NCBI RefSeq assembly: GCF_963666195.1
Contig: NZ_OY762653.1
Span: forward strand, 1,972,501 to 2,036,500
Length of the DNA: 64,000 bases
Direction of reading: 5' to 3'
Source of the DNA: Trichococcus shcherbakoviae
GTDB lineage: Bacteria; Bacillota; Bacilli; Lactobacillales; Aerococcaceae
Numbering within the stretch: position 1 is the first letter of the stretch; every line of letters begins with the position of its first letter. The position numbers and the translations under genes are program-made. The notes beneath the pieces were generated by a model. That model ran no database searches and was not told the DNA's origin. It saw only the letters and a program-made list of their open reading frames with translations. Below, in pieces: positions 1-64,000 of the stretch.

Positions 1-1585
<1,585 letters not shown>

Positions 1586-1678
1586 ATTTTTAAAAGATGA
1601 AAACTCAAGCGGTGTTTTCGGGTTCCCTTTAATTTTGTAGATTCAGTTTTGAGAGAACAACGTTCTCTAATTAAAAAT

Positions 1679-1796
1679 GTGCGGTGACGATGGCAAGAAG
1701 GTCACACCTGTTCCCATCTCGAACACAGAAGTTAAGCTTCTTAGCGCCGATTGTAGTGAAGGGTTTCCCTTTGTGAGAGTAGGACGTTGCCGCGCT
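1679..1796 (+). rRNA. rrf: 5S ribosomal RNA
   Basis: The sequence has the conserved 5S core (CACACCTGTTCCCATCTCGAA, split as CACACCTGTTCC and CATCTCGAACACAGAAG) and closing-stem halves GTGCGG and CCGCGC. It lies about 95 bp after the 23S gene in the normal 23S-5S order and directly precedes the tRNA array. Confidence 0.96.
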
Positions 1797-1816
1797 TTTT
1801 TTGTATAGTTAATTAT

Positions 1817-1890
1817 TCCGCAATAGCTCAGTTGGTAGTAGCGCATGACTGTTAATCATGATGTCGTAGGTTCGAGTCCTACTTGCGGAG
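1817..1890 (+). tRNA. tRNA-Asn (GTT)
   Basis: A 74-nt cloverleaf with acceptor stem TCCGCAA/TTGCGGA, anticodon loop CTGTTAA and T-loop TTCGAGT. It is the first tRNA after 5S. CCA is not encoded. Confidence 0.97.
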
Positions 1891-1905
1891 TTTTTTTCTT
1901 AATAT

Positions 1906-1978
1906 GAGTTATTAGCTCAGTTGGTAGAGCATCTGACTTTTAATCAGAGGGTCGCAGGTTCGAGCCCTGCATAACTCA
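1906..1978 (+). tRNA. tRNA-Lys (TTT)
   Basis: Acceptor stem GAGTTAT/ATAACTC, anticodon loop CTTTTAA and a standard T-arm. It is 15 nt after tRNA-Asn. Confidence 0.97.
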
Positions 1979-1981
1979 TTT

Positions 1982-2063
1982 GCGGGTGTGGCGGAATTGG
2001 CAGACGCACTAGAATCAGGGTCTAGCGCCGCAAGGTGTGGGGGTTCGAGTCCCTTCACCCGCA
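1982..2063 (+). tRNA. tRNA-Leu (CAG)
   Basis: An 82-nt class II tRNA. Acceptor stem GCGGGTG/CACCCGC, anticodon loop ATCAGGG read as CAG, and a long variable arm. It is only 3 nt after tRNA-Lys. Confidence 0.96.
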
Positions 2064-2075
2064 TTAATTGAATAC

Positions 2076-2148
2076 GCCGGCTTAGCTCAGTTGGTAGAGC
2101 ATCTGATTTGTAATCAGAGGGTCGAGGGTTCGAATCCTTTAGCCGGCA
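2076..2148 (+). tRNA. tRNA-Thr (TGT)
   Basis: Acceptor stem GCCGGCT/AGCCGGC and anticodon loop TTTGTAA. It is followed by an encoded CCA, which most genes in this array lack. Confidence 0.97.
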
Positions 2149-2154
2149 CCATTC

Positions 2155-2226
2155 GCGGAAGTAGTTCAGTGGTAGAACATCACCTTGCCAAGGTGGGGGT
2201 CGCGGGTTCGAACCCCGTCTTCCGCT
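2155..2226 (+). tRNA. tRNA-Gly (GCC)
   Basis: Acceptor stem GCGGAAG/CTTCCGC, anticodon loop TTGCCAA and discriminator T. The spacer to the next tRNA carries a small hairpin (GATAGTGC...GCACTGTC, 2235-2254). Confidence 0.97.
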
Positions 2227-2258
2227 TCAAATTTAGATAGTGCTTTGCACTGTCTTTT

Positions 2259-2332
2259 GCACCCATAGCTCAATTGGATAGAGTACTTGACTACGAATCA
2301 AGCGGTTACAGGTTCGACTCCTGTTGGGTGCA
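2259..2332 (+). tRNA. tRNA-Arg (ACG)
   Basis: Acceptor stem GCACCCA/TGGGTGC and anticodon loop CTACGAA. The wobble A is normally deaminated to inosine by TadA. Confidence 0.97.
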
Positions 2333-2351
2333 TTTTTCACATATTTATCAC

Positions 2352-2425
2352 CGGGAAGTAGCTCAGCTTGGTAGAGCACTTGGTTTGGGACCAAGGGGTC
2401 GCAGGTTCGAATCCTGTCTTCCCGA
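2352..2425 (+). tRNA. tRNA-Pro (TGG)
   Basis: Acceptor stem CGGGAAG/CTTCCCG and anticodon loop TTTGGGA. Confidence 0.97.
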
Positions 2426-2441
2426 TTCAACAAATCTTCAC

Positions 2442-2514
2442 GGGGCCTTAGCTCAGCTGGGAGAGCGCCTGCCTTGCACGCAGGAGGTCAGCGGTTCGAT
2501 CCCGCTAGGCTCCA
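2442..2514 (+). tRNA. tRNA-Ala (TGC)
   Basis: Acceptor stem GGGGCCT/AGGCTCC with G3-T70, the alanine identity pair, and anticodon loop CTTGCAC. Confidence 0.96.
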
Positions 2515-2524
2515 TTTTCATTTT

Positions 2525-2598
2525 GGCGGTGTAGCTCAGATGGCTAGAGCATCCGGTTCATACCCGGAAGGTCATGGGTTCGACCCCCTTCGCCGCTA
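2525..2598 (+). tRNA. tRNA-Met (CAT), elongator
   Basis: Acceptor stem GGCGGTG/CGCCGCT and anticodon loop TTCATAC. The sequence resembles the Bacillus elongator tRNA-Met. Its place after Ala and before a second CAT tRNA matches the order of the B. subtilis trnB cluster. Confidence 0.92.
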
Positions 2599-2612
2599 TT
2601 ATACCTTGCTTT

Positions 2613-2686
2613 GGACCTTTAGCTCAGTTGGTTAGAGCAGACGGCTCATAACCGTCCGGTCGCAGGTTCGAGTCCTGCAAGGTCCA
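2613..2686 (+). tRNA. tRNA-Ile2 (CAT, lysidine type), probable
   Basis: Acceptor stem GGACCTT/AAGGTCC and anticodon loop CTCATAA. The genomic anticodon is CAT. The body sequence and the Ala-Met-Ile2-Ser-fMet order of related clusters indicate the AUA-reading isoleucine tRNA, whose C34 is modified by TilS. A second elongator Met tRNA is the less likely alternative. Confidence 0.8.
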
Positions 2687-2706
2687 TGAAAAATTTATCA
2701 GCTTAT

Positions 2707-2796
2707 GGAGGATTACCCAAGTCCGGCTGAAGGGAACGGTCTTGAAAACCGTCAGGCGTGTAAAAGCGCGCAAGGGTTCGAATCCCTTATCCTCCT
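2707..2796 (+). tRNA. tRNA-Ser (TGA)
   Basis: A 90-nt class II tRNA with acceptor stem GGAGGAT/ATCCTCC, anticodon loop CTTGAAA and a long variable arm. Confidence 0.95.
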
Positions 2797-2820
2797 TTAG
2801 TGGCCTCAGGCCATTGTATT

Positions 2821-2889
2821 GTCATGGCTGTTGGCGCTTTAGCGACATTACAGACATGATACACTTGAACGTAAGTTCACAGTGTTTCC
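2821..2889 (+). repeat. Double-hairpin repeat, copy A
   Basis: This is the first of four copies in the window (others at 2974, 3523 and 50878). Its order is GTCATG, a variable stem-loop, invariant CATGATACACTTG, then a stem-loop with tetraloop GTAA closed by GAAC/GTTC, then CACAGTGT. The outer TCATG/CATGA and inner ACACT/AGTGT pairings are kept in all copies, while stem bases change in a compensating way. It sits between tRNA-Ser and tRNA-fMet and should be co-transcribed with them. Confidence 0.85.
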
Positions 2890-2899
2890 TTATTATTAT

Positions 2900-2971
2900 C
2901 GCGGGGTGGAGCAGTTGGCAGCTCGCCGGCTCATAACCCGGAGGTCACAGGTTCAAGTCCTGTCCCCGCAA
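2900..2971 (+). tRNA. tRNA-fMet (CAT), initiator, with an anticodon-stem deletion
   Basis: The acceptor stem CGCGGGG/CCCCGCA has the initiator-specific C1-A72 mismatch and the loop is CTCATAA. The gene is 72 nt rather than 74. The 5' anticodon strand reads CCGG against CCCGG on the 3' side, so one G of the diagnostic GGG/CCC stem is missing, and the D-loop (AGTTGGCA) is one base short. It is a real initiator gene by descent. It may be defective, or the two missing bases may be sequencing errors. Confidence 0.85.
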
Positions 2972-2973
2972 TC

Positions 2974-3041
2974 ATCATGATTGTCGCTGCTTCAGCAGCT
3001 TACAAGCATGATACACTTGGGCGCAAGCCCACAGTGTAACC
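2974..3041 (+). repeat. Double-hairpin repeat, copy B
   Basis: This second copy follows the initiator tRNA directly. Stem 1 is GCTGC/GCAGC with loop TTCA. Stem 2 is GGGC/GCCC with a GCAA tetraloop. The invariant CATGATACACTTG and CACAGTGT are intact. Both stems differ from copy A but remain fully paired. Confidence 0.85.
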
Positions 3042-3060
3042 TCATAAAAGTTTTACGCAT

Positions 3061-3133
3061 GGTTCCGTGGTGTAGGGGTCAACATGCCTGCCTGTCACGC
3101 AGGAGATCGCGGGTTCAAATCCCGTCGGAGCCG
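3061..3133 (+). tRNA. tRNA-Asp (GTC), copy 1
   Basis: Acceptor stem GGTTCCG/CGGAGCC and anticodon loop CTGTCAC. It is identical to the tRNA at 3673-3745. Confidence 0.96.
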
Positions 3134-3137
3134 CCAT

Positions 3138-3208
3138 GCGGGTGTAGTTTAGTGGTAAAACCCCAGCCTTCCAAGCTGATGTCGGGAGTTCGATTCTCCT
3201 CACCCGCT
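3138..3208 (+). tRNA. tRNA-Gly (TCC)
   Basis: Acceptor stem GCGGGTG/CACCCGC, anticodon loop CTTCCAA and 71 nt. It is 4 nt after tRNA-Asp. Confidence 0.96.
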
Positions 3209-3219
3209 TTTTTTAAGAA

Positions 3220-3293
<74 letters not shown>

Positions 3294-3332
3294 TTGATAA
3301 AGCAACAATATTAACAGAAAATTTCTTGTTAT

Positions 3333-3420
3333 GGGGAAGTACTCAAGTGGCTGAAGAGGCGCCCCTGCTAAGGGTGTAGGTCGTTAACGCGGCGCGAGGG
3401 TTCAAATCCCTCCTTCTCCG
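3333..3420 (+). tRNA. tRNA-Ser (GCT)
   Basis: A class II tRNA with acceptor stem GGGGAAG/CTTCTCC, anticodon loop CTGCTAA, a long variable arm and discriminator G. Confidence 0.95.
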
Positions 3421-3448
3421 TAGCTTTATCAAAAAAATAAAAAAACAT

Positions 3449-3520
3449 GGTCCGTTGGTCAAGCGGTTAAGACACCGCCCTTTCACGGCGGTAACACGGG
3501 TTCGATTCCCGTACGGATCA
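3449..3520 (+). tRNA. tRNA-Glu (TTC)
   Basis: Acceptor stem GGTCCGT/ACGGATC and anticodon loop CTTTCAC. Confidence 0.96.
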
Positions 3521-3522
3521 TT

Positions 3523-3590
3523 GTCATGGTTGTTACAGCTTCGGCTGTTTTACAGACATGATACACTTGAGCGTCAGCTCACAGTGTTTC
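3523..3590 (+). repeat. Double-hairpin repeat, copy C
   Basis: This third copy lies between tRNA-Glu and tRNA-Val. Stem 1 is ACAGC/GCTGT with loop TTCG. Stem 2 is GAGC/GCTC with loop GTCA. The invariant blocks are unchanged. Confidence 0.85.
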
Positions 3591-3597
3591 TACACCT

Positions 3598-3670
3598 GGA
3601 GGTTTAGCTCAGCTGGGAGAGCGTCTGCCTTACAAGCAGAATGTCGGCGGTTCGATCCCGTCAACCTCCA
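3598..3670 (+). tRNA. tRNA-Val (TAC)
   Basis: Acceptor stem GGAGGTT/AACCTCC and anticodon loop CTTACAA. Confidence 0.97.
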
Positions 3671-3672
3671 TT

Positions 3673-3745
3673 GGTTCCGTGGTGTAGGGGTCAACATGCC
3701 TGCCTGTCACGCAGGAGATCGCGGGTTCAAATCCCGTCGGAGCCG
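3673..3745 (+). tRNA. tRNA-Asp (GTC), copy 2
   Basis: Identical in sequence to the tRNA at 3061-3133, so one of the two arose by duplication or is kept identical by conversion. Confidence 0.96.
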
Positions 3746-3764
3746 TTTTCTAAATTTTTATTTT

Positions 3765-3837
3765 GGTCTGATAGCTCAGTTGGTAGAGCACTTGATTGAA
3801 GCTCAAGGTGTCGGCGGTTCGAATCCGTCTCGGACCA
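3765..3837 (+). tRNA. tRNA-Phe (GAA)
   Basis: Acceptor stem GGTCTGA/TCGGACC and anticodon loop TTGAAGC. It has G at position 37, as I recall for streptococcal tRNA-Phe. Confidence 0.96.
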
Positions 3838-3850
3838 TTTTTTATATGAT

Positions 3851-3931
3851 GGAGGGATAGCGAAGTGGCTAAACGCGGCGGACTGTAAATCCGCTCTTTC
3901 GGGTTCGGCAGTTCGAATCTGCCTCCCTCCA
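3851..3931 (+). tRNA. tRNA-Tyr (GTA)
   Basis: A class II tRNA with acceptor stem GGAGGGA/TCCCTCC, anticodon loop CTGTAAA and a medium variable arm. Confidence 0.96.
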
Positions 3932-3941
3932 TTCTTATTAT

Positions 3942-4015
3942 GGCGATCGTGGCGAAGTGGTTAACGCACCGGTTTGTGGATCCGGCATTCGTGGGTTCAA
4001 TTCCCATCGGTCGCC
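3942..4015 (+). tRNA. tRNA-His (GTG)
   Basis: Acceptor stem GCGATCG/CGGTCGC plus an encoded G-1 opposite C73, the histidine identity element. Anticodon loop TTGTGGA. Confidence 0.95.
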
Positions 4016-4023
4016 CTCTTTAT

Positions 4024-4095
4024 TGGGCTATCGCCAAGCGGTAAGGCAACAGACTTTGACTCTGTCATTCGTTGGTTCGAATCCAGCTAGCCCAG
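4024..4095 (+). tRNA. tRNA-Gln (TTG)
   Basis: Acceptor stem TGGGCTA/TAGCCCA and anticodon loop CTTTGAC. Confidence 0.96.
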
Positions 4096-4117
4096 TTTTT
4101 TCAAATAGTAACACCTC

Positions 4118-4188
4118 GGCGGTATAGCCAAGTGGTAAGGCACAGGTCTGCAAAACCTCTATCACCGGTTCAAATCCGGTTACCGCCT
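4118..4188 (+). tRNA. tRNA-Cys (GCA)
   Basis: Acceptor stem GGCGGTA/TACCGCC, anticodon loop CTGCAAA and discriminator T. Confidence 0.96.
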
Positions 4189-4227
4189 TTCCATGAGTAA
4201 GATGGAAAATTGCATTCTTCATATCAT

Positions 4228-4311
4228 GCCGGCGTGGCGGAATTGGCAGACGCGCTGGACTCAAAATCCAGTGCCCGCGAGGGCGTGCCGGTTCGACCCC
4301 GGCCGCCGGTA
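4228..4311 (+). tRNA. tRNA-Leu (CAA)
   Basis: A class II tRNA with acceptor stem GCCGGCG/CGCCGGT and anticodon loop CTCAAAA. It is the last tRNA of the array. Confidence 0.96.
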
Positions 4312-4318
4312 TCACACA

Positions 4319-4369
4319 AAACAGGCTCCTGACGATGACAGCATCGTTGGGAGCCTGTTTTTTTTTTTC
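4319..4369 (+). terminator. Terminator of the rRNA-tRNA operon
   Basis: Stem AACAGGCTCC/GGAGCCTGTT with an inner CGATG/CATCG helix, followed by ten Ts. It lies 8 nt after the last tRNA. Confidence 0.95.
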
Positions 4370-4398
4370 ATAGTTATACACGAAACTGAAAGGAATAT

Positions 4399-4455
4399 TT
4401 GAAATTGTTTCATTTTAAGTATATAATTCGTTGTAACTTACAAAAAGAAACTTAC
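4399..4455 (+). promoter_or_regulatory. Promoter and HxlR-type operator
   Basis: A TTGAAA -35 (4399-4404) and TATAAT -10 (4422-4427) are 17 bp apart. Just downstream, 4433-4455 reads GTAACTTAC, AAAAAGAA, ACTTAC, a repeated ACTTAC half-site like those bound by HxlR/YodB regulators. A related site lies at 4978-4995. Autoregulation of the following gene is inferred. Confidence 0.65.
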
Positions 4456-4474
4456 TCTCTAAGAGGTGAACAAG

Positions 4475-4813
4475 ATGCTGACCAAAGAAGAATTGCCATT
4501 TTGTCCGGTTGCGACAACCGTTGATCTGATCGGAAATAAATGGAAACTGCTGATAATGCGAGAATTGTTGACTGGGACCAAGCGTTTTAATGAAATGCAC
4601 CGATTGGTGGATGGCATCAGCCAAAAAGTATTGACCGAAAATCTTCGGAAAATGGAGTCTGATGGGATTGTGAAACGGGAAGTATTTCCTGAAGTGCCAC
4701 CCAGAGTGGAATATTCGTTAACCGATCTTGGAGATTCCTTAAGACCGATCATCAACAGTATGAGTGATTGGGGAACCGATTATATCAAAAATAATCTTTT
4801 GGAACAAAAATAA
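4475..4813 (+). CDS. HxlR-family winged-helix regulator
   Basis: A 112-residue DNA-binding protein covering the whole HxlR domain: an N-terminal cap, a helix-turn-helix (about residues 18-65, with GNKWKLLIMRELL and the FNEMHRLVDGISQKVLTENLRKM recognition region, quoted in parts) and a wing (EVPPRVEYSLTDLG). Cys10 in the FCPV motif matches the redox-sensing cysteine of YodB/HypR/QorR proteins, so it may respond to electrophiles or disulfide stress. The ATG at 4475 follows AAGAGGTG by 6 nt. A GTG at 4466 would add three residues but lies inside that ribosome binding site. No obvious target gene is adjacent. Confidence 0.85.
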   Translation: MLTKEELPFCPVATTVDLIGNKWKLLIMRELLTGTKRFNEMHRLVDGISQKVLTENLRKMESDGIVKREVFPEVPPRVEYSLTDLGDSLRPIINSMSDWGTDYIKNNLLEQK

Positions 4814-4898
4814 TCGAGTGTAGGCAAATGAAAAGTGGGTCGCGAATCCAGTATTTTCTGTTATCCGATGCAGAGCCAAAAGCTATATCATTTTCATC

Positions 4899-4942
4899 CT
4901 CCCTTTTGAAGCGTTATAATGCTTCAAAAGGGAGCTTTTTTT
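4899..4942 (+). terminator. Terminator after HxlR gene
   Basis: A 14-bp stem CTCCCTTTTGAAGC/GCTTCAAAAGGGAG followed by eight Ts. Confidence 0.9.
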
Positions 4943-4978
4943 TACAATCAATTGGTGTAACTATCCTTATTGCTGTAG

Positions 4979-4994
4979 CTTACAAAAAGGTAAG
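4979..4994. promoter_or_regulatory. Orphan HxlR-like operator
   Basis: CTTAC and GTAAG flank a 6-bp A-rich spacer. This resembles the CTTAC-AAAAAG element in front of the HxlR gene 540 bp upstream. The arrangement suggests a lost or remodelled target promoter. Confidence 0.4.
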
Positions 4995-5190
4995 TACCTG
5001 ATAAAAAAGTGCGTACTATTGTAAGGGCATCTTTAAAGATATAGTAAGAGTATGGAAAGAGAGAAATATCAGTGAGGCATTAAGTATGTTAGACCAGCAC
5101 TAAAGCCATTCTTGTCTATGTTGCTTGTGCGAAGAAGCTGGTTCAGCGGTAATTTTCGGTGAGTATCTGTTGAATGGGGGAATGCGGGTA

Positions 5191-5481
5191 ATGATAGATC
5201 CTTTATTGGTATTTGCAACAATCTTTGATACTGACATTAAGTTTGCCATTATGTCCCTGTTCCTTTACTACCCGAGCATGAGCTGCAATGACATCGTCCG
5301 AATGACGGGTGAGAAAAAAGAAAATGTCATCACCAGTCTGTGGCGACTGCAAATGGATACGATTGTGGTCAATCAGATTGAGGACGACAGAAACTGCTAT
5401 TACTCCTTGACGAGCAGCGGCACAGCCAGTTTGAAGGTATTTAGCGAGATAGCAGATTTTTCGGAGCGTTGTTTGAAGTGA
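5191..5481 (+). CDS. Small winged-helix regulator of the osmoprotectant operon
   Basis: A protein of about 96 residues with a compact winged-helix fold of the MarR/ArsR kind: helices in the first 40 residues, CNDIVRMTGEKKENVITSLW as the helix-turn-helix, and CYYSLTSSG as the wing. It begins the operon, 13 bp upstream of the first permease gene. That is where GbsR/OpuCR-like repressors of betaine uptake are found, so control of this transporter is likely but inferred. The ATG at 5191 has GGGGG 10 nt upstream. ATG 5182 or an upstream GTG at 5125 are alternatives with poorer spacing. Confidence 0.7.
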   Translation: MIDPLLVFATIFDTDIKFAIMSLFLYYPSMSCNDIVRMTGEKKENVITSLWRLQMDTIVVNQIEDDRNCYYSLTSSGTASLKVFSEIADFSERCLK

Positions 5482-5494
5482 AAGGAGGTCCAAA

Positions 5495-6124
5495 ATGCTA
5501 GTTGATGACATACTGCAATACTTTCAAGAGAATTTTAGTCAATATTTGATTTACGTTTACCAGCACCTTGGATTGAGTATCCAGGCAATCGGAATTTCTT
5601 GTCTGATCGGCATTCCGCTGGGATACATCAGCCACCAGCACCGGAAACTCAGCCAGATGATCACCCTCAGTTCCCAAGCCTTGCGGATCATCCCCAGTTT
5701 GGCGGTCCTCTTTATATTGATCTCCTTCATAGGCGTCGGAAGGGTTCCAGCTTTGATCGCATTGGTGTTGCTGGGCATTCCGCCGATTTTGGTCAATACA
5801 ACAGTCGGATTCCTGGAAGTTCCTGCTGTGATGATCGAAACGGGAAAGGGTTTGGGGATGACCGATCGGGAGCTCTTGAAAAGGGTAAAGATTCCGCTGG
5901 CTTTTCCTTTTGTGATGACTGGTGTGAAGCTTGCTTTAGTGGAAATCATCTCGAGTGCGACGCTGGCAACATACATCGGTGCTGGTGGATTAGGAACATT
6001 GATTTTTACAGGATTGGGTTTGAACAGGATGGATCTGCTTCTCATTGGAGGGGTATCGGTAGCGATGATTGCCTTCACGACAAGCATCTTTCTTGATTAC
6101 ATAATTAAAAGGAGCGTAAATTAA
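5495..6124 (+). CDS. Osmoprotectant ABC transporter permease (OpuCB/ProW-like)
   Basis: A 209-residue membrane protein with five to six predicted transmembrane helices and the BPD_transp_1 coupling loop (ETGKGLGMTDRELLKRVKIP). The IIPSLAVLFILISFIGVGR stretch is typical of betaine/carnitine/choline permeases of the QAT family. It has AAAGGAGG 6 nt before the ATG, and its stop codon abuts the start of the substrate-binding gene, so translation is coupled. It should pair with the second permease at 7812 to form the channel. Confidence 0.9.
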   Translation: MLVDDILQYFQENFSQYLIYVYQHLGLSIQAIGISCLIGIPLGYISHQHRKLSQMITLSSQALRIIPSLAVLFILISFIGVGRVPALIALVLLGIPPILVNTTVGFLEVPAVMIETGKGLGMTDRELLKRVKIPLAFPFVMTGVKLALVEIISSATLATYIGAGGLGTLIFTGLGLNRMDLLLIGGVSVAMIAFTTSIFLDYIIKRSVN

Positions 6125-7024
6125 ATGAAAAGAAATAATATTATCAGTACGATTGCAATGTTGGCCGTAGCACTTATAGTCTCAGGGTGTTCAAGTTTGG
6201 GTGGCGGAAGTACGGAAGATACAGTCATCCGAGTGGGTTCCAAGGATTTTACCGAAAACTTAGTTGTTTCGGAAATTTATGCCTTGGCTTTGGAAGATGC
6301 CGGTTATGAGGTTGAACGGATCCCGAATATCGCCAGCTCGGTCGTTCATACATCGATCACCAATGATGAAATCGATCTTTATCCGGAGTATACAGGTACA
6401 GGTCTGTTGGTAATATTGGAAATGGAGATGGAAACCGATCCGCAGAAAGTCTATGACACAATCAAAGCAGAATACGCAGAGCAGTTTGATCTGACTTGGT
6501 TGGATTATGCGGAAGCCAATGACAGCGCTGGGCTGGTCATCAAAACGAGCGTAGCCGAAAAATACGGCATTGAGACCATTTCCGATCTGCAGAAAAATGC
6601 TTCAGAGCTTCGTTTTGCTTCCCAAGGTGAATTCGATCTGAGGGAAGATGGCATTCCTGGATTGACTAAAGCTTACGGAGAATTCAACTGGAAGAGCTCG
6701 ACAGTCTACGACAACAGCTTGAAATATGAAGTCTTGAAAAATGATGAAGCCGATGTCGCACCAGCCTACACGACGGAAGGTCAACTGACCAATAAAGAAG
6801 AATTCACAGTTTTGGTGGATGACAAAAATTTCTGGCCGCCGTATAACTTGGCTCCAGTAATCCGTAATGAAGTATTGGAAGAAAATCCTGAGATTGCAGA
6901 AATTTTGAACAACATCAGCAGCATGCTGGATACAGAAACTGTGACCGGGTTGAATGCCAAAGTGGACGTCGATGGACAAGAATATGAAGCGGTAGCGAAA
7001 GAATACTTCGAATCAATTAATTAA
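6125..7024 (+). CDS. Osmoprotectant-binding lipoprotein (OpuCC-like)
   Basis: A 299-residue extracytoplasmic solute receptor. A signal peptide ends in the lipobox VSGC (Cys22), which should be lipidated. The mature part is an OpuAC/ProX-type type II binding fold, with the hallmark VGSKDFTENLVVSEIYALAL near residue 38 and DLYPEYTGTG near residue 97. Substrates of this family are glycine betaine, carnitine, choline and similar compounds. The exact one cannot be read here. An AAAGGAG ribosome binding site lies upstream, and the gene sits between a permease and the ATPase. Confidence 0.92.
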   Translation: MKRNNIISTIAMLAVALIVSGCSSLGGGSTEDTVIRVGSKDFTENLVVSEIYALALEDAGYEVERIPNIASSVVHTSITNDEIDLYPEYTGTGLLVILEMEMETDPQKVYDTIKAEYAEQFDLTWLDYAEANDSAGLVIKTSVAEKYGIETISDLQKNASELRFASQGEFDLREDGIPGLTKAYGEFNWKSSTVYDNSLKYEVLKNDEADVAPAYTTEGQLTNKEEFTVLVDDKNFWPPYNLAPVIRNEVLEENPEIAEILNNISSMLDTETVTGLNAKVDVDGQEYEAVAKEYFESIN

Positions 7025-7041
7025 GGAGGCGTTGAGGCCGC

Positions 7042-7815
7042 ATGGAGCAAACCGCGATAGAATTCAAAAATGTGACGAAGCTCTACGGGGAAGGGGGCAC
7101 GAAAGCAGTCGATGATATCTCCTTTGAAATTAAGGAGGGCGAGTTCATCACTGTCCTGGGCTCTTCCGGCTCCGGCAAAACGACGACTTTAAAAATGATC
7201 AACCGCCTGATCCGTGAAGATGAAGGACACATAACCTTCTTCGGAGAAGACATCAGTTCAATGAACGAAGTGGATCTTAGGCGAAAAATCGGCTATGTCG
7301 TCCAACAGATTGGCCTGTTTCCGCATATGACCGTAGCCCAAAACATCGCGACAGTTCCGGAACTGCTGAAGTGGGACAAGAAGAAAATCCAATCCCGCAT
7401 CAAAGAATTGCTGGAACTTGTCCAACTGGATCCAGAAGTGTTTGCCGACAGAAAGCCGAAACAATTATCCGGCGGGCAACAACAGCGTATCGGCGTTGCG
7501 AGGGCGCTTGCCGCCAATCCGAAAGTGATGCTGTTGGATGAACCGTTTGGAGCGGTCGATGCGATTACGCGCCTGCAACTGCAAAATGAACTGCAAAAGA
7601 TTCATAAAGAATTGGGCGACAAAACTTTTGTGCTGGTCACCCATGACATCAATGAGGCGTTCAAGCTAGGGATGAGAGTTCTGATAATGGACAAAGGCAA
7701 GATTTGTCAATTTGATACGCCGCGGGAAATCATGCGGAATCCGAAAACGGAGTTTGTTGCGAACTTGATTGCCACCGTAAAGGAACAAGAGGCATTTTGG
7801 AGTGAGTTGAAATGA
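7042..7815 (+). CDS. Osmoprotectant ABC transporter ATPase (OpuCA-like, no CBS domains)
   Basis: A 257-residue nucleotide-binding subunit with Walker A GSSGSGKTT (residues 40-48), signature LSGGQQQR, Walker B VMLLDEPFGAVD and the H-loop VTHD. It belongs to the proline/glycine betaine QAT ATPases. Most OpuCA proteins are about 380 residues and end in two CBS domains that sense ionic strength. This one stops right after the ATPase core, so osmotic gating must be absent or done by another part. It overlaps the next permease gene by 4 bp (ATGA). Confidence 0.93.
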   Translation: MEQTAIEFKNVTKLYGEGGTKAVDDISFEIKEGEFITVLGSSGSGKTTTLKMINRLIREDEGHITFFGEDISSMNEVDLRRKIGYVVQQIGLFPHMTVAQNIATVPELLKWDKKKIQSRIKELLELVQLDPEVFADRKPKQLSGGQQQRIGVARALAANPKVMLLDEPFGAVDAITRLQLQNELQKIHKELGDKTFVLVTHDINEAFKLGMRVLIMDKGKICQFDTPREIMRNPKTEFVANLIATVKEQEAFWSELK

Positions 7816-8435
7816 TTGCATACTGGAATACTTACCATGAAAAACTGTTGACCGCCACGATGCAGCACATCGAATTAGTGGGGACGACCCTGACGATTGC
7901 GATCCTCATTGCAAGTGGCATAATTCTGGCTTGCATGCATCAGGAACGCGTGATGAACGGTTTGATCTACTTGACGTCATTGCTTTATTCGATCCCAAGC
8001 CTGGCTCTGTTTGCCATTTTGATCCCGTTGACTGGCCTGGGAAGGAACACGGCCATCATCGTGTTGGTGATTTATTGCCAATATGTCCTGTTGCGCAGTT
8101 TTTCTGCAGGAATCAAGGAAATCGATCCGACCATCATCGAAGCCGCTGTCGGGATGGGCATGACGAGAAATCAAATGTTCAGGAAAATCCAGCTTCCGTT
8201 GGCAATGTCATCCATAATCGCAGGGATACGGATCGCCGCGACCTCGACAATCGGCATCGCAACCATCGCCGCAACAATCAATGCGGGCGGATTGGGGACA
8301 GTCCTTTTCGATGGCTTGCGGACATTCAGCGTCGTAAAACTGTTGTGGGGCACTGTGCTGTCGATGTTTTTGTGTCTGTTTGTCAATGTCGTCTTGTACT
8401 TGCTCGAGAACGCGTTGCGACGGAGATTTGCCTGA
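7812..8435 (+). CDS. Osmoprotectant ABC transporter permease (OpuCD-like)
   Basis: A 207-residue membrane subunit, the partner of the permease at 5495. It has the same coupling loop (EAAVGMGMTRNQMFRKIQLP) and the IPSLALFAILIPLTGLGR signature, with TIAATINAGGLG in the conserved region. The start overlaps the ATPase stop (ATGA), making it the last gene of a four-gene transporter operon. Confidence 0.9.
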   Translation: MIAYWNTYHEKLLTATMQHIELVGTTLTIAILIASGIILACMHQERVMNGLIYLTSLLYSIPSLALFAILIPLTGLGRNTAIIVLVIYCQYVLLRSFSAGIKEIDPTIIEAAVGMGMTRNQMFRKIQLPLAMSSIIAGIRIAATSTIGIATIAATINAGGLGTVLFDGLRTFSVVKLLWGTVLSMFLCLFVNVVLYLLENALRRRFA

Positions 8436-8456
8436 TTTTTTCAAAGGAGTGATCGC

Positions 8457-9332
8457 TTGAGTGATATCTGGAACCCGTGGCACGGCTGCAAAAAGGTCAG
8501 CCCGGGATGCCAAAATTGTTATATGTTTCATTTGGACAGTCAACGAGGGAAAGATGGCGCGCTGATTTACAAAGTCCAGAGCAGTTTCGATCGTCCGCTG
8601 AAAAGGAACCGGCGCGGCGACTACGTCATACCGCCCGGTTCCACGATACGCGTCTGCATGACTTCTGACTTCTTTCTTGAGGAAGCGGACGAGTGGCGCG
8701 GCGAAGTCTGGAAGATGATTGAAAAGCGGTCGGACGTGCTGTTCTACTTGTTGACGAAAAGAATCGAACGCGTGAAAGATTGTCTGCCTGAAAATTGGGG
8801 AGACGGTTGGGAAAACGTGTGGATGAATGTCTCTGCCGAAAACCAAAAGATGGCCGATAGGCGGATTCCGGTACTCCTAGATCTGCCTTTCAAACATCGA
8901 GGCATCATGGCCGCACCGTTGATCGGCGAAATCGACTTGACGAAGCATTTGTCATCCGGAAAAATCGAACGCGTCATCGTCGGCGGGGAAAACTATGACG
9001 GGGCAAGGGAATGCCAATATGAATGGGTGCAGAGGATGCACCAAGACTGCGTGATAAATAATGTGAACTTCGAGTTCATCGAAACCGGGAATCATTTTGT
9101 GAAGAACGGACGGAAGTATGAAATTTTGGACAAAAGAAAGCAGCAGGAGCAAGCAAAGAAATCCGGCTTGTTTTATGAAGGGCGTGCGGTTTCGGTTCAT
9201 CTGACGGAAGTTGCCCAGGGCGAATCGGTGCCGCTTTTTCGAACCGACGCCGTGACTTTGTGCGATTCCTGTGCCTACAAGAAATTTTGCGGTACGCAAT
9301 CCGGCAGCCCCAGCTGCATGTTATCATTATGA
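8457..9332 (+). CDS. DUF5131 (Gp37/Gp68-like) family protein
   Basis: A 291-residue protein with the family N-terminus IWNPWHGCKKVSPGCQNCYM (Cys11, Cys18, Cys21), a cysteine triad reminiscent of radical-SAM iron-sulfur sites. A second cysteine cluster lies at the C-terminus (CDSCAYKKFC and a final Cys). Homologues are common in phages and mobile DNA, with no firmly assigned reaction. The start is TTG at 8457, supported by AAAGGAG 8 nt upstream. ATG codons further in would remove the cysteine triad. It follows the transporter operon by 21 bp and may be co-transcribed. Function unknown. Confidence 0.8.
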   Translation: MSDIWNPWHGCKKVSPGCQNCYMFHLDSQRGKDGALIYKVQSSFDRPLKRNRRGDYVIPPGSTIRVCMTSDFFLEEADEWRGEVWKMIEKRSDVLFYLLTKRIERVKDCLPENWGDGWENVWMNVSAENQKMADRRIPVLLDLPFKHRGIMAAPLIGEIDLTKHLSSGKIERVIVGGENYDGARECQYEWVQRMHQDCVINNVNFEFIETGNHFVKNGRKYEILDKRKQQEQAKKSGLFYEGRAVSVHLTEVAQGESVPLFRTDAVTLCDSCAYKKFCGTQSGSPSCMLSL

Positions 9333-9356
9333 AAAATTAAGACAGAGGGTGGAAGA

Positions 9357-10340
9357 ATGAAGGCAGTCGTAGTGCATGAAGCGGGTGGACCGGAAAAACT
9401 GGTGCATGAGGAAGTTCCTCTTCCGGAAATCCGGGAAGGCTGGTCGCTCGTGAAGGTCATGGGCTTCGGCATCAACCATTCGGAAATCTTTACCCGAGAG
9501 GGGAAATCCCCTTCGGTCAAGTTTCCCCGCATTTTAGGGATTGAATGTGTAGGGATTGTGGAACGTTCGACCGACGAAGAGAGATTGCCGCTCGGTCAAA
9601 AAGTGGTGTCGATCATGGGGGAAATGGGGAGAGCATTCGACGGGAGTTATGCGGAATATGCTTTGTTGCCGAATGACCAAATCTATCCCGTCCACACCGA
9701 TCTGCCTTGGTCCCAACTGGCTGCCATTCCGGAAACCTACTATACGGCTTTCGGTTCCATGAAGAATCTGCGGATCCAATCGTCCGATCAGATTTTGGTT
9801 CGGGGGGCAACGAGCGGTGTGGGGGTTGCCTTTGCCAAGTTAATCAGAGCCCAATTCCCCGATATCAGGATTTACGGAAGCACACGAAAAGCCGAAAAGG
9901 GCGAGAGACTGAAGGAAGCCGGCTTCACCGACTACGTCGAAGATCGCAACGGCATTTTGGATACCGAGGAGACTTTCGACAAGATTCTGGAATTGATTGG
10001 GCCCGCGACGATCAAGGACAGCCTTTCCCATATACGGGAAGCTGGCATTGTCTGCAGCACCGGTCAACTCGGCGGGAAATGGTTTCTGGAGGATTTCGAT
10101 CCCATCATGGAATTGAAGCACAACAGCTACTTGACTACTTTCCATTCGAATGAAGTTTCCGGTGAAAAGTTGAATGAACTGCTGGCTTACATTGAGGGGA
10201 AAGGCGTTGCGGTGGATCCGGAGAGGGTTTTCACGCTCGAAAAGGTTGCCCAAGCCCATGCCTTTTTGCAGAGCCAGAACAGTTTCGGAAAAGTCATCGT
10301 GCTGGATCCGAGCGCAAGACGAGAAGAAGCTTCAGAATAG
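9357..10340 (+). CDS. Zinc-free alcohol dehydrogenase / quinone oxidoreductase (MDR superfamily)
   Basis: A 327-residue medium-chain dehydrogenase/reductase of the quinone reductase branch. It has a GroES-like N-terminal half (MKAVVVHEAGGPEKLVHEEV) and a Rossmann half with VRGATSGVGVAFAKLI for NADPH. The catalytic zinc cysteines of true alcohol dehydrogenases are missing, as usual for the Qor group. AGAGGGTGG precedes the ATG. It is 24 bp after the DUF5131 gene, so it may share its transcript. The substrate cannot be inferred. Confidence 0.85.
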   Translation: MKAVVVHEAGGPEKLVHEEVPLPEIREGWSLVKVMGFGINHSEIFTREGKSPSVKFPRILGIECVGIVERSTDEERLPLGQKVVSIMGEMGRAFDGSYAEYALLPNDQIYPVHTDLPWSQLAAIPETYYTAFGSMKNLRIQSSDQILVRGATSGVGVAFAKLIRAQFPDIRIYGSTRKAEKGERLKEAGFTDYVEDRNGILDTEETFDKILELIGPATIKDSLSHIREAGIVCSTGQLGGKWFLEDFDPIMELKHNSYLTTFHSNEVSGEKLNELLAYIEGKGVAVDPERVFTLEKVAQAHAFLQSQNSFGKVIVLDPSARREEASE

Positions 10341-10383
10341 GGTTGCGTTTCCACAGGTTATTGGTTAGAATTTAATGAGAAAC

Positions 10384-10470
10384 ACTGGGGGTGCGCGTAA
10401 GCGCTGAGACCGACACTGTCGGAACTCTTTGTACCTGATCTAGTTCATACTAGCGTAGGGAATGTGGCGT
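10384..10470 (+). promoter_or_regulatory. TPP riboswitch 1
   Basis: It contains the thi-box elements GGGGTGC, GCTGAGA and ACCTGATCTAG...CTAGCGTAGGGA in the right order and spacing. It is followed by its own terminator and then by a second TPP aptamer. It should reduce expression of thiW when thiamine pyrophosphate is plentiful. Confidence 0.93.
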
Positions 10471-10494
10471 TTGACTATTCGCATAATAGACATC

Positions 10495-10542
10495 AAAACG
10501 TTATATTTTCTGATTTTCGCATCAGATTATATAGCGTTTTTT
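10495..10542 (+). terminator. Terminator of TPP riboswitch 1
   Basis: A long stem (AACGTTATAT...ATATAGCGTT with inner CTGAT/ATCAG) followed by Ts. It is placed as the expression platform of the first aptamer. Confidence 0.8.
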
Positions 10543-10548
10543 AATTTC

Positions 10549-10636
10549 AGTAGGGGTGCGCAACTGCGCTGAGACCGACACTGTCGGAACCCTTCAAACC
10601 TGATCCAGTTCGTACTGGCGGAGGGAACTGAGCTTG
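10549..10636 (+). promoter_or_regulatory. TPP riboswitch 2
   Basis: The second thi-box has the elements GGGGTGC, GCTGAGACC, ACCTGATCCAG and CTGGCGGAGGGA. It is very similar to the first in its P3 arm (CCGACACTGTCGG in both), which suggests a local duplication. Confidence 0.94.
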
Positions 10637-10659
10637 GTCTGGAATCCGTACGTATATCC

Positions 10660-10690
10660 AAGACATCTCAGGGGAGGTGTCTGTTTATTT
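10660..10690 (+). terminator. Terminator of TPP riboswitch 2
   Basis: Stem AGACATCT/AGGTGTCT followed by a T-rich run, between the second aptamer and thiW. Confidence 0.75.
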
Positions 10691-10774
10691 TCATTCAATT
10701 CAGGGAGGAGGGGGAACGGCTCGCATAGGTCAGGATTAAAAAGGAATCATTCAAACTGAAAAGGGGAAAACATT

Positions 10775-11266
10775 ATGAACACAAAAAAATTAGTCACCAC
10801 TGCCTTGATCATCGCCATGGGGGTAGTCAGCAACAGCATCTTTGTCATCCCGATCGGCATTGCAAAGGTAGCACCGATGCAGCATCTGCTGAACGTATTG
10901 ACTGCTGTCTGGTTAGGACCCGGATATGCCGTCCTTCAGGCCTTCGGCGTTTCCGTGCTGCGCAACTTGTTGGGGACAGGGACCGTCTTTGCCTTTCCGG
11001 GCAGCATGATCGGGGCTATTTGTGCAGGTCTGTTTTATGCCAGAACGCAAAAGCTCGGTTACGCGGCACTGGGTGAATGGATTGGCACCGGAATCCTGGG
11101 GTCGTTGGCGAGCACTTTGCTGGCGCAGTTCTTTATGGGCATGGAAGCCGCATTGATGCTCTTTTTGCCGAGCTTCGCGATCAGTTCCGCCATCGGAGCG
11201 GGTATGGCTTATTTCATCATCCTGGAAATGGGAAAAAGAAGCGTGTTGGACCGGAACAGAACGTAA
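10775..11266 (+). CDS. thiW: ECF transporter S component ThiW
   Basis: A 163-residue membrane protein with about five hydrophobic helices and the ThiW signature GVSVLRNLLGTGTVFAFPGS with SMIGAICAGLFYAR next to it. ThiW proteins are the substrate-binding part of ECF transporters for a thiazole precursor of thiamine. The shared EcfAAT module is not in this window. The two TPP riboswitches directly upstream support the assignment independently. AAGGGGAAA precedes the ATG and a terminator follows the gene. No other thi gene is adjacent. Confidence 0.92.
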   Translation: MNTKKLVTTALIIAMGVVSNSIFVIPIGIAKVAPMQHLLNVLTAVWLGPGYAVLQAFGVSVLRNLLGTGTVFAFPGSMIGAICAGLFYARTQKLGYAALGEWIGTGILGSLASTLLAQFFMGMEAALMLFLPSFAISSAIGAGMAYFIILEMGKRSVLDRNRT

Positions 11267-11293
11267 GAAAAGGCTGTTATATAAATTAACTAA

Positions 11294-11327
11294 GAAACAA
11301 CCGGAACGTGAACCGGTTGTTTTTTTG
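11294..11327 (+). terminator. Terminator after thiW
   Basis: Stem AACAACCGG/CCGGTTGTT followed by seven Ts. Confidence 0.92.
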
Positions 11328-11432
11328 CCGTTCTCCGAGATATAGCCGCTGATCGAAGCTGGCGATTATTTCCGTTGTTCTCCACCGGTAAACGGGTGAG
11401 CATGGTAGCAGGCGACTAACATTAATGCGAAA

Positions 11433-11487
11433 GAAAATAATTTTCATTAAATAATAATTGAAAAAACTATTTTCATGTGTTATTCTA
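11433..11487 (+). promoter_or_regulatory. Promoter and RpiR-type operators of the nag operon
   Basis: Two palindromes, GAAAATAATTTTC (11433-11445) and GAAAAAACTATTTTC (11460-11474), have the GAAA-TTTC form of MurR/RpiR operators. The second overlaps a TTGAAA -35 (11459-11464), 17 bp from a TATTCT -10 (11482-11487). The layout suggests repression by the gene that follows. Confidence 0.6.
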
Positions 11488-11563
11488 TCAGCGTAGAGAA
11501 AAGGCGAAGTCAAAAATGCGTACCTCGCTTTTGGCGTTTGCGCACAGCAGGAGGCAACAAGCA

Positions 11564-12379
11564 ATGACAATCATCGAGGAAATCCAAAACCAGTATTCCG
11601 CTTTTTCCGCAAATGAGAAAAAAATCGCGGATTACATTCTCCGGAACAAAGCTTCCATCAAAAATATGAATATCAAGGATTTAGCGGCGAAGGTGGATAC
11701 ATCGACGTCCAGCATCACCCGTTTCTGCAAACATATCAACATCGATGGGTTTGTGGATATGAAGATTGCGTTGCGCTCAGTGACAAGCAACCAGCAATTG
11801 AAAGAAATGCCGACCGTCTATGATGATATTTATGGCTACTATACGCAAGTCATCGATGAAACCAATCAGATGATCGAGGATCAAGCAATCGAAACGGTTG
11901 TCGATTGGATCAAAAATGCAAAAAAAACCGTGATTTACGGCATCGGCAGTTCCGGATTTACGGCCGCTGAATTGGCGCAACGCTTGATCCGGATGGGCTT
12001 GAATGTCACTGGGGTCACCGACTCCCACTTGATGATCATCAACAGCTCGATCATCAAGGAAGACGAATTGGTGATCGCCATTTCCAATTCGGGGGAAACG
12101 CCGGAGTTGATTGCGTCATTGGAAATCGCGAAAAAGAAAAAAGCGAAGATCATCGCGCTGACCAGCTTCAAAAACAGTTCTCTGACGAAGCTAGCGGATG
12201 TCACCTGCTTCGGTTACCACTCGCGGTTCGTCAACAACACGGTGTTCGTCAATACACAGTTCGGGATGGTGTACCTGATCGATGTGATTTCGACACTCCT
12301 GCTGCAGGACAAGGATTTCCAATACAACATGGATCTGACGAGAGCAAATGTACAGGGTTATTCAAAAAAAACGGAATAG
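11564..12379 (+). CDS. MurR/RpiR-family regulator with SIS domain
   Basis: A 271-residue two-domain regulator. The N-terminal HTH_6 (about residues 1-77) includes IADYILRNKASIKNMNIKDL and STSSITRFCKHINIDGF, split here. The SIS sugar-phosphate domain (about 105-245) has VIYGIGSSGFTAAELAQRL and AISNSGETPELIASL. It precedes nagA and nagB, so GlcNAc-6-P, GlcN-6-P or MurNAc-6-P is a likely effector (inferred). The ATG at 11564 has CAGGAGG 9 nt upstream. An upstream ATG at 11477 overlaps the promoter and is unlikely. Confidence 0.9.
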   Translation: MTIIEEIQNQYSAFSANEKKIADYILRNKASIKNMNIKDLAAKVDTSTSSITRFCKHINIDGFVDMKIALRSVTSNQQLKEMPTVYDDIYGYYTQVIDETNQMIEDQAIETVVDWIKNAKKTVIYGIGSSGFTAAELAQRLIRMGLNVTGVTDSHLMIINSSIIKEDELVIAISNSGETPELIASLEIAKKKKAKIIALTSFKNSSLTKLADVTCFGYHSRFVNNTVFVNTQFGMVYLIDVISTLLLQDKDFQYNMDLTRANVQGYSKKTE

Positions 12380-12447
12380 CAAGTGGCGCGCATAGCCTGT
12401 GTTTTCATGAAAAAAATTCAGGTCATAATCAAAGAGGGGAAAGACAA

Positions 12448-13593
12448 ATGAAAAAAGTAATCATCCATGCAGAAGTGTATACGGGAGAAACGGTCATCGC
12501 CGATGGGTTTGTCCGGTTTGGAAAAGAAATCAGCACAGTCGGTAAGATGTCGGAATACGTTCCTGAATCAGGCGAGGAAGTGATCGACGCATCTGAGAGC
12601 AGGCTGGTGCCCGGCTTCATTGATATCCACAGCCATGGCGGCTATGGTGTGGACAACATGGACGGCGATGCGGAGGGCATCGATCGGATGATTGCGGCGA
12701 TGCACCGGGAAGGAATCACCAGTTATTTTCCGACGACGATGACGCAATCTTCTGAAAATATCGAAAAGGCGTTGACCGGCATCCGCAAGGCCGCGGAAAA
12801 AAATCCGGTCATCCAAGGCATCCACCTCGAAGGGCCATTCATTTCCGCAGTATTTAAGGGAGCGCAACCGGAAGAACACATCAAACTGCCGGATGCTGCC
12901 CTAATGCGCAAGTGGCAGGACTTGAGCGGAGGCTTGATCCGGTTGGTCACTTATGCGCCGGAGACGAGTGATGCGACTGACTTCGAAAAGTATTGCCTAG
13001 ATAGCCGCATCGTGCTTTCGGTAGGGCATTCAAATGCGGTTCGAAGCCAATTGCAACAATCCGAAGCAACACACATCACCCATCTCTTTAATGCGCAAAG
13101 GGGACTTCATCACCGTGAGCCGGGTGTAACCGGACATGCGTTCCTGGAGGAGAATATCTACGTGGAAATGATTGTCGATGGCCTGCATATCAATCCGGAA
13201 ATGGTGAAGATCGCCTTCAAACAAAAAGGCGCAGACCGTATCGAATTGATTACCGATGCTATGCGTGCCAAAGGGATGGGCGATGGCATCAGTGAATTGG
13301 GCGGACAGAAAGTCATCGTCAAAGAAGGACAAGCCCGTCTGGAAAGCGGAAATCTGGCAGGAAGTGTGCTGGAATTCCAGGAGGCTTTCAAGAACATCAT
13401 CGCCTTCACCGGCTGCAGCATCTTGGATGCGGTGAAGATGAGTTCGGTCAATCAGGCCCGCGAATTCGGTCTGGTGCGAAAAGGGGGCATCGCTCCGGGG
13501 AAAGATGCCGATATGGTGCTGCTTTCGGAGACTTTTGCGGTTGAGCGGACAATCAGTTATGGACAGACAGTATACAAGAAAAACGGAAAGTAG
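12448..13593 (+). CDS. nagA: N-acetylglucosamine-6-phosphate deacetylase
   Basis: A 381-residue amidohydrolase that removes acetate from GlcNAc-6-P in the cytoplasm. Family motifs are present: HSHGGYGVDN (metal-site His61/His63), HLEGPF, VGHSNA, THLFNAQRGLHHREPG and LITDAM with the catalytic Asp. Length is normal. GAGGGGAAAG lies 8 nt before the ATG. It is the middle gene of RpiR-nagA-nagB, and its product feeds directly into NagB. Confidence 0.95.
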   Translation: MKKVIIHAEVYTGETVIADGFVRFGKEISTVGKMSEYVPESGEEVIDASESRLVPGFIDIHSHGGYGVDNMDGDAEGIDRMIAAMHREGITSYFPTTMTQSSENIEKALTGIRKAAEKNPVIQGIHLEGPFISAVFKGAQPEEHIKLPDAALMRKWQDLSGGLIRLVTYAPETSDATDFEKYCLDSRIVLSVGHSNAVRSQLQQSEATHITHLFNAQRGLHHREPGVTGHAFLEENIYVEMIVDGLHINPEMVKIAFKQKGADRIELITDAMRAKGMGDGISELGGQKVIVKEGQARLESGNLAGSVLEFQEAFKNIIAFTGCSILDAVKMSSVNQAREFGLVRKGGIAPGKDADMVLLSETFAVERTISYGQTVYKKNGK

Positions 13594-13603
13594 GTTACAG
13601 ATC

Positions 13604-14311
13604 ATGGAAATAATCATTAAAGCGAACCCTGAAGAGGCCAGCCGCTGTGCATTCGAAAAAATCAGGGAAGAAATGAGTAACGGGGCAAAAGTATTGGGGT
13701 TAGCCACAGGCAGCACGCCGGTCAGGCTGTACCGGATCATGCGGGAAAGCGAGCTTGATTTCTCGGGGATGACATCGATCAATCTGGACGAATACATGGG
13801 GTTGTCCGAGGACAGTCCGCACAGCTACCATCATTTTATGCATGAGCACTTGTTCGATGCAAAACCATTCAAGAAAAACTATCTGCTGGATGGAATGGCT
13901 GATGAAATGGAAGAGTGCGCGCAATTCGAAGAAATCATCGCCGCGAATCCGATCGATGTGCAGATCCTCGGCATCGGCACAAACGGACACATTGGTTTCA
14001 ATGAGCCGGGCACATCCTTTGATTCCCGGACCCAGAAAGTGGCACTATGGCAATCCACGATTGATTCCAACAAACGTTACTTTGCGGATGAAAAGGATGT
14101 CCCGCGTTTTGCCTATTCGATGGGGATCCAATCGATCCTCTCGTCAAGACAGATCATCCTGATGGCTTTCGGAAAAGAAAAAGCCGCTGCCGTCAAAGCC
14201 GCACTGGAAGGTCCGGTCACGGAAGAGTTGCCGGCGAGTATCCTACAGACCCACAAGCATGTGACCGTGATACTCGATGAAGCAGCGGCACAAATGCTCA
14301 CGAAAAAATAG
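13604..14311 (+). CDS. nagB: Glucosamine-6-phosphate deaminase
   Basis: A 235-residue NagB enzyme converting GlcN-6-P to fructose-6-P and ammonia. Visible motifs are ATGSTPVRLY, NLDEYMGL (Asp62) and GIGTNGHIGFNEPG. The length matches the short monomeric Gram-positive forms, which lack the extended allosteric C-terminus of E. coli NagB. The ATG at 13604 lies 10 bp after nagA with only a weak AGGTTAC site, suggesting coupling to nagA. An upstream in-frame start at 13505 would overlap nagA and is rejected. Confidence 0.94.
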   Translation: MEIIIKANPEEASRCAFEKIREEMSNGAKVLGLATGSTPVRLYRIMRESELDFSGMTSINLDEYMGLSEDSPHSYHHFMHEHLFDAKPFKKNYLLDGMADEMEECAQFEEIIAANPIDVQILGIGTNGHIGFNEPGTSFDSRTQKVALWQSTIDSNKRYFADEKDVPRFAYSMGIQSILSSRQIILMAFGKEKAAAVKAALEGPVTEELPASILQTHKHVTVILDEAAAQMLTKK

Positions 14312-14319
14312 TGAATTAG

Positions 14320-14364
14320 ACAATCCGCGGGCTACTCCCCATGAGTCTCCGGATTGTCGTTTTT
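14320..14364 (+). terminator. Terminator after nagB
   Basis: Stem GACAATCCG/CGGATTGTC followed by a T run. Confidence 0.88.
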
Positions 14365-14438
14365 GATTAAAACGTTTACAATGGAGACAGAGGTAGCATG
14401 GAAAGCATGTGATCCAGGAATCCAAGGCGGTGATGGAA

Positions 14439-15026
14439 ATGTTGACTGTCGAGACAGCCAGAACATGGCTGAGCCTGTTCATCGAAAAGTTGGAAGTAAA
14501 CGAGAAGTATCTGAATACGCTGGATGAATCCATAGGTGACGGCGATCACGGGGCCAATATGCTTCGGGGCGCCAAAGATCTGAAGGCAAAATTAGCGGAA
14601 GGGCTTCAGGGAGGGTTGTCAGATCTGTTCAAAATGGCGGGGATGTCTTTCATCCAGAAAACGGGTGGGGCAGCCGGACTCATTTATGGGCAAGTCTTTC
14701 TGCATATGTCGGAGGCTTTTCAAGAAGATAACGATCTGATGGACAGCCTGACAAGCGGACTTGAAGGCATCCAAACGTTCGGCCCTACTGAACTGAAGGA
14801 AAAGACCTTAGTTGATGTTTGGATTCCGGTCATGGAAGACGTCCGGAATAAGCGCCTGACGTTGGAAAAAATCAATGAATATGTCACAAGCACGAAGGAT
14901 TTCCAGGCGAAAAAGGGACGCGCAGCCTATGTGTCGGAACAACTGAATGGCCATATCGATCCGGGAGCTGCCTCCTGCGGCTATTTCTTCGAGGCTATGC
15001 TGGAAGCGGGGGTGTACGATGAGTGA
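14439..15026 (+). CDS. dhaL: Dihydroxyacetone kinase ADP-binding subunit DhaL
   Basis: A 195-residue DhaL/Dak2 domain protein with the Mg-ADP motif IGDGDHGANM (Asp34, Asp36, His37 region) and the GGAAGLIYGQ loop. In the PTS-dependent DHA kinase, DhaL carries ADP that DhaM rephosphorylates, and DhaK holds dihydroxyacetone. Here dhaL is followed directly by dhaM (8-bp overlap), but no dhaK is present. The ATG at 14439 has AAGGCGG 8 nt upstream. GTG 14409 and ATG 14433 are alternatives. A cre-like box (AAACGTTTACA) lies near 14372. Confidence 0.88.
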   Translation: MLTVETARTWLSLFIEKLEVNEKYLNTLDESIGDGDHGANMLRGAKDLKAKLAEGLQGGLSDLFKMAGMSFIQKTGGAAGLIYGQVFLHMSEAFQEDNDLMDSLTSGLEGIQTFGPTELKEKTLVDVWIPVMEDVRNKRLTLEKINEYVTSTKDFQAKKGRAAYVSEQLNGHIDPGAASCGYFFEAMLEAGVYDE

Positions 15027-15393
15027 ACAGTACGGCATCTTATTGGTTTCGCATGTTACGGAACTCGCTGAAGGGCTGGCCCGATTGCTGAAGCCTGTAG
15101 CAAAGGACATTACCGTGAAAGCAGTCGGCGGAGCGGAAGACGGCGGAATCGGCACTAGTTTTGATAAAGTCACAGCGGCGCTCAATGAAATGCCGGAGCC
15201 TAATATATTGGCCTTTTATGATTTGGGCAGCGCCAAGATGAATCTTGAGTTAGTAAGTGAAATGACCGAAAAAAATCTGGTCATTTGCGATGCGGCGTTT
15301 GTGGAGGGAGCCTATCTGACAGCGGCTTTGCTGCAGGCGGATACGCCCTATGAAAAAATCCGTGAGCAGTTGCAGGAACTTTACGTAAAATGA
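15019..15393 (+). CDS. dhaM: PTS-type phosphotransferase subunit DhaM (EIIA-Man fold)
   Basis: A 124-residue single-domain DhaM of the Gram-positive type. The N-terminus GILLVSHVTELAEGLARLL carries the phospho-accepting His12. GGAEDGGIGTSFDKV and YDLGSAKMNLE follow the family pattern. It transfers phosphate from HPr to ADP on DhaL. Its start overlaps the dhaL stop by 8 bp. A terminator follows, so no dhaK is hidden downstream. Confidence 0.88.
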   Translation: MSEQYGILLVSHVTELAEGLARLLKPVAKDITVKAVGGAEDGGIGTSFDKVTAALNEMPEPNILAFYDLGSAKMNLELVSEMTEKNLVICDAAFVEGAYLTAALLQADTPYEKIREQLQELYVK

Positions 15394-15435
15394 AAGACTG
15401 AGCAAAGTTGCAGTGACAAAACACAATTAAGAAAA

Positions 15436-15464
15436 AGACTGCCAAGATGCAGTCTTTTTTTTGG
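15436..15464 (+). terminator. Terminator after dhaM
   Basis: Stem GACTGC/GCAGTC with loop CAAGAT, then eight Ts. Confidence 0.85.
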
Positions 15465-15565
15465 CGTTTTTTTCCATTATTGAAGGTGGATTGTTTCTAT
15501 ATTCTTTCTCGTATTTTTTATCTACAGATTGAATTATTGGTCAATTTAGTGTAAGCTAACACTAT

Positions 15566-15579
15566 AGAAAACGCTTACA
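15566..15579 (+). promoter_or_regulatory. cre box upstream of oadA
   Basis: AGAAAACGCTTACA reads on the other strand as TGTAAGCGTTTTCT, matching the CcpA consensus TGNAARCGNWWWCA at all but the last base. Carbon catabolite control of the decarboxylase operon is inferred. Confidence 0.75.
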
Positions 15580-15600
15580 ATATTAGCACCAAAGATAAGA

Positions 15601-17058
15601 ATGGATGTGATCGGATTGGAAAAAGGAAAGAAAGTGCTTTTTACTGAGACCGTTCTGCGCGATGCGCATCAAAGCTTGATGGCGACACGCATGTCTACGG
15701 CCGATATGCTCCCTATCGTGGAGAAAATGGATGAAGCCGGGTATTACGCGCTCGAGTGCTGGGGCGGCGCCACCTATGATGCGGCTATCCGTTTTCTGCA
15801 TGAAGATCCGTGGGAAAGACTGCGGCAAATCCGCAAGCGCGCTCCCCATGCGAAACTGCAGATGCTTCTTCGGGGACAGAATCTGATCGGGTACCGCCAC
15901 TATGCGGATGATATCGTGGATCGTTTTGTTGGGAAAGCCGTCGAGAACGGTATCGATATTTTTCGGATTTTTGATGCCTTGAATGACACGAGAAACTTGA
16001 AAGCATCCTTGGAAGCTGTCAAAAAATATGGCGCCCATGCACAACTGACAATCTGTTATACCATCAGCGATGTCCACACCATCCCATTTTACACCGACTT
16101 GGCCAAGGAACTTACTGAAATGGGTGCGGACTCGATCTGCATCAAGGACATGGCCGGCATATTGACGCCGAAAGTAGCCAAAGAGCTGATTCCGGCCATC
16201 AAAGCCGTTATCGATGTGCCTTTAAACATCCACACACATGCCACGAGCGGCGTTTCGCAGATGACCTATATGGCCGCCATCGAAGCGGGTGCGGACATCA
16301 TCGACTGCGCTATTTCGCCTTTTGCGGAAGGAACAAGCCAACCACCTACAGAATCGATGGCGCTGGTGTTAGAGGAACTCGGATACAGCACAGGGCTGGA
16401 CATCGCCAAATTGGAAGAAATCGCAGATTATTTCAAACCGATTCGCGACAAGTACATCGCTTCGGGTGTGCTGGACCCAAAGATGCTGTCAGTCGATCCC
16501 AAAGCGCTCATCTATCAAGTGCCGGGTGGGATGCTGTCGAATTTGAATTCGCAACTCAAGCAGGCAAAGGCCAGCGATAAATATGAGGCCGTGCTGCGGG
16601 AGGTTCCCCGTGTCAGAGCGGACTTAGGTTTTCCGCCATTGGTCACCCCAATGAGCCAAATGGTCGGGACACAGGCCGTTTTCAATGTCCTGACGGGAGA
16701 ACGCTACAAGATGGTCCCAAATGAAGTGAAGGATTACCTGCACGGAAAATACGGAAAGACACCGGTCCCGGTGAACGACAATTTCCGGCGCAGTATCATC
16801 GGGGATGATGCTGTCATCACGGATCGCCCGGCGGATCATCTGGAGCCGGAGTTCGCAAGATTGAAGGCGGAGTTGGGTGACTTGGCGCGTACGGACGAGG
16901 ACGTATTGACTTATGCATTGTTCCCACAGGTCGGCAAAGCTTATCTGCAGGAAGTCTACTATCCAACCATTCCTGAAGAACAAGCAGAAATAAAAGCGCC
17001 ATCTCAGGGTGAGACGGCGGAATCAGTTATTCGGATCCAAGCCCGCTACCGCAGTTAA
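15601..17058 (+). CDS. oadA: Oxaloacetate decarboxylase alpha subunit (carboxyltransferase domain only)
   Basis: A 485-residue carboxyltransferase that moves the C4 carboxyl of oxaloacetate to biotin. The TIM barrel starts with TVLRDAHQSLMATR (Asp21), with CIKDMAG (the lysine carbamylated in the family) and metal ligands HTHATSG. A PYC_OADA conserved domain follows. Unlike the Klebsiella protein it lacks the C-terminal biotinyl domain, which is a separate gene at 17408. The start is uncertain: ATG 15601 has no clear ribosome binding site, while GTG 15607 and TTG 15616 are close. First gene of a four-gene operon under a cre box. Confidence 0.92.
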   Translation: MDVIGLEKGKKVLFTETVLRDAHQSLMATRMSTADMLPIVEKMDEAGYYALECWGGATYDAAIRFLHEDPWERLRQIRKRAPHAKLQMLLRGQNLIGYRHYADDIVDRFVGKAVENGIDIFRIFDALNDTRNLKASLEAVKKYGAHAQLTICYTISDVHTIPFYTDLAKELTEMGADSICIKDMAGILTPKVAKELIPAIKAVIDVPLNIHTHATSGVSQMTYMAAIEAGADIIDCAISPFAEGTSQPPTESMALVLEELGYSTGLDIAKLEEIADYFKPIRDKYIASGVLDPKMLSVDPKALIYQVPGGMLSNLNSQLKQAKASDKYEAVLREVPRVRADLGFPPLVTPMSQMVGTQAVFNVLTGERYKMVPNEVKDYLHGKYGKTPVPVNDNFRRSIIGDDAVITDRPADHLEPEFARLKAELGDLARTDEDVLTYALFPQVGKAYLQEVYYPTIPEEQAEIKAPSQGETAESVIRIQARYRS

Positions 17059-17076
17059 GAGGAAGAGGTGAAAGAA

Positions 17077-17373
17077 ATGGAAACATTCAATTTGGGAGAT
17101 GGTCTGGTTGTCACGGTTGTTGCGATGATCGTTGTTTTTGCCGTACTGGCAAGCCTTTGGTTCTTGGTTGAACTGGTCCATAAATTAGTCGGGGAACCTG
17201 CACAGGCAGCTATAGCACCGGTTCACCAAGAAGATGATCTACAGCCCGTTCTGCTGGATCCGGGTGTGGATGAGCAACGGGCCAAAGCCGCGGCGATAAT
17301 GGCATTGGTCGCCGCATATGAGGCTCATCCGGCTAAGAAGTTCGAGATCGTTGATGTAACGCGTATTAAATAA
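17077..17373 (+). CDS. oadG: Oxaloacetate decarboxylase gamma subunit
   Basis: A 98-residue protein with one N-terminal transmembrane helix (GLVVTVVAMIVVFAVLASLWF) followed by an acidic linker and a short basic tail, the layout of OadG-type subunits that assemble the complex on the membrane. ATG 17077 lies 6 nt after AAGAGGTG. GTG 17068 is an alternative. It sits between oadA and the biotin carrier gene. Confidence 0.82.
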   Translation: METFNLGDGLVVTVVAMIVVFAVLASLWFLVELVHKLVGEPAQAAIAPVHQEDDLQPVLLDPGVDEQRAKAAAIMALVAAYEAHPAKKFEIVDVTRIK

Positions 17374-17407
17374 ATGCCATCTGCTGACTATAAAGGGAGG
17401 ATTTTTT

Positions 17408-17755
17408 ATGAAAAATTATGAGATCGAAATTGACGGGCAAGTTTATCATGTCAAAGTGAGGGAGTTGCCGGATGATGCAGTCATGACGGAGCAACCTAAG
17501 GCAGACAGCGGCAGACACGTTGCTGATTCTGCGACCCAAACAGAAGGGAAAACAATGTTGGCTCCTATGGCGGGCACCATCTTGCGCATCCTCGTCAAAG
17601 AGGGGCAACGGGTCAAAAAAGGCGAAAACCTCATCGTCCTCGAAGCCATGAAGATGGAAAATGAGATCGTTGCAGATGAGGATGGCGTCATCAGAAGTAT
17701 TTTGGTGAAAGCAAATGACAGTGTCGAATCCGACCAACCATTGTTGATTCTCTAG
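17408..17755 (+). CDS. Biotin carrier protein of the decarboxylase
   Basis: A 115-residue biotinyl-lipoyl domain protein. The biotinylation motif EAMKMEN places biotin on Lys82, with LAPMAGTI 30 residues earlier, as in all such domains. A variable linker (about 25-48) precedes the domain. It supplies the swinging arm that OadA lacks, passing carboxybiotin to OadB. AAAGGGAGG precedes the ATG. Similar stand-alone carriers occur in the citrate-lyase/oad clusters of enterococci and lactobacilli. Confidence 0.93.
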   Translation: MKNYEIEIDGQVYHVKVRELPDDAVMTEQPKADSGRHVADSATQTEGKTMLAPMAGTILRILVKEGQRVKKGENLIVLEAMKMENEIVADEDGVIRSILVKANDSVESDQPLLIL

Positions 17756-17771
17756 AAGAGGAGGGATTCCT

Positions 17772-18902
17772 ATGATTCAAGCTCTGACTGATCTGATCCG
17801 GATGTCCGGATTGGCTCACCTTACGTATAAAGAAATCATTATGATCATCATTGCCTGCATTTTCCTTTATTTGGCCATCAAAAAGGGCTATGAGCCCTAT
17901 TTGTTGATCCCGATTGCGTTCGGCATCCTGTTGGTGAATCTTCCGTTAGCCGGATTGATGACGCCGCCTACCGAAAGCGAACCGGGAGGGCTGATCTATT
18001 ACCTCTACCAAGGTACTAATCTGGGCATCTATCCGCCGTTGATCTTCCTCTGTCTGGGGGCAGCGACCGATTTCGGGCCGCTCATCGCCAATCCGAAAAC
18101 GTTGTTGTTGGGCGGGGCAGCACAGTTCGGCATCTTTGCGGCATTCTTCGGGGCCTTGGCCTTGGGGATGACGCCCCAGGAAGCCGCATCCGTCGGCATC
18201 ATAGGTGGGGCGGACGGACCGACTGCCATCTATTTGACGACAAAATTGGCCAACCATCTCTTATCGGTCATCGCCCTGGCGGCCTATTCCTATATGGCCT
18301 TGGTTCCCCTTATCCAGCCGCCGATCATGCGCCTGTTGACGACCGAAAAAGAGCGGCAGACTGTCATGAAGCAGATGCGCGTAGTGTCCAAGAACGAGCG
18401 TATCCTGTTCCCGATCGTCACCACGATCTTCGTCAGCTTGGTCGTCCCATCAGCCACAGCGCTTGTGGGGATGCTGATGCTGGGTAATCTGATCCGGGAA
18501 AGCGGCCAGGTTCCGAAACTGACGGAAACGCTGCAGAATGCCATGATGTACACCATCACCGTCATCCTGGGCGTAACCGTCGGAGCCAAGGCGAACGGCG
18601 AGCTCTTCCTTTCACTGACCACGATAAAAATCATCGTACTTGGCCTTTTTGCTTTCTCAATCGGAACCGCAGCCGGCGTACTGATGGGAAAACTGATGTA
18701 CAAACTGACGAACGGTAAAGTGAACCCGCTGATCGGTGCTGCCGGTGTTTCGGCCGTTCCGATGGCTGCGCGGGTCGTGCAGAAGGAAGGCATCAAATAC
18801 AACCCTTCCAATTACTTGCTGATGCATGCGATGGGTCCGAATGTGGCAGGCGTCATCGGGTCGGCTGTGGCTGCAGGTGTCCTGTTGGCGTTCTTCGGCT
18901 GA
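17772..18902 (+). CDS. oadB: Sodium-pumping decarboxylase beta subunit
   Basis: A 376-residue integral membrane subunit with nine or more hydrophobic helices. The Na+/carboxybiotin site motif GGADGPTAIY is at residues 145-154, and the second conserved region carries AMGPNVAGVIGSAVAAGVLL. It decarboxylates carboxybiotin and exports Na+, so the operon links oxaloacetate breakdown to a sodium gradient. GAAGAGGAGG lies before the ATG and a terminator follows. Confidence 0.95.
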   Translation: MIQALTDLIRMSGLAHLTYKEIIMIIIACIFLYLAIKKGYEPYLLIPIAFGILLVNLPLAGLMTPPTESEPGGLIYYLYQGTNLGIYPPLIFLCLGAATDFGPLIANPKTLLLGGAAQFGIFAAFFGALALGMTPQEAASVGIIGGADGPTAIYLTTKLANHLLSVIALAAYSYMALVPLIQPPIMRLLTTEKERQTVMKQMRVVSKNERILFPIVTTIFVSLVVPSATALVGMLMLGNLIRESGQVPKLTETLQNAMMYTITVILGVTVGAKANGELFLSLTTIKIIVLGLFAFSIGTAAGVLMGKLMYKLTNGKVNPLIGAAGVSAVPMAARVVQKEGIKYNPSNYLLMHAMGPNVAGVIGSAVAAGVLLAFFG

Positions 18903-18918
18903 GTGCGGACTATTAATC

Positions 18919-18957
18919 ATCTCCTTCTGATTTTTCATGTCAGAAGGGGATTTTTTA
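18919..18957 (+). terminator. Terminator after oadB
   Basis: Stem ATCTCCTTCTGA/TCAGAAGGGGAT followed by six Ts. Confidence 0.9.
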
Positions 18958-19055
18958 TTGTTTCGAAGCCGCACGATTGCTAAATCCATCTGTTCTACAC
19001 ATGGAGGATGTATAATGAAGGCAACGAAAGAGTCAGAAATGGAGGGCGAATTATA

Positions 19056-20570
19056 ATGAATAAAAGAACATCATTGATTGTCGCTTTGGTCGTTTCGCTA
19101 ACTTTATTGCTGTTTGTATCGGTCAATCTTTTTTCGACGTTATTTAATGACGGGGAAAGCCGGACATCTGTGACGACTATCGATACAGATTTGAACAGTT
19201 CAGGGAATTTCAGCGGGATGGGGCATATGATGGGGGCAGATAGGGCTACAGTCTTGGACGAAAGCGGGCAGGAAATGACCGCGCTCCGGTTGCCGGAACT
19301 GATGGAACCTGATTCCGAATCCGCTACTGAAATCACTTATACGGTCACGGCTCAAGCAGGGGAGACTGCCTTCCTGGAAGGGGAAAAGACGGAGACGCTC
19401 GGCTACAACGGTTCCTATCTTGGCCCGGTTTTGGTTGTGCATGAAGGCCAAGAGGTGCATATCAAGACCGAAAACCAGTTGTCCGAAGCAACCTCTTTCC
19501 ATTGGCACGGCGTGAAGCTCCCTTCTGATATGGATGGCGGGCCGCATCATCCGGTCGGACCGAATGAAACGATGCAAGTGGATTTCACGGTCAAACAGGA
19601 GGCGGCGACGTTGTGGTTCCACCCGCATGCCTTGGGAACGACTGCTGAACAAGTGTATGCCGGTTTGGCCGGATTGATTTTTGTCGAGGACGACAACTCC
19701 GATCAGCTTGATTTGCCGAAGGACTATGGGGTGAATGACTTTCCTTTGATTGTTCAGGACCGGACCTTCGATGTGGACAATCAATTTGATTACGCAGGGA
19801 CTTACAATCCCGACGGTACCTATGGCGATACCTTGCTGATCAACGGGACCATCAATCCCTATGTGGAAGTCACAAATGAACTGGTCCGGTTGCGTCTGGT
19901 GAATGGCTCGAATGCCCGCAATTACACGTTTGGATTGGAAAATGGCGCGGTGTTCAATCAGATCGCCAGCGACGGCGGTTTCCTGGAGCAGCCGGTTGCG
20001 TTGAAATCTGTGACGTTGACGCCTGGTGAACGGGCGGAAATCATCGTGGACCTGAGCGAATACGCCGAAGGGGACACCGTGAAGCTGATGGATGGGGATG
20101 TAACAGTCCTTGCCCTGAACGTCACGGAAGAGACGGACAAGCAAACGGCGCTTCCGCAAACGTTGAACGATATTCCTGAAATGGTGACGGAAGGGGCGGC
20201 CGTCCAACAGTTCACGCTGAGCGGCATGTCCTTCATGGTCAACATCAACGGCAATCAGTTCGACATGGCTCGGATCGATATCGAACAACGCCTGAATGAA
20301 ACAGTTATCTGGGAAGTCCGCAATGCGCAGGATATGATGGGCAGCATGGTTCACCCTTTCCACATCCATGGCGTCCAATTCCAGGTGCTCTCGCGTGATG
20401 GAGTAGAGCCGCCGCAGAACGAGCAAGGCTGGAAGGACACTATCGCCGTTTATCCCGGCGAAACGGTCCGGCTGGCGGTGACTTTTTCTGAGAAGGGAGT
20501 CTTCATGTATCATTGCCACATTTTGGAGCATGAGGATAATGGCATGATGGGTCAGGTCAGTGTACAATAA
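19056..20570 (+). CDS. Multicopper oxidase (CueO/CotA-like), membrane-anchored
   Basis: A 504-residue oxidase with an N-terminal signal-anchor helix (residues 7-30). All four copper-site motifs are present: HWHG (149-152), HPH (189-191), HPFHIHG and HCHILEHEDNG near the C-terminus, followed by MMGQ as the type 1 axial region. A Met/His patch (SGMGHMMG) follows the anchor. Likely role is extracellular oxidation of Cu(I) or other metals. ATG 19056 has GGAGGG 9 nt upstream. It is co-directional with a two-component system 32 bp downstream. Confidence 0.92.
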   Translation: MNKRTSLIVALVVSLTLLLFVSVNLFSTLFNDGESRTSVTTIDTDLNSSGNFSGMGHMMGADRATVLDESGQEMTALRLPELMEPDSESATEITYTVTAQAGETAFLEGEKTETLGYNGSYLGPVLVVHEGQEVHIKTENQLSEATSFHWHGVKLPSDMDGGPHHPVGPNETMQVDFTVKQEAATLWFHPHALGTTAEQVYAGLAGLIFVEDDNSDQLDLPKDYGVNDFPLIVQDRTFDVDNQFDYAGTYNPDGTYGDTLLINGTINPYVEVTNELVRLRLVNGSNARNYTFGLENGAVFNQIASDGGFLEQPVALKSVTLTPGERAEIIVDLSEYAEGDTVKLMDGDVTVLALNVTEETDKQTALPQTLNDIPEMVTEGAAVQQFTLSGMSFMVNINGNQFDMARIDIEQRLNETVIWEVRNAQDMMGSMVHPFHIHGVQFQVLSRDGVEPPQNEQGWKDTIAVYPGETVRLAVTFSEKGVFMYHCHILEHEDNGMMGQVSVQ

Positions 20571-20602
20571 AAATCTGGGAAATATGATGGAGGTGGATGC
20601 CG

Positions 20603-21286
20603 ATGAAGGTTTTAATCGTCGATGATGAACCAAATATTTTGGATATCGTGGAGGCCTATCTGGCCGCCAAAAAATATCAAGTGTACCGTGCCGAGACCGG
20701 GGCGGAGGCATTGGAGAAATTTCATGCCTTCCATCCGGATCTGATTGTTTTGGATCTGATGCTGCCGGATATGGCAGGCGGCGATGTCTGCGCCAAAATC
20801 CGCGAAGAATCCAACGTTCCCATCATCATGCTGACGGCAAGGTCATCCGAAAAGGATATCTTGAGCGGCTTGCAGATCGGAGCGGATGATTACATGGTCA
20901 AGCCATTCAGCCCTAAGGAGCTGGTGGCGCGGGTCGAGACAGTTTTGAGGCGCGCTGCCCCAGCCGATGCTGAAGAAAAATGGAGCTTCGATGGCGGCGA
21001 ATTGGTCATTCATCCCAAAACGAAGCAAGTTTTCGCGCAGCAGCAGGAAGTCGCATTGACGGCTACCGAATATGAACTGTTGACGTTATTGGCCAAGAAT
21101 CCGAGCCGACTCTTCACGAGGGAAGAATTGCTGGAGACCGTAAAAGGGATGGATTTTGAAGGTTTGGATAGGGTCATCGATACGCATATCAAGAACATCA
21201 GGCAAAAGATAGAGCCGGAACCGAAACAGCCCATCTATATTCTGACTGTCCGGGGAAGCGGCTATCGGTTTGGAGGGAAACGATGA
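20603..21286 (+). CDS. OmpR-family response regulator
   Basis: A 227-residue regulator. The receiver domain has acidic residues in VDDE (7-9), the phosphoacceptor Asp51 (LIVLDLMLPDM) and KPFSPKEL. A C-terminal winged helix ends in ILTVRGSGYRF. ATG 20603 is 9 nt from GGAGG, and ATG 20597 is too close to it. The gene overlaps its kinase by 4 bp. Copper responsiveness is inferred from neighbours. Confidence 0.94.
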   Translation: MKVLIVDDEPNILDIVEAYLAAKKYQVYRAETGAEALEKFHAFHPDLIVLDLMLPDMAGGDVCAKIREESNVPIIMLTARSSEKDILSGLQIGADDYMVKPFSPKELVARVETVLRRAAPADAEEKWSFDGGELVIHPKTKQVFAQQQEVALTATEYELLTLLAKNPSRLFTREELLETVKGMDFEGLDRVIDTHIKNIRQKIEPEPKQPIYILTVRGSGYRFGGKR

Positions 21287-22683
21287 GGAGGACGATCAGT
21301 TGGCAGCTGATTTTTTCCTTCCTGCTCTTTTCAATCGTCATCATCGGGCTGTTCGGCTGGTTCAGCGTACGCTTATTGGACAGCCACTTCTCGGAATATG
21401 TCAGCGAACGGCGCACGGAAGAAATAACCGGTTTTACGGATGAAATCGAGGCGGTCTATGCCCAACAAGGCGGTTGGGACGAGGCTGCCGTAGCGGTCAT
21501 CGGCAGACAGGCATTGCAGGCCGACATCATCCTGAAAGTCTATGATAGCCAAGGAACGCTGATCTGGACCCCCACTGCGATGGAGGAACAGGACAACCGC
21601 CAGATGATGTCCAGCCATATGTCGCAGATGAACGAGATGATGGGCGGGACAGAGAGCGAATATACGGTGACCACTGTTGAACTTAATGATGGTACCCGGA
21701 CAATCGGCAGCTTGGCAATCGGAACGATGGGGACGTACTTCTATACGGAACATGATGTCTCATTCATGAGCGACATCCGCAACAATCTGCTGATCGTGGC
21801 GCTGCTGGCTTTCGCCTTGTCGCTTTTCTTCGCGGTCTGGATCGCCAGAAAGTTGAGCGTGCCGGTCTTTGCGGTGAGCCGCTTCACTGGAGAAATCGCC
21901 AAAGGCAACTACACGGAGCATCCGCCTAAGGAAACGAACATCGTCGAAATCGATGCGTTGATCCGTTCGGTGGACAGCCTATCCCGTCAACTGGACAGCC
22001 AACAGGAAATCCGGAACCGCCTTTCTTCCGATATTGCGCATGAAATCCGAACCCCGCTTACGACATTGAAAGGAAATCTGGAAGCGATGCTGGACGGCAT
22101 TTGGGAGCCGAGCAGCGAGCGGTTGAAGATCTGCTATGATGAAGTGAACCGGATTTCCCGCCTGATCGGGAATATCGACAAAATCAACGAAATGGAAAGC
22201 AATCACGAAAAATTGGAATTCAGCCGTTTTGACCTGCAGGCTTTGAGCAAGAAAGTCGCGACGAACTTTACGGCTGCAGCCGCCAAAAAGAATATTATCT
22301 TGGCGGTAACCGGGGAGCCGCTGATGATAACGGCGGATCAGGACAAAATCAGCCAAGTGCTGACGAACCTTTTGGCTAATGCGATCAAGTTCACTCCGAA
22401 GCAAGGGAATATCCATATCGAAACTCATCTGGAGGGTAACCAAGCGGTGCTGAAAGTGTCCGATGACGGCATCGGCATCGATCCGGAAGACCAGGAAAAG
22501 ATTTTCGAGCGCTTCTATATGACGGAGCCATCGCGCAACAGCAAATCCGGAGGGCAAGGGCTCGGTCTAGCCATCGTCAAAAGTATCATCAAGAAGCACA
22601 ACGGGACTGTGCGGGTTGCCAGCGATATCGGCAAGGGAGCCACGTTCACGGTTGCCATTCCGTTGGATCAGAAGAGGCTATGA
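21283..22683 (+). CDS. Sensor histidine kinase with Met-rich extracellular loop
   Basis: A 466-residue kinase with TM1 at about 8-30, an extracellular sensor of about 135 residues, TM2 at about 166-187, HAMP, a HisKA box DIAHEIRTPLTTLKGN (His253) and a HATPase domain with DDGIGIDPEDQEKIFERFY and GLGLAIV. Residues 108-120 (MMSSHMSQMNEMM) form a methionine/histidine cluster of the kind that binds Cu(I). With the multicopper oxidase upstream and CopB downstream, a copper sensor is the best guess. Confidence 0.93.
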   Translation: MRRTISWQLIFSFLLFSIVIIGLFGWFSVRLLDSHFSEYVSERRTEEITGFTDEIEAVYAQQGGWDEAAVAVIGRQALQADIILKVYDSQGTLIWTPTAMEEQDNRQMMSSHMSQMNEMMGGTESEYTVTTVELNDGTRTIGSLAIGTMGTYFYTEHDVSFMSDIRNNLLIVALLAFALSLFFAVWIARKLSVPVFAVSRFTGEIAKGNYTEHPPKETNIVEIDALIRSVDSLSRQLDSQQEIRNRLSSDIAHEIRTPLTTLKGNLEAMLDGIWEPSSERLKICYDEVNRISRLIGNIDKINEMESNHEKLEFSRFDLQALSKKVATNFTAAAAKKNIILAVTGEPLMITADQDKISQVLTNLLANAIKFTPKQGNIHIETHLEGNQAVLKVSDDGIGIDPEDQEKIFERFYMTEPSRNSKSGGQGLGLAIVKSIIKKHNGTVRVASDIGKGATFTVAIPLDQKRL

Positions 22684-22725
22684 ATGGGAAATTTTGCAAC
22701 CTAAGCCGACACATAAATGATAAAC

Positions 22726-22771
22726 AAAACGAGGGACAGCCACAAAATGTGGCTGTCCCTCGTTTTGTATT
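22726..22771. terminator. Bidirectional terminator between kinase and SHOCT gene
   Basis: A long perfect stem (ACAAAACGAGGGACAGCCAC and its complement) around a four-base loop. An A-run and T-run on the two sides let it serve both convergent genes. Confidence 0.92.
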
Positions 22772-22780
22772 CATGCTGGA

Positions 22781-23017
22781 TTACAACAGTTTCTTCTTGC
22801 GATCGAACTCTTCCTCGGTAATGTTCCCTTTAGCCAATTCTTTTTTCAGGATATCCAAAGCGGACTCGTCCGTTGAAGAAGCTTTGCCTGATCTATCGTT
22901 CAAAAGCCTGCTTGCCAAGTAAATGACGAGTATGAACAAAGCAATCCAGAAAATTCCCATAAACATCATGCCGCCCATGCCAAAACCTCCAAAATATTGT
23001 AAGCATCTGCCAAACAT
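22781..23017 (-). CDS. Small SHOCT-domain membrane protein
   Basis: A 78-residue protein with a Gly/Met-rich N-terminus (GGFGMGGMMFMG), one transmembrane helix (FWIALFILVIYLASRLL) and a C-terminal SHOCT motif (ALDILKKELAKGNITEEEFDRKK, split). SHOCT proteins are short and often sit beside metal or stress genes. The exact role is unknown. A GGGGG-rich ribosome binding site precedes the start. It was probably next to copB before an insertion sequence separated them. Confidence 0.8.
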   Translation of the reverse strand: MFGRCLQYFGGFGMGGMMFMGIFWIALFILVIYLASRLLNDRSGKASSTDESALDILKKELAKGNITEEEFDRKKKLL

Positions 23018-23042
23018 GCAAAGGCCCCCTTTTTTCTCTATA

Positions 23043-24639
23043 TAATGCCTGCTGAATAAATAGCTATTTTTAGCTTACGGGTTCACAAGGGGTTCAATTC
23101 TGGGTAAGCTCATCAATTGGATGATAGTCAAAAAAATGCGCAATGAAACCTTGGACAGGTTCATTGTAAGAATGGATAAAGCAATCACACACAGACTGGT
23201 CTCTTCAAGGCGTGTTCGAATAAGCCTGAGCCCGAACTTTCTTTTCGCCAGGCTGAAGCCTCTTTCGACCTCTACTCGATCGCAGTTGTCGGTGTATTCT
23301 TGTTTTTTGTCAACCTTTTGATCCTTCTTGGGCCTGCCGAGCGACGGGCCGGATAATCGGATTCCGAGTTCTTTGCAGTAGCTCAAGTTTGTGCGATTTC
23401 GGTATATTTTATCCGCCAAAACTCGTTCAGGATACACTCCCATCCGTTCTTTGTAGCGTTCCACTGCAACTATGAGGCATTCGCTCTCGTTGTAGGCATC
23501 GAAGGAAATTTTTTCGAGTCGGGCGTACCCATTGGTTATGCTCATGTCCAGTTTGGCTCCGAACTCCACCGGGTTCTTGGCTTTTCCGCGGACAATCGGG
23601 CGAATAAACGGCTGGCTGATACTGACGATGCGATCCTGCACTTTGTGCGTCCTGCTTGTGTGCATATAGAGCTGCTGTTCATACAATTTCCGCAAAGTCC
23701 CCAACAGGTCGACTTGCTTCGTTCCTAGCGTATAACCTTGCTCCAGAAATGCGTCGATGTACCCTAAATCTCGCCGGATGTAGTTCAGTTGCTTGCCGAT
23801 GGCTTTGCGAATTTGTTTGCTGCTTTTCTTTTTCTTGCGCGCGATGTTGAGATAATCCCTTCGGGCCATTTTCCGATAGGTGCGGGGTTTGGGAAGGTGG
23901 TTTGCTTCGCAGATTACGTCGATGATGCCTTCCAACTTTTCACGACATTCGTTCAACAGTTCCGTGTCTTGCGGGAACTTGATTTCTGAAGGCGCGCAAG
24001 TGGCATCTAGAATGAGCGTCCCTTCATTCTCAGATCCTGATGCATCATTGTCATCATTATTGTCATTATCGTCAGTTTGGGAATCATCTGCTCCATCCTC
24101 TATAGGTTTGAGGATCAATTCATTGATTTCAATCAGAATTTCGGACGAGAGACGTTTGCGGAAGTGCACCATCGAAGAAGCATCGAATGGCTTTTCATCC
24201 TTATAGGAAGGTAGTCCGACAAAGTACTGCAGATAGGGATTTTCGCGAATCTGATTGACGACTTCGGTATCTGCATACTGAAATTCGCTTTGAATAATCA
24301 AGGCACCTAGTGCCATCCTTACCGGTTTGGCGATGTTTCCTCTGTCACTGTTGAACAGAGCAGCATACTTATCTTCAATGACTGACCAGGGAATCGAATC
24401 CGCTTTTTTGACCCAACGGTTTTCTGGGTTCATCGTAAGGCCCAATGGCTGATCGAAGTCATAAATGGTTAATTGCCGATTCGTCTGCTTTTTGTACATT
24501 TTCATCGCCTCTTCGTATCATTTTTGAAAAAAGTGCACGGGTTTTTGGTGTTTTGCCCTGGATTCCATGCATCTATTATACCAAAAAACATCTAAAAACG
24601 CTGTTATGATAAGGTTTGTTAATTATTCAGTAGACATTA
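23043..24639 (-). mobile_element. Insertion sequence, IS5/IS1182-type, 1597 bp, TATA target duplication
   Basis: The 17-bp ends TAATGCCTGCTGAATAA and, reverse-complemented, TAATGTCTACTGAATAA match at 15 positions. TATA flanks both sides (23039-23042 and 24640-24643), consistent with a 4-bp target duplication, though TATA could also extend the inverted repeat. One transposase gene fills the element. It separates the SHOCT gene from copB. Confidence 0.85.
23075..24505 (-). CDS. DDE transposase of the IS5/IS1182 type
   Basis: A 476-residue transposase. The N-terminal region has MALGALIIQ and NPYLQYFVGLPSY with HFRKRL, typical of the DUF772 part. An Asp/Asn/Glu-rich linker (about 145-165) precedes the catalytic core, with LILDATCAPSE for the first Asp and RVLADKIYRNR for the second. 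A late Glu lies in RVEVERGFSLAKRKFGL. Full length with no frameshift, so the copy may be active. Exact family needs ISfinder. Confidence 0.88.
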   Translation of the reverse strand: MKMYKKQTNRQLTIYDFDQPLGLTMNPENRWVKKADSIPWSVIEDKYAALFNSDRGNIAKPVRMALGALIIQSEFQYADTEVVNQIRENPYLQYFVGLPSYKDEKPFDASSMVHFRKRLSSEILIEINELILKPIEDGADDSQTDDNDNNDDNDASGSENEGTLILDATCAPSEIKFPQDTELLNECREKLEGIIDVICEANHLPKPRTYRKMARRDYLNIARKKKKSSKQIRKAIGKQLNYIRRDLGYIDAFLEQGYTLGTKQVDLLGTLRKLYEQQLYMHTSRTHKVQDRIVSISQPFIRPIVRGKAKNPVEFGAKLDMSITNGYARLEKISFDAYNESECLIVAVERYKERMGVYPERVLADKIYRNRTNLSYCKELGIRLSGPSLGRPKKDQKVDKKQEYTDNCDRVEVERGFSLAKRKFGLRLIRTRLEETSLCVIALSILTMNLSKVSLRIFLTIIQLMSLPRIEPLVNP

Positions 24640-24717
24640 TATATGCAGTATACAGTCCTATTGTGTAGATTGGATGTAGTTTTATAGTCTGTTGCAGTGA
24701 GTATTTGACGTGCAAGC

Positions 24718-26754
24718 TCAGTCTATCTTCAAGAGCCGCGCGTTGACCGCGCAGATGATTGTGCTGATAGACATGACGGCTGCCCCGATGGCCGGGGTGA
24801 TAAGGAGGCCCTGATTGGACAATACACCTGCAGCCAGTGGGATGGCGATCACGTTATAGCCCACCGCCCAAATCAGGTTCTCGACCATCTTGCGGTAAGT
24901 GGCTTTCGAAAGGGTGATGATGGTCAATACGTCTTTCGGATTGCTGTCCACCAGAATGACGTCGGCTGTTTCGATGGCGACATCCGTTCCGGCGCCGATT
25001 GCAATGCCAAGATCAGCTTCCGCCAGAGCGGGCGCATCATTGACGCCATCCCCGACCATCGCGACTTTTTTGTTTCCGGCTTTCAGTGCAGCGATGTGTT
25101 TCGATTTCTCGGCAGGCAGAACTTCCGCAAATACTTGAGCCAGACCTAACTGCTCGCCCACGTATTGCGCTGCGCGGCTATTGTCGCCTGTCAGCATGAT
25201 GGCTTCAATGCCTTGCTCCTTCAGGGCAGTCACGACTTCGTGCGATGACGCACGGATGATATCAGCGTTGGCGACCATCCCCTGCAGGATGCCTTCCTTC
25301 AGGACGAAGACAACGGTTTTGCCTTGCTGCGCCAAGCTGGCGAATGTCTCCTTGTTGTATGCGATGCCGCGCTCATCCATGGTGCCGGGGCTGACGACAG
25401 CGACCTGCATGCCGTCCACAGTGACCTGCAGACCTTGGCCAGTAAGGTTTTGATAATCAGTTACCGGCAAAAGGGTGAGGGCTGCTGCTTCCCCTTTGCG
25501 GACGATCCCTTTTGCGATCGGGTGTTCAGATTGGCTTTCGGCAGAATAGGCCAACGTCAGTAATTCCTTCTTGGAGACCCCAGCTGCGGGAAGAATGTCG
25601 GTCACGCCGAAGTTGCCTTCCGTCAAGGTCCCGGTCTTGTCGAAGACGATCCGATCCACGTTGCGCGCCTCCTCGAATTGCGTCCGGTTGCGGATCAGCA
25701 AGCCATTTCGGGCTGCGATTGAAGTGGACACCGCATTCACCAAAGGGACAGCCAGCCCGAGTGCATGGGGACAAGCGATGACGAGTACCGTCACCATCCG
25801 CTCCAAAGCGAAGGCCAAGTCGGCTGCAAAAATCCAATAAACGAAAGTTAAGAGGCCGGCTGTGACGGCGATATAGAACAGCCAGCCCGCCGCTTTGTCG
25901 GCCAAACCCTGCGATTTGGATTTTTGTTGCTGGGCTTCCTGAACCATGTTGATGACCTGAGCCAAGTAGGTTTCATTTCCGACCTTTTCCACGGTCAGCT
26001 TCAGGACACCAGAACCATTGATGGAGCCGCCGATGGCCTGCATGCCCGGTTGTTTTTCGATGGGCACGGATTCTCCCGTCAGCATCGATTCGTCAACCGT
26101 TGAGAGGCCTTCGTAGATTTTTCCGTCCAAAGGGATTTTTTCGCCGGGCTTGACGAGGATGCGTTCACCCGGAACGAGGGCTTCGATCGATACTTCTTCG
26201 ACATTGCCGGCCGCATCCAACCGGTGGGCTTCCTTGGGCATCAGTTTGATGAGTTCTTCCAGAGCCTTGGATGCCCCCATCTGGGATTTCATCTCGATCC
26301 AATGTCCGAGCAGCATGATAAGGATCAAGGTTGCCAGTTCGAAATAGAAGTCCGAGCCCTCTATGAAGAAGGCTGTGAAAGTGCTGTAGATATAGGCAGA
26401 AACAATTGCCAAGGAAATCAGCATCATCATGCCAAGCGATCGGTTCTTCCATTCCTCCCAAGCTCCCTCCAGAAATGGTTTGCCGCCGTAGAAGAAGATG
26501 ACGGTGGATAGGCCGAAGACGACAAAATTCGCTCCCGGAAAGTCGAAATGGTAACCGAAGAGCATCATCATCATGGGGGACAACATGGTTACCGGAATCG
26601 TCAGCAGCAAGACAATCCAAAAACGTTTCCGGTATTCGGCCACCATCTGTTCGTGGTGGCTGGCATGTCCTGTGGCGGCATGCCCAGCTTCATCATGGTT
26701 CATGTGCTGATCGTGACTCTGGGAAGCGGCCTGTTTCTGTTTGTGTTCATCCAT
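24718..26754 (-). CDS. copB: Copper-transporting P1B-type ATPase (CopB-like)
   Basis: A 678-residue pump. A His-rich N-terminus (residues 14-35, many His and Met) replaces a CxxC metal domain. Transmembrane helix 6 holds CPH (328-330), the CopB-type motif, rather than CPC. DKTGTLTEG with phosphorylated Asp372, SEHPIAKG and GDGVNDAPAL are intact. It should export copper, as in Enterococcus hirae CopB. The start at 26754 has AAGGAGG 9 nt upstream. An upstream ATG at 26790 lacks a site. No copY or copZ is adjacent. Confidence 0.94.
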   Translation of the reverse strand: MDEHKQKQAASQSHDQHMNHDEAGHAATGHASHHEQMVAEYRKRFWIVLLLTIPVTMLSPMMMMLFGYHFDFPGANFVVFGLSTVIFFYGGKPFLEGAWEEWKNRSLGMMMLISLAIVSAYIYSTFTAFFIEGSDFYFELATLILIMLLGHWIEMKSQMGASKALEELIKLMPKEAHRLDAAGNVEEVSIEALVPGERILVKPGEKIPLDGKIYEGLSTVDESMLTGESVPIEKQPGMQAIGGSINGSGVLKLTVEKVGNETYLAQVINMVQEAQQQKSKSQGLADKAAGWLFYIAVTAGLLTFVYWIFAADLAFALERMVTVLVIACPHALGLAVPLVNAVSTSIAARNGLLIRNRTQFEEARNVDRIVFDKTGTLTEGNFGVTDILPAAGVSKKELLTLAYSAESQSEHPIAKGIVRKGEAAALTLLPVTDYQNLTGQGLQVTVDGMQVAVVSPGTMDERGIAYNKETFASLAQQGKTVVFVLKEGILQGMVANADIIRASSHEVVTALKEQGIEAIMLTGDNSRAAQYVGEQLGLAQVFAEVLPAEKSKHIAALKAGNKKVAMVGDGVNDAPALAEADLGIAIGAGTDVAIETADVILVDSNPKDVLTIITLSKATYRKMVENLIWAVGYNVIAIPLAAGVLSNQGLLITPAIGAAVMSISTIICAVNARLLKID

Positions 26755-26939
26755 CTTGCCATTCCTCCTTGCTTCAAAACGTCCAAACAATAAGGTCCAT
26801 AAAAATGACTGCAGCTTCTTATGCTTATCATAGCAGAATTCAGAGCTAGGATGGTAACGGTTTCCTTTCTGCGGACGTTCAGGTAAAATATAGAACTAAA
26901 CCGCTATCACGAAAGAGATGAAGGACTTTGATAGAATTG

Positions 26940-27017
26940 AAATTCCCAGAAAACTTCCTATGGGGTGGCGCATCAACTGCAGAGTTGAAGAAACGCTACG
27001 GGAATCAAAGATTGACT
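26940..27017 (+). pseudogene. Remnant of a GH1 6-phospho-beta-glucosidase gene
   Basis: Translation from 26940 gives KFPENFLWGGASTAE, the diagnostic N-terminus of glycoside hydrolase family 1, then diverges (LKKRYGNQRLT) and stops. Nothing else of the roughly 1.4-kb gene is present. It is not a copy of the intact GH1 gene at 44425, whose N-terminus reads EFPAGFWWGSAASGPQTEG. A terminator just downstream may be the old gene's own. Confidence 0.75.
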
Positions 27018-27037
27018 TGACACACTTATCATCAATT

Positions 27038-27084
27038 GCAAGACCAGCATGCACTGAAAAGCGCAACTGGTCTTGTATTTTTTT
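27038..27084 (+). terminator. Terminator downstream of GH1 remnant
   Basis: Stem GCAAGACCAG/CTGGTCTTGT with a 19-base loop, followed by a T-rich run. Confidence 0.8.
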
Positions 27085-27117
27085 CTCCTTTGAGTAAAAT
27101 GGAAGGGATAGGAAAAC

Positions 27118-27225
27118 CATTCAAAGACACTTGGAATTTGGAAGTTTGGTGAAAATCCAACGCGGTCCCGCCACTGTGATGACGTCCCGGAACGTCTAAG
27201 TCAGGTCTTCATTCCAAGCTGCTAT
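27118..27225 (+). promoter_or_regulatory. Cobalamin riboswitch
   Basis: It contains GGAAGTTTGGTGAAAATCC, then the B12 box GCGGTCCCGCCACTGTGAT (split across 27160-27180), then AGTCAGGTCTTC. These core pieces are in the correct order. It lies about 130 bp upstream of the DUF4430 lipoprotein gene. No clear terminator is seen, so it may act on translation. Confidence 0.88.
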
Positions 27226-27356
27226 TTTTTGCAAGCGTGCCGTTTCGAGGTAAAACGGTTCCGTTACTTGTCTATGCGATGGCGCATGGGCTTTTTTTGC
27301 ATGATCCCGGCCGTTGGCGATGCAACCCCTGTCGAATAAAGATTAGGAGTGGTAAA

Positions 27357-27779
27357 ATGAAAAAATTGTTGTTGGCCTTATCGTTGAGTTTGGTATTATT
27401 CGGGTGCGCCCCGACGGAAGAAGCGGAAACAAGTTCCATCCTGCAGGAGTCGACTGTCGCGGCCAGCTCCGAAGCAGCAGAGACAGTCAGCGTAACGATT
27501 TCTTTGACGGATGGCGGCACAGTCGTCGCAGGCTCTGAAAAAACGGTGGAGGTTGAAGCGGGCACGAGCTTATTTGATGTCATGAAAGAAAACTATACAA
27601 TCGAAGAAGATGGCGGCTTCATCACCGCCATCGATGGGTTGGCACAAGTGGAAGAGTCAGCCGAAACGAAAGCCAAATATTGGATGTTTGATGTAAACGG
27701 TGAGCCTTCGATGGTCGGAGCCGCTGATGTGGCGCTCCAAGAAGGAGACGTAATCGTGTGGAACCTGACAGAAATGTAA
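27357..27779 (+). CDS. DUF4430 lipoprotein, probable surface cobalamin binder
   Basis: A 140-residue lipoprotein with signal peptide and lipobox LFGC (Cys17), a Ser/Ala/Glu-rich linker (about 20-45) and one DUF4430 domain (about 46-140) with GTSLFDVMKENYTIEEDGGF and KYWMFDVNGEP. DUF4430 resembles the beta domain of transcobalamin and intrinsic factor. Control by a B12 riboswitch and translational coupling to an ECF S component make corrinoid capture the likely job. ATG 27357 has AGGAGTGG 5 nt upstream. A start at 27237 would lie right after the riboswitch and is not preferred. Confidence 0.85.
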   Translation: MKKLLLALSLSLVLFGCAPTEEAETSSILQESTVAASSEAAETVSVTISLTDGGTVVAGSEKTVEVEAGTSLFDVMKENYTIEEDGGFITAIDGLAQVEESAETKAKYWMFDVNGEPSMVGAADVALQEGDVIVWNLTEM

Positions 27780-28309
27780 AGAAGACTATGGGCTTCGGGG
27801 TAAGGCGACTGGCGCTGCTGTCGATTTTGACGGCTCTGTGCTATGTCGGGAGGATGGTGTTCCAGTTCATCCCGAATGTCCAACCGGTGACAGCCGTGCT
27901 GATCATCCTGACGCTTACGTTGGGCATGACGGATGGTTTCATTGTGGCCATCCTGTCCATCATCCTGTCCAACTTCCTGCTGGGAATGGGGCCATGGACG
28001 ATTGCGCAGATCGCCAGTTTCGGCGTTCTGATCGTAGTCACTGGTTTGTTCGTGAAGCCGTTTTACAATATAAGCCAAAAAAGGAGCCGCAGAATCCTAT
28101 TCGCGCTATTCGCCTTTTTCGGAGGACTGCTTTACGGATTCGTCATCTCCGTCATTTCCGTGAAATTGATGGGCATAAACAGTTTTTGGGCTTATTACAT
28201 TGCCGGAATCCCTTTCGATCTCCTGCACGGCCTGGGGAATGCCGGGTTCTATCTGATACTGGAGCCGATTTTGGCGCCTTTGTTGCTGGCGCAACAGAAA
28301 AAAACATAA
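27758..28309 (+). CDS. ECF transporter S component, probable cobalamin uptake (CbrT-like)
   Basis: A 183-residue membrane protein with five to six helices and the ECF S-component pattern (ALLSILTALCYVGRM, IILTLTLGMTDGFIVAIL). The conserved GFGVRR start resembles ECF-type corrinoid carriers. It overlaps the DUF4430 gene by 22 bp. GTG 27758 has AAGGAG about 10 nt upstream inside that gene, and ATG 27788 is the alternative. Cobalamin as substrate follows from the riboswitch and neighbour rather than from binding residues. The energising EcfAAT subunits are elsewhere. Confidence 0.82.
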   Translation: MEPDRNVKKTMGFGVRRLALLSILTALCYVGRMVFQFIPNVQPVTAVLIILTLTLGMTDGFIVAILSIILSNFLLGMGPWTIAQIASFGVLIVVTGLFVKPFYNISQKRSRRILFALFAFFGGLLYGFVISVISVKLMGINSFWAYYIAGIPFDLLHGLGNAGFYLILEPILAPLLLAQQKKT

Positions 28310-28320
28310 AAATTGAGGAG

Positions 28321-28362
28321 ACTATAGAGAATTCCCTGTATGGGAGTCCGCTATAGTTTTTT
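28321..28362 (+). terminator. Terminator after ECF S component
   Basis: Stem ACTATAG/CTATAGT around an inner GGGA-containing hairpin, then a T-run. Confidence 0.75.
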
Positions 28363-28429
28363 CTGTTTTTGCGCTATCTGTGATATAGTAGGACACGAGA
28401 ATCGAGAGATAAGGGAGCAAATATATATT

Positions 28430-30625
28430 ATGGGAAAGAGTCTAGTATTAGCTGAAAAACCATCGGTGGCGCGCGATATCGCCCGCGTGCTGCAGTGCGA
28501 AAAACAGGGTCAAGGGTACCTGGAAGGGAAAGACTATATCGTCACTTGGGCCTTGGGTCATCTTGTGACGCTTGCCGATCCGGAAGCCTATGATGTGAAG
28601 TACAAAAATTGGAATCTGGCGGATCTGCCGATGCTTCCGCAAGACCTGAAGCTGACTGTCATCAAGCAGTCCGGCAAGCAGTTCAATGCTGTCAAGTCCC
28701 AGTTGGTGCGGAATGACGTTTCCGACATCATCATCGCAACGGATGCCGGCCGCGAAGGCGAACTGGTTGCCCGCTGGATCATCGAAAAAGCGAAAGTCAA
28801 TAAGCCAGTCAAACGCCTGTGGATTTCATCCGTGACTGACAAGGCCATCAAAGACGGCTTCCAGAACCTAAAGCCGGGAAAGGATTATGAAAACTTGTAT
28901 CAATCTGCTGTGGCCCGTTCGGAAGCGGATTGGTACATCGGCCTGAATGCGACCCGCGCGCTGACGACGAAATTCAACGCCCAGTTGAACTGTGGCCGCG
29001 TCCAGACGCCGGTTGTCGCCATCATCGCCAGACGCGAAGATGAAATCAAGCAATTCCAGCCGAAGACCTACTACGGCATCGAGGCGCAGACCGATACGAA
29101 GCTGAAGCTGATTTGGCAGGACGAGAAAACGAACGACACGAAGAGTTTCGAGCGCGACAAGGTCACAGCCATCGTCAAAAAGTTGGATAAGCAGCAGGCT
29201 ACGGTTGTTGCGGTCGACCGCAAACCGAAAAAAGCCTATGCACCAGGCCTGTACGACCTGACCGAACTGCAACGCGACGCCAACAAGCTTTTCGGCTATT
29301 CCGCCAAAGAGACGCTGAACATCATGCAGAAACTCTATGAGCAGCATAAATTATTGACTTATCCGCGTACGGATTCCCGCTACCTGTCGAACGACATCGT
29401 CGCCACGCTGCCGGACAGGCTGAAGGCATGCGCCATCAAGGAATACCGTCCGCTCGTGAACAAGGTGTTGGCGAAACCGATCAAGGCGAATAAGTCGTTC
29501 GTCGATGACAGCAAAGTTTCCGATCACCATGCCATCATCCCGACGGAACAAGTCGTGCAAATCGGGAAGCTCTCGGCTCAGGAACTCAAAATCTATGACC
29601 TGGTTGTGAAACGCTTCTTGGCTGTGCTTTTCCCGGCTTACGAATATGAGCAGCTGACTTTACGCGCGGACATCGGGGGCGAGCGCTTTGTGGCCCGCGG
29701 CAAGACGGTCATCGCTGCCGGCTGGAAAGAAGTCTACAGCAATCGCACGGAGGATGAGGAGTCGGAAGACGGTCTCCAGGAGCAACTGTTGCCGAAAATC
29801 GAGGCAGGCGATGTGCTGGCTGTCCGTTACGTAAGCGAGACATCCGGGCAGACGAAACCGCCTGCCTACTTCAATGAAGCAACGCTATTGACGGCGATGG
29901 AAAATCCGGCGAAATATATGGAAACGACTGACAAAGCTTTGGCTCAGACGCTGAAGGAAACGGGCGGATTGGGAACCGTGGCTACGCGCGCCGACATCAT
30001 CGAGAAGTTGTTCAATTCCTTCCTTATCGAAAGACGCGGACAGGAAATCCATATCACTTCCAAAGGCAAGCAACTGCTGGAGTTGGTTCCGGAAGAACTG
30101 AAATCCCCGGCTCTGACTGGCGAGTGGGAGCGAAAGCTCGAGCAGATCGCTGCCGGCAAGCTGAAGAAGGACGTATTCATCAACGAAATGAAGGCCTACA
30201 CGAAAGAGATCGTTTCGGAAATCAAGATGAGCGAAGGCAAGTTCAAACACGAAAACATCTCCACCAAGACCTGCCCGGATTGCGGCAAACCGATGCTGGA
30301 AGTGAACGGAAAAAAAGGCAAGATGCTTGTGTGCCAGGACCGCGATTGCGGGTACCGCAAAAATGTGGCGCGTGTCACCAATGCCCGCTGTCCGCAGTGC
30401 ATGAAGAAAATGGAGCTGCACGGCGAAGGCGATGGCCAGATATTCACCTGCAAGTGCGGTTACCGCGAAAAGCTTTCGGCCTTCAACGAACGACGCAAAA
30501 AAGGCTCCGGCGGAAAAGCCGCCAAGCAGGATGTCCAAAAATATCTGAAGAAACAGAATCAAGAGGAAGAGCCGGTGAATTCCGCCTTATTCGAAGCGCT
30601 GAAGAAACTCAAGCTGGACGATTAA
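28430..30625 (+). CDS. topB: DNA topoisomerase III
   Basis: A 731-residue type IA topoisomerase. The TOPRIM domain starts SLVLAEKPSVARDIARVL and contains ATDAGREGE (104-112). The catalytic tyrosine is Tyr311 in LLTYPRTDSRYLS. The C-terminus has zinc-ribbon pairs (CPDCGKPM...CQDRDCGY and CPQCMKKM...CKCGY) for single-strand binding. ATG 28430 gives the canonical N-terminus, and ATG 28340 lies in the upstream terminator. A paralogue follows 155 bp downstream. Confidence 0.95.
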   Translation: MGKSLVLAEKPSVARDIARVLQCEKQGQGYLEGKDYIVTWALGHLVTLADPEAYDVKYKNWNLADLPMLPQDLKLTVIKQSGKQFNAVKSQLVRNDVSDIIIATDAGREGELVARWIIEKAKVNKPVKRLWISSVTDKAIKDGFQNLKPGKDYENLYQSAVARSEADWYIGLNATRALTTKFNAQLNCGRVQTPVVAIIARREDEIKQFQPKTYYGIEAQTDTKLKLIWQDEKTNDTKSFERDKVTAIVKKLDKQQATVVAVDRKPKKAYAPGLYDLTELQRDANKLFGYSAKETLNIMQKLYEQHKLLTYPRTDSRYLSNDIVATLPDRLKACAIKEYRPLVNKVLAKPIKANKSFVDDSKVSDHHAIIPTEQVVQIGKLSAQELKIYDLVVKRFLAVLFPAYEYEQLTLRADIGGERFVARGKTVIAAGWKEVYSNRTEDEESEDGLQEQLLPKIEAGDVLAVRYVSETSGQTKPPAYFNEATLLTAMENPAKYMETTDKALAQTLKETGGLGTVATRADIIEKLFNSFLIERRGQEIHITSKGKQLLELVPEELKSPALTGEWERKLEQIAAGKLKKDVFINEMKAYTKEIVSEIKMSEGKFKHENISTKTCPDCGKPMLEVNGKKGKMLVCQDRDCGYRKNVARVTNARCPQCMKKMELHGEGDGQIFTCKCGYREKLSAFNERRKKGSGGKAAKQDVQKYLKKQNQEEEPVNSALFEALKKLKLDD

Positions 30626-30638
30626 AAACAATTTACTG

Positions 30639-30683
30639 AAAAGGACTGCAATGGCGCTTTTTGTGCCTGTCGCAGTCCTTTTT
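30639..30683 (+). terminator. Terminator between the two topoisomerase genes
   Basis: Stem AAAAGGACTGC/GCAGTCCTTTT followed by Ts. Confidence 0.88.
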
Positions 30684-30779
30684 CGATCGGGTTTCGGGAA
30701 TGCGCGTATGTTATAATTGTAGGGTATCGATTGCCTTAAAAGTCTCAGACGGCAATCCTGTCAGGGAGGAAATTTCAGA

Positions 30780-32954
30780 ATGAAAACAGTCATTTTAGCC
30801 GAAAAATCATCGCAAGCGGCCGCCTACGCGAGCTCATTCCAAAAGAAGGCGACGGTTGCCGGAAACTACGTCATCCAGGATAGCATGTTCGATGGCGAAA
30901 CGGTCATCGTACATGCCTCGGGTCATCTTTTGGGCTTGTTGCAGCCGGAAGAATATGATCCGAAATGGAAAAAATGGAGCCTGGATCACTTGCCGATTTT
31001 CCCGGAAAACTACAAATACAAGATCCAATATGGAAAAGGCAAGCAGATGGCGAACATCAAACAGCAGCTCAAGGAAGCGGACCGCATCATCATCGCCACC
31101 GACTCGGATCGCGAAGGGGAAAATATCGCCCGTTCGATCATCCGGCACGCCGGCGCAGAAAAGAAGGAGATGAAGCGCCTCTGGATCAACAGCCTGGAAT
31201 CCAATGAGATCCGCCGCGGATTCAGCGAATTGCTGGACGGGAAAGACACGTATCCATCCTACATCGAGGCCCAAAGCCGAGAAATCGCCGATTGGCTGGT
31301 GGGGATGAACCTGAGCCGGCTGTACACGATTGCGCTCCAGAAGGCCGGGATCAAAGAAGGGGCTTTTTCGGTAGGCCGCGTGCAGACGCCGACGCTCTTC
31401 ATGATCTATAAGCGCATGAGGGAGATCGCCGCCTTCCAGGAAGAGACGCATTACGAGTGTTTGGCCCGGATCACGGTCACGAATGGGACGTTCGAAGCGA
31501 AGTATCAGCATGAATTTGAGTCGAAACAGGAAATGAAAACCTTCATCTCGGCGCATGGATTGGCGGCTGAGATGCCCGCCGTCATCAAGCGCTTCGAAGC
31601 CAACGAGAACAAGCGCGAGTTGGCGCCGCGCCTGTATTCTCTGAGCGATCTGCAGCGGGCAGCCAACGCCAAATTCAAGATGGGCGCGAAAGACACCTTG
31701 GCAACCGTGCAGTCTTTGTATGAAGCAAAGCTGCTTTCCTATCCGCGGACGGACTCAACCGTCATCACCAAGAATGAATTCGCCTACCTGAAGGACAATC
31801 TTTCCGGCTATTTGGGAATCTTGGGACATACAATCGACAAGCCGAATCTGACTCCGCGCAAAAAATACGTCGATGATGCCAAAGTACAGGAGCATTATGC
31901 CATCATCCCGACGAAAAAAGTGCCGGATCAGGCCCGAATCGCGAAATTGAATGCGAACCAGCAGAAAATCTATGACCTCGTCCTGCGCCGGACCTTGGCG
32001 ATGTTTGAAGAGGACTTCATCTACGATGAACCGACCATCATTACGGATATCGGCGGACTGGACTTTGTGGCATCCGGTAAGATCATCAAGAATATCGGAT
32101 GGAAGAAGCTGGAAGGCAACACAAGGAAAAAAGGTGAACCGGAGGACAAAATCCTGCCGATGGTTACGGTAGGGGAAGCCGGAACAGCCGTTTTGGCCAC
32201 GAAGGAGAAGAAGACCACTCCTCCGAAGCCTTACACAGAAGGCACGCTGATTGCAGCCATGAAGAACGCCGGCAAAGAAGTGGATGATGCCGAGGACAAG
32301 GCAATCCTGAAGGAAACGCACGGCATCGGAACGGAAGCGACCCGCGCCGGCGTCATCGAAAACCTGAAGGACAGGGGCTACATAACTGCTTCGAAGAACC
32401 AGCTGGCGATCACCGAAAAGGGAATCCTGCTTTGTGAGGCCGTGGCCGGCAACAAGATGAGTGATGTCGCCTTCACGGCCGAATGGGAAAAGTATTTGGC
32501 GAAAATCCATAAAGGCGAGGGTGACCAGGACTATTTCCTCGATAACATCAAACGTTTCGTCATGGAAATCCTCGGCACGAAGAACGAGATGCTGCAGTCC
32601 GAAGGGATCGCAGAGCGCATCGATGCTGCAGGCGATGGTGCGGTCGTAGGTGCTTGCCCGGTCTGCGGGAAAGAAGCGATCATCAAGGGAAGTTACCTCC
32701 AATGCCAGGACTACGGTGAGGCCTGTTCGTTCCGGATTTCCCGCTATATCGCCCGCCGCTATCTGTCTCCTGAGGAAGCCAAAGAACTGTTGGCCCGGAA
32801 AGAAACGAAGCGTCTTTCCGGTTTCAAGAAAAAAGACGGGAAGAGTTTTTCGACGGCTTTACTGTTGGGAAAAGACGAAGCCGGCAAGTATGCCGTTTCC
32901 TTCAAACCGTTCGCTCCGAGCAAGAAAAAGCCGGTGCGCAAAAAAATACAATGA
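30780..32954 (+). CDS. Second topoisomerase III-like enzyme
   Basis: A 724-residue type IA topoisomerase, clearly diverged from its neighbour. TOPRIM has VILAEKSSQAAAYASSF and ATDSDREGENIA (106-117), the active-site Tyr321 is in LLSYPRTDST, and one zinc ribbon remains (CPVCGKEAIIKGSYLQCQDYG, split), where the upstream paralogue has more. The tail SFSTALLLGKDEAGKYAVSF is typical of topoisomerase III forms also found on plasmids and ICEs. It has its own AGGGAGG site. The tandem pair with separate terminators suggests separate regulation and possibly a horizontally acquired second copy. Confidence 0.92.
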   Translation: MKTVILAEKSSQAAAYASSFQKKATVAGNYVIQDSMFDGETVIVHASGHLLGLLQPEEYDPKWKKWSLDHLPIFPENYKYKIQYGKGKQMANIKQQLKEADRIIIATDSDREGENIARSIIRHAGAEKKEMKRLWINSLESNEIRRGFSELLDGKDTYPSYIEAQSREIADWLVGMNLSRLYTIALQKAGIKEGAFSVGRVQTPTLFMIYKRMREIAAFQEETHYECLARITVTNGTFEAKYQHEFESKQEMKTFISAHGLAAEMPAVIKRFEANENKRELAPRLYSLSDLQRAANAKFKMGAKDTLATVQSLYEAKLLSYPRTDSTVITKNEFAYLKDNLSGYLGILGHTIDKPNLTPRKKYVDDAKVQEHYAIIPTKKVPDQARIAKLNANQQKIYDLVLRRTLAMFEEDFIYDEPTIITDIGGLDFVASGKIIKNIGWKKLEGNTRKKGEPEDKILPMVTVGEAGTAVLATKEKKTTPPKPYTEGTLIAAMKNAGKEVDDAEDKAILKETHGIGTEATRAGVIENLKDRGYITASKNQLAITEKGILLCEAVAGNKMSDVAFTAEWEKYLAKIHKGEGDQDYFLDNIKRFVMEILGTKNEMLQSEGIAERIDAAGDGAVVGACPVCGKEAIIKGSYLQCQDYGEACSFRISRYIARRYLSPEEAKELLARKETKRLSGFKKKDGKSFSTALLLGKDEAGKYAVSFKPFAPSKKKPVRKKIQ

Positions 32955-32959
32955 ACCTA

Positions 32960-32997
32960 AAAAGGTATCCAGGAAATTGATTCCCGGATACCTTTTC
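32960..32997. terminator. Bidirectional terminator
   Basis: Stem AAAAGGTATCC/GGATACCTTTT between convergent topoisomerase and YbjQ-family genes, with a T-run on one side and an A-run on the other. Confidence 0.9.
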
Positions 32998-33004
32998 TGA
33001 TTTT

Positions 33005-33358
33005 TTAGCCTAAATATTCTGATTCATCCATCAATTTAACGGCGGTGCCGCTGCAGGTGACCATCAGCATGCCGTTATCGGCTCCCAGTACTTCATAATC
33101 CATCTTCATGCCGACGATGGCGTTTGCGCCTTTTGCAGAGGCGCGATCTTGCATTTCCGCCAAGGCGTTTTCGCGTGCCACAGTCAATTCATCCTCGTAG
33201 CTCTTTGAACGTCCGCCTACGATATTGCGGATGCCGGCTCCGAAGTCCTTGAACACGTTGATGCCTGTGATGACTTCTCCGAAAACGATGCCTTGATAGG
33301 CAGTGATTTTTTTGCCCTCGATATGGGCTGTTGTTGTAATAATCATGTGACTTACCAT
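33005..33358 (-). CDS. YbjQ-family (UPF0145) protein
   Basis: A protein of 117 residues (113 from the inner ATG) matching the YbjQ/UPF0145 fold: [23 protein letters not shown], the [11 protein letters not shown] turn and [16 protein letters not shown]. Members form pentamers and are often labelled heavy-metal-binding on thin evidence. The ATG at 33358 has AGGAG 7 nt upstream. The ATG at 33346 gives the usual MIITTT start but is further from that site. Function unknown. Confidence 0.88.
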
Positions 33359-33565
33359 CCTTTCTCCTAACGGTGAAACAATCAGTGCAACAAATCGATT
33401 ATAACTTTCTGGTGATGCCTTCATTATATCAAAAGTACGGCTTGAAAAGATACAGAAACCTGTCATCTTGGTGGCCATTGGGCAGAAAAATGTTATGGTA
33501 AAAGTGTACAGATTGTTCGTTAATGGTAAAATTACGGAAGATTCGAAACAGAAGGGACTGTTACC

Positions 33566-33946
33566 ATGAAATTTGAAAAAATTCACCATGTGGCGATCAT
33601 CGCCTCCGATTATGAGGCCTCAAAAGCTTTCTACACTGAGGTGTTGGAATTGCCGATTATCCGCGAAAACTACCGGGCCGAAAGGGATTCCTACAAACTC
33701 GATCTCAAGCTGGGGGAGAGCGAAATCGAACTGTTCTCCTTTCCTAATCCTCCTGAGCGCCCCAGCGGTCCGGAATCAGTCGGGCTCCGCCATCTTTGTT
33801 TCTACGTAGAGGATGTCGAGGCGACTGTAGCGGAGTTGAATCGCAAAGGTGTGGAAACTGAGCCGATCCGCTTGGATGACTACACGAACAAAAAATTCAC
33901 TTTTTTCAAGGATCCGGACGGCTTGCCGCTGGAGCTGCATGAATAA
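33566..33946 (+). CDS. VOC-family protein (glyoxalase I-like)
   Basis: A 126-residue single vicinal-oxygen-chelate unit with two beta-alpha-beta-beta-beta modules. Likely metal ligands are His8 (IHHVAII), a Glu in IELFSF, His in LRHLCFYV and Glu in LPLELHE. This matches the SMU.1112c/GloA2-like group of lactic acid bacteria. AAGGGAC precedes the ATG. The substrate is not determined by sequence; methylglyoxal is only one possibility. Confidence 0.85.
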
Positions 33947-33958
33947 AGCTTAGCTGAA

Positions 33959-33995
33959 ACGGGTAGTGTCTCATTTGAGGCGCTCCCCGTTTTTT
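33959..33995 (+). terminator. Terminator after VOC gene
   Basis: Stem ACGGGTAGTGTCTC/GAGGCGCTCCCCGT with one mismatch and two G-T pairs, followed by Ts. Confidence 0.8.
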
Positions 33996-34054
33996 CGGCC
34001 ATCCCAACCAATATTTTTTGTTGGGGATTCGTGGTGTTTTTCCTCCAGTTTCCT

Positions 34055-34195
34055 TCAGCTCCGGTGAGGACCCTCTCGCCGGAGCACAGTGTTGCTAATT
34101 GTTATCCACTCCTGCGAGTCCGCCCTCATCGGAGAACGCATGGAAAATTACGGTCTGAACTTCGGCGAAGCTTATGTTCACCGGAGCACAGGCAA
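34055..34195. repeat. Short hairpin-rich intergenic sequence
   Basis: The 34000-34300 gap has no convincing gene. It holds a hairpin CTCCGG/CCGGAG (34059-34084) and a second CCGGAGCACAG-containing arm near 34180, with a CTTCGGCGAAG hairpin between. The repeated CCGGAGCACAG suggests a degenerate palindromic repeat, similar in style to 36465-36597. Confidence 0.45.
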
Positions 34196-34301
34196 GGAGG
34201 TAGATTGAAGGATAAAACTATTAATTCCGTTTTCCGTAAATACTTTGCGTTACAATAATGAAAACGCTATACTGGATATATTAACTTGTTGAGGTGATGA
34301 T

Positions 34302-35291
34302 ATGTATCAACCGGCACAAAACAGATATGACAAAATGATCTATAACCGCGTAGGCAACAGCGGTCTGAAACTGCCTGCCATTTCCCTAGGGCTTTGGCAT
34401 AACTTCGGGGAGGTGGATCTGTTCGACAATTCGCGCAAAATGGTCCAACGAGCCTTCGATCTGGGGATCACTCATTTCGATCTGGCGAACAACTACGGTC
34501 CGCCTCCGGGCAGCGCGGAAGAAACTTTCGGCAAGATTTTGAAGAAGGACTTCCTGCCTTACCGGGATGAGCTGATCATTTCCAGCAAGGCCGGCTATGA
34601 TATGTGGCCCGGTCCATACGGGGAATGGGGCTCCAAAAAGTATTTGACGGCGAGCCTTGATCAAAGTCTGAAACGGATGGGGCTTGATTATGTGGATATT
34701 TTTTATTCGCATCGTCCGGATCCTGAAACACCATTCGAAGAAACTGCGCAAGCATTGGATCTGATGGTCCGTCAAGGAAAAGCTCTGTATATCGGCATCT
34801 CCAACTATTCTGCGGAGCAGACTGCTGAAATTGCAGCCATCTTCAAAGATCTTAAGACGCCGTTCATCATCCACCAACCGGCCTACAATATGTACAATCG
34901 TTGGATCGAGGATGGGCTGCAGGATGTTCTGACGGCCAATAAGTTGGGAACCATCGCCTTCAGTCCGTTGGCGCAAGGCATGCTGACCGACCGCTATTTG
35001 CATGGCATTCCGGAAGATTCACGTGCCGGCAGACCTTCTTCTCCGTTCTTGAACGCGGAGCGGGTGCAGGAAACCATCGAGAAATCACGCGCTTTGAATG
35101 AAATCGCGCAAAGACGCGGCCAAACATTGGCTGAGATGGCAGTCGCTTGGATTCTCCGTGATGGGAAAGTCACAAGCGTGCTGATCGGCGCTAGCCGAGT
35201 GAGCCAAATCGATGATAACGTAAAAGCGTTGGAAAACCTTGATTTCACCAATGAAGAATTGGATGAAATCGAAGCGGTATTGGCAAAATAA
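34302..35291 (+). CDS. Aldo/keto reductase (YghZ/GprA-like)
   Basis: A 329-residue AKR14-like reductase with the family's opening YNRVGNSGLKLPAISLGLW, catalytic tetrad regions THFDLANNYG (Asp, Tyr) and ISSKAGYDMWPGPYGEWGSKK (Lys), and YSHRPDPETP (His). Relatives reduce methylglyoxal, glyceraldehyde-3-phosphate and other aldehydes with NADPH. GAGGTGATG lies upstream of the ATG. It is a single gene with its own terminator. Confidence 0.9.
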   Translation: MYQPAQNRYDKMIYNRVGNSGLKLPAISLGLWHNFGEVDLFDNSRKMVQRAFDLGITHFDLANNYGPPPGSAEETFGKILKKDFLPYRDELIISSKAGYDMWPGPYGEWGSKKYLTASLDQSLKRMGLDYVDIFYSHRPDPETPFEETAQALDLMVRQGKALYIGISNYSAEQTAEIAAIFKDLKTPFIIHQPAYNMYNRWIEDGLQDVLTANKLGTIAFSPLAQGMLTDRYLHGIPEDSRAGRPSSPFLNAERVQETIEKSRALNEIAQRRGQTLAEMAVAWILRDGKVTSVLIGASRVSQIDDNVKALENLDFTNEELDEIEAVLAK

Positions 35292-35302
35292 AAAATAGGA
35301 AC

Positions 35303-35346
35303 AGCTTCCCGAAGCGATGCCATGCATCATTCGGGGAGCTTTTTTG
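35303..35346 (+). terminator. Terminator after aldo/keto reductase
   Basis: Stem AGCTTCCCGAA/TTCGGGGAGCT with a T-run. Confidence 0.9.
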
Positions 35347-35529
35347 CTGACAGGCTGATGTATCTGCTCCATTGTACAGGCATCGTGAACAGAAAATAGT
35401 ATTACTATTTTGCAGAAATCTGCTTGCAGACAATCAGAATGTTGGGTAAAGTGGATAAGTATGCCCGGATTGTTCATCAGCATCAAGCCAATCGGGCAAG
35501 CATCTTTATTCATAGAAAGGGGAAGTTAT

Positions 35530-36423
35530 ATGACAGACAGAAGAAAGGGACAGATTGGACTTATTTTTGTGACGATGATATGGGGTTCAGGTTTCGTCGT
35601 GAGCGCCATATCTTTGGAGTATTTTTCCCCATACCAAATATTGACCATGCGTTTTTTGTTGGCATTCATACTGATGGGGGCAATTTTTTTCGGCCAGCTG
35701 AAGCATGCGACCAAAAAGACCTATCTCAAAGGCATCGGCCTCGGAACCATCCTTTACTTGGCTTTCTTGTTTCAGACGGTAGGTCTTGTATATACGACAC
35801 CTTCGAAGAACGCTTTCCTTACCGCCTTCAATGTCGTATTGGTGCCGTTCATAGGCGCATTGTTCTTCAGAAGGAAAGTTACAGCCCCAGCCATCGTGGG
35901 CGCGCTGTTGTCGATCGGCGGCATCGCCGTCATTTCCCTTACCGACTTCCACAGTGTAAACTTCGGGGATATGCTGACGCTGGTTTGCGCTCTGTTGTTC
36001 GCCTTGCAGATCATCTTCACAAATAGGTTCGTGCTGGGTGAAAACATTTACGCATTGACCACCATCCAGATGGGCACCGCCGCGCTCTTGGGGGTGCTCG
36101 TATCGCTCGCAAGGGGAGAATTTTTGTTTCCGGCAGCCGCGGAAGGCTACTTTTCCATCATTTATCTGGGAACGGTCAGCACGATGCTGGGCTTTCTGAT
36201 CCAAACGGCCTCGCAGCAGTTCACCAAAGAAACGGAAACAGCCATCATCCTGTCGCTGGAAGCCGTGTTCGGGATGGTCGCTTCAGCGCTTTTTCTGAAG
36301 GAAGAGATCACGTTGCGGATGCTTATCGGAGCAGCTTTGATATTGGCTGGCGTATTGGTCGTGGAACTGAAACCGAAGACAGTCCGGACAGACCAAAATG
36401 CTATTCCGGATGCTCAAGACTGA
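35530..36423 (+). CDS. EamA-family DMT exporter
   Basis: A 297-residue membrane protein with ten predicted helices in two EamA repeats. The first begins GLIFVTMIWGSGFVVSAISL. The second ends in LSLEAVFGMVASALFLKEEI, the usual drug/metabolite transporter signature. Substrates of such proteins are amino acids, nucleosides or other metabolites and cannot be read from sequence. ATG 35530 has AAAGGGG 7 nt upstream. The upstream start at 35410 would add a non-membrane tail and lacks a ribosome binding site. Confidence 0.88.
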   Translation: MTDRRKGQIGLIFVTMIWGSGFVVSAISLEYFSPYQILTMRFLLAFILMGAIFFGQLKHATKKTYLKGIGLGTILYLAFLFQTVGLVYTTPSKNAFLTAFNVVLVPFIGALFFRRKVTAPAIVGALLSIGGIAVISLTDFHSVNFGDMLTLVCALLFALQIIFTNRFVLGENIYALTTIQMGTAALLGVLVSLARGEFLFPAAAEGYFSIIYLGTVSTMLGFLIQTASQQFTKETETAIILSLEAVFGMVASALFLKEEITLRMLIGAALILAGVLVVELKPKTVRTDQNAIPDAQD

Positions 36424-36464
36424 GCAGATGCCGGACATGATGGCATAAGGATATACGAAAGGCT

Positions 36465-36597
36465 GAAATTCCCGGTGAGGGGACTTTCGACGGGAAATCG
36501 GACTCCAATCGTCTGCGATTTCCCGATGAGACAATCTCCACCGGGAAATCGGATTCCCTCAGGCCAAAATTTCCCGGTGAACCAGCCATCACCGGGT
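36465..36597. repeat. Three imperfect tandem ~50-bp palindromic repeats
   Basis: Each unit starts with ATTTCCCGGTGA or a close variant (36467, 36518, 36569) and contains the complementary CACCGGGAAAT or CGACGGGAAAT, followed by CGGAYTCC. Each can therefore fold into a hairpin. The block lies between the DMT exporter gene and the shared terminator and is not coding. Confidence 0.7.
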
Positions 36598-36618
36598 TTT
36601 ATGCTGTTATCACATGAG

Positions 36619-36669
36619 CAAAAGAAGGTGGACCGTAAATCTGGATGATTTACGGTCCACCTTCTTTTG
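36619..36669. terminator. Bidirectional terminator, 23-bp perfect stem
   Basis: A 23-bp perfect inverted repeat beginning CAAAAGAAGGTGGACCGTAA around a 5-base loop, between the convergent exporter and galM genes. Confidence 0.92.
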
Positions 36670-36676
36670 TTAACAA

Positions 36677-37726
36677 TCAGTTCTGTACTTCGAATTTGTA
36701 GATCGTTTCAGCCGAATATACTTCATCCGGATGGAGCGTGATGTCACCGAAGCCTTCTTGGTTGATGGCGTCAGGCAATGCCTGCGTCTCCAAGGTGATG
36801 CCTGCATATTGGATGACCGGACTGCCGGCGATCGTGTACTTATCGACGGCGCCGTTGTGCATGAAGATCACGACGCAATCCTGATCGGTAAACATTTTGA
36901 CACTTCGGCCGGACTCTGTGTCGCTGAGGATCGCATCGGGTTGGCCTTCGTCATGCTGAAGCAGGAAAGGGTGGTCGAAGCCGGCGACTTTCCGAGTCTG
37001 CGGATGGCTCCCTTCAGCTGCGACTGAGAGCTTTCCTCCGCTGCGGAAATCAAAAGGGGTGCCTTCAGCCGGCAACAAGGCTCCGGAAGGGAGATTCTCA
37101 TCGCCCAATTCGGCAAAAGCCGCGCTGTTCAGTTGCAGGTCGTGCTGCAGGATCGGTTTGTTGATGTCCCCGCTCAGGTTGAAGTAGACATGGTTAGTCG
37201 GGTTGAATAAAGTTGCCTGATCCGTCGTTGCCCGATAAGTGACTTTCCATTCGCTGTCGGAAGTTAGCGTGTAGCTGACCGTTACCGAAAGTGTTCCAGG
37301 ATAGCCATTGGCGCCATCTGCATCGATTGTCGTGAAGTGGACACTGGCCTCGTCAGCGGATGCCTGCACCTCCGCATCCCAGACAAGGGTATCCAATCCG
37401 GTCGGGCCGCCGTGGAGTTGATTGCCTCCTTCATTCACGACCACTTGATGCGCTGTTCCGTCCAAATCAAAAGCCCCTTTGGTGATGCGTCCGGCAACCC
37501 GGCCGATAGTAGCTCCGTAATACGGTCGATGCGTCACGTAATCATCCAATGAATCCATCGCCAAAATAACGTTCTCCGTCTTTCCATTTTTATCCGGCAT
37601 CAAAAGTTCCGTGATAGTGGCACCGTAGGTCATCGCTGTAAGGGAGATGCCGTTTGGATTCGTCAAGGTGTAAGCTACGACCTCCTTTCCGTGAACTTGC
37701 CCGATTATTGTTTCAGATACTTTCAT
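36677..37726 (-). CDS. galM: Aldose 1-epimerase (galactose mutarotase)
   Basis: A 349-residue mutarotase interconverting alpha and beta sugar anomers. It shows the family motifs TYGATITELLMPD, GRVAGRI, NEGGNQLHGG (catalytic His region) and NPTNHVYFNLSG. AAAGGGGAAC precedes the ATG. It is transcribed away from the fructokinase gene. A cre-like TGTAAGCGTTTGA (about 37820) lies in the shared upstream region. Confidence 0.93.
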   Translation of the reverse strand: MKVSETIIGQVHGKEVVAYTLTNPNGISLTAMTYGATITELLMPDKNGKTENVILAMDSLDDYVTHRPYYGATIGRVAGRITKGAFDLDGTAHQVVVNEGGNQLHGGPTGLDTLVWDAEVQASADEASVHFTTIDADGANGYPGTLSVTVSYTLTSDSEWKVTYRATTDQATLFNPTNHVYFNLSGDINKPILQHDLQLNSAAFAELGDENLPSGALLPAEGTPFDFRSGGKLSVAAEGSHPQTRKVAGFDHPFLLQHDEGQPDAILSDTESGRSVKMFTDQDCVVIFMHNGAVDKYTIAGSPVIQYAGITLETQALPDAINQEGFGDITLHPDEVYSAETIYKFEVQN

Positions 37727-38077
37727 TATTGTTCCCCTTTCGTGATTGCTTCGTTCAAGCGAAGCAATCGATCCGCTATGATTTTCTTTTAAAGTATAGT
37801 TTTATTCCCACTCCACATTGTAAGCGTTTGATTTTTTAAAATCAATACAAACAGTAAAATTTTTAGCGAATTAAGTAAATATTTAGCAATGCTGTAGGCG
37901 GTGTAGGAAAAAGTGCTGAATTTCAGCAGAAAATGCTTGAAAAACATGATTCCGGCAACTGAAAGCGGTATAATGGAAAGAGGTGCGAATCTGCTTTTTC
38001 ATAAAAATCGGACGGCTATTGAGCGGAATCCGAGGTGGCAACGCACGCGAAAACTAACCAATTGGAGTGAGGAATTT
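37727..38077. promoter_or_regulatory. Divergent promoter region of galM and scrK
   Basis: A 351-bp region with a hairpin TTGCTTCG/CGAAGCAA (37748-37769), a cre-like TGTAAGCGTTTGA near 37820 and a TATAAT -10 near 37970 pointing to scrK. No gene or convincing riboswitch is present. Confidence 0.5.
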
Positions 38078-38938
38078 ATGCTAGTAGGTGGAATTGAAGC
38101 AGGCGGAACAAAATTTGTGTGCGCCGTCGGAAATGAAAAAAATGAGTTGTTGGAGCGGGTCGCTTTCCCGACGACTACGCCGGAAGAAACATTGGAGCAG
38201 GTATTTGCTTTCTTTGATCGTTTTGATTTAGCCGCAATCGGAATCGGTTCCTTTGGGCCAATCGACGTCAACAAAGACTCGGAAACATATGGACATATCC
38301 TCTCCACACCAAAGTTGGCCTGGAAAGATTTTGATTTCCTTGGTGCCATGAAAGCAAGATATGCTGTTCCAATGGGATGGACGACTGACGTGAATGGCGC
38401 TGCCTTGGGCGAATCCGCTCTTGGTGCTGCAAAAGGGATGAAGAACATCATGTACATCACGATCGGCACAGGTGTTGGAGCCGGTGCAATCGTCGATGGG
38501 AAAATTCTGGAAGGCATCGGCCATCCGGAAATGGGGCACATATTGGTGCGTCCGCATGAAGATGATCACTATGAAGGTTTCTGCCCTTACCACGGCAACT
38601 GCCTCGAAGGGATGGCTGCCGGTCCTTCAATCGACGGACGTCTGGGTAAAGCCGGCAAAGATGTGGAACCTACCGATGCAGTCTGGGATTACATCGCTTA
38701 TTATATTGCGCAAGCTTTGGAAGCCTACACGGTCATCCTGCGTCCGGAGCGCATTGTATTGGGCGGGGGCGTCATGAAGGTCCCTGGTATGCTTGATAAT
38801 ATCAAAGCGAAATTTACGAAGCTGCTTGCCGACTATGTGCCGGTCCCTGCTGTCGATGATTATCTTGTGTTGCCAGGCTTGGTAGATGATGCCGGCATCA
38901 CCGGTGCGATCATCCTGGCGAATGAAGTGAAGGCGTAA
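38078..38938 (+). CDS. scrK: Fructokinase (ROK family)
   Basis: A 286-residue ROK kinase phosphorylating fructose to fructose-6-P. It has the ATP motif GGIEAGGTKFVCAVG, the sugar-site TTDVNGAALGE, ITIGTGVGAGAI, the ROK signature starting GHPEMGHILVRPH, and a zinc-type CPYHGNCLEGMAAGP motif (two Cys plus His), typical of the BsFRK/ScrK group. GGAGTGAGG is 7 nt before the ATG. It precedes manA in the ancestral order (manA on the opposite strand), now separated by an IS1634-type element. Confidence 0.93.
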   Translation: MLVGGIEAGGTKFVCAVGNEKNELLERVAFPTTTPEETLEQVFAFFDRFDLAAIGIGSFGPIDVNKDSETYGHILSTPKLAWKDFDFLGAMKARYAVPMGWTTDVNGAALGESALGAAKGMKNIMYITIGTGVGAGAIVDGKILEGIGHPEMGHILVRPHEDDHYEGFCPYHGNCLEGMAAGPSIDGRLGKAGKDVEPTDAVWDYIAYYIAQALEAYTVILRPERIVLGGGVMKVPGMLDNIKAKFTKLLADYVPVPAVDDYLVLPGLVDDAGITGAIILANEVKA

Positions 38939-38964
38939 AAAACGATCGAACCAGTAACAGAACA

Positions 38965-39010
38965 GCGGCCCCATCCCGACGAAGCTATCGTCAGGATGGG
39001 GCCGCTTTAT
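38965..39010. terminator. Terminator after scrK (left duplicate)
   Basis: Stem GCGGCCCCATCC/GGATGGGGCCGC, followed by a T-rich run. Present a second time at 41143. Confidence 0.9.
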
Positions 39011-39018
39011 TATTTTTA

Positions 39019-39200
39019 TCAGCTGTTTTTCGGTCCGGGAGTGGAAGCTACCAGTTCCATGCTGCCGGATAAAGACCAAGCTGTAACCGTCGCAGGCAGA
39101 ATGAAGTGGTCGCCTTTCTGCAATGGGTAAGCTTTTCCATCGACAGTCAGGCTGCCGGTGCCTTCAATGACGCTCGCCAAGGTATAGGGAGCCGTCTTGT
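39019..39200 (-). pseudogene. Duplicated C-terminal fragment of manA
   Basis: These 182 bp encode TAPYTLASVIEGTGSLTVDG and the rest of the ManA C-terminus, identical to codons 260-319 of the intact manA at 41197. Upstream (minus strand) it runs into the insertion sequence, so the frame has no proper start. It is a by-product of the target duplication, not a gene. Confidence 0.92.
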
Positions 39201-41114
39201 CCCGACTTTTACAGTTGCTAAACCGAAAAATCCCCATAAATCGCGTTATATATGCGTTTATGGGGATTTTTTTATTTTTTGGTATGTAGATATGCACGCT
39301 TGCGTTTGTCTTTTTTCCCGTAGGGGGGAATATCTTCTAACCCAAGCACACCCAGAATGTTGGTGAAACCTTCGGTTGCTTTGTTTTTGATAAAAATATC
39401 AGTATTGTCCATATTCACACTGGTGATTGTAGCGCTGCGAAGAGCGGTCTGGATTGCCTCCGTGGAGAAGTCGATTCCTTTTTCATGAAGGTGATATTCC
39501 AGTAGGCGCTGCAGAACCAACGCTAAGTAGCAGAGAACGAAATGGCCCTGAATACTGTCTTCGCTCCAGACGTAAATGGGTCTTGCCTCCAGATTGCTTT
39601 TCAGAACTCGGAAACTTTCCTCAATTTTCCAAAGCCCATGATAAGCCCCCAACACCTGTTCCGGTGTTAATGTGGCATCACTATATTCGATTCCGTAATA
39701 GCCATCAAACCGTTCATCAATTTCCAACTGCTTCTCGTTAAATGAAATCTGATCATCTTCCATCAAGGTCAGTTGAACATATTTTTTCCCGCCTTTTTTC
39801 ATTTCTGACTTCATTCTCGACTTGGATTCCACGAGATTACGGGATTTTTCCACAATCCGCTCGCGGTCCTTACGATCTTTTCGTTCTCGCTTCAAGGACC
39901 ACGTGACCAGGAGTTGATCCTGAATCTCATGACTCTTGCTATCTATCCGGACCGTCGATTGAAAGCCGCATTTTTTCCATTTGAAATCAGTTGAAGAGTA
40001 GGTGTAGCCTTCTTCTTCGAGAACCATTGCTTTGGCAGCTTTCGAACCGGAACGGATTTTGTAGGACATGATATATTCGAATCCGATGGATTTTAGGAAC
40101 ACCAGATTTTTTTTGGAATTCAGCCCTCGATCCGCTGTAATGATCATCTTGGAGATGCCGTACTGCTCCTTCAATCGTATGAGTACAGGCTCCAAAGTCT
40201 TGAAATCATTGGTGTTTCCAGGGAATAATTCATAGCTGATCGGAATGCCTTTGTCATCGATGAGGAGTCCCATCACAACCTGAACCTGATTCACTTTGTT
40301 GTCCTTTGAGTAGCCAAATTTCTTCAAATCATCTGCTTTGACCGACTCAAAATAATAAGTCGTGACGTCATAGAAGGCAACCGAAAGGTTGCGGTCGAAA
40401 AACTGACTGATCTGCTTGTTCAAATGTTCCTCTAACTGGTTTTTCTGTGATGCCAAAAAAGGCAAGGCGCGATACATCTGTTCCAATTCACAAGGGAATT
40501 CGCTTGCGAAGCGATCTTTCCCCTCAAATGTGGAACGTTTTGAACCAGGGAACAATAATCGGGAGTAAACCATCAATGCGATTGGCGTTTTAGTAGGGAA
40601 ATGAATGTTTGTTTCCTTTTTCTGGCGGTACTGCAGAAAAGAATCAAGCTTCAGTTGATCCCACAGCCATTGATAGACTTCATAGCCATAATTTTGTACC
40701 GGAGCGCCTGCGTCACTCGGTTGAGCACTGGCGTGCTCGATAAACGCGCTCACGCGTTGGGTGGCCATCGAAACTTCCGTATGTTCTTTTTCCAAGTTCA
40801 TCTGGTCCACTTTTTTCTGAAGTTCTTCGATAGCGTTGGGGTTCTCCGCTAGTAACTTTTCTTTGTTTCCAAAATTTTGTATCACGCGAATCTTTGGTTT
40901 CTTTGTTTCGGGATCCCTGTAAGATTCCGCGATGCGCACGTATTCTTGATCCCGATTTTTGAAAATTTGAAGATACATTTCCGACACCACCTTTACAGCT
41001 ATTATAACATATATACATACATATATACAATATAAAAACAAGTGAAAAGTGCTAGAAACATTATAAAATTAACGTTTCTAGCACTTTTTGATTGATTAAA
41101 CTGTAAAAGTCGGG
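39201..41114 (-). mobile_element. IS1634-type insertion sequence, 1914 bp
   Basis: Perfect 16-bp terminal inverted repeats CCCGACTTTTACAGTT at both ends enclose one transposase gene. A hairpin CCCCATAAA.../TTTATGGGG with Ts (39226-39270) ends the transcript. The element is flanked by a 264-bp direct duplication; long, variable target duplications are a known trait of the IS1634 (IS1549) family. Confidence 0.92.
39272..40978 (-). CDS. IS1634-type DDE transposase
   Basis: A 568-residue transposase. The N-terminal region begins YLQIFKNRDQEYVRIAESYR, as in IS1634/IS1549 proteins. The core has FYDVTTYYFES for the first Asp and ITADRGLNSKKNLVFL for the second, followed by YIMSYKIRSG. KIEESFRVLKSNLEARPIYV carries the catalytic Glu. 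The start at 40978 lies 9 nt after AAAGGTGG. An upstream start at 41041 has a hydrophobic run and no ribosome binding site. Full length, so probably functional. Confidence 0.92.
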   Translation of the reverse strand: MYLQIFKNRDQEYVRIAESYRDPETKKPKIRVIQNFGNKEKLLAENPNAIEELQKKVDQMNLEKEHTEVSMATQRVSAFIEHASAQPSDAGAPVQNYGYEVYQWLWDQLKLDSFLQYRQKKETNIHFPTKTPIALMVYSRLLFPGSKRSTFEGKDRFASEFPCELEQMYRALPFLASQKNQLEEHLNKQISQFFDRNLSVAFYDVTTYYFESVKADDLKKFGYSKDNKVNQVQVVMGLLIDDKGIPISYELFPGNTNDFKTLEPVLIRLKEQYGISKMIITADRGLNSKKNLVFLKSIGFEYIMSYKIRSGSKAAKAMVLEEEGYTYSSTDFKWKKCGFQSTVRIDSKSHEIQDQLLVTWSLKRERKDRKDRERIVEKSRNLVESKSRMKSEMKKGGKKYVQLTLMEDDQISFNEKQLEIDERFDGYYGIEYSDATLTPEQVLGAYHGLWKIEESFRVLKSNLEARPIYVWSEDSIQGHFVLCYLALVLQRLLEYHLHEKGIDFSTEAIQTALRSATITSVNMDNTDIFIKNKATEGFTNILGVLGLEDIPPYGKKDKRKRAYLHTKK

Positions 41115-41378
41115 AAAAAACGATCGAACCAGTAACAGAACAGCGGCCCCATCCCGACGAAGCTATCGTCAGGATGGGGCCGCTTTATTATTTTTATCAG
41201 CTGTTTTTCGGTCCGGGAGTGGAAGCTACCAGTTCCATGCTGCCGGATAAAGACCAAGCTGTAACCGTCGCAGGCAGAATGAAGTGGTCGCCTTTCTGCA
41301 ATGGGTAAGCTTTTCCATCGACAGTCAGGCTGCCGGTGCCTTCAATGACGCTCGCCAAGGTATAGGGAGCCGTCTTGT
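41115..41378. repeat. 264-bp direct repeat, right copy (target duplication)
   Basis: Identical to 38937-39200. This copy retains the original connection to the rest of manA, so the insertion left manA intact. Confidence 0.93.
41143..41188. terminator. Terminator downstream of manA (right duplicate)
   Basis: The same GCGGCCCCATCC/GGATGGGGCCGC hairpin as at 38965, now serving manA on the minus strand. Confidence 0.88.
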
Positions 41379-42156
41379 TGAAGGCCATTTCCGAAAGGAT
41401 GTCCCATTTATAGACAGTGAAATAGTCACTTTCGATAAAAGTAGTCACGGTATTTCCGTCCACAGTGGTTGTTTCGAAATGATTCGCAGGATCTTTATGC
41501 GGGATCATCGACACAGCGATCGATTGTTGGATGTGCAGGTCGCGGGTGTTGCCTTGATCGTCTTTGCGGTCGAAGTCGTAGACGCGGTAAGTCGTGTTGC
41601 TGCTCTGTTGCGTCTCCAGAATCGTGATTCCGCCGCCGATGGCATGGATGGTACCGCTCGGAACGAAGAAGAAGTCGCCTTTCTTCACTTTGACGTGGCG
41701 CAACAGCCCATCCCAGTTTCCTTCCGCGATCATTTCCGAGAACTGTTCTTTTGTTTGGGCATTGTGTCCGTAGATGATTTCGGAATCGTCATCGGCATCG
41801 ATGATGTACCAGCATTCGGTTTTCCCCAACTCGCCTTCATGCTTCAGTCCATAAGCATCATCAGGATGCACTTGGACGGATAAGGCTTCGGCAGCATCGA
41901 TGATTTTGGTCAGCAATGGGAAGACGGGCGAAGTCGGATTTTCGAACAACTCAGGATGCTCCGCATAGAGGACATCCAGTTTGGTGCCGGTGAATTGTCC
42001 GTTTTCCACAGCTCCGGTGCCGTCGGGATGGGCGCTGATGGCCCAGCATTCGCCGGTATGGTCGCTGGGGATGTCGTACCCGTAGATGTCGCGCAGCTTG
42101 GTGCCGCCCCAGATTTTTTCTTGCAGGACAGGTTGGATAAACAATGGCTCTTGCAT
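41197..42156 (-). CDS. manA: Mannose-6-phosphate isomerase, class I
   Basis: A 319-residue isomerase interconverting mannose-6-P and fructose-6-P. Zinc ligands of the cupin active site are visible: QVHPDD (His97), KTECW (Glu114) and SGTIHAIGGG. Length is normal for Gram-positive ManA. AGGAGG lies 7 nt before the ATG. The start is 22 bp downstream of the GntR-family gene on the same strand, so the two probably share a transcript. Confidence 0.95.
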   Translation of the reverse strand: MQEPLFIQPVLQEKIWGGTKLRDIYGYDIPSDHTGECWAISAHPDGTGAVENGQFTGTKLDVLYAEHPELFENPTSPVFPLLTKIIDAAEALSVQVHPDDAYGLKHEGELGKTECWYIIDADDDSEIIYGHNAQTKEQFSEMIAEGNWDGLLRHVKVKKGDFFFVPSGTIHAIGGGITILETQQSSNTTYRVYDFDRKDDQGNTRDLHIQQSIAVSMIPHKDPANHFETTTVDGNTVTTFIESDYFTVYKWDILSEMAFNKTAPYTLASVIEGTGSLTVDGKAYPLQKGDHFILPATVTAWSLSGSMELVASTPGPKNS

Positions 42157-42177
42157 ATTTTTCCTCCTAATATTTTG

Positions 42178-42891
42178 TTATTGTTTGATGATATCGGTGA
42201 TGGTGTAGGAACGTGTATCGAAGCGACTGCGAGCAGTGGAGTACTCGAAAGGAGTCCCATTCGTCAGATAAACGACTTGTTCCACTTCAAGAATCGGCGT
42301 ATGTTGATCGCATGCCAATTCTTGCCAATCCAGTTCATTAGAGCGATCAGCGTGGATTTTTCGGTAAGCACCACCGATTTTTAGCCCTAAGGTGTCGCGG
42401 ATGTGGTCATAGATGGAATGATGGATAATATCTTCAGTCAAGTCCTTGACCAATCCGGCTACAAAGTAGGTGTTTTCAAGGATATAAGGTTTGTCGTCAA
42501 TAATCCTCAGGCGTTGCAGGTGGTAGACAGGCTGATTGTCCTCCAGCATCAACAAGGATTTTATATTTTCGGAAGGGAACAGGATATCAAAGAGGATGAT
42601 TTTGCTCTTTACCGTTTTATTCGGAAACTGTTTGGATAAGCCTGCATATTCATCTGCTTTGGAATCTCCGCTATTCCAGAGAGCGCTCTTGATGACAAAA
42701 GTGCCGACACCCCGTTTGCGGAAAATCAGGCCTTCCATTGCGATCATGTCGATGGCTTTCTTTAAGGTCATCCGGCTGACGCCAAATTCTTCCGCCAAAG
42801 CGATCTGGTCCGGGAGCATTTCATCTTCCGCGTATTCGCCATCAGCGATGCGGCGCCGCAATTCATCCGCTATTTCTTCATATTTTTTCAT
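42178..42891 (-). CDS. GntR-family regulator with UTRA sensor domain
   Basis: A 237-residue HutC-type regulator. The winged helix (about 1-70) contains EEFGVSRMTLKKAIDMIAME, and the UTRA effector domain (about 90-235) has PVYHLQRLRIIDDKPYILEN. It is transcribed in the same direction as the nearby EIIC and GH1 genes. UTRA regulators of this type often sense phosphorylated beta-glucosides, so control of those genes is the likely role (inferred). The ATG is well placed after a GGAGG-containing site. Confidence 0.9.
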   Translation of the reverse strand: MKKYEEIADELRRRIADGEYAEDEMLPDQIALAEEFGVSRMTLKKAIDMIAMEGLIFRKRGVGTFVIKSALWNSGDSKADEYAGLSKQFPNKTVKSKIILFDILFPSENIKSLLMLEDNQPVYHLQRLRIIDDKPYILENTYFVAGLVKDLTEDIIHHSIYDHIRDTLGLKIGGAYRKIHADRSNELDWQELACDQHTPILEVEQVVYLTNGTPFEYSTARSRFDTRSYTITDIIKQ

Positions 42892-42993
42892 TACAGTCTA
42901 TCCTCCCGGAAATTACACGATTTCAATCCCCATTATACCGTAATGGCTAGACTTGAAACAAGCTAACCTTTACATTTGGCTGATTAAGGAAAG

Positions 42994-43030
42994 GCAAATG
43001 GCCCGAAGCAGGTTGCCTCGGGCCATTTGC
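42994..43030. terminator. Terminator downstream of the PTS permease
   Basis: A 13-bp stem GCAAATGGCCCGA/TCGGGCCATTTGC with a pyrimidine-rich tail on the minus strand. Confidence 0.85.
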
Positions 43031-43070
43031 TAGGAAAGAACAGAGAATGCAGTTTCCGGATTGAATCAGC

Positions 43071-44399
43071 TTAGTTTTTTGATTGCGCGCCTTGCAAGGA
43101 AGTGCGGTCAGATGCCTGCGTGTCTTCCTCGAAAGTAAGTGCCAAATTCGCTTTATCGACAACCTTCAGGAATGGATACCACATCACTCCGACGATTACG
43201 AAGTCGATCAGTTGCAGCACGCCGCCCATAACGGAGTTGGTGGCCATCATACCGCTGAAGAACAACGGAACAGTCCACGGAACCGTTACACCAGTTGGAG
43301 TAGGGAACAAACCGGATGCCATTGATAAGTAGTTTACGGTCGTTACGATTAAAGGTGTCAAAATCCAAGGGATAGCGATGGATGCGTTCAATACAATCGG
43401 TAATCCGAAGATGACAGGTTCGTTAACGTTGAACAAGCCAGGTCCGATCGCCAAACGACCGATATCCTTCATTTGACGGCTCTTCATGACGAATGCCATC
43501 AAGATGACTACCATCAACGTCATACCGGAACCACCCAGACCGACTGTGAATGTTTCCATGAATGGCTTTGTGATGATGTGCGGCAGTGCTTCGCCAGCTT
43601 TAAAAGCATCCAAGTTTTCCAAAGCCAAGGTGTTCCAGATCGGATCCATGACGGAGTTGACGATGATTTGGCCATGTAAGCCGAAGAACCAAAGGATTTG
43701 CACGAAGAACAGGGAAACCAAAGTAGCAGGCAAGCTGCTTCCCAATCCGACAAGCGGTTTTTGGATGACTGTGTAGATGACATCATGCAAGTTTGTTGTA
43801 AAAACGCCAGAAACCAATGCATTAAGCATCAGGAAAATGGTAAGTGTAGAAATTGCCGGAATCAGGGCACCGAATGAGCGGGCAACAGCATCAGGAACAC
43901 CTTCAGGCATTTTGATGACGATTCCTTTTTTGGTGATTCGCACATAAATCTCAGCTGCGATGAAGGCAGCCAACATGCCGATGAACATTCCTTTAGCGCC
44001 TAGGCGATCCAAGGAAAGGGCGCCGCTGACTTCAGCACCGTCTGCTGTTGTAAAGTTGAAGGGTGTCAAAATCAAGTAAGAAGATAATGAAACAGCTCCT
44101 CCGAAGATGCCATCTTCATCATAAGAACGGGTCAGGTAATACCCGATACCGAACGTGATGAAAATCGTCATGATGGACATAGTCGCGTTTTGCCCGTTTC
44201 CGAACAGACCGCCCAAAGTCCCTTTCAGATCATCGCTCCAGAACGGCAGGTTGTTCAATACAACGACGATTGAACCGAACATCGTCAGTGGGAAAGAAAG
44301 CATAAAAGCGTCACGCAATACTGCTAAGTATCTGTTTGAGCCGAGCTTGCCGGCAAGGGGAGTCAATTTTTCGGCTAAATTATCAATAAAATTATTCAT
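43071..44399 (-). CDS. celB: PTS lactose/cellobiose-family EIIC
   Basis: A 442-residue permease subunit with about ten helices and conserved EIIC-Lac features: the N-terminal FIDNLAEKLTPLAGKLGSNRYL, the substrate region FFGLHGQIIVNSVMDPIW and FNVNEPVIFGLPIVLN. It imports and phosphorylates beta-glucosides with partner EIIA and EIIB, neither of which lies nearby, so they must be supplied in trans. It is 25 bp downstream of the GH1 gene in one transcript. Confidence 0.93.
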   Translation of the reverse strand: MNNFIDNLAEKLTPLAGKLGSNRYLAVLRDAFMLSFPLTMFGSIVVVLNNLPFWSDDLKGTLGGLFGNGQNATMSIMTIFITFGIGYYLTRSYDEDGIFGGAVSLSSYLILTPFNFTTADGAEVSGALSLDRLGAKGMFIGMLAAFIAAEIYVRITKKGIVIKMPEGVPDAVARSFGALIPAISTLTIFLMLNALVSGVFTTNLHDVIYTVIQKPLVGLGSSLPATLVSLFFVQILWFFGLHGQIIVNSVMDPIWNTLALENLDAFKAGEALPHIITKPFMETFTVGLGGSGMTLMVVILMAFVMKSRQMKDIGRLAIGPGLFNVNEPVIFGLPIVLNASIAIPWILTPLIVTTVNYLSMASGLFPTPTGVTVPWTVPLFFSGMMATNSVMGGVLQLIDFVIVGVMWYPFLKVVDKANLALTFEEDTQASDRTSLQGAQSKN

Positions 44400-44424
44400 T
44401 GGTCATTTTCCTCTCTTAGAAAAC

Positions 44425-45819
44425 TTATGCGTCAAAACCATTTTTGTCTGAAACCTGTTTAAACCAGTAACCACTTTTCTTGATTGTGCGTTTTCCTTCT
44501 TCCGCCAGATCGACCGCAATGAAGCCGTAGCGGTTTTTGTAGGCGTTTGTCCAGGACCAGTTATCCATGCACGTCCACATATGGTAACCTTTCACGTTGC
44601 AACCCTCCTGCAACGCTTGATGGACATATTTCAGATGATCTTGGACAAATTCGATACGGTAATCATCTTCGATCATGCCATCCGCGTTGATGAAGCGCTC
44701 TTCGCCTTCCACACCCATCCCGTTTTCGGAAATGTAGCAGGGCAGGTTTCCGTAGTTGTCACGGACGTTGATCAGGCAATCATAAATGCCTTTTTCGTAG
44801 ATTTCCCAGCCACGGTATGGATTCATTTTGCGTTCCGGCCAGATGTAATTGTCGAAGTAATCATCCGGCATCGGGTTGTCGGACAAGCGTTCCGTGCTTT
44901 CTTTTTTCATGATGCGTCTTGGCTGATAGTAATTGATCCCCAGAATGTCGATGGTATTATGTTTGATGAGTTCTAATTCCGATTGCGTATATTCCGGTAG
45001 GTAATCCAATTCCTTCAGCAGCGAAACCAAATCTTCGGGGAAGGTGCCTTTGATGGCAGGGTCCAAGAAGGAACGGTTGAAGAAGGCATCAGCGAGACGG
45101 GCTGCCTTGACGTCTTCAGGATCATTCTCATTGCGCGGGTAACTAGGCGTCAGATTGAGGATGATGCCGATTTGCCCGTCAAGGTTCATTTCATGATAAA
45201 TTTTGATGGCTTTTGCGCTTGACAACGTTTCGTGATAAGCGACTTGAGCGGCTTTTTTCATATCCACGACACTAGGGTAGTGGAATTGGTAGAGATAGCC
45301 GCCTTCGACCGGAACAATCGGTTCATTGTGGGTGAACCATTTTTTTACGCGGTCGCCGAACAGTTCGAAGCAGATGCGCGCGTAATCCGCATAGGCATCC
45401 ACGACTTCTTTGCTTTCCCAGCCTCCTTTCTGTTGTAATGACAACGGCATATCAAAGTGATAAAGATTCATGAAAGGTTCGATGCCGTTGGCCAATAGCT
45501 CGTCGATGTAGCTATTGTAAAACGCCACCGCCTCAGGATTCACTGCGCCGATCCCATCCGGAATCAGACGGCTCCATTGAATGGAGGTTCGGTACGTAGT
45601 GTGTCCCGTTTTTTTCATGAGTGCTATATCTTCTTTGTAGCGATTGTATACGTAGGATGTGTCTTCAGGACCGACTTGATTGAAGAACAGCTCTGGGTTC
45701 TGTTTGTACCAATGATCCCAGATGCTGTCTCCTTTGCCGTCTCCGGCAACCGTGCCCTCTGTCTGCGGTCCGCTTGCTGCCGAGCCCCACCAAAAACCTG
45801 CAGGAAATTCGTATTTCAT
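44425..45819 (-). CDS. 6-phospho-beta-glucosidase (GH1)
   Basis: A 464-residue GH1 enzyme cleaving phosphorylated beta-glucosides in the cytoplasm. The N-terminus is FPAGFWWGSAASGPQTEG, the acid/base is Glu166 in FTHNEP and the nucleophile is Glu365 in YISENGMG. A Lys/Tyr phosphate-binding pattern near the C-terminus (NRYGFIAVD) fits the phospho-specific group. The minus-strand promoter has TTGCAT and TATAAT 17 bp apart with a cre box on the -35. First gene of a two-gene operon with celB. Confidence 0.93.
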   Translation of the reverse strand: MKYEFPAGFWWGSAASGPQTEGTVAGDGKGDSIWDHWYKQNPELFFNQVGPEDTSYVYNRYKEDIALMKKTGHTTYRTSIQWSRLIPDGIGAVNPEAVAFYNSYIDELLANGIEPFMNLYHFDMPLSLQQKGGWESKEVVDAYADYARICFELFGDRVKKWFTHNEPIVPVEGGYLYQFHYPSVVDMKKAAQVAYHETLSSAKAIKIYHEMNLDGQIGIILNLTPSYPRNENDPEDVKAARLADAFFNRSFLDPAIKGTFPEDLVSLLKELDYLPEYTQSELELIKHNTIDILGINYYQPRRIMKKESTERLSDNPMPDDYFDNYIWPERKMNPYRGWEIYEKGIYDCLINVRDNYGNLPCYISENGMGVEGEERFINADGMIEDDYRIEFVQDHLKYVHQALQEGCNVKGYHMWTCMDNWSWTNAYKNRYGFIAVDLAEEGKRTIKKSGYWFKQVSDKNGFDA

Positions 45820-45886
45820 CTAAACAACTCCATTTCTATGTCTATACATAACTTCAAAAAGAATTATACAAAACAAAAAAAGAAAA

Positions 45887-45900
45887 TGCAATCGATTTCA
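45887..45900 (-). promoter_or_regulatory. cre box at the GH1-celB promoter
   Basis: TGCAATCGATTTCA fits the CcpA consensus fully. It overlaps the -35 TTGCAT of a minus-strand promoter whose TATAAT -10 is at 45865-45870, so glucose repression by promoter occlusion is likely. Confidence 0.8.
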
Positions 45901-46008
45901 AAGAAAAATATATATTTTTATTATTTCTCAATTATTTCCGCTTTTTAGCGAGAATTCGCAACGAAATTATGGTATAAAAAGAACAAACAGGTTTGGAGGC
46001 GATAGGTG

Positions 46009-46929
46009 ATGAAAATTGGAGTCATCGGGTTAGGTAACATTGCACAAAAGGCGTATCTCCCGGTCATGGTCGAGATGCAGGATGAGGTGGAATGGCATCT
46101 GTGCTCGCGAAACAGAGAGAAGCTGGAAGCCGTAGGAAAAAAATTTGGCTTCCAGCATTTGTATACCTCGATCGAGGAATGGTTGGACAGCGGAATCGAG
46201 GCTGCCTTTGTGCACGTAGCTACCGTTGCCCATGCGGAAATCATCCGCAAGTTGCTGGAGCGCGGCATTTCGGTCTATGTGGACAAGCCCATCAGTGATG
46301 ATCTGGAAGAAACAAAGCAATTGATTGAGTTGGCGGACGCTAAGGGCTTGCTCCTTACAGCTGGCTTCAACCGCCGTTTTGCTCCGATGGTGGAACGGTT
46401 GAAAGGGATTCCTGACAAAAAGATGATCCTTATTCAGAAGGATCGCGTGAAGAACGTGGAACCCGTCCGCTTCGCCGTCTACGATTTGTTCATCCATATC
46501 GCGGATACCGCTTTGTATTTGTTGGATGATGAGGTGGTGTCGGTGCAATCGCATCTGGTCGAAAACGAAGGGGAGTTGAAACGGCTATGGCTGATGCTCG
46601 AAACGAAGAGCGCCACTTGTTTCGTTTCGATGAACTATGAAGCGGGAGCCAATCAGGAAGTCATGGAAGTCCAAAGTCCGGAGGGGATCGCGCGCGTCCT
46701 GAATTTGACCGATATGACCATCCAACAAAAAAATGGCAAGCAGCAAATTGCTTTCGGCGATTGGGAAGGGACGCTCCGCAAAAGAGGATTCGAGCCATTG
46801 ATCGATTCGTTTGTCGCGGGCGTAAAGGAACATACCAACCCAGTCTCCACAGAATCAAGCTATCTGAGCCATTCGTTGTGCGAGAAAATTCTCGCCGACA
46901 ACGGATTCGGAAACAAGCCAAACGGATAG
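46009..46929 (+). CDS. Gfo/Idh/MocA-family oxidoreductase
   Basis: A 306-residue NAD(P)-dependent dehydrogenase. The Rossmann start is KIGVIGLGNIAQKAYLPV. YVDKPISDDLEETKQLIELA carries the conserved EKP-like motif as DKP, and AGFNRRFAPM follows. The C-terminal substrate domain lacks features that fix a substrate. GGAGG lies 10 nt before ATG 46009; GTG 46006 is equally possible. It is a monocistronic gene. Confidence 0.88.
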   Translation: MKIGVIGLGNIAQKAYLPVMVEMQDEVEWHLCSRNREKLEAVGKKFGFQHLYTSIEEWLDSGIEAAFVHVATVAHAEIIRKLLERGISVYVDKPISDDLEETKQLIELADAKGLLLTAGFNRRFAPMVERLKGIPDKKMILIQKDRVKNVEPVRFAVYDLFIHIADTALYLLDDEVVSVQSHLVENEGELKRLWLMLETKSATCFVSMNYEAGANQEVMEVQSPEGIARVLNLTDMTIQQKNGKQQIAFGDWEGTLRKRGFEPLIDSFVAGVKEHTNPVSTESSYLSHSLCEKILADNGFGNKPNG

Positions 46930-47034
46930 AATGTTTTTTTGTAGGTACAAATTATGTTTATTTGTTAATTTGTTCGTACATATCTGGTATAATGTAAATC
47001 AGCAAGGCCTAGGATCATCAAAAGGAGGTGAAGG

Positions 47035-48420
47035 ATGACAAAAGATATGACTGCCGGCAGTCCTGCGAAGCTGCTTGTGCTGTTCTCGGTTCCGATGCTG
47101 ATTGGGAATATCTTCCAACAACTGTACAGCTTAGCGGACACAATCATCATCGGCAGAACATTGGGAGTGGACGGACTGGCGGCCATCGGATCGGTAGGCG
47201 GGGTGCTCTTTTTTATCCATGGATTTGGGATCGGGGTCACTTCGGGTTTAGGGATCGTCATCGCGCAGCGTTTTGGTACGAAAAATGAGGAGCGGATCCG
47301 GAAGAGTATCACGATAAGCGTCTGGATAACGCTCATCATGACTGTCCTCATAACCCTCCTGAGTGTTTTGTTCGCTGAAGATATCCTGCTGTACATGGAT
47401 ACGCCGGCTGAAATAAGCAAGGAAGCCGAAGCCTACTTTTTGACATTGATGTGGGGTTCGGTGGCGATCATGGTGTTCAATTTGTTGAGTAACATCCTGC
47501 GCTCGCTGGGCGACAGCAAACTGCCCCTGGTCATCCTGATGATTTCTTCCCTATTGAATGTGGTTTTGGATTATGTGTTCATTGTCTGGTTTTCTATGGG
47601 GGTCGCAGGAGCGGCGCTGGCGACTGTTGCGTCGCAATTGTTCGCCAGTTTTCTCTGTTTCGTATACATAAGTAAGAAAATGGCGATCCTGCGTTTCTCC
47701 AGAGAAGATTGGCACATGCAGCCTACGGATTTCTCGTTGCCGTTGAAAATTTCGCTCCCGATCGGTCTGCAAGCCTCCATCATTTCGATCGGTTTGATTG
47801 TATTGCAGAAAAGTCTGAATGGTTTTGGCCCGGAAGCTGTCGGTGGATACGCCATCGCCCAAAAATTGGACATCATGGTAACATTGCCGATAGCTTCCAT
47901 CGGTATCGCTATGGCCACTTTCGCAGCCCAAAACTATGGAGCCGGTTTGTACTCGCGGATTTGGGCGGGCGCCCGCATCAGTTTGCTGCTGTCTTTTGTC
48001 TACAGCATTCTGTTGGGAGGAGCGCTTTTGTTCTTCGGGACGGATCTCATCCGGTCGTTGTTCAATCAGAATGATCCGGCCGTATTGGCGTATGCGCATA
48101 CGTATTTTGTTGCCACGGCCAGCTTCTATCTTGTATTGACGACGTTGATCATCTTGCGGTATACGCTGCAAGGAGTTGGGGAAAACGCTGCGCCTACCTT
48201 TGGTGGTGTAATGGAGATGGTCGCTCGCGTCCTCGTTCCGTTGGGATTTTCCGGTCTGCTGGGCTACCAGGCTGTCGCCTTTGCCAATCCCGTTGCTTGG
48301 GTGGGGGCTGCCGTACCCATGATGTACGCTTATCGTCAGTTGAAAAGAAAATTGACATTATTGGAAGAGAAAAGATGCAAGGAAGCCGAGGGTGAGCGAT
48401 TGGTTGAATTGTCGGATTGA
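47035..48420 (+). CDS. MATE-family efflux transporter
   Basis: A 461-residue exporter with twelve predicted helices in two MatE repeats. The first repeat has SVPMLIGNIFQQLYSLADTI, the DinF/NorM-like signature, and the second has GLQASIISIGLIVLQ with FAAQNYGA. The C-terminal tail is charged. MATE proteins expel cationic drugs in exchange for Na+ or H+; substrate unknown here. AAAGGAGGTG precedes the ATG. Confidence 0.92.
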   Translation: MTKDMTAGSPAKLLVLFSVPMLIGNIFQQLYSLADTIIIGRTLGVDGLAAIGSVGGVLFFIHGFGIGVTSGLGIVIAQRFGTKNEERIRKSITISVWITLIMTVLITLLSVLFAEDILLYMDTPAEISKEAEAYFLTLMWGSVAIMVFNLLSNILRSLGDSKLPLVILMISSLLNVVLDYVFIVWFSMGVAGAALATVASQLFASFLCFVYISKKMAILRFSREDWHMQPTDFSLPLKISLPIGLQASIISIGLIVLQKSLNGFGPEAVGGYAIAQKLDIMVTLPIASIGIAMATFAAQNYGAGLYSRIWAGARISLLLSFVYSILLGGALLFFGTDLIRSLFNQNDPAVLAYAHTYFVATASFYLVLTTLIILRYTLQGVGENAAPTFGGVMEMVARVLVPLGFSGLLGYQAVAFANPVAWVGAAVPMMYAYRQLKRKLTLLEEKRCKEAEGERLVELSD

Positions 48421-48477
48421 TAATCCATTATTGATGCATATCTAAGTTAATAAACCGATATAAACCGATTCGGAATA

Positions 48478-48615
48478 TGCTATAATAAGATTAAATCATG
48501 ATTGTAAAAGTTGGTTGCCCCTCGAACGGAATAGTTTAGGGTAAGCCGGCATGGTTCAGGTTGTGTGTTCGTTTAGGAGTTCAATACTAGATTCACTATC
48601 TTGAGGAGGAAAAAA
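48478..48615 (+). promoter_or_regulatory. Promoter and leader of the transketolase gene
   Basis: An extended -10 TGCTATAAT ends at 48486, preceded by two AAACCGAT direct repeats (48452 and 48462). The resulting leader of about 125 nt has GGTTGCCCC and GGGTAAGCC stretches but no riboswitch that I recognise. Confidence 0.5.
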
Positions 48616-50619
48616 ATGTTTGATCAAATTGATGAGTTAGCAGTTAATGCAGTACGTACACTTAGCATAGACGCCGTACAGAAGGCCAATTCAGGGCATC
48701 CTGGTTTGCCGATGGGAGCCGCTCCGATGGCCTACGCGCTTTGGACAAAACATTTGAAAGTCAACCCTAAGAACAGTTTATGGGCAGACCGTGACCGTTT
48801 CGTATTATCAGCTGGACATGGGTCATCCATGTTGTACAGCTTGCTGCACTTATCCGGCTTCAATGTGAGCCTGGACGACGTGAAGAACTTCCGCCAATTC
48901 GGCAGCAAAACACCTGGACACCCGGAAGTGCATGATACGGACGGCGTGGAAGCGACAACCGGTCCATTGGGACAAGGGATCGCGAATGCAGTCGGTTTCG
49001 CAATGGCGGAAGCGCACTTGGCGGCTACTTACAACAAAGAAAACTTCCCGGTTGTGGATCACTACACCTACTTCCTGAACGGCGACGGCGATCTGATGGA
49101 AGGCATCTCCCATGAAGCAGCCAGCTTAGCCGGCCACCTGAAATTGGGCAAACTGATCGGTTTGTATGACTCCAATGATATCTCCTTGGATGGACCGACT
49201 TCGAAATCATTCACTGAAGATGTAGCTGCCCGTTTTGAAGCCTACGGTTGGCAACATATCCTGGTCAAGGACGGCAATGATCTGGAAGCCATCTCCAAAG
49301 CCATCGAAGAAGCGAAAGCTGAAACCGAAAAACCGACTTTGATTGAAATCAAAACCATCATCGGCTTTGGTGCTCCTGACGCAGGAACGCATAAAGTGCA
49401 TGGTGCTCCTCTTGGAGCGGAAGGCGTTACATTTGCTAAAGCGGCTTACGGCTGTGCGGATGAAGCTTTCTGCGTACCGGCTGAAGTGACAACCCGTTTC
49501 GACGAAACAATGGTTGCAGAAGGCCAAGAGGCTGAAGCCGCATGGACAGCAATGTTCAACGACTACAAAGCAGCTTATCCGGAATTGGCGCAACAATTCG
49601 AAGCTGCCATCGACGGTAAATTACCTGAAGGCTGGCAAGACAAACTGCCGACTTATGAAGTGGGCAGCGCAGCCAAAGCTAGCCGTGTGACCAGTGCTGA
49701 AGCGATCCAAGCATTGGGTGAAGCTGTACCTTATTTCTGGGGTGGTTCTGCGGACTTATCGTCTTCAAACAACACAATGATCAAATCGGCAAGTGACTTT
49801 GAGCCGGGCAACTATGCCGGCCGCAACATCTGGTACGGTGTGCGCGAATTCGCGATGGCCGCTATCATGAACGGCATCGTGCTGCATGGCGGAACCAGAA
49901 CGTATGTAGGGACATTCTTCGTCTTCACGGATTACCTACGTCCAGCAATGCGTTTGGCTGCCATCTCGCACTTGCCTGGCACGTACGTGATGACGCATGA
50001 CTCAATCGCGGTCGGCGAAGACGGCCCGACGCATGAGCCAGTGGAACACTTGTCCAGCTACCGTGGCATGCCGAACTTGACGGTTCTGCGTCCGGCCGAC
50101 GGCAACGAAGTCAGTGCTGCTTGGGAAATCGCCGTGTCTTCAGCGGACAAACCAACGATGTTGGTGCTGACGCGCCAAAACTTGCCTGTTTTGGAAGGCA
50201 CAAAAGAAATGGCCCGCGAAGGCGTGAAGAAGGGGGCATATGTGCTTTCTCCGCAACAAGGCGAAACACCTGCCGGCATTCTGATCGCAACCGGTTCGGA
50301 AGTGAGCATGGCTGTGGAAGCGCAGCAACAATTGCGTGAAGCTGGAGTGGACGTCTCTGTTGTCTCCATGCCGAGTTTCGATCTGTTCGAAGCCCAGGAT
50401 GCTGCCTACAAAGAGCAAGTCTTGCCTGGTGCAGTCCGCAACCGTATGTCCATCGAGATGGGCGCTACCTTCGGTTGGGAACGTTATGTCGGCCTGGATG
50501 GCCTTGCTTACGGCATCGATACTTACGGCGCAAGCGGCAATGGCAACGTCGTAATGGCGGAATATGGCTTCACTACTGAAAAAGTGGTTGCAGCCTATCA
50601 AGCAAAATTCACAAAATAG
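48616..50619 (+). CDS. tkt: Transketolase
   Basis: A 667-residue thiamine-diphosphate enzyme of the pentose phosphate pathway. Motifs are [20 protein letters not shown], the ThDP-binding [20 protein letters not shown] with DSNDIS, and the second-domain [33 protein letters not shown] carries conserved catalytic histidines. GAGGAGG precedes ATG 48616; TTG 48601 overlaps that site. It can channel pentose phosphates made from arabinose to glycolysis, which fits the arabinan locus downstream. Confidence 0.96.
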
Positions 50620-50638
50620 ACTTCAATTTTAGGAATCA

Positions 50639-50683
50639 AAAAGCTGCGACCCACTCCGGGAGGAGTGGGTCGCAGCTTTTTTG
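50639..50683 (+). terminator. Terminator after tkt
   Basis: A 19-bp stem AAAAGCTGCGACCCACTCC and its complement with a short GG loop, then Ts. Confidence 0.95.
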
Positions 50684-50689
50684 TTGAGC

Positions 50690-50877
50690 ATAAAGGAATT
50701 TATAAAATGTTTTATGCATCAAAAATGATGGCTAGCTTCACGGGTAAGCCCTTCGGAAAGGACAAAGGAACCCCTTGTCTCTACGAGCCAAGGATACTAT
50801 TCGACTAACCTGCTGACGCAGGAAGTCTCTCAGCATATTGCGCTCTACGATGCTCAGTCGGCACGATTTCCTAAATT
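50690..50877. other. Unexplained intergenic block next to double-hairpin copy D
   Basis: This non-repetitive stretch has no strong gene. A 32-codon frame on the minus strand (start near 50832) and a 33-codon frame on the plus strand (ATG 50708) exist, but neither has a good ribosome binding site or known similarity. Local hairpins such as CCTGCTGACGCAGG are visible. It runs straight into the conserved hairpin element at 50878, so it could be part of a larger repeat or RNA. Confidence 0.35.
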
Positions 50878-50946
50878 GTCATGACTCTTGCGATTTCAAT
50901 CGCTTAGAGGCATGATACACTTGACCGTTTAGGTCACAGTGTTTCC
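50878..50946 (+). repeat. Double-hairpin repeat, copy D
   Basis: The fourth copy lies 47 kb from the tRNA array, between tkt and the arabinan regulator. Stem 1 is GCGAT/ATCGC with loop TTCA. Stem 2 is GACC/GGTC with a five-base GTTTA loop. Invariant GTCATG, CATGATACACTTG and CACAGTGTTTCC are conserved. Confidence 0.85.
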
Positions 50947-50982
50947 TTAGCAAGGGTTGAACGAACCCGTTCCGCTTTTCTA

Positions 50983-51885
50983 TCAGGAATAGTAGGCTTT
51001 GAAGTTGATGTCCTGGTCATGATTTCCGAATTTTTTGCCGAATAGGGTCACGCCTCCGACGTTTTCAGCATCCGGCTTCACTTCGATGCGGATCTCCCAT
51101 GTTTCAGCTGTCTTATTCAGGTCAGCGATACTGACTTGGGAAAGAGGGTCTCCATCCATATAAGTACCATGATGGGTTACCCTTAATGTTTTCAACAAAC
51201 CGTATTGGTTCAAATTCGAAGGCCACCAGGATGGATTCAGCTTCCCGCGCGTGTCCGCGAAATCGCCTGGGCTCGTCCATGTGCCCAATTCTGTTCCGTT
51301 CAAGGTGAATGTGATGTCGGACGGCCAAACATCATTCGAAAAAGGGAATTCCGAACTGATTTCCATGCTGATGTCGATTTGCTCCAGCGTGTCGTCAGGC
51401 GTCAGGAAGTTGGGGGTTTTGTATTCCACATAGCCTGCAGTGAACCAAAGGATGCTGGCGTCCATTCGCCCGGAGTCCATGAAGTATTTCGGTTCATCGA
51501 CATTTCCGATGAAATCTTTGGAGTCAGCTAAGCCGCAGGTCGGAGTGACGTGATAATCCGTGTAGTGCCCGATTGGAATGGCGGTATCAAAGGTTTCGAA
51601 GGAGTGGTAGATTTTCTTCGGAAAATGGATGTCGATATGATCGACTTTCAGGATGGATACCTTTTGGAGACCGGATATGCCGGGAATCCTTTCCGTTTTG
51701 ATGATACCAACGGCTTCAAGTTTTTTGATGTGTTTTGAAATGATGGCGCTGCTTAGATTCAGTTCAAGCGCGAGATCTTTCACATTCATTTTTTGTTTGG
51801 ATAATAATTGGATGATCTTTAAGCGTATATCGCTAGCCAATGCCTCATATACAGCCAAAGATGATTCGGATATGTCCAATTGCAT
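50983..51885 (-). CDS. ArsR-type regulator with a large uncharacterised C-terminal domain
   Basis: A 300-residue protein. Residues 1-80 form an ArsR winged helix (SDIRLKIIQLLSKQKMNVKD with LSSAIISKHIKKLEAVGII) lacking the metal-binding ELCVCD motif. The remaining 220 residues (GHYTDYHVTPTCGLADSKDF, then PDDTLEQIDISMEISSEFPF and a C-terminal GGVTLFGKKFGNHDQDINF) look beta-rich, like a carbohydrate-binding sandwich. It diverges from the arabinan operon and is the obvious candidate regulator, with the tail as oligosaccharide sensor (inferred). Its upstream region holds GTGATAAA/TTTATCAC and ATCAC/GTGAT palindromes. Confidence 0.82.
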   Translation of the reverse strand: MQLDISESSLAVYEALASDIRLKIIQLLSKQKMNVKDLALELNLSSAIISKHIKKLEAVGIIKTERIPGISGLQKVSILKVDHIDIHFPKKIYHSFETFDTAIPIGHYTDYHVTPTCGLADSKDFIGNVDEPKYFMDSGRMDASILWFTAGYVEYKTPNFLTPDDTLEQIDISMEISSEFPFSNDVWPSDITFTLNGTELGTWTSPGDFADTRGKLNPSWWPSNLNQYGLLKTLRVTHHGTYMDGDPLSQVSIADLNKTAETWEIRIEVKPDAENVGGVTLFGKKFGNHDQDINFKAYYS

Positions 51886-51923
51886 AAGCTCACCTCATTT
51901 TTCATTTTTGTTAATGATATTGT

Positions 51924-52215
51924 ATATCACTGTATGTGATAAATATAAAAGTTTATCACTAGTCTGTCAATAGGTTGGCTTACATTACTCCATAAGTTAA
52001 CTAAAAATGATTTTTGTCTATTATAGCGACAAAAAGGCTGGCTAAGAAGCCTGCTGTGGCAGCGAAAACGAACAAGGTTAACAAATGTGTTTATCAAGTT
52101 AAGCATTTTTTTGTTAAAACAACAAAAATAATGTTGACAACGTTTGCATAGTTCGATATTATTACCTCATAAGTTAATTTTATTAACCTTAGTGAATGAA
52201 AAGGTTAACTAAGTT
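51924..52215. promoter_or_regulatory. Divergent control region of the arabinan operon
   Basis: A promoter TTGACA (52134-52139), 17-bp spacer and TATTAT (52157-52162) drives the operon. A cre-like TGACAACGTTTGCA overlaps the -35. Boxes resembling AAGKTTAAC occur at 51994, 52074, 52096, 52171, 52182 (reverse) and 52201. Palindromes GTGATAAA/TTTATCAC (51936-51959) and ATCAC/GTGAT (51926-51940) face the ArsR-type gene. No gene lies in this 344-bp gap. Confidence 0.65.
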
Positions 52216-52220
52216 GGTGA

Positions 52221-53729
<1,509 letters not shown>

Positions 53730-53745
53730 AATTGGAGGCATTAAA

Positions 53746-54975
53746 ATGAAAAATGCACACAGAAAGTTTTTATCAGCAGCGACTTTGGCAGGCATCACCT
53801 TATTGGCAGGTTGCGGGAACGCAAATACGATCACATTCTGGAACCCGTTGACCGGGGACGATGGTGCCTACATGGATGCGTTGGTTGCCGAGTACAATGA
53901 GACAGACCCTGAATTCCCCGTTGAGAGCGTCATCACAGCGGATATGTACACCAAAATTTACACAGTCATGAACTCCGGCAAAGACATTCCGGATTTAACC
54001 TTGATTCACGCGGACCGGGTTCCCCAATTCGCTGACCTGGATATGTTGGAGCCTGTCGAAGGGTTGATGGCAACGAATACCGATCTGAAAGCGGACAACT
54101 ACCTTGAAGTAGCCTGGAATGCAGGCAATTATGAAGGAACGCAATACACGGTTCCGTTGGATATCCACGGGAATGCGATGTATTACAACACCGATCTGTT
54201 GGATAAATATGACGCAAACACTTTCCTGGATGATGATGTGGTGACGATCGAAGAAATCCTGTCGTTGGATGGGAAACTGGACGAAGGACAGTATGCCATC
54301 AACAATGCCTTGATTGAATGGGTTGCATTGGCGAACGTCGTCAACGTTGGTGGGGATATTTCCGATGAGGCAGGCAATCCTACCATCAATACGGATGCGA
54401 TGAAAACGGTAGTCGAACAATTGAAATCGGTAGCGGACGCAGGCTTGATGTCCCCTTACGGAGAAGATGGTTATGCGATGTTCCAATCGGGAGACGTGTT
54501 GTTCTCTACTGACGGAACCTGGACATCCACAGCACACGGGTCTGTTGAAGGGTTGAACTTCGGAGTGACCAACATTTATTCCGTGACGCCTGACAAATTC
54601 ACAAACAGATCTTCTGCCCACTTATTCTCGTTGTTGAACAACGAAGACAGAACCGACGAAAAAGAACAAGGGGTTGCAGACTTCTTGAGCTGGATGCGCG
54701 AAAACTCGATCGATTGGGCTGGTGCCGGTCAAATCGTGGCAAGTAAAGAAGTGTTCGAGAGCGAAGAATATCAACAGTATCCACAATCCTTCTTCACAAG
54801 CTCAGATGTCGAAAAAGAAGCTTCCTATATCTTCGAGTACAAATATTACAGCTATGTCGAATCGGCTCTGGCTACTGTTTTATCTGATATGATCTACGGC
54901 AACATCACAATCGATGAAGGTCTGGATCAAGCTCAAAAAACAGTCGAAGATCTGATTGCCGAAAACGCAAGCTGA
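53746..54975 (+). CDS. Sugar ABC transporter substrate-binding lipoprotein
   Basis: A 409-residue receptor with lipobox LAGC (Cys23) and a cluster B (MalE-like) fold: TITFWNPLTGDDGAYMDALV, the hinge region TQYTVPLDIHGNAMYYNTDL and MFQSGDVLFSTDGTW. By position it should bind arabino-oligosaccharides, in the role AraN/AbnE play in bacilli. AAATTGGAGG precedes the ATG, 16 bp after the GH51 gene. Confidence 0.93.
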   Translation: MKNAHRKFLSAATLAGITLLAGCGNANTITFWNPLTGDDGAYMDALVAEYNETDPEFPVESVITADMYTKIYTVMNSGKDIPDLTLIHADRVPQFADLDMLEPVEGLMATNTDLKADNYLEVAWNAGNYEGTQYTVPLDIHGNAMYYNTDLLDKYDANTFLDDDVVTIEEILSLDGKLDEGQYAINNALIEWVALANVVNVGGDISDEAGNPTINTDAMKTVVEQLKSVADAGLMSPYGEDGYAMFQSGDVLFSTDGTWTSTAHGSVEGLNFGVTNIYSVTPDKFTNRSSAHLFSLLNNEDRTDEKEQGVADFLSWMRENSIDWAGAGQIVASKEVFESEEYQQYPQSFFTSSDVEKEASYIFEYKYYSYVESALATVLSDMIYGNITIDEGLDQAQKTVEDLIAENAS

Positions 54976-55073
54976 TCATCCAACCGCAATGGAGTGACAA
55001 GGAAGTAATTCAAAAATTCATACGGCATTCTTAATCGGAATCGCTGTATGGATTTTTTTGAAAGGAAGATAAT

Positions 55074-55997
55074 ATGCAAACATCTGAAGCTGTATCCACC
55101 AAAGTGAACGTTAAAGACAACAAGAAAAAAAACTTTAAATTTCTGTATTTCATAGGTCCCCACTTGATTCTGTTCTTTGTATTCGTGCTGTTGCCGATCA
55201 TATACGGTATTTATTCTTCATTCACACAGTGGAACCTTATTTCCGACCAGACTTGGGTAGGCTTAAACAACTACAAAACGATTTTGTTGGACCAGGAGTC
55301 GACGTTCTATTTTCAATTCCGGAATGGTCTGAAAAACACTTTGCTCTTTGTGCTCTACACGATCCCTTTCCAAATTCTGTTCCCGCTGATGATCGCAACC
55401 GTCATGCAGCATAAAGGACTGAAATTCAAAGGCTTGTTCCAAGCCATCTTTTATGTTCCAGGACTCGTTTCCGCCTCGGCAGGCGCCTTGATTTGGCTAT
55501 TGATCTTTAATCCGAGATTGGGGCCCATGAACAACTTGGTCGCTTCGGATGTCGTTTGGACAGCCCAGCAACCGTATGCCTGGATCGTCATCTTCGTGAT
55601 GTCGATGTGGGGTGCGATCGGCGGAAACCTGATCATTTATCGTTCCGCTATGGCGGGCGTATCGGAGGACCTTTACGAAGCCGCTGAAATTGACGGTGCG
55701 GGCTCGTTCCGAAAATTCATCAGTATCACATTGCCTTCCATCCGGTTCCCGCTGTTCTATACATTCGTCATGTCCACTGCGGGTGCCTTCAATGTCTACG
55801 TTCAACCACTGATGGCAACGAATGGGGGACCTAATCAGTCCACAACTGTCTTGATGATGTACATCCGCAACCTGGCATTCGGCTCGGGCGAGTCGGTTGC
55901 GGGTATGGCTTCCGCAATGGCAGTCCTGTTGGGTCTGGTCATTCTGGCAGTCTCTGCCTTGCAATTCTATGTCATGACGAAAAGATCGAAGGGGTGA
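55074..55997 (+). CDS. Sugar ABC transporter permease (MalF-like)
   Basis: A 307-residue membrane subunit with six predicted helices after a polar N-terminus. The coupling loop EAAEIDGAGSFRKFISITLP contacts the ATPase. It pairs with the next gene. GAAAGGAAG lies upstream. About 100 bp separate it from the binding protein, including a CGGCATTCTTAATCGG... weak hairpin with CAATGGAG that might reduce downstream expression. Confidence 0.93.
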   Translation: MQTSEAVSTKVNVKDNKKKNFKFLYFIGPHLILFFVFVLLPIIYGIYSSFTQWNLISDQTWVGLNNYKTILLDQESTFYFQFRNGLKNTLLFVLYTIPFQILFPLMIATVMQHKGLKFKGLFQAIFYVPGLVSASAGALIWLLIFNPRLGPMNNLVASDVVWTAQQPYAWIVIFVMSMWGAIGGNLIIYRSAMAGVSEDLYEAAEIDGAGSFRKFISITLPSIRFPLFYTFVMSTAGAFNVYVQPLMATNGGPNQSTTVLMMYIRNLAFGSGESVAGMASAMAVLLGLVILAVSALQFYVMTKRSKG

Positions 55998-56002
55998 AAA
56001 AG

Positions 56003-56842
56003 ATGAGAAAAAACAATGTTTCAAAATATTTGGCTTATGCCTTCCTGATTCTGTTGGCGCTTGTCTGGTTGTTCCCGGCTCTTTTCGGGCTGTTCACATC
56101 CTTCAAATCCCAAGGTGACATCATGGAAGTGGGCTTCCGGATGTTCCCTGCCAACTGGATCGTCACCAATTACCTGAAATTGCTGCAGAATACATCGAGC
56201 GCGCCAATCATCACGTGGTTCTTCAATTCATTGTTCGTTTCGACCACGCATGCTTTGTTGGTTGTGGTAGTCGTCTCCTTGGCTGCATTCGGCTACACAA
56301 GGGTCAATTTCAAAGGCCGCGATGCTTTGTTCTATGGCGTGCTTGCCATCTCGATGTTCCCTTCCGCCGTGAATATCATTCCTTCCTATAAGATAGTGGA
56401 TTCCTTGGGTTGGGTGAACACGTACTTGGCAGTCATCATCCCGGGTTTGGGAGGCGTCGGAAATGTGTTTCTGGTCCGCCAATTCATGCAGAACATTCCG
56501 GCAGAATACGATGAGTCCGCAAGAATGGATGGCGCTTCGGATTTCGTGATCTATAAAAACATCATCCTTCCTTTAGTGAAGCCTGTCCTGATTGTTGCGG
56601 GAATGTTCTCGTTCGTCGGCTCATGGAATGACTTCCTGTGGCCAACCATCGTTTTGAGCGATGTCAAAAAAATGACGATCACAGCTGGTCTGCAATTGTT
56701 GCAGGACTTGTACGGCAACTATGTGATGATCGGGCAACTGATGTCGGCTGCAGTTATCGCCATGATCCCAACAGTGCTGTTGTTCGTATTTGCACAGAAG
56801 TATTTCATTGATTCATTAAATCTAAATGTAGGCATTAAGTAA
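56003..56842 (+). CDS. Sugar ABC transporter permease (MalG-like)
   Basis: A 279-residue partner permease with six helices. The coupling loop is ESARMDGASDFVIYKNIILP, and the C-terminal LFVFAQKYFIDSLNLNVGIK is typical of MalG-like proteins. ATG 56003 has AAGGGG 8 nt upstream; GTG 55994 overlaps the previous stop. No ABC ATPase follows, so a shared MsmX/MsmK-type ATPase elsewhere is needed. Confidence 0.93.
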   Translation: MRKNNVSKYLAYAFLILLALVWLFPALFGLFTSFKSQGDIMEVGFRMFPANWIVTNYLKLLQNTSSAPIITWFFNSLFVSTTHALLVVVVVSLAAFGYTRVNFKGRDALFYGVLAISMFPSAVNIIPSYKIVDSLGWVNTYLAVIIPGLGGVGNVFLVRQFMQNIPAEYDESARMDGASDFVIYKNIILPLVKPVLIVAGMFSFVGSWNDFLWPTIVLSDVKKMTITAGLQLLQDLYGNYVMIGQLMSAAVIAMIPTVLLFVFAQKYFIDSLNLNVGIK

Positions 56843-56856
56843 CGGGGTGTTAATAG

Positions 56857-57270
56857 ATGAAAAGGACTTTGGAAAGAAACCTATTAAGAGGCGGTGCCAT
56901 CTGGAATCTCATCAATGGGATGGTCACGATACTGGGATATGCAACCTGGATCAAAACATCCGGAATCGGTGCGCTGTCTTCCGGGATGTCATCCGATATC
57001 AATTTCGACGGTTCTTTGATCGACTCCGTCTACACCATTGCAGTCGGGTACGGCATTCTGCAGTTGATCATCGGTGTATTCAATATCATTATTGTGCGCC
57101 GTCTCCGGAATAATCAAATACAGAAAAGGGTAGTTGTTTGGCTGGTGGGATTGCTCCTCTTCTCGATCAGCACAATGGATGTCATCGGCATCATCATCTA
57201 CTCGGTGCTGTTCGTCATCTATCAATCGCGCAATAAAGCGATCCGATTGGCAAACCAAATGTCCCTTTGA
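56857..57270 (+). CDS. Unknown four-helix membrane protein in the arabinan operon
   Basis: A 137-residue protein with four hydrophobic segments (about 12-32, 57-80, 92-108, 110-125) and basic loops. It has an extracytoplasmic stretch SSGMSSDINFDGSLIDSVYT between the first two helices. I do not recognise a family. It sits between the permease and the surface arabinanase genes, with GGGGTG upstream, and should be co-expressed. A role with the transporter or the surface enzyme is only a guess. Confidence 0.7.
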   Translation: MKRTLERNLLRGGAIWNLINGMVTILGYATWIKTSGIGALSSGMSSDINFDGSLIDSVYTIAVGYGILQLIIGVFNIIIVRRLRNNQIQKRVVVWLVGLLLFSISTMDVIGIIIYSVLFVIYQSRNKAIRLANQMSL

Positions 57271-57304
57271 TTTCATAATGAAGAGAAAAGTCGAGGTTGT
57301 GATT

Positions 57305-58747
57305 GTGCGGAATAAAATACTGTTTAGTCTGTCGGCTGTGGCATTATTGGCCGGCTGCGGGGAAGAAGCAAAAAATGCGACAGCGGTACCGAACCAGGAG
57401 GTCAGCCTGAATCAAAATTTCAAGGAAGCTTCCGTCCATGACCCGTCGATCATTTTTGCGGAGGAGCAATACTATGTCATCGGGTCCCATCTGGCATTCG
57501 CGAAGAGTCCGGACTTGATGAATTGGGATCAATTGGCTACGAGTGTTTCGACAAGCGAGTTGTTCGAGGACGTCACCGTTTCGTTGGCGGAAAGTTTCGA
57601 TTATGCCAGAACGGATACGCTCTGGGCAAGCGACATAACCCAACTGAAGGACGGGAAATACTATCTTTATTATTGTTTCTGTGAAGGCAGCAGCCCGCAG
57701 TCGACGCTGGGAGTGGCAGTGTCGGATTCAATCGAAGGCCCCTACGAGGACAAAGGCATCTTTTTGACATCGGGCACCGAGAGCGTTACCGGTGCGGCGT
57801 TCGATGCGACGGAAGAGCCGAACGTCATTGATCCGCACGTTTTTTACGACGAGGAAGAAAGGCTGTGGATGGTATATGGATCCTACTCGGGAGGTATTTT
57901 TATACTTGAGATGGACTCCGCAACCGGGTTTCCGAAAGAAAATCAAGGCTATGGCAAAAAATTGCTGGGCGGCAACCACAGCAGGATTGAAGCCCCCTAT
58001 ATTTTATACAACAAAGACACCGAGTATTATTACCTGTTCCTGTCCTTTGGCGGCTTGGACGCAAGCGGCGGCTACAACATAAGGGTCGCGCGATCGAAGA
58101 ATCCCGATGGGCCGTATGAGGACGCAAGCGGCAATGCGATGATGGAAGCCAAAGGTGAAGAAGGCAGCTTCTTCGATGATAAGGCGATAGAAGACTACGG
58201 AACCAAGCTTATCGGTAATTTTGAGATCACGAATGAACAGGATATCCCGGTCGGCGGCTATGTGTCGCCTGGGCATAATTCAGCCTACTACGATGAAGTT
58301 GAGGACAAGTACTACATCATTTTCCACGCACGCTTTCCAAACAAGGGCGAGCATAATGAAGTGCGGGTGCATCAATTGTTCTTTAATTCGGATGGGTGGC
58401 CGGTGATTGCGCCGATGAGATATGCCGGGGAGTCCCTAGATACTTTGGAAACAGCGGATATAGCAGGGGATTACCGCTTCTACAAAATGGACAATGCAAT
58501 CGATGCCGACTATGAAGAGGAACTCGCGCTGACGTTGACCGCTACGCACCTTGTCTACGGTCAAGGCAGCGGTTACTGGAAAGGGTCGGAATTGCCGAAC
58601 GAATCCAGTTTGGTCGTGAATTTCACCGAATACAATGGCTACTTCATCAGACAATGGGATGAAGTGAACGGCGTCGAAACGACGACTTTTTCAGGCCTAT
58701 CCGCTGAAGGGGAAGCCCTGTTCGGCATCAAAAAAATAGAAGATTAG
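57305..58747 (+). CDS. Surface-anchored endo-alpha-1,5-L-arabinanase (GH43 lipoprotein)
   Basis: A 480-residue lipoprotein with lipobox LLAGC about 16-19 residues from the start and a GH43 five-bladed propeller. The three acidic catalytic residues fit VHDPSII (base), NVIDPHVF (pKa modulator) and RIEAPYIL (acid). A C-terminal beta domain (about 370-480) matches arabinanases such as AbnB. It should cut arabinan outside the cell and feed the ABC transporter. GTG 57305 has GAGGT 7 nt upstream and gives a clean signal peptide; ATG 57278 would add a charged N-terminus. Confidence 0.9.
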   Translation: MRNKILFSLSAVALLAGCGEEAKNATAVPNQEVSLNQNFKEASVHDPSIIFAEEQYYVIGSHLAFAKSPDLMNWDQLATSVSTSELFEDVTVSLAESFDYARTDTLWASDITQLKDGKYYLYYCFCEGSSPQSTLGVAVSDSIEGPYEDKGIFLTSGTESVTGAAFDATEEPNVIDPHVFYDEEERLWMVYGSYSGGIFILEMDSATGFPKENQGYGKKLLGGNHSRIEAPYILYNKDTEYYYLFLSFGGLDASGGYNIRVARSKNPDGPYEDASGNAMMEAKGEEGSFFDDKAIEDYGTKLIGNFEITNEQDIPVGGYVSPGHNSAYYDEVEDKYYIIFHARFPNKGEHNEVRVHQLFFNSDGWPVIAPMRYAGESLDTLETADIAGDYRFYKMDNAIDADYEEELALTLTATHLVYGQGSGYWKGSELPNESSLVVNFTEYNGYFIRQWDEVNGVETTTFSGLSAEGEALFGIKKIED

Positions 58748-58772
58748 AGTAAAGAATAAAGAGGTGGATGCT

Positions 58773-59738
58773 TTGGTTAAGGCTATGACAACTTACAAAA
58801 AACCGATCGTGATCGAAAGAGCGGATCCTTGGGTCTACAAACATACGGACGGCTATTATTATTTCACCGGCTCGGTGCCGGGCTATCAGGAAATCGAAGT
58901 GCGCCGCGCGAAAAGCCTGAACGAGCTTGAAAATGGCGAACGCGCCAGCGTTTGGCAGGCGCATGCAACAGGTCCTATGAGCAGCCTGATCTGGGCGCCA
59001 GAAATCCATCTGATCCAAGGGCGCTGGTACATCTATTTCGCCGCAGCTGAAACGGATCAAGTCGCCAAAGGCACGTTCCAGCACCGCATGTACGTGCTGG
59101 AATGCGACGGTGAAAACCCGTTGACAGGCAATTGGATCGAAAAAGGCCAGGTCAAAACGGCATTCGAAAGCTTCAGCCTGGATGCGACTGTGTTCGAATT
59201 GGGCAACAAGCTCTATTATGTCTGGGCCCAGAAAGATCCGGCCATTCCGGGCAATTCCAATCTCTACATTTCCGAAATGCAGAACCCTTGGACGCTCTGC
59301 GGCAAGCAGACGCTCCTGAGCATTCCGGAACATGATTGGGAAAAAGTCGGTTTCCTGGTGAACGAAGGGCCGGCGGTCATCATCCGCAACGGCAAAGTCT
59401 TCATCACCTATTCCGGCAGTGCCACAGATGAAAATTATTGCATGGGCCTGTTGTGGGCGGATGCGGAAACCAACTTGTTGAACGGCTACAACTGGCACAA
59501 ACTGGCGGAACCGGTCTTCCAGAGTTCTTCAAAAAACCAACTGTTCGGGCCGGGGCACAACAGCTTCACCCGTAGCGAAGACGGGGAAAACGACGTGCTG
59601 ATCTACCACGCGCGCCCGAAAATCGTGACGGAAGGCGATCCCTTGGATGTGCCCGACCGTCATGCGCATGCGCAAGTGTTTTCATGGAGCGATAACGGGT
59701 TTCCGATTTTCGGTGAGCCCGGAACAGACAATGACTAG
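58773..59738 (+). CDS. GH43 arabinofuranosidase, intracellular
   Basis: A 321-residue GH43 enzyme without a signal peptide. Catalytic positions fit [10 protein letters not shown] (Asp), SLDATVFEL (Asp) and LVNEGPAVI (Glu). [18 protein letters not shown] is a strong family signature and GPGHNSFT follows. It most resembles exo-acting arabinosidases of GH43 subfamily 26 or similar. TTG 58773 lies 8 nt after GAGG; GTG 58764 and ATG 58785 are alternatives. It is 25 bp after the arabinanase gene. Confidence 0.88.
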
Positions 59739-59755
59739 AAGGGATGGATAGCGAT

Positions 59756-61207
59756 TTGAATAAGATACAAGTAACCTTGAACAGGGAAAAAGGAAACATC
59801 AGCCGTTATATATATGGTCAATTTGCGGAGCATCTGGGCAGATGCATCTATGAAGGAGTCTGGGTGGGAGCCGATTCGGAAATCCCGAATGTCAATGGCA
59901 TCAGGCAAGACGTTGTGGAGGCGCTGAAAGCCATTCAGGTTCCGGTAATCAGATGGCCGGGCGGCTGCTTTGCGGACGAGTACCACTGGAAAGACGGTAT
60001 CGGTCCTACCGAAGAGCGTGCCACAATCGTGAATACGCACTGGGGCGGCGTGACGGAGAACAACCATTTCGGTACGCATGAGTTCTTTGAATTATGCAGA
60101 CAGGTCGGGGCTGAAGCCTACATCAACGGTAACGTCGGCAGCGGCACAGTCCAGGAGATGCAAGAATGGGTCGAATACATGACGATGGACGGCATTTCGC
60201 CGATGTCGAAGTTGCGGCGCGAAAATGGCCAGGACGAGCCTTGGAAAGTCAAATTCTTCGGCGTCGGCAATGAGAGCTGGGGCTGCGGCGGCAACATGCG
60301 GCCGGAATACTACGCTGATCTGTACCGCCGTTACCAAACCTACGTCAGACAGTACACGAAAGAACCACTTTACAAAATCGCCTGCGGTCCGAACATCGAC
60401 GATTACAACTGGATGGATGTGCTGATGAAGAATGCGGCACCGTTCATGGACGGCATCAGCCTGCACCATTATGCGCTGGCTTCCGTATGGGAAGACAAGC
60501 GCCCGGCGTTGGGCTTCCCTGAAAAAGAATGGTTCTCGCTGATCGACAGCGCTTTGAAGATGGATGAATTGATCACGCGCCACAGCACAATCATGGACAA
60601 ATACGATCCTGACAAACGTGTCGGTCTGATTGTGGATGAATGGGGCTCCTGGTTGGCTGTTGAGCCGGGCACGAACCCAGGCTTCCTGTACCAACAGAAC
60701 ACGATCAGGGATGCGATGATCGCGAGTCTGACTCTGAATATTTTCCATAAGCATGCAGAGCGCGTGCAGATGGCGAACATTGCCCAAATGGTCAATGTGC
60801 TGCAGGCCATGATCCTGACCGAGGGTGCAGAAATGATCAAGACACCTACCTACCATGTGTTCGATCTCTATAAAAATCACCAGGACGCAACCCTTGTGGA
60901 CGCTGATGGCGTCGTTTCCGGCACGACCAGTTACACGGTATCCAAAAAAGACGGCGTCATGACGGCATCCTTCTGCAACTACAGCCTGACCGACGCGGAA
61001 ACCGTCACGATGAGCCTAGTGGATGGCGCATTCGGGGATGTGGAAGCAGAGGGGATTTTCGGAAACAAAACGGATGATCATAACTCATTCGAAAATCCTG
61101 AAGCCGTTTCGAAACAAGCATTCACTGAGTTCAAGGTGGATGGCCACGAATTGACGATCACGCTGCCTCCGATGAGTGTCGTTTCCGTTTACGCAAAGGA
61201 AAACTGA
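59756..61207 (+). CDS. Alpha-L-arabinofuranosidase, GH51 (second copy)
   Basis: A 483-residue GH51 enzyme only distantly similar to the first. The acid/base is Glu173 in [12 protein letters not shown] and the nucleophile Glu295 in [28 protein letters not shown] contrasts with the YPGGNF version of the first copy, which suggests different linkage preference (alpha-1,2/1,3 versus 1,5), though this is unproven. TTG 59756 has AAGGGATGG upstream; ATG 59744 overlaps that site. No signal peptide. Confidence 0.94.
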
Positions 61208-61208
61208 C

Positions 61209-61445
61209 ATGACCTGCAAAGGCTGCGAACGTAACAACCAGATGATGGAGATGGATATCGAGAGCGCCATCGATGAGCAACTGTCGATGGAACTGAACCA
61301 CGCTTCCGAAGAGCTGAGGGATCAACGGCTGGCTGCCTGCAGTGTCTGTCCCGCGCTTTCGGAGCATACGTGCCGGCATTGCGGCTGCTTCGTGCGTTTC
61401 CGTGCCAGTCTGCAGGACAAACGCTGCCCATTGGGTAAGTGGTGA
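61209..61445 (+). CDS. DUF6171-like small Cys-rich protein
   Basis: A 78-residue protein with an N-terminal CKGCERN, then a C-terminal CSVCPAL, CRHCGCFVRFR and CPLGKW cluster, eight or so cysteines that could bind zinc in two sites. It resembles the DUF6171 family of Firmicutes, often found near sugar genes. It begins 1 bp after the GH51 stop, so it depends on coupled translation. Function unknown. Confidence 0.8.
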   Translation: MTCKGCERNNQMMEMDIESAIDEQLSMELNHASEELRDQRLAACSVCPALSEHTCRHCGCFVRFRASLQDKRCPLGKW

Positions 61446-61575
61446 ATCCATCCGTTTCAGGCACCGCTTTTGCATTAACGCTCATATCAACAGGAATAGC
61501 TGCCGGCTTGCTGGTGGCTTTTCTTGTATCCTGGCATAAAATCAGGTTAAAAATTGAATGAAATGAGGATACATA

Positions 61576-63564
61576 ATGAACAGACCATTGCTGCAGCAAC
61601 AACCGAAAGTGACAGTATCGGACAGATTTTGGCTGAAGTACAGGCAACTGGTGAAGGAGGAAATGATCCCCTTCCAATGGGAGGTCCTGAACGACAGAGG
61701 GAACATCACCATCGAAAGCGAAAGGGACGATGCGACCATCCCGACGGAAAAAAGCCATGTGATCGAAAACTTCAAGATAGCGGCTGGGCTGAAGGAAGGC
61801 AACCATTACGGATGGCTGTTCCAGGACAGCGATCTGTACAAATGGATCGAAGCGGCAGCCAACACACTCGCATTGGAAACGGATGAAGCTCTGGCCGCCC
61901 AAGTGGAGGAAACGATCGACCTCCTGGAAGCGGCGCAGGCTGATGACGGGTATTTGAGCACCTATTATCAGATCGATGCTCCGCAACTAAAGTTCAGAAG
62001 GTTGTTCGAAAGCCATGAACTGTACTGTATCGGTCATCTGATCGAAGCCGCCATCGCCTATCATGAAGCGATCGGTTCAGATCGGCTGCTTCAGATTGCC
62101 GACAAAGCGATCGACTGCATCGAAGCGCATTTCGGCAAAGCGGAAGGGAAAATCGACGGTAGCGATGGCCACCAGGAAATCGAACTCGCGCTTGTGCGGC
62201 TGTACGAGTTGACGGGCAACCGGAAATACTTGGATTTGAGCAGCTACTTCCTGGAGGTACGCGGACAGAACCCGCATTTCTTTGCGGAGCAGTTGGAAGA
62301 TAATGACCGCTTGGGATTGCAGCAAGGACCCAAGCCTGTCATCAACACCGTCTACCATCAAGCGGATAAACCGGTCATTGAACAGGATACGGCCAGAGGG
62401 CACGCTGTCCGGTTGGTCTATATGGCGCAGGCCATGGCGGGTACCGGACATTACCAGGAAAATGAAAAATTGGTTGCTGCGGCGAAAAAAATCTGGGAAA
62501 ACATCGTCCAAAAAAGGATGTACGTCACAGGCGGCATCGGCTCGACTGTCCGCGGGGAAGCCTTCACCTATGATTATGATTTGCCGAACGATCTGATGTA
62601 CTGCGAAACATGCGCGGCGATCGGGCTACTGAATTTTTCGAATGAACTCTTGAAAAGCGAAACCGACAGCCGGTATGCGGACATTATCGAAAGGACGCTC
62701 TATAACGGCATCATCAGTGGCATGGCCTTGGACGGAAAACACTTCTTTTACGTCAATCCGTTGGAGGTGGATCCGCAAGCGAGCGCCATGAATCCGGACA
62801 AGAGCCATGTGAAAGCGACGCGGCCTTCCTGGTTCGGTTGTGCTTGCTGTCCGCCGAACTTGGCGCGCACGCTGCCCGCTGTGGGAAGATACGCCTTTAC
62901 CCAAAAGGCTGATGAAGTGCTGCTGAATCTGTTCATCGACTGCGAGTTGGCCGCGGAAAAAGATGGCAAAGCATACACGATTCGACAAAGCCATACGTTT
63001 TTCGAGCAGGGCCGGACCCTCATCACGGTCGAAAAAACAACCTCCGCTGTGCTGCGTTTGGGCATCCGTATCCCTTACTGGACGGAGAATCCAATGCTGG
63101 TTGTGGATGGCGAAGAAGTGGTCGCTGAAATCAGCAATGGCTATACCTATGTGACCGTAAAGTCCGAATCGACGGCTATTGAATTGAGCTACACAATCGC
63201 AATCAATGAACTAGAGGCGCACCCGCTCGTCAAAGCGGATAAGGGCAAAGTCTCCCTGCAACGGGGGCCTTTCATATATTGTATGGAAGAACAGGACAAC
63301 CGGAAACAGCTGCATCTGCTGGCATTGACCGGAGCGATCCGACCGCGTTTCCGATCGGATAAGATTCTCGGCGATATCGTCTGCCTGGAAGCCGAAGGGG
63401 AGCTGCATGTGATGGAGGATGATTGGCAGGACACGCTGTACCGCGTCCATAAGAAACCGCAAACTGTTCCCCAAAAACTGACTTTCATCCCTTACTACAG
63501 TTGGGGCAATCGCTCCTTGGGAGAAATGCAGGTATGGATCGATAAGGAGGACGCGCATGTTTAG
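61576..63564 (+). CDS. Beta-L-arabinofuranosidase, GH127
   Basis: A 662-residue (alpha/alpha)6-barrel enzyme of GH127 (formerly DUF1680). The HypBA1 zinc-thiolate site is conserved: Glu344 and Cys346 in MYCETCAAIG, and Cys424/Cys425 in GCACCPPNLAR, Cys424 being the nucleophile by analogy with Cys417 of HypBA1. It removes beta-L-arabinofuranose, as found on plant hydroxyproline-rich glycoproteins and some pectin side chains. No signal peptide. It overlaps the GH27 gene by 8 bp. Confidence 0.93.
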   Translation: MNRPLLQQQPKVTVSDRFWLKYRQLVKEEMIPFQWEVLNDRGNITIESERDDATIPTEKSHVIENFKIAAGLKEGNHYGWLFQDSDLYKWIEAAANTLALETDEALAAQVEETIDLLEAAQADDGYLSTYYQIDAPQLKFRRLFESHELYCIGHLIEAAIAYHEAIGSDRLLQIADKAIDCIEAHFGKAEGKIDGSDGHQEIELALVRLYELTGNRKYLDLSSYFLEVRGQNPHFFAEQLEDNDRLGLQQGPKPVINTVYHQADKPVIEQDTARGHAVRLVYMAQAMAGTGHYQENEKLVAAAKKIWENIVQKRMYVTGGIGSTVRGEAFTYDYDLPNDLMYCETCAAIGLLNFSNELLKSETDSRYADIIERTLYNGIISGMALDGKHFFYVNPLEVDPQASAMNPDKSHVKATRPSWFGCACCPPNLARTLPAVGRYAFTQKADEVLLNLFIDCELAAEKDGKAYTIRQSHTFFEQGRTLITVEKTTSAVLRLGIRIPYWTENPMLVVDGEEVVAEISNGYTYVTVKSESTAIELSYTIAINELEAHPLVKADKGKVSLQRGPFIYCMEEQDNRKQLHLLALTGAIRPRFRSDKILGDIVCLEAEGELHVMEDDWQDTLYRVHKKPQTVPQKLTFIPYYSWGNRSLGEMQVWIDKEDAHV

Positions 63565-64000
63565 AGGTTACGCACAGACACCGCCAAAAGGTTGGAACAG
63601 TTGGGATTCTTTCGGGGCTAGCGTGACGGAAGAGGAAGTGTTGACCAACGCTGAAGTGATGGCGAAAAATTTGAAGGACTATGGTTGGGAATACGTTGTT
63701 GTTGATATCCAGTGGTATGAACCGCGCGCCGATTCCTGTGCTTATCACCCGTTCACCGAACTTTGTCAGGATGAATCCAGCCGACTGATCCCTGCCGAAA
63801 ATCGCTTCCCTTCGAGTGCCGGGGGACAAGGGTTCAAACCGTTGGCGGATGCGGTGCACGCAATGGGGCTGAAATTCGGCATCCATATCATGCGCGGCAT
63901 CCCGAGGCAGGCGGTGCATGGCGATACCCCAATTTTGGGTACGCAAAAAACAGCACGGGATATTGCGGATGAAAATTCCATCTGCCCGTGGAACACGGAT
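63557..64000 (+). CDS. GH27 family enzyme, 5' part (window edge)
   Basis: The first 148 codons of a GH27 protein: PPKGWNSWDSFG at residues 9-20, DYGWEYVVVDIQWYEP (first beta strands), and GLKFGIHIMRGIPRQAVHG, a signature of the GH27 group with alpha-galactosidase or beta-L-arabinopyranosidase activity. The window ends before the catalytic aspartates. In this cluster beta-L-arabinopyranosidase is attractive, but alpha-galactosidase remains possible. AAGGAGG lies 7 nt before ATG 63557, within the end of the GH127 gene. Confidence 0.9.
   Translation, partial: MFRGYAQTPPKGWNSWDSFGASVTEEEVLTNAEVMAKNLKDYGWEYVVVDIQWYEPRADSCAYHPFTELCQDESSRLIPAENRFPSSAGGQGFKPLADAVHAMGLKFGIHIMRGIPRQAVHGDTPILGTQKTARDIADENSICPWNTD

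What the first reader, a model, noticed from the sequence alone, without database searches (positions are those of the whole stretch)
2821..50946. Covarying double-hairpin element in four copies, three of them inside the tRNA array
Copies at 2821-2889, 2974-3041, 3523-3590 and 50878-50946 share GTCATG, CATGATACACTTG and CACAGTGT, yet their stems differ with full compensation. Stem 1 is GCTGC/GCAGC, ACAGC/GCTGT or GCGAT/ATCGC (copy A is less regular). Stem 2 is GAAC/GTTC, GGGC/GCCC, GAGC/GCTC or GACC/GGTC, with GNNA-like loops in three copies. Covariation across all copies points to selection on RNA (or cruciform DNA) structure. Inside pre-tRNA transcripts it could guide processing, bind a protein, or be a mobile palindrome. 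I do not recognise it as a named family.
Basis: partly seen in the sequence, partly recalled or inferred. Interest (0 to 1): 0.78.

Follow-up and report, generated by a model that had tools for sequence, protein, structure and literature searches.

The report
Double-hairpin repeat behind tRNA genes
A 66-letter repeat that folds into two neighbouring hairpins is scattered through many lactic-acid-type bacteria, both as a building block of larger scattered repeats and as a spacer directly behind tRNA genes, where its fold has lasted although its letters changed.

Summary
The four copies fold as two abutting hairpins with a bulged C (z -4.5 to -5.3). They belong to a family with 8 good copies in this genome and matches in 51 of 295 genomes sampled across the order, 16 of 75 genera. 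Covariation is strong: 12 of 25 pairs changed on both sides, score 0/500 shuffles. It also holds among copies from two tRNA spacers taken across genera. No Rfam family reaches its cut-off for it.

Copy D is an optional arm of a 255-bp BOX-like composite repeat (35 matches to its 5' outer module in this genome). The site is empty in three relatives, one of the same species, but two others carry shorter composites there, so insertion and loss cannot be told apart. Copies in tRNA arrays stand alone: 38 of 43 start 0-2 nt after the upstream tRNA, all sense. Jeotgalibaca copies abut 5S rRNA in antisense.

Best reading: a module of non-autonomous, BOX-like modular repeats, retained and probably co-opted in tRNA arrays. 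Mobiliser unknown; a pre-tRNA function is inferred, not shown.

The parts
2821..2885 (+). Copy A of the double hairpin, spacer after tRNA-Ser(tga); hairpin I 2821-2860, hairpin II 2861-2885
2799..2816 (+). Small extra hairpin (about GTGGCCTCAGGCCAT) between tRNA-Ser and copy A; it sets copy A 24 nt off the tRNA end. Position by eye, plus or minus a few bases
   Evidence: read; offset
2974..3037 (+). Copy B, spacer between tRNA-Met(cat) and tRNA-Asp; hairpin I 2974-3012, hairpin II 3013-3037
   Evidence: spacer covariation
3523..3587 (+). Copy C, spacer between tRNA-Glu and tRNA-Val; hairpin I 3523-3562, hairpin II 3563-3587
50878..50942 (+). Copy D, inside the composite repeat; hairpin I 50878-50916, hairpin II 50917-50942
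50726..50980 (+). BOX-like composite repeat (255 bp core) that carries copy D; further repeat-derived sequence lies upstream from about 50683
50734..50752 (+). 5' outer module strand of the long-range terminal helix
50953..50976 (+). 3' outer module strand of the long-range terminal helix

Best explanation
The element is a roughly 66-nt structural module of a Lactobacillales-wide set of non-autonomous, modular, hairpin-rich dispersed repeats of a BOX-like kind. Shown: a two-hairpin fold kept by compensatory change; many dispersed copies; in Trichococcus it is an optional arm of composites of 126-391 bp whose ends pair and covary and whose sites are filled in some relatives and empty in others. 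Shown: in tRNA arrays it stands alone, sense, with its first stem 0-2 nt behind the upstream tRNA in 38 of 43 copies. Inferred: the repeats are or were moved in trans by an unidentified enzyme that recognises the folded single strand. Inferred: in tRNA arrays the module is read as part of the pre-tRNA, so that RNase Z cleavage would leave a UU-plus-two-hairpin trailer that could block 3' exonucleases and keep neighbouring tRNAs apart, which would explain why the fold lasted there.
For: Fold and stability; covariation. Dispersal: 8 good hits in this genome, 22 of 76 family genomes, 51 of 295 order genomes. Modular composites with and without the double hairpin, 13 of 13 Trichococcus genomes with the 5' outer module, paired and covarying ends over 13 chosen copies. 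Filled and empty sites. Of 62 intergenic copies, 20 lie between convergent and 7 between divergent genes, and in tandem gaps 20 are sense and 15 antisense: a mobile repeat's pattern, not a leader's. tRNA arrays: 45 of 45 tRNA-neighbouring copies sense, 38 of 43 within 0-2 nt; spacer-wise covariation with 13 of 25 pairs changed on both sides in each of two spacers.
Against: No mobilising enzyme and no clean target duplication was found. At the tkt site two relatives carry shorter composites at the same place (G001 and G007), so a recent insertion in the window's genome is not shown. Copies beside 5S rRNA are antisense (8 of 8 examined), so a sense-strand role cannot be general. A Trichococcus array has an empty Glu-Val spacer. 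The tree places copies by position within Trichococcus but mixes spacers in Alkalibacterium, so spacer covariation may partly come from replacement rather than change in place. The reverse strand folds nearly as well. No transcript data.
Confidence: 0.6

Rival explanations
1. Purely selfish repeat: its place behind tRNA genes reflects a preference for the ends of stable-RNA genes or other hairpins, and it does nothing for the tRNA operon.
For: Antisense copies abutting 5S; composites beside terminators; empty spacers in relatives; no orientation bias in tandem gene gaps.
Against: Fold kept with compensation among copies of the same tRNA spacers over 12 and 10 genomes; half-changed and re-paired stems in one array; all 45 tRNA-neighbouring copies sense.
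Confidence: 0.3
2. A structured RNA gene or cis element of stable-RNA operons that came first and was later captured by mobile composites.
For: In Alkalibacterium-like genomes the copies that I looked at lie in tRNA arrays, always at the tRNA end; position clusters on the tree (15 changes against 34.8 shuffled).
Against: Wider spread in dispersed composites in other genera and families; no RNA family or transcript known.
Confidence: 0.15
3. Intrinsic terminator or attenuator inside the tRNA array.
For: Stable hairpins in transcribed spacers.
Against: Hairpin II is followed by TTTC, AACC and the like, not by a T-run, and tRNA genes continue on the same strand.
Confidence: 0.03

Closest known systems
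BOX elements of Streptococcus pneumoniae and S. suis (PMC3049150; search listing and passages seen)
   Same: Short dispersed repeats built from modules: outer modules whose ends pair, optional inner modules, intergenic, predicted to fold as RNA.
   Different: Different sequence and modules; a double hairpin that also stands alone behind tRNA genes; no target duplication found here, whereas BOX is reported to make one.
E. coli tRNA-linked repeats (PMC8144298; search listing and passages seen)
   Same: Repeats in tRNA and rRNA operons directly behind the mature RNA.
   Different: tRNA-linked repeats carry 18-19 bp of the upstream tRNA or rRNA 3' end; no such copy is seen here by eye.
REP/RAYT and IS200/IS605-type single-strand elements (recalled)
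   Same: Imperfect hairpins with a bulge as the recognised form; non-autonomous copies moved in trans.
   Different: No Y1 transposase gene found flanked by the hairpins (13 loci); presence of Y1 genes does not track the element beyond one genus.
Bacillaceae-1 RNA (Rfam RF01690; only its row in the motif table of PMC2864571 seen; the rest recalled)
   Same: Recalled as two hairpins sometimes near rRNA operons.
   Different: Not among the matches listed in any Rfam scan of these sequences.

Membership tests
BOX elements | Modular repeat with outer modules that pair and optional inner modules | tested here: met
   forms of 126, 186, 252, 255, 323 and 391 bp; terminal helix 93.8% paired over 13 chosen copies
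BOX elements | BOX module sequences (boxA, boxB, boxC) | not tested
   no BOX sequence was fetched; R1 gave few matches per genome in the Streptococcus-like genus, which is no direct test
BOX elements / MITEs | Target-site duplication on insertion | tested here: inconclusive
   filled and empty sites show no clean duplication; boundaries blurred by divergence
MITEs | Terminal inverted repeats shared with an autonomous element | tested here: inconclusive
   ends pair; no autonomous element was found among the loci read
REP/RAYT or IS200/IS605-type | Y1 transposase gene associated with the hairpins | tested here: not met
   of 13 Y1 loci, L142 has a partial match about 1.5 kb away in a tRNA array, L165 a 31.7-bit match to another repeat 220 bp away, L167 E 0.4; none flanked. 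Y1 genes in 15 of 22 genomes with and 21 of 54 without R1 matches
E. coli tRNA-linked repeats | Copy of the upstream tRNA or rRNA 3' end inside the repeat | tested here: not met
   by eye: the copies end in AGTGT plus TTTC, AACC and the like
Rfam families (release 15) | Score at or above a family's gathering cut-off | tested here: not met
   best sub-threshold match over a copy S774, 25.9 bits against 48, E 0.77
Intrinsic terminator | Hairpin followed by a T-run | tested here: not met

The most novel reading that the evidence does not exclude
The double hairpin is a module that docks at the ends of stable-RNA genes (tRNA 3' end in sense, 5S in antisense), and in tRNA operons it has become a kept part of the transcript that is cut out as a spacer RNA of roughly 75-100 nt. 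The same fold would serve a mobile repeat as its single-strand recognition signal and tRNA maturation as a 3' barrier or released RNA: a BOX-like repeat turned into a tRNA-operon RNA over several genera.
Probability: 0.2. Interest if true: 0.82.

Novelty: new variant of a known kind. Interest (0 to 1): 0.6.

Why it matters
Small dispersed repeats are mostly taken for debris. Here the fold rather than the sequence has lasted across several families of an order, and the same module sits in scattered composites and, almost to the nucleotide, behind tRNA genes. That allows a direct test of whether a mobile repeat can be turned into a tRNA-processing or spacer RNA, and gives a covariance model for repeats that no Rfam 15 family matched at gathering level. 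It is also a caution: covariation in a dispersed element does not by itself prove an RNA function.

Tried and rejected
Intrinsic terminator: no T-run, and the array continues. Rfam: nothing at gathering; S774 judged chance. Viral carriage: 0 exact matches in viral contigs, one exact pattern only. Y1 transposase as mobiliser: in the Jeotgalibaca-like genus the four genomes with elements have a Y1 gene and the two without have none, but over 76 genomes the link is weak and 0 of 13 Y1 loci are flanked by the hairpins. Target duplication: none clean at three sites. Recent insertion at the tkt site: I held this until, which showed shorter composites at the same place in G001 and G007; the direction is open, and I set the confidence of the best explanation at 0.6 for that reason. 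The 31.7-bit matches in G022 and G046 belong to another repeat of about 260 bp and are not counted as members. The G-T/A-C count (139 strings) counted some copies twice; one search replaces it (131 cores, one row of the 260-bp repeat dropped). Tree: 28 of 54 inner branches open. Rows left out: from the Met-Asp alignment A6 the second L241 copy and the hairpin-I-only matches of L222 and L239; all tRNA- and 5S-neighbouring copies. Papers: seven answered searches listed none that by title or abstract start describes this element; two searches returned nothing, and most subscription journals are not held.

Full report
WHAT IS THERE. The four copies are real and in place. Each is two abutting hairpins. 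Hairpin I is closed by GTCATG/CATGAT (ATCATG in copy B), has an inner helix of about 4 bp, a TT-type bulge and a 5-bp top helix with a four-base loop; copy A has a mismatch in the top helix. Hairpin II is a 10-bp helix, ACACTTGNNC with GNNCA-c-AGTGT, with one bulged C. Free-energy folding gives this architecture for all four (copy C with the inner helix one pair shorter), with 0 of 200 shuffles as stable and z from -4.45 to -5.30. The two reverse complements tried fold almost as well (z -4.42 and -5.91). The core pattern is found 4 times in the window and in none of 100 shuffles.

COVARIATION. On 28 chosen copies 96.7% of 699 cells are standard pairs, 12 of 25 pairs have changes on both sides, and the score is 0.375 against 0.150 (0/500 shuffles); the number of further pair types is not above chance (142/500). 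Sliding the 3' partners drops pairing to 19-52%. Over 131 distinct copies G-T wobbles outnumber A-C mismatches on the element's strand: 200 to 67 in all, 104 to 65 without the near-fixed first pair. The pair at the base of hairpin II runs the other way (6 to 25), and on the hand-picked alignment alone the count is only 11 to 6 (it replaces). Copies are related and most rows were aligned by the model, so this is a hint of single-strand selection, not a test. Other closing stems seen by eye are CCATA/TATGG, CTTTA/TAAAG and CTCTA/TAGAG.

HOW FAR IT SPREADS. Own genome: 8 good and two weak hits. Family: 22 of 76 genomes at E <= 0.01. Order sample: 51 of 295 genomes, 16 of 75 genera, in four family codes, at E <= 0.001. 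Named records with the exact core are Trichococcus species, Jeotgalibaca caeni, two Alkalibacterium, one Enterococcus sp. and three contigs labelled Sedimentibacter sp. SX930 that look like Trichococcus. None is among viral contigs. Copy numbers above about 30 in G022 and G046 are not claimed, because identical 31.7-bit hits there come from another repeat.

LIFE ONE, COMPOSITE REPEATS. In Trichococcus the module is an arm of composites; those read through ran from 126 to 391 bp. A 79-base query from the 5' outer module has matches in 13 of 13 genomes, 35 in this one, some of them short. Forms with and without the double hairpin differ by one block between CCTAAAT and TTC; a second, divergent double hairpin can take the place of a small hairpin elsewhere in the composite. 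The two ends of the composite pair over 16 base pairs: 93.8% of cells paired, 8 pairs changed on both sides (4/500 shuffles reach that), over 13 chosen copies. Copy D lies in such a composite, 50726-50980, between tkt (ends 50619; gene name from its sequence, recalled) with its terminator and a gene on the other strand. At that site the same-species genome G115 (97% identical in the flank), G005 and G003 are empty, but G001 carries a minimal composite there with a similar left flank, and G007 another form. G004, G010 and G008 show no composite in the 330 nt printed but have different spacers; G002 was not resolved; G006 and G011 gave another genomic place. So presence differs within one species, but insertion and loss cannot be told apart, and inner modules differ between genomes at one place. 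Two further sites are likewise filled in some relatives and empty in others. Of 62 intergenic copies, 20 lie between convergent genes, 20 sense and 15 antisense between tandem genes, and 7 between divergent genes (genes by a crude longest-ORF rule).

LIFE TWO, STABLE-RNA OPERONS. In tRNA arrays the module stands alone. I examined 48 tRNA-array rows from fetched loci (not a census): 2 were duplicates and 1 lay beside 5S; the other 45 are sense to their tRNA neighbours. In 2 of these the upstream tRNA could not be placed; of the remaining 43, 38 have stem I starting 0-2 nt after the tRNA end called by ARAGORN. The exceptions are 8, 19, 24, 24 and 70 nt; the 19 and both 24, including window copy A, have a small extra hairpin in between. 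The spacers used follow tRNA-Ser(tga), two kinds of tRNA-Met(cat), tRNA-Glu and tRNA-Val, in Trichococcus-, Jeotgalibaca- and Alkalibacterium-like genomes. Among Met-Asp spacer copies (16 rows, 12 genomes) 95.7% of cells pair, among Ser spacer copies (12 rows, 10 genomes) 92.2%; in each, 13 of 25 pairs changed on both sides and 0/500 shuffles reach pairing or score. Rows from one genome are not independent. One array (L187) shows a half-changed closing stem and a re-paired one in neighbouring copies. Downstream spacer remnants also look alike between Trichococcus and Alkalibacterium-like genomes (by eye). Against simple descent, copies cluster by position within Trichococcus but mix between spacers in Alkalibacterium: 15 changes of position on the tree, 34.8 in shuffles, 6 the least possible. 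In Jeotgalibaca-like genomes 8 of 8 copies examined beside 5S are antisense to it, and a Trichococcus array has an empty Glu-Val spacer. So a role in stable-RNA maturation cannot be general.

ELSEWHERE. In a genus that looks like Streptococcus, copies lie after what reads as the end of rpsI; in two g34 genomes tandem copies lie between what read as pgk and tpiA, the first at the stop codon (gene names read by eye, not tested). The Jeotgalibaca-type composite context also occurs in f2 genomes.

MECHANISM. Shown: fold, covariation, modularity, polymorphic sites, position. Inferred: an enzyme supplied in trans that reads the folded single strand; Y1 transposases were the natural suspects (recalled) but were not tied to the element. 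Inferred: in pre-tRNA the UU-plus-hairpin trailer next to the RNase Z site (recalled) acts as a barrier or is released as a spacer RNA. A purely selfish repeat with a taste for the ends of RNA genes is a serious rival.

KNOWN KINDS. The closest is the pneumococcal BOX family (PMC3049150, passages): composite, pairing ends, optional inner modules. E. coli tRNA-linked repeats (PMC8144298, passages) share the place but are defined by a copy of the RNA's 3' end, not seen here. Of Bacillaceae-1 I saw only a table row (PMC2864571).

VERDICT. A real family of double-hairpin modules that no Rfam family matched; a new variant of a known kind (BOX-like modular repeats) with a striking, testable tie to tRNA 3' ends.

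Noticed in passing
window 2899-2973: The tRNA-Met(cat) gene between copies A and B has one G fewer in the anticodon stem (GCCGGCTCATAA) than other arrays (GCCGGGCTCATAA, L015); ARAGORN calls it tRNA-??? with a four-base anticodon. A damaged gene or a sequencing error.
   Followed up: partly
window 10377-10643: Two TPP riboswitch aptamers in tandem (10377-10479 and 10542-10643).
   Followed up: no
G022 and G046, e.g. L145 around 446-690, L147, L149: Another dispersed repeat of about 260 bp, at least 24 near-identical occurrences in the loci read (some loci overlap), often ending just before an A-tract and a terminator-like hairpin; two copies stand in tandem (L173, L182).
   Followed up: partly
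L187 2240-2700 (G001): tRNA-Glu plus its double hairpin is repeated in tandem as a unit inside one tRNA array, with changed and re-paired closing stems.
   Followed up: partly
L292 (G004), L280 (G001): Composite forms with long perfect palindromes: GGAAACACTGTGACC-loop-GGTCACAGTGTTTCC in L292 and a minimal composite reduced to one long hairpin in L280, as if one arm had been copied onto the other.
   Followed up: no
L058, L067, L070 (records titled Sedimentibacter sp. SX930): Contigs carry Trichococcus-type tRNA array and composites, so the public record may be mislabelled or mixed.
   Followed up: no
L242, L244 (g34 genomes): Tandem row of double hairpins in what reads as the pgk-tpiA gap, starting at the stop codon.
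   Followed up: partly
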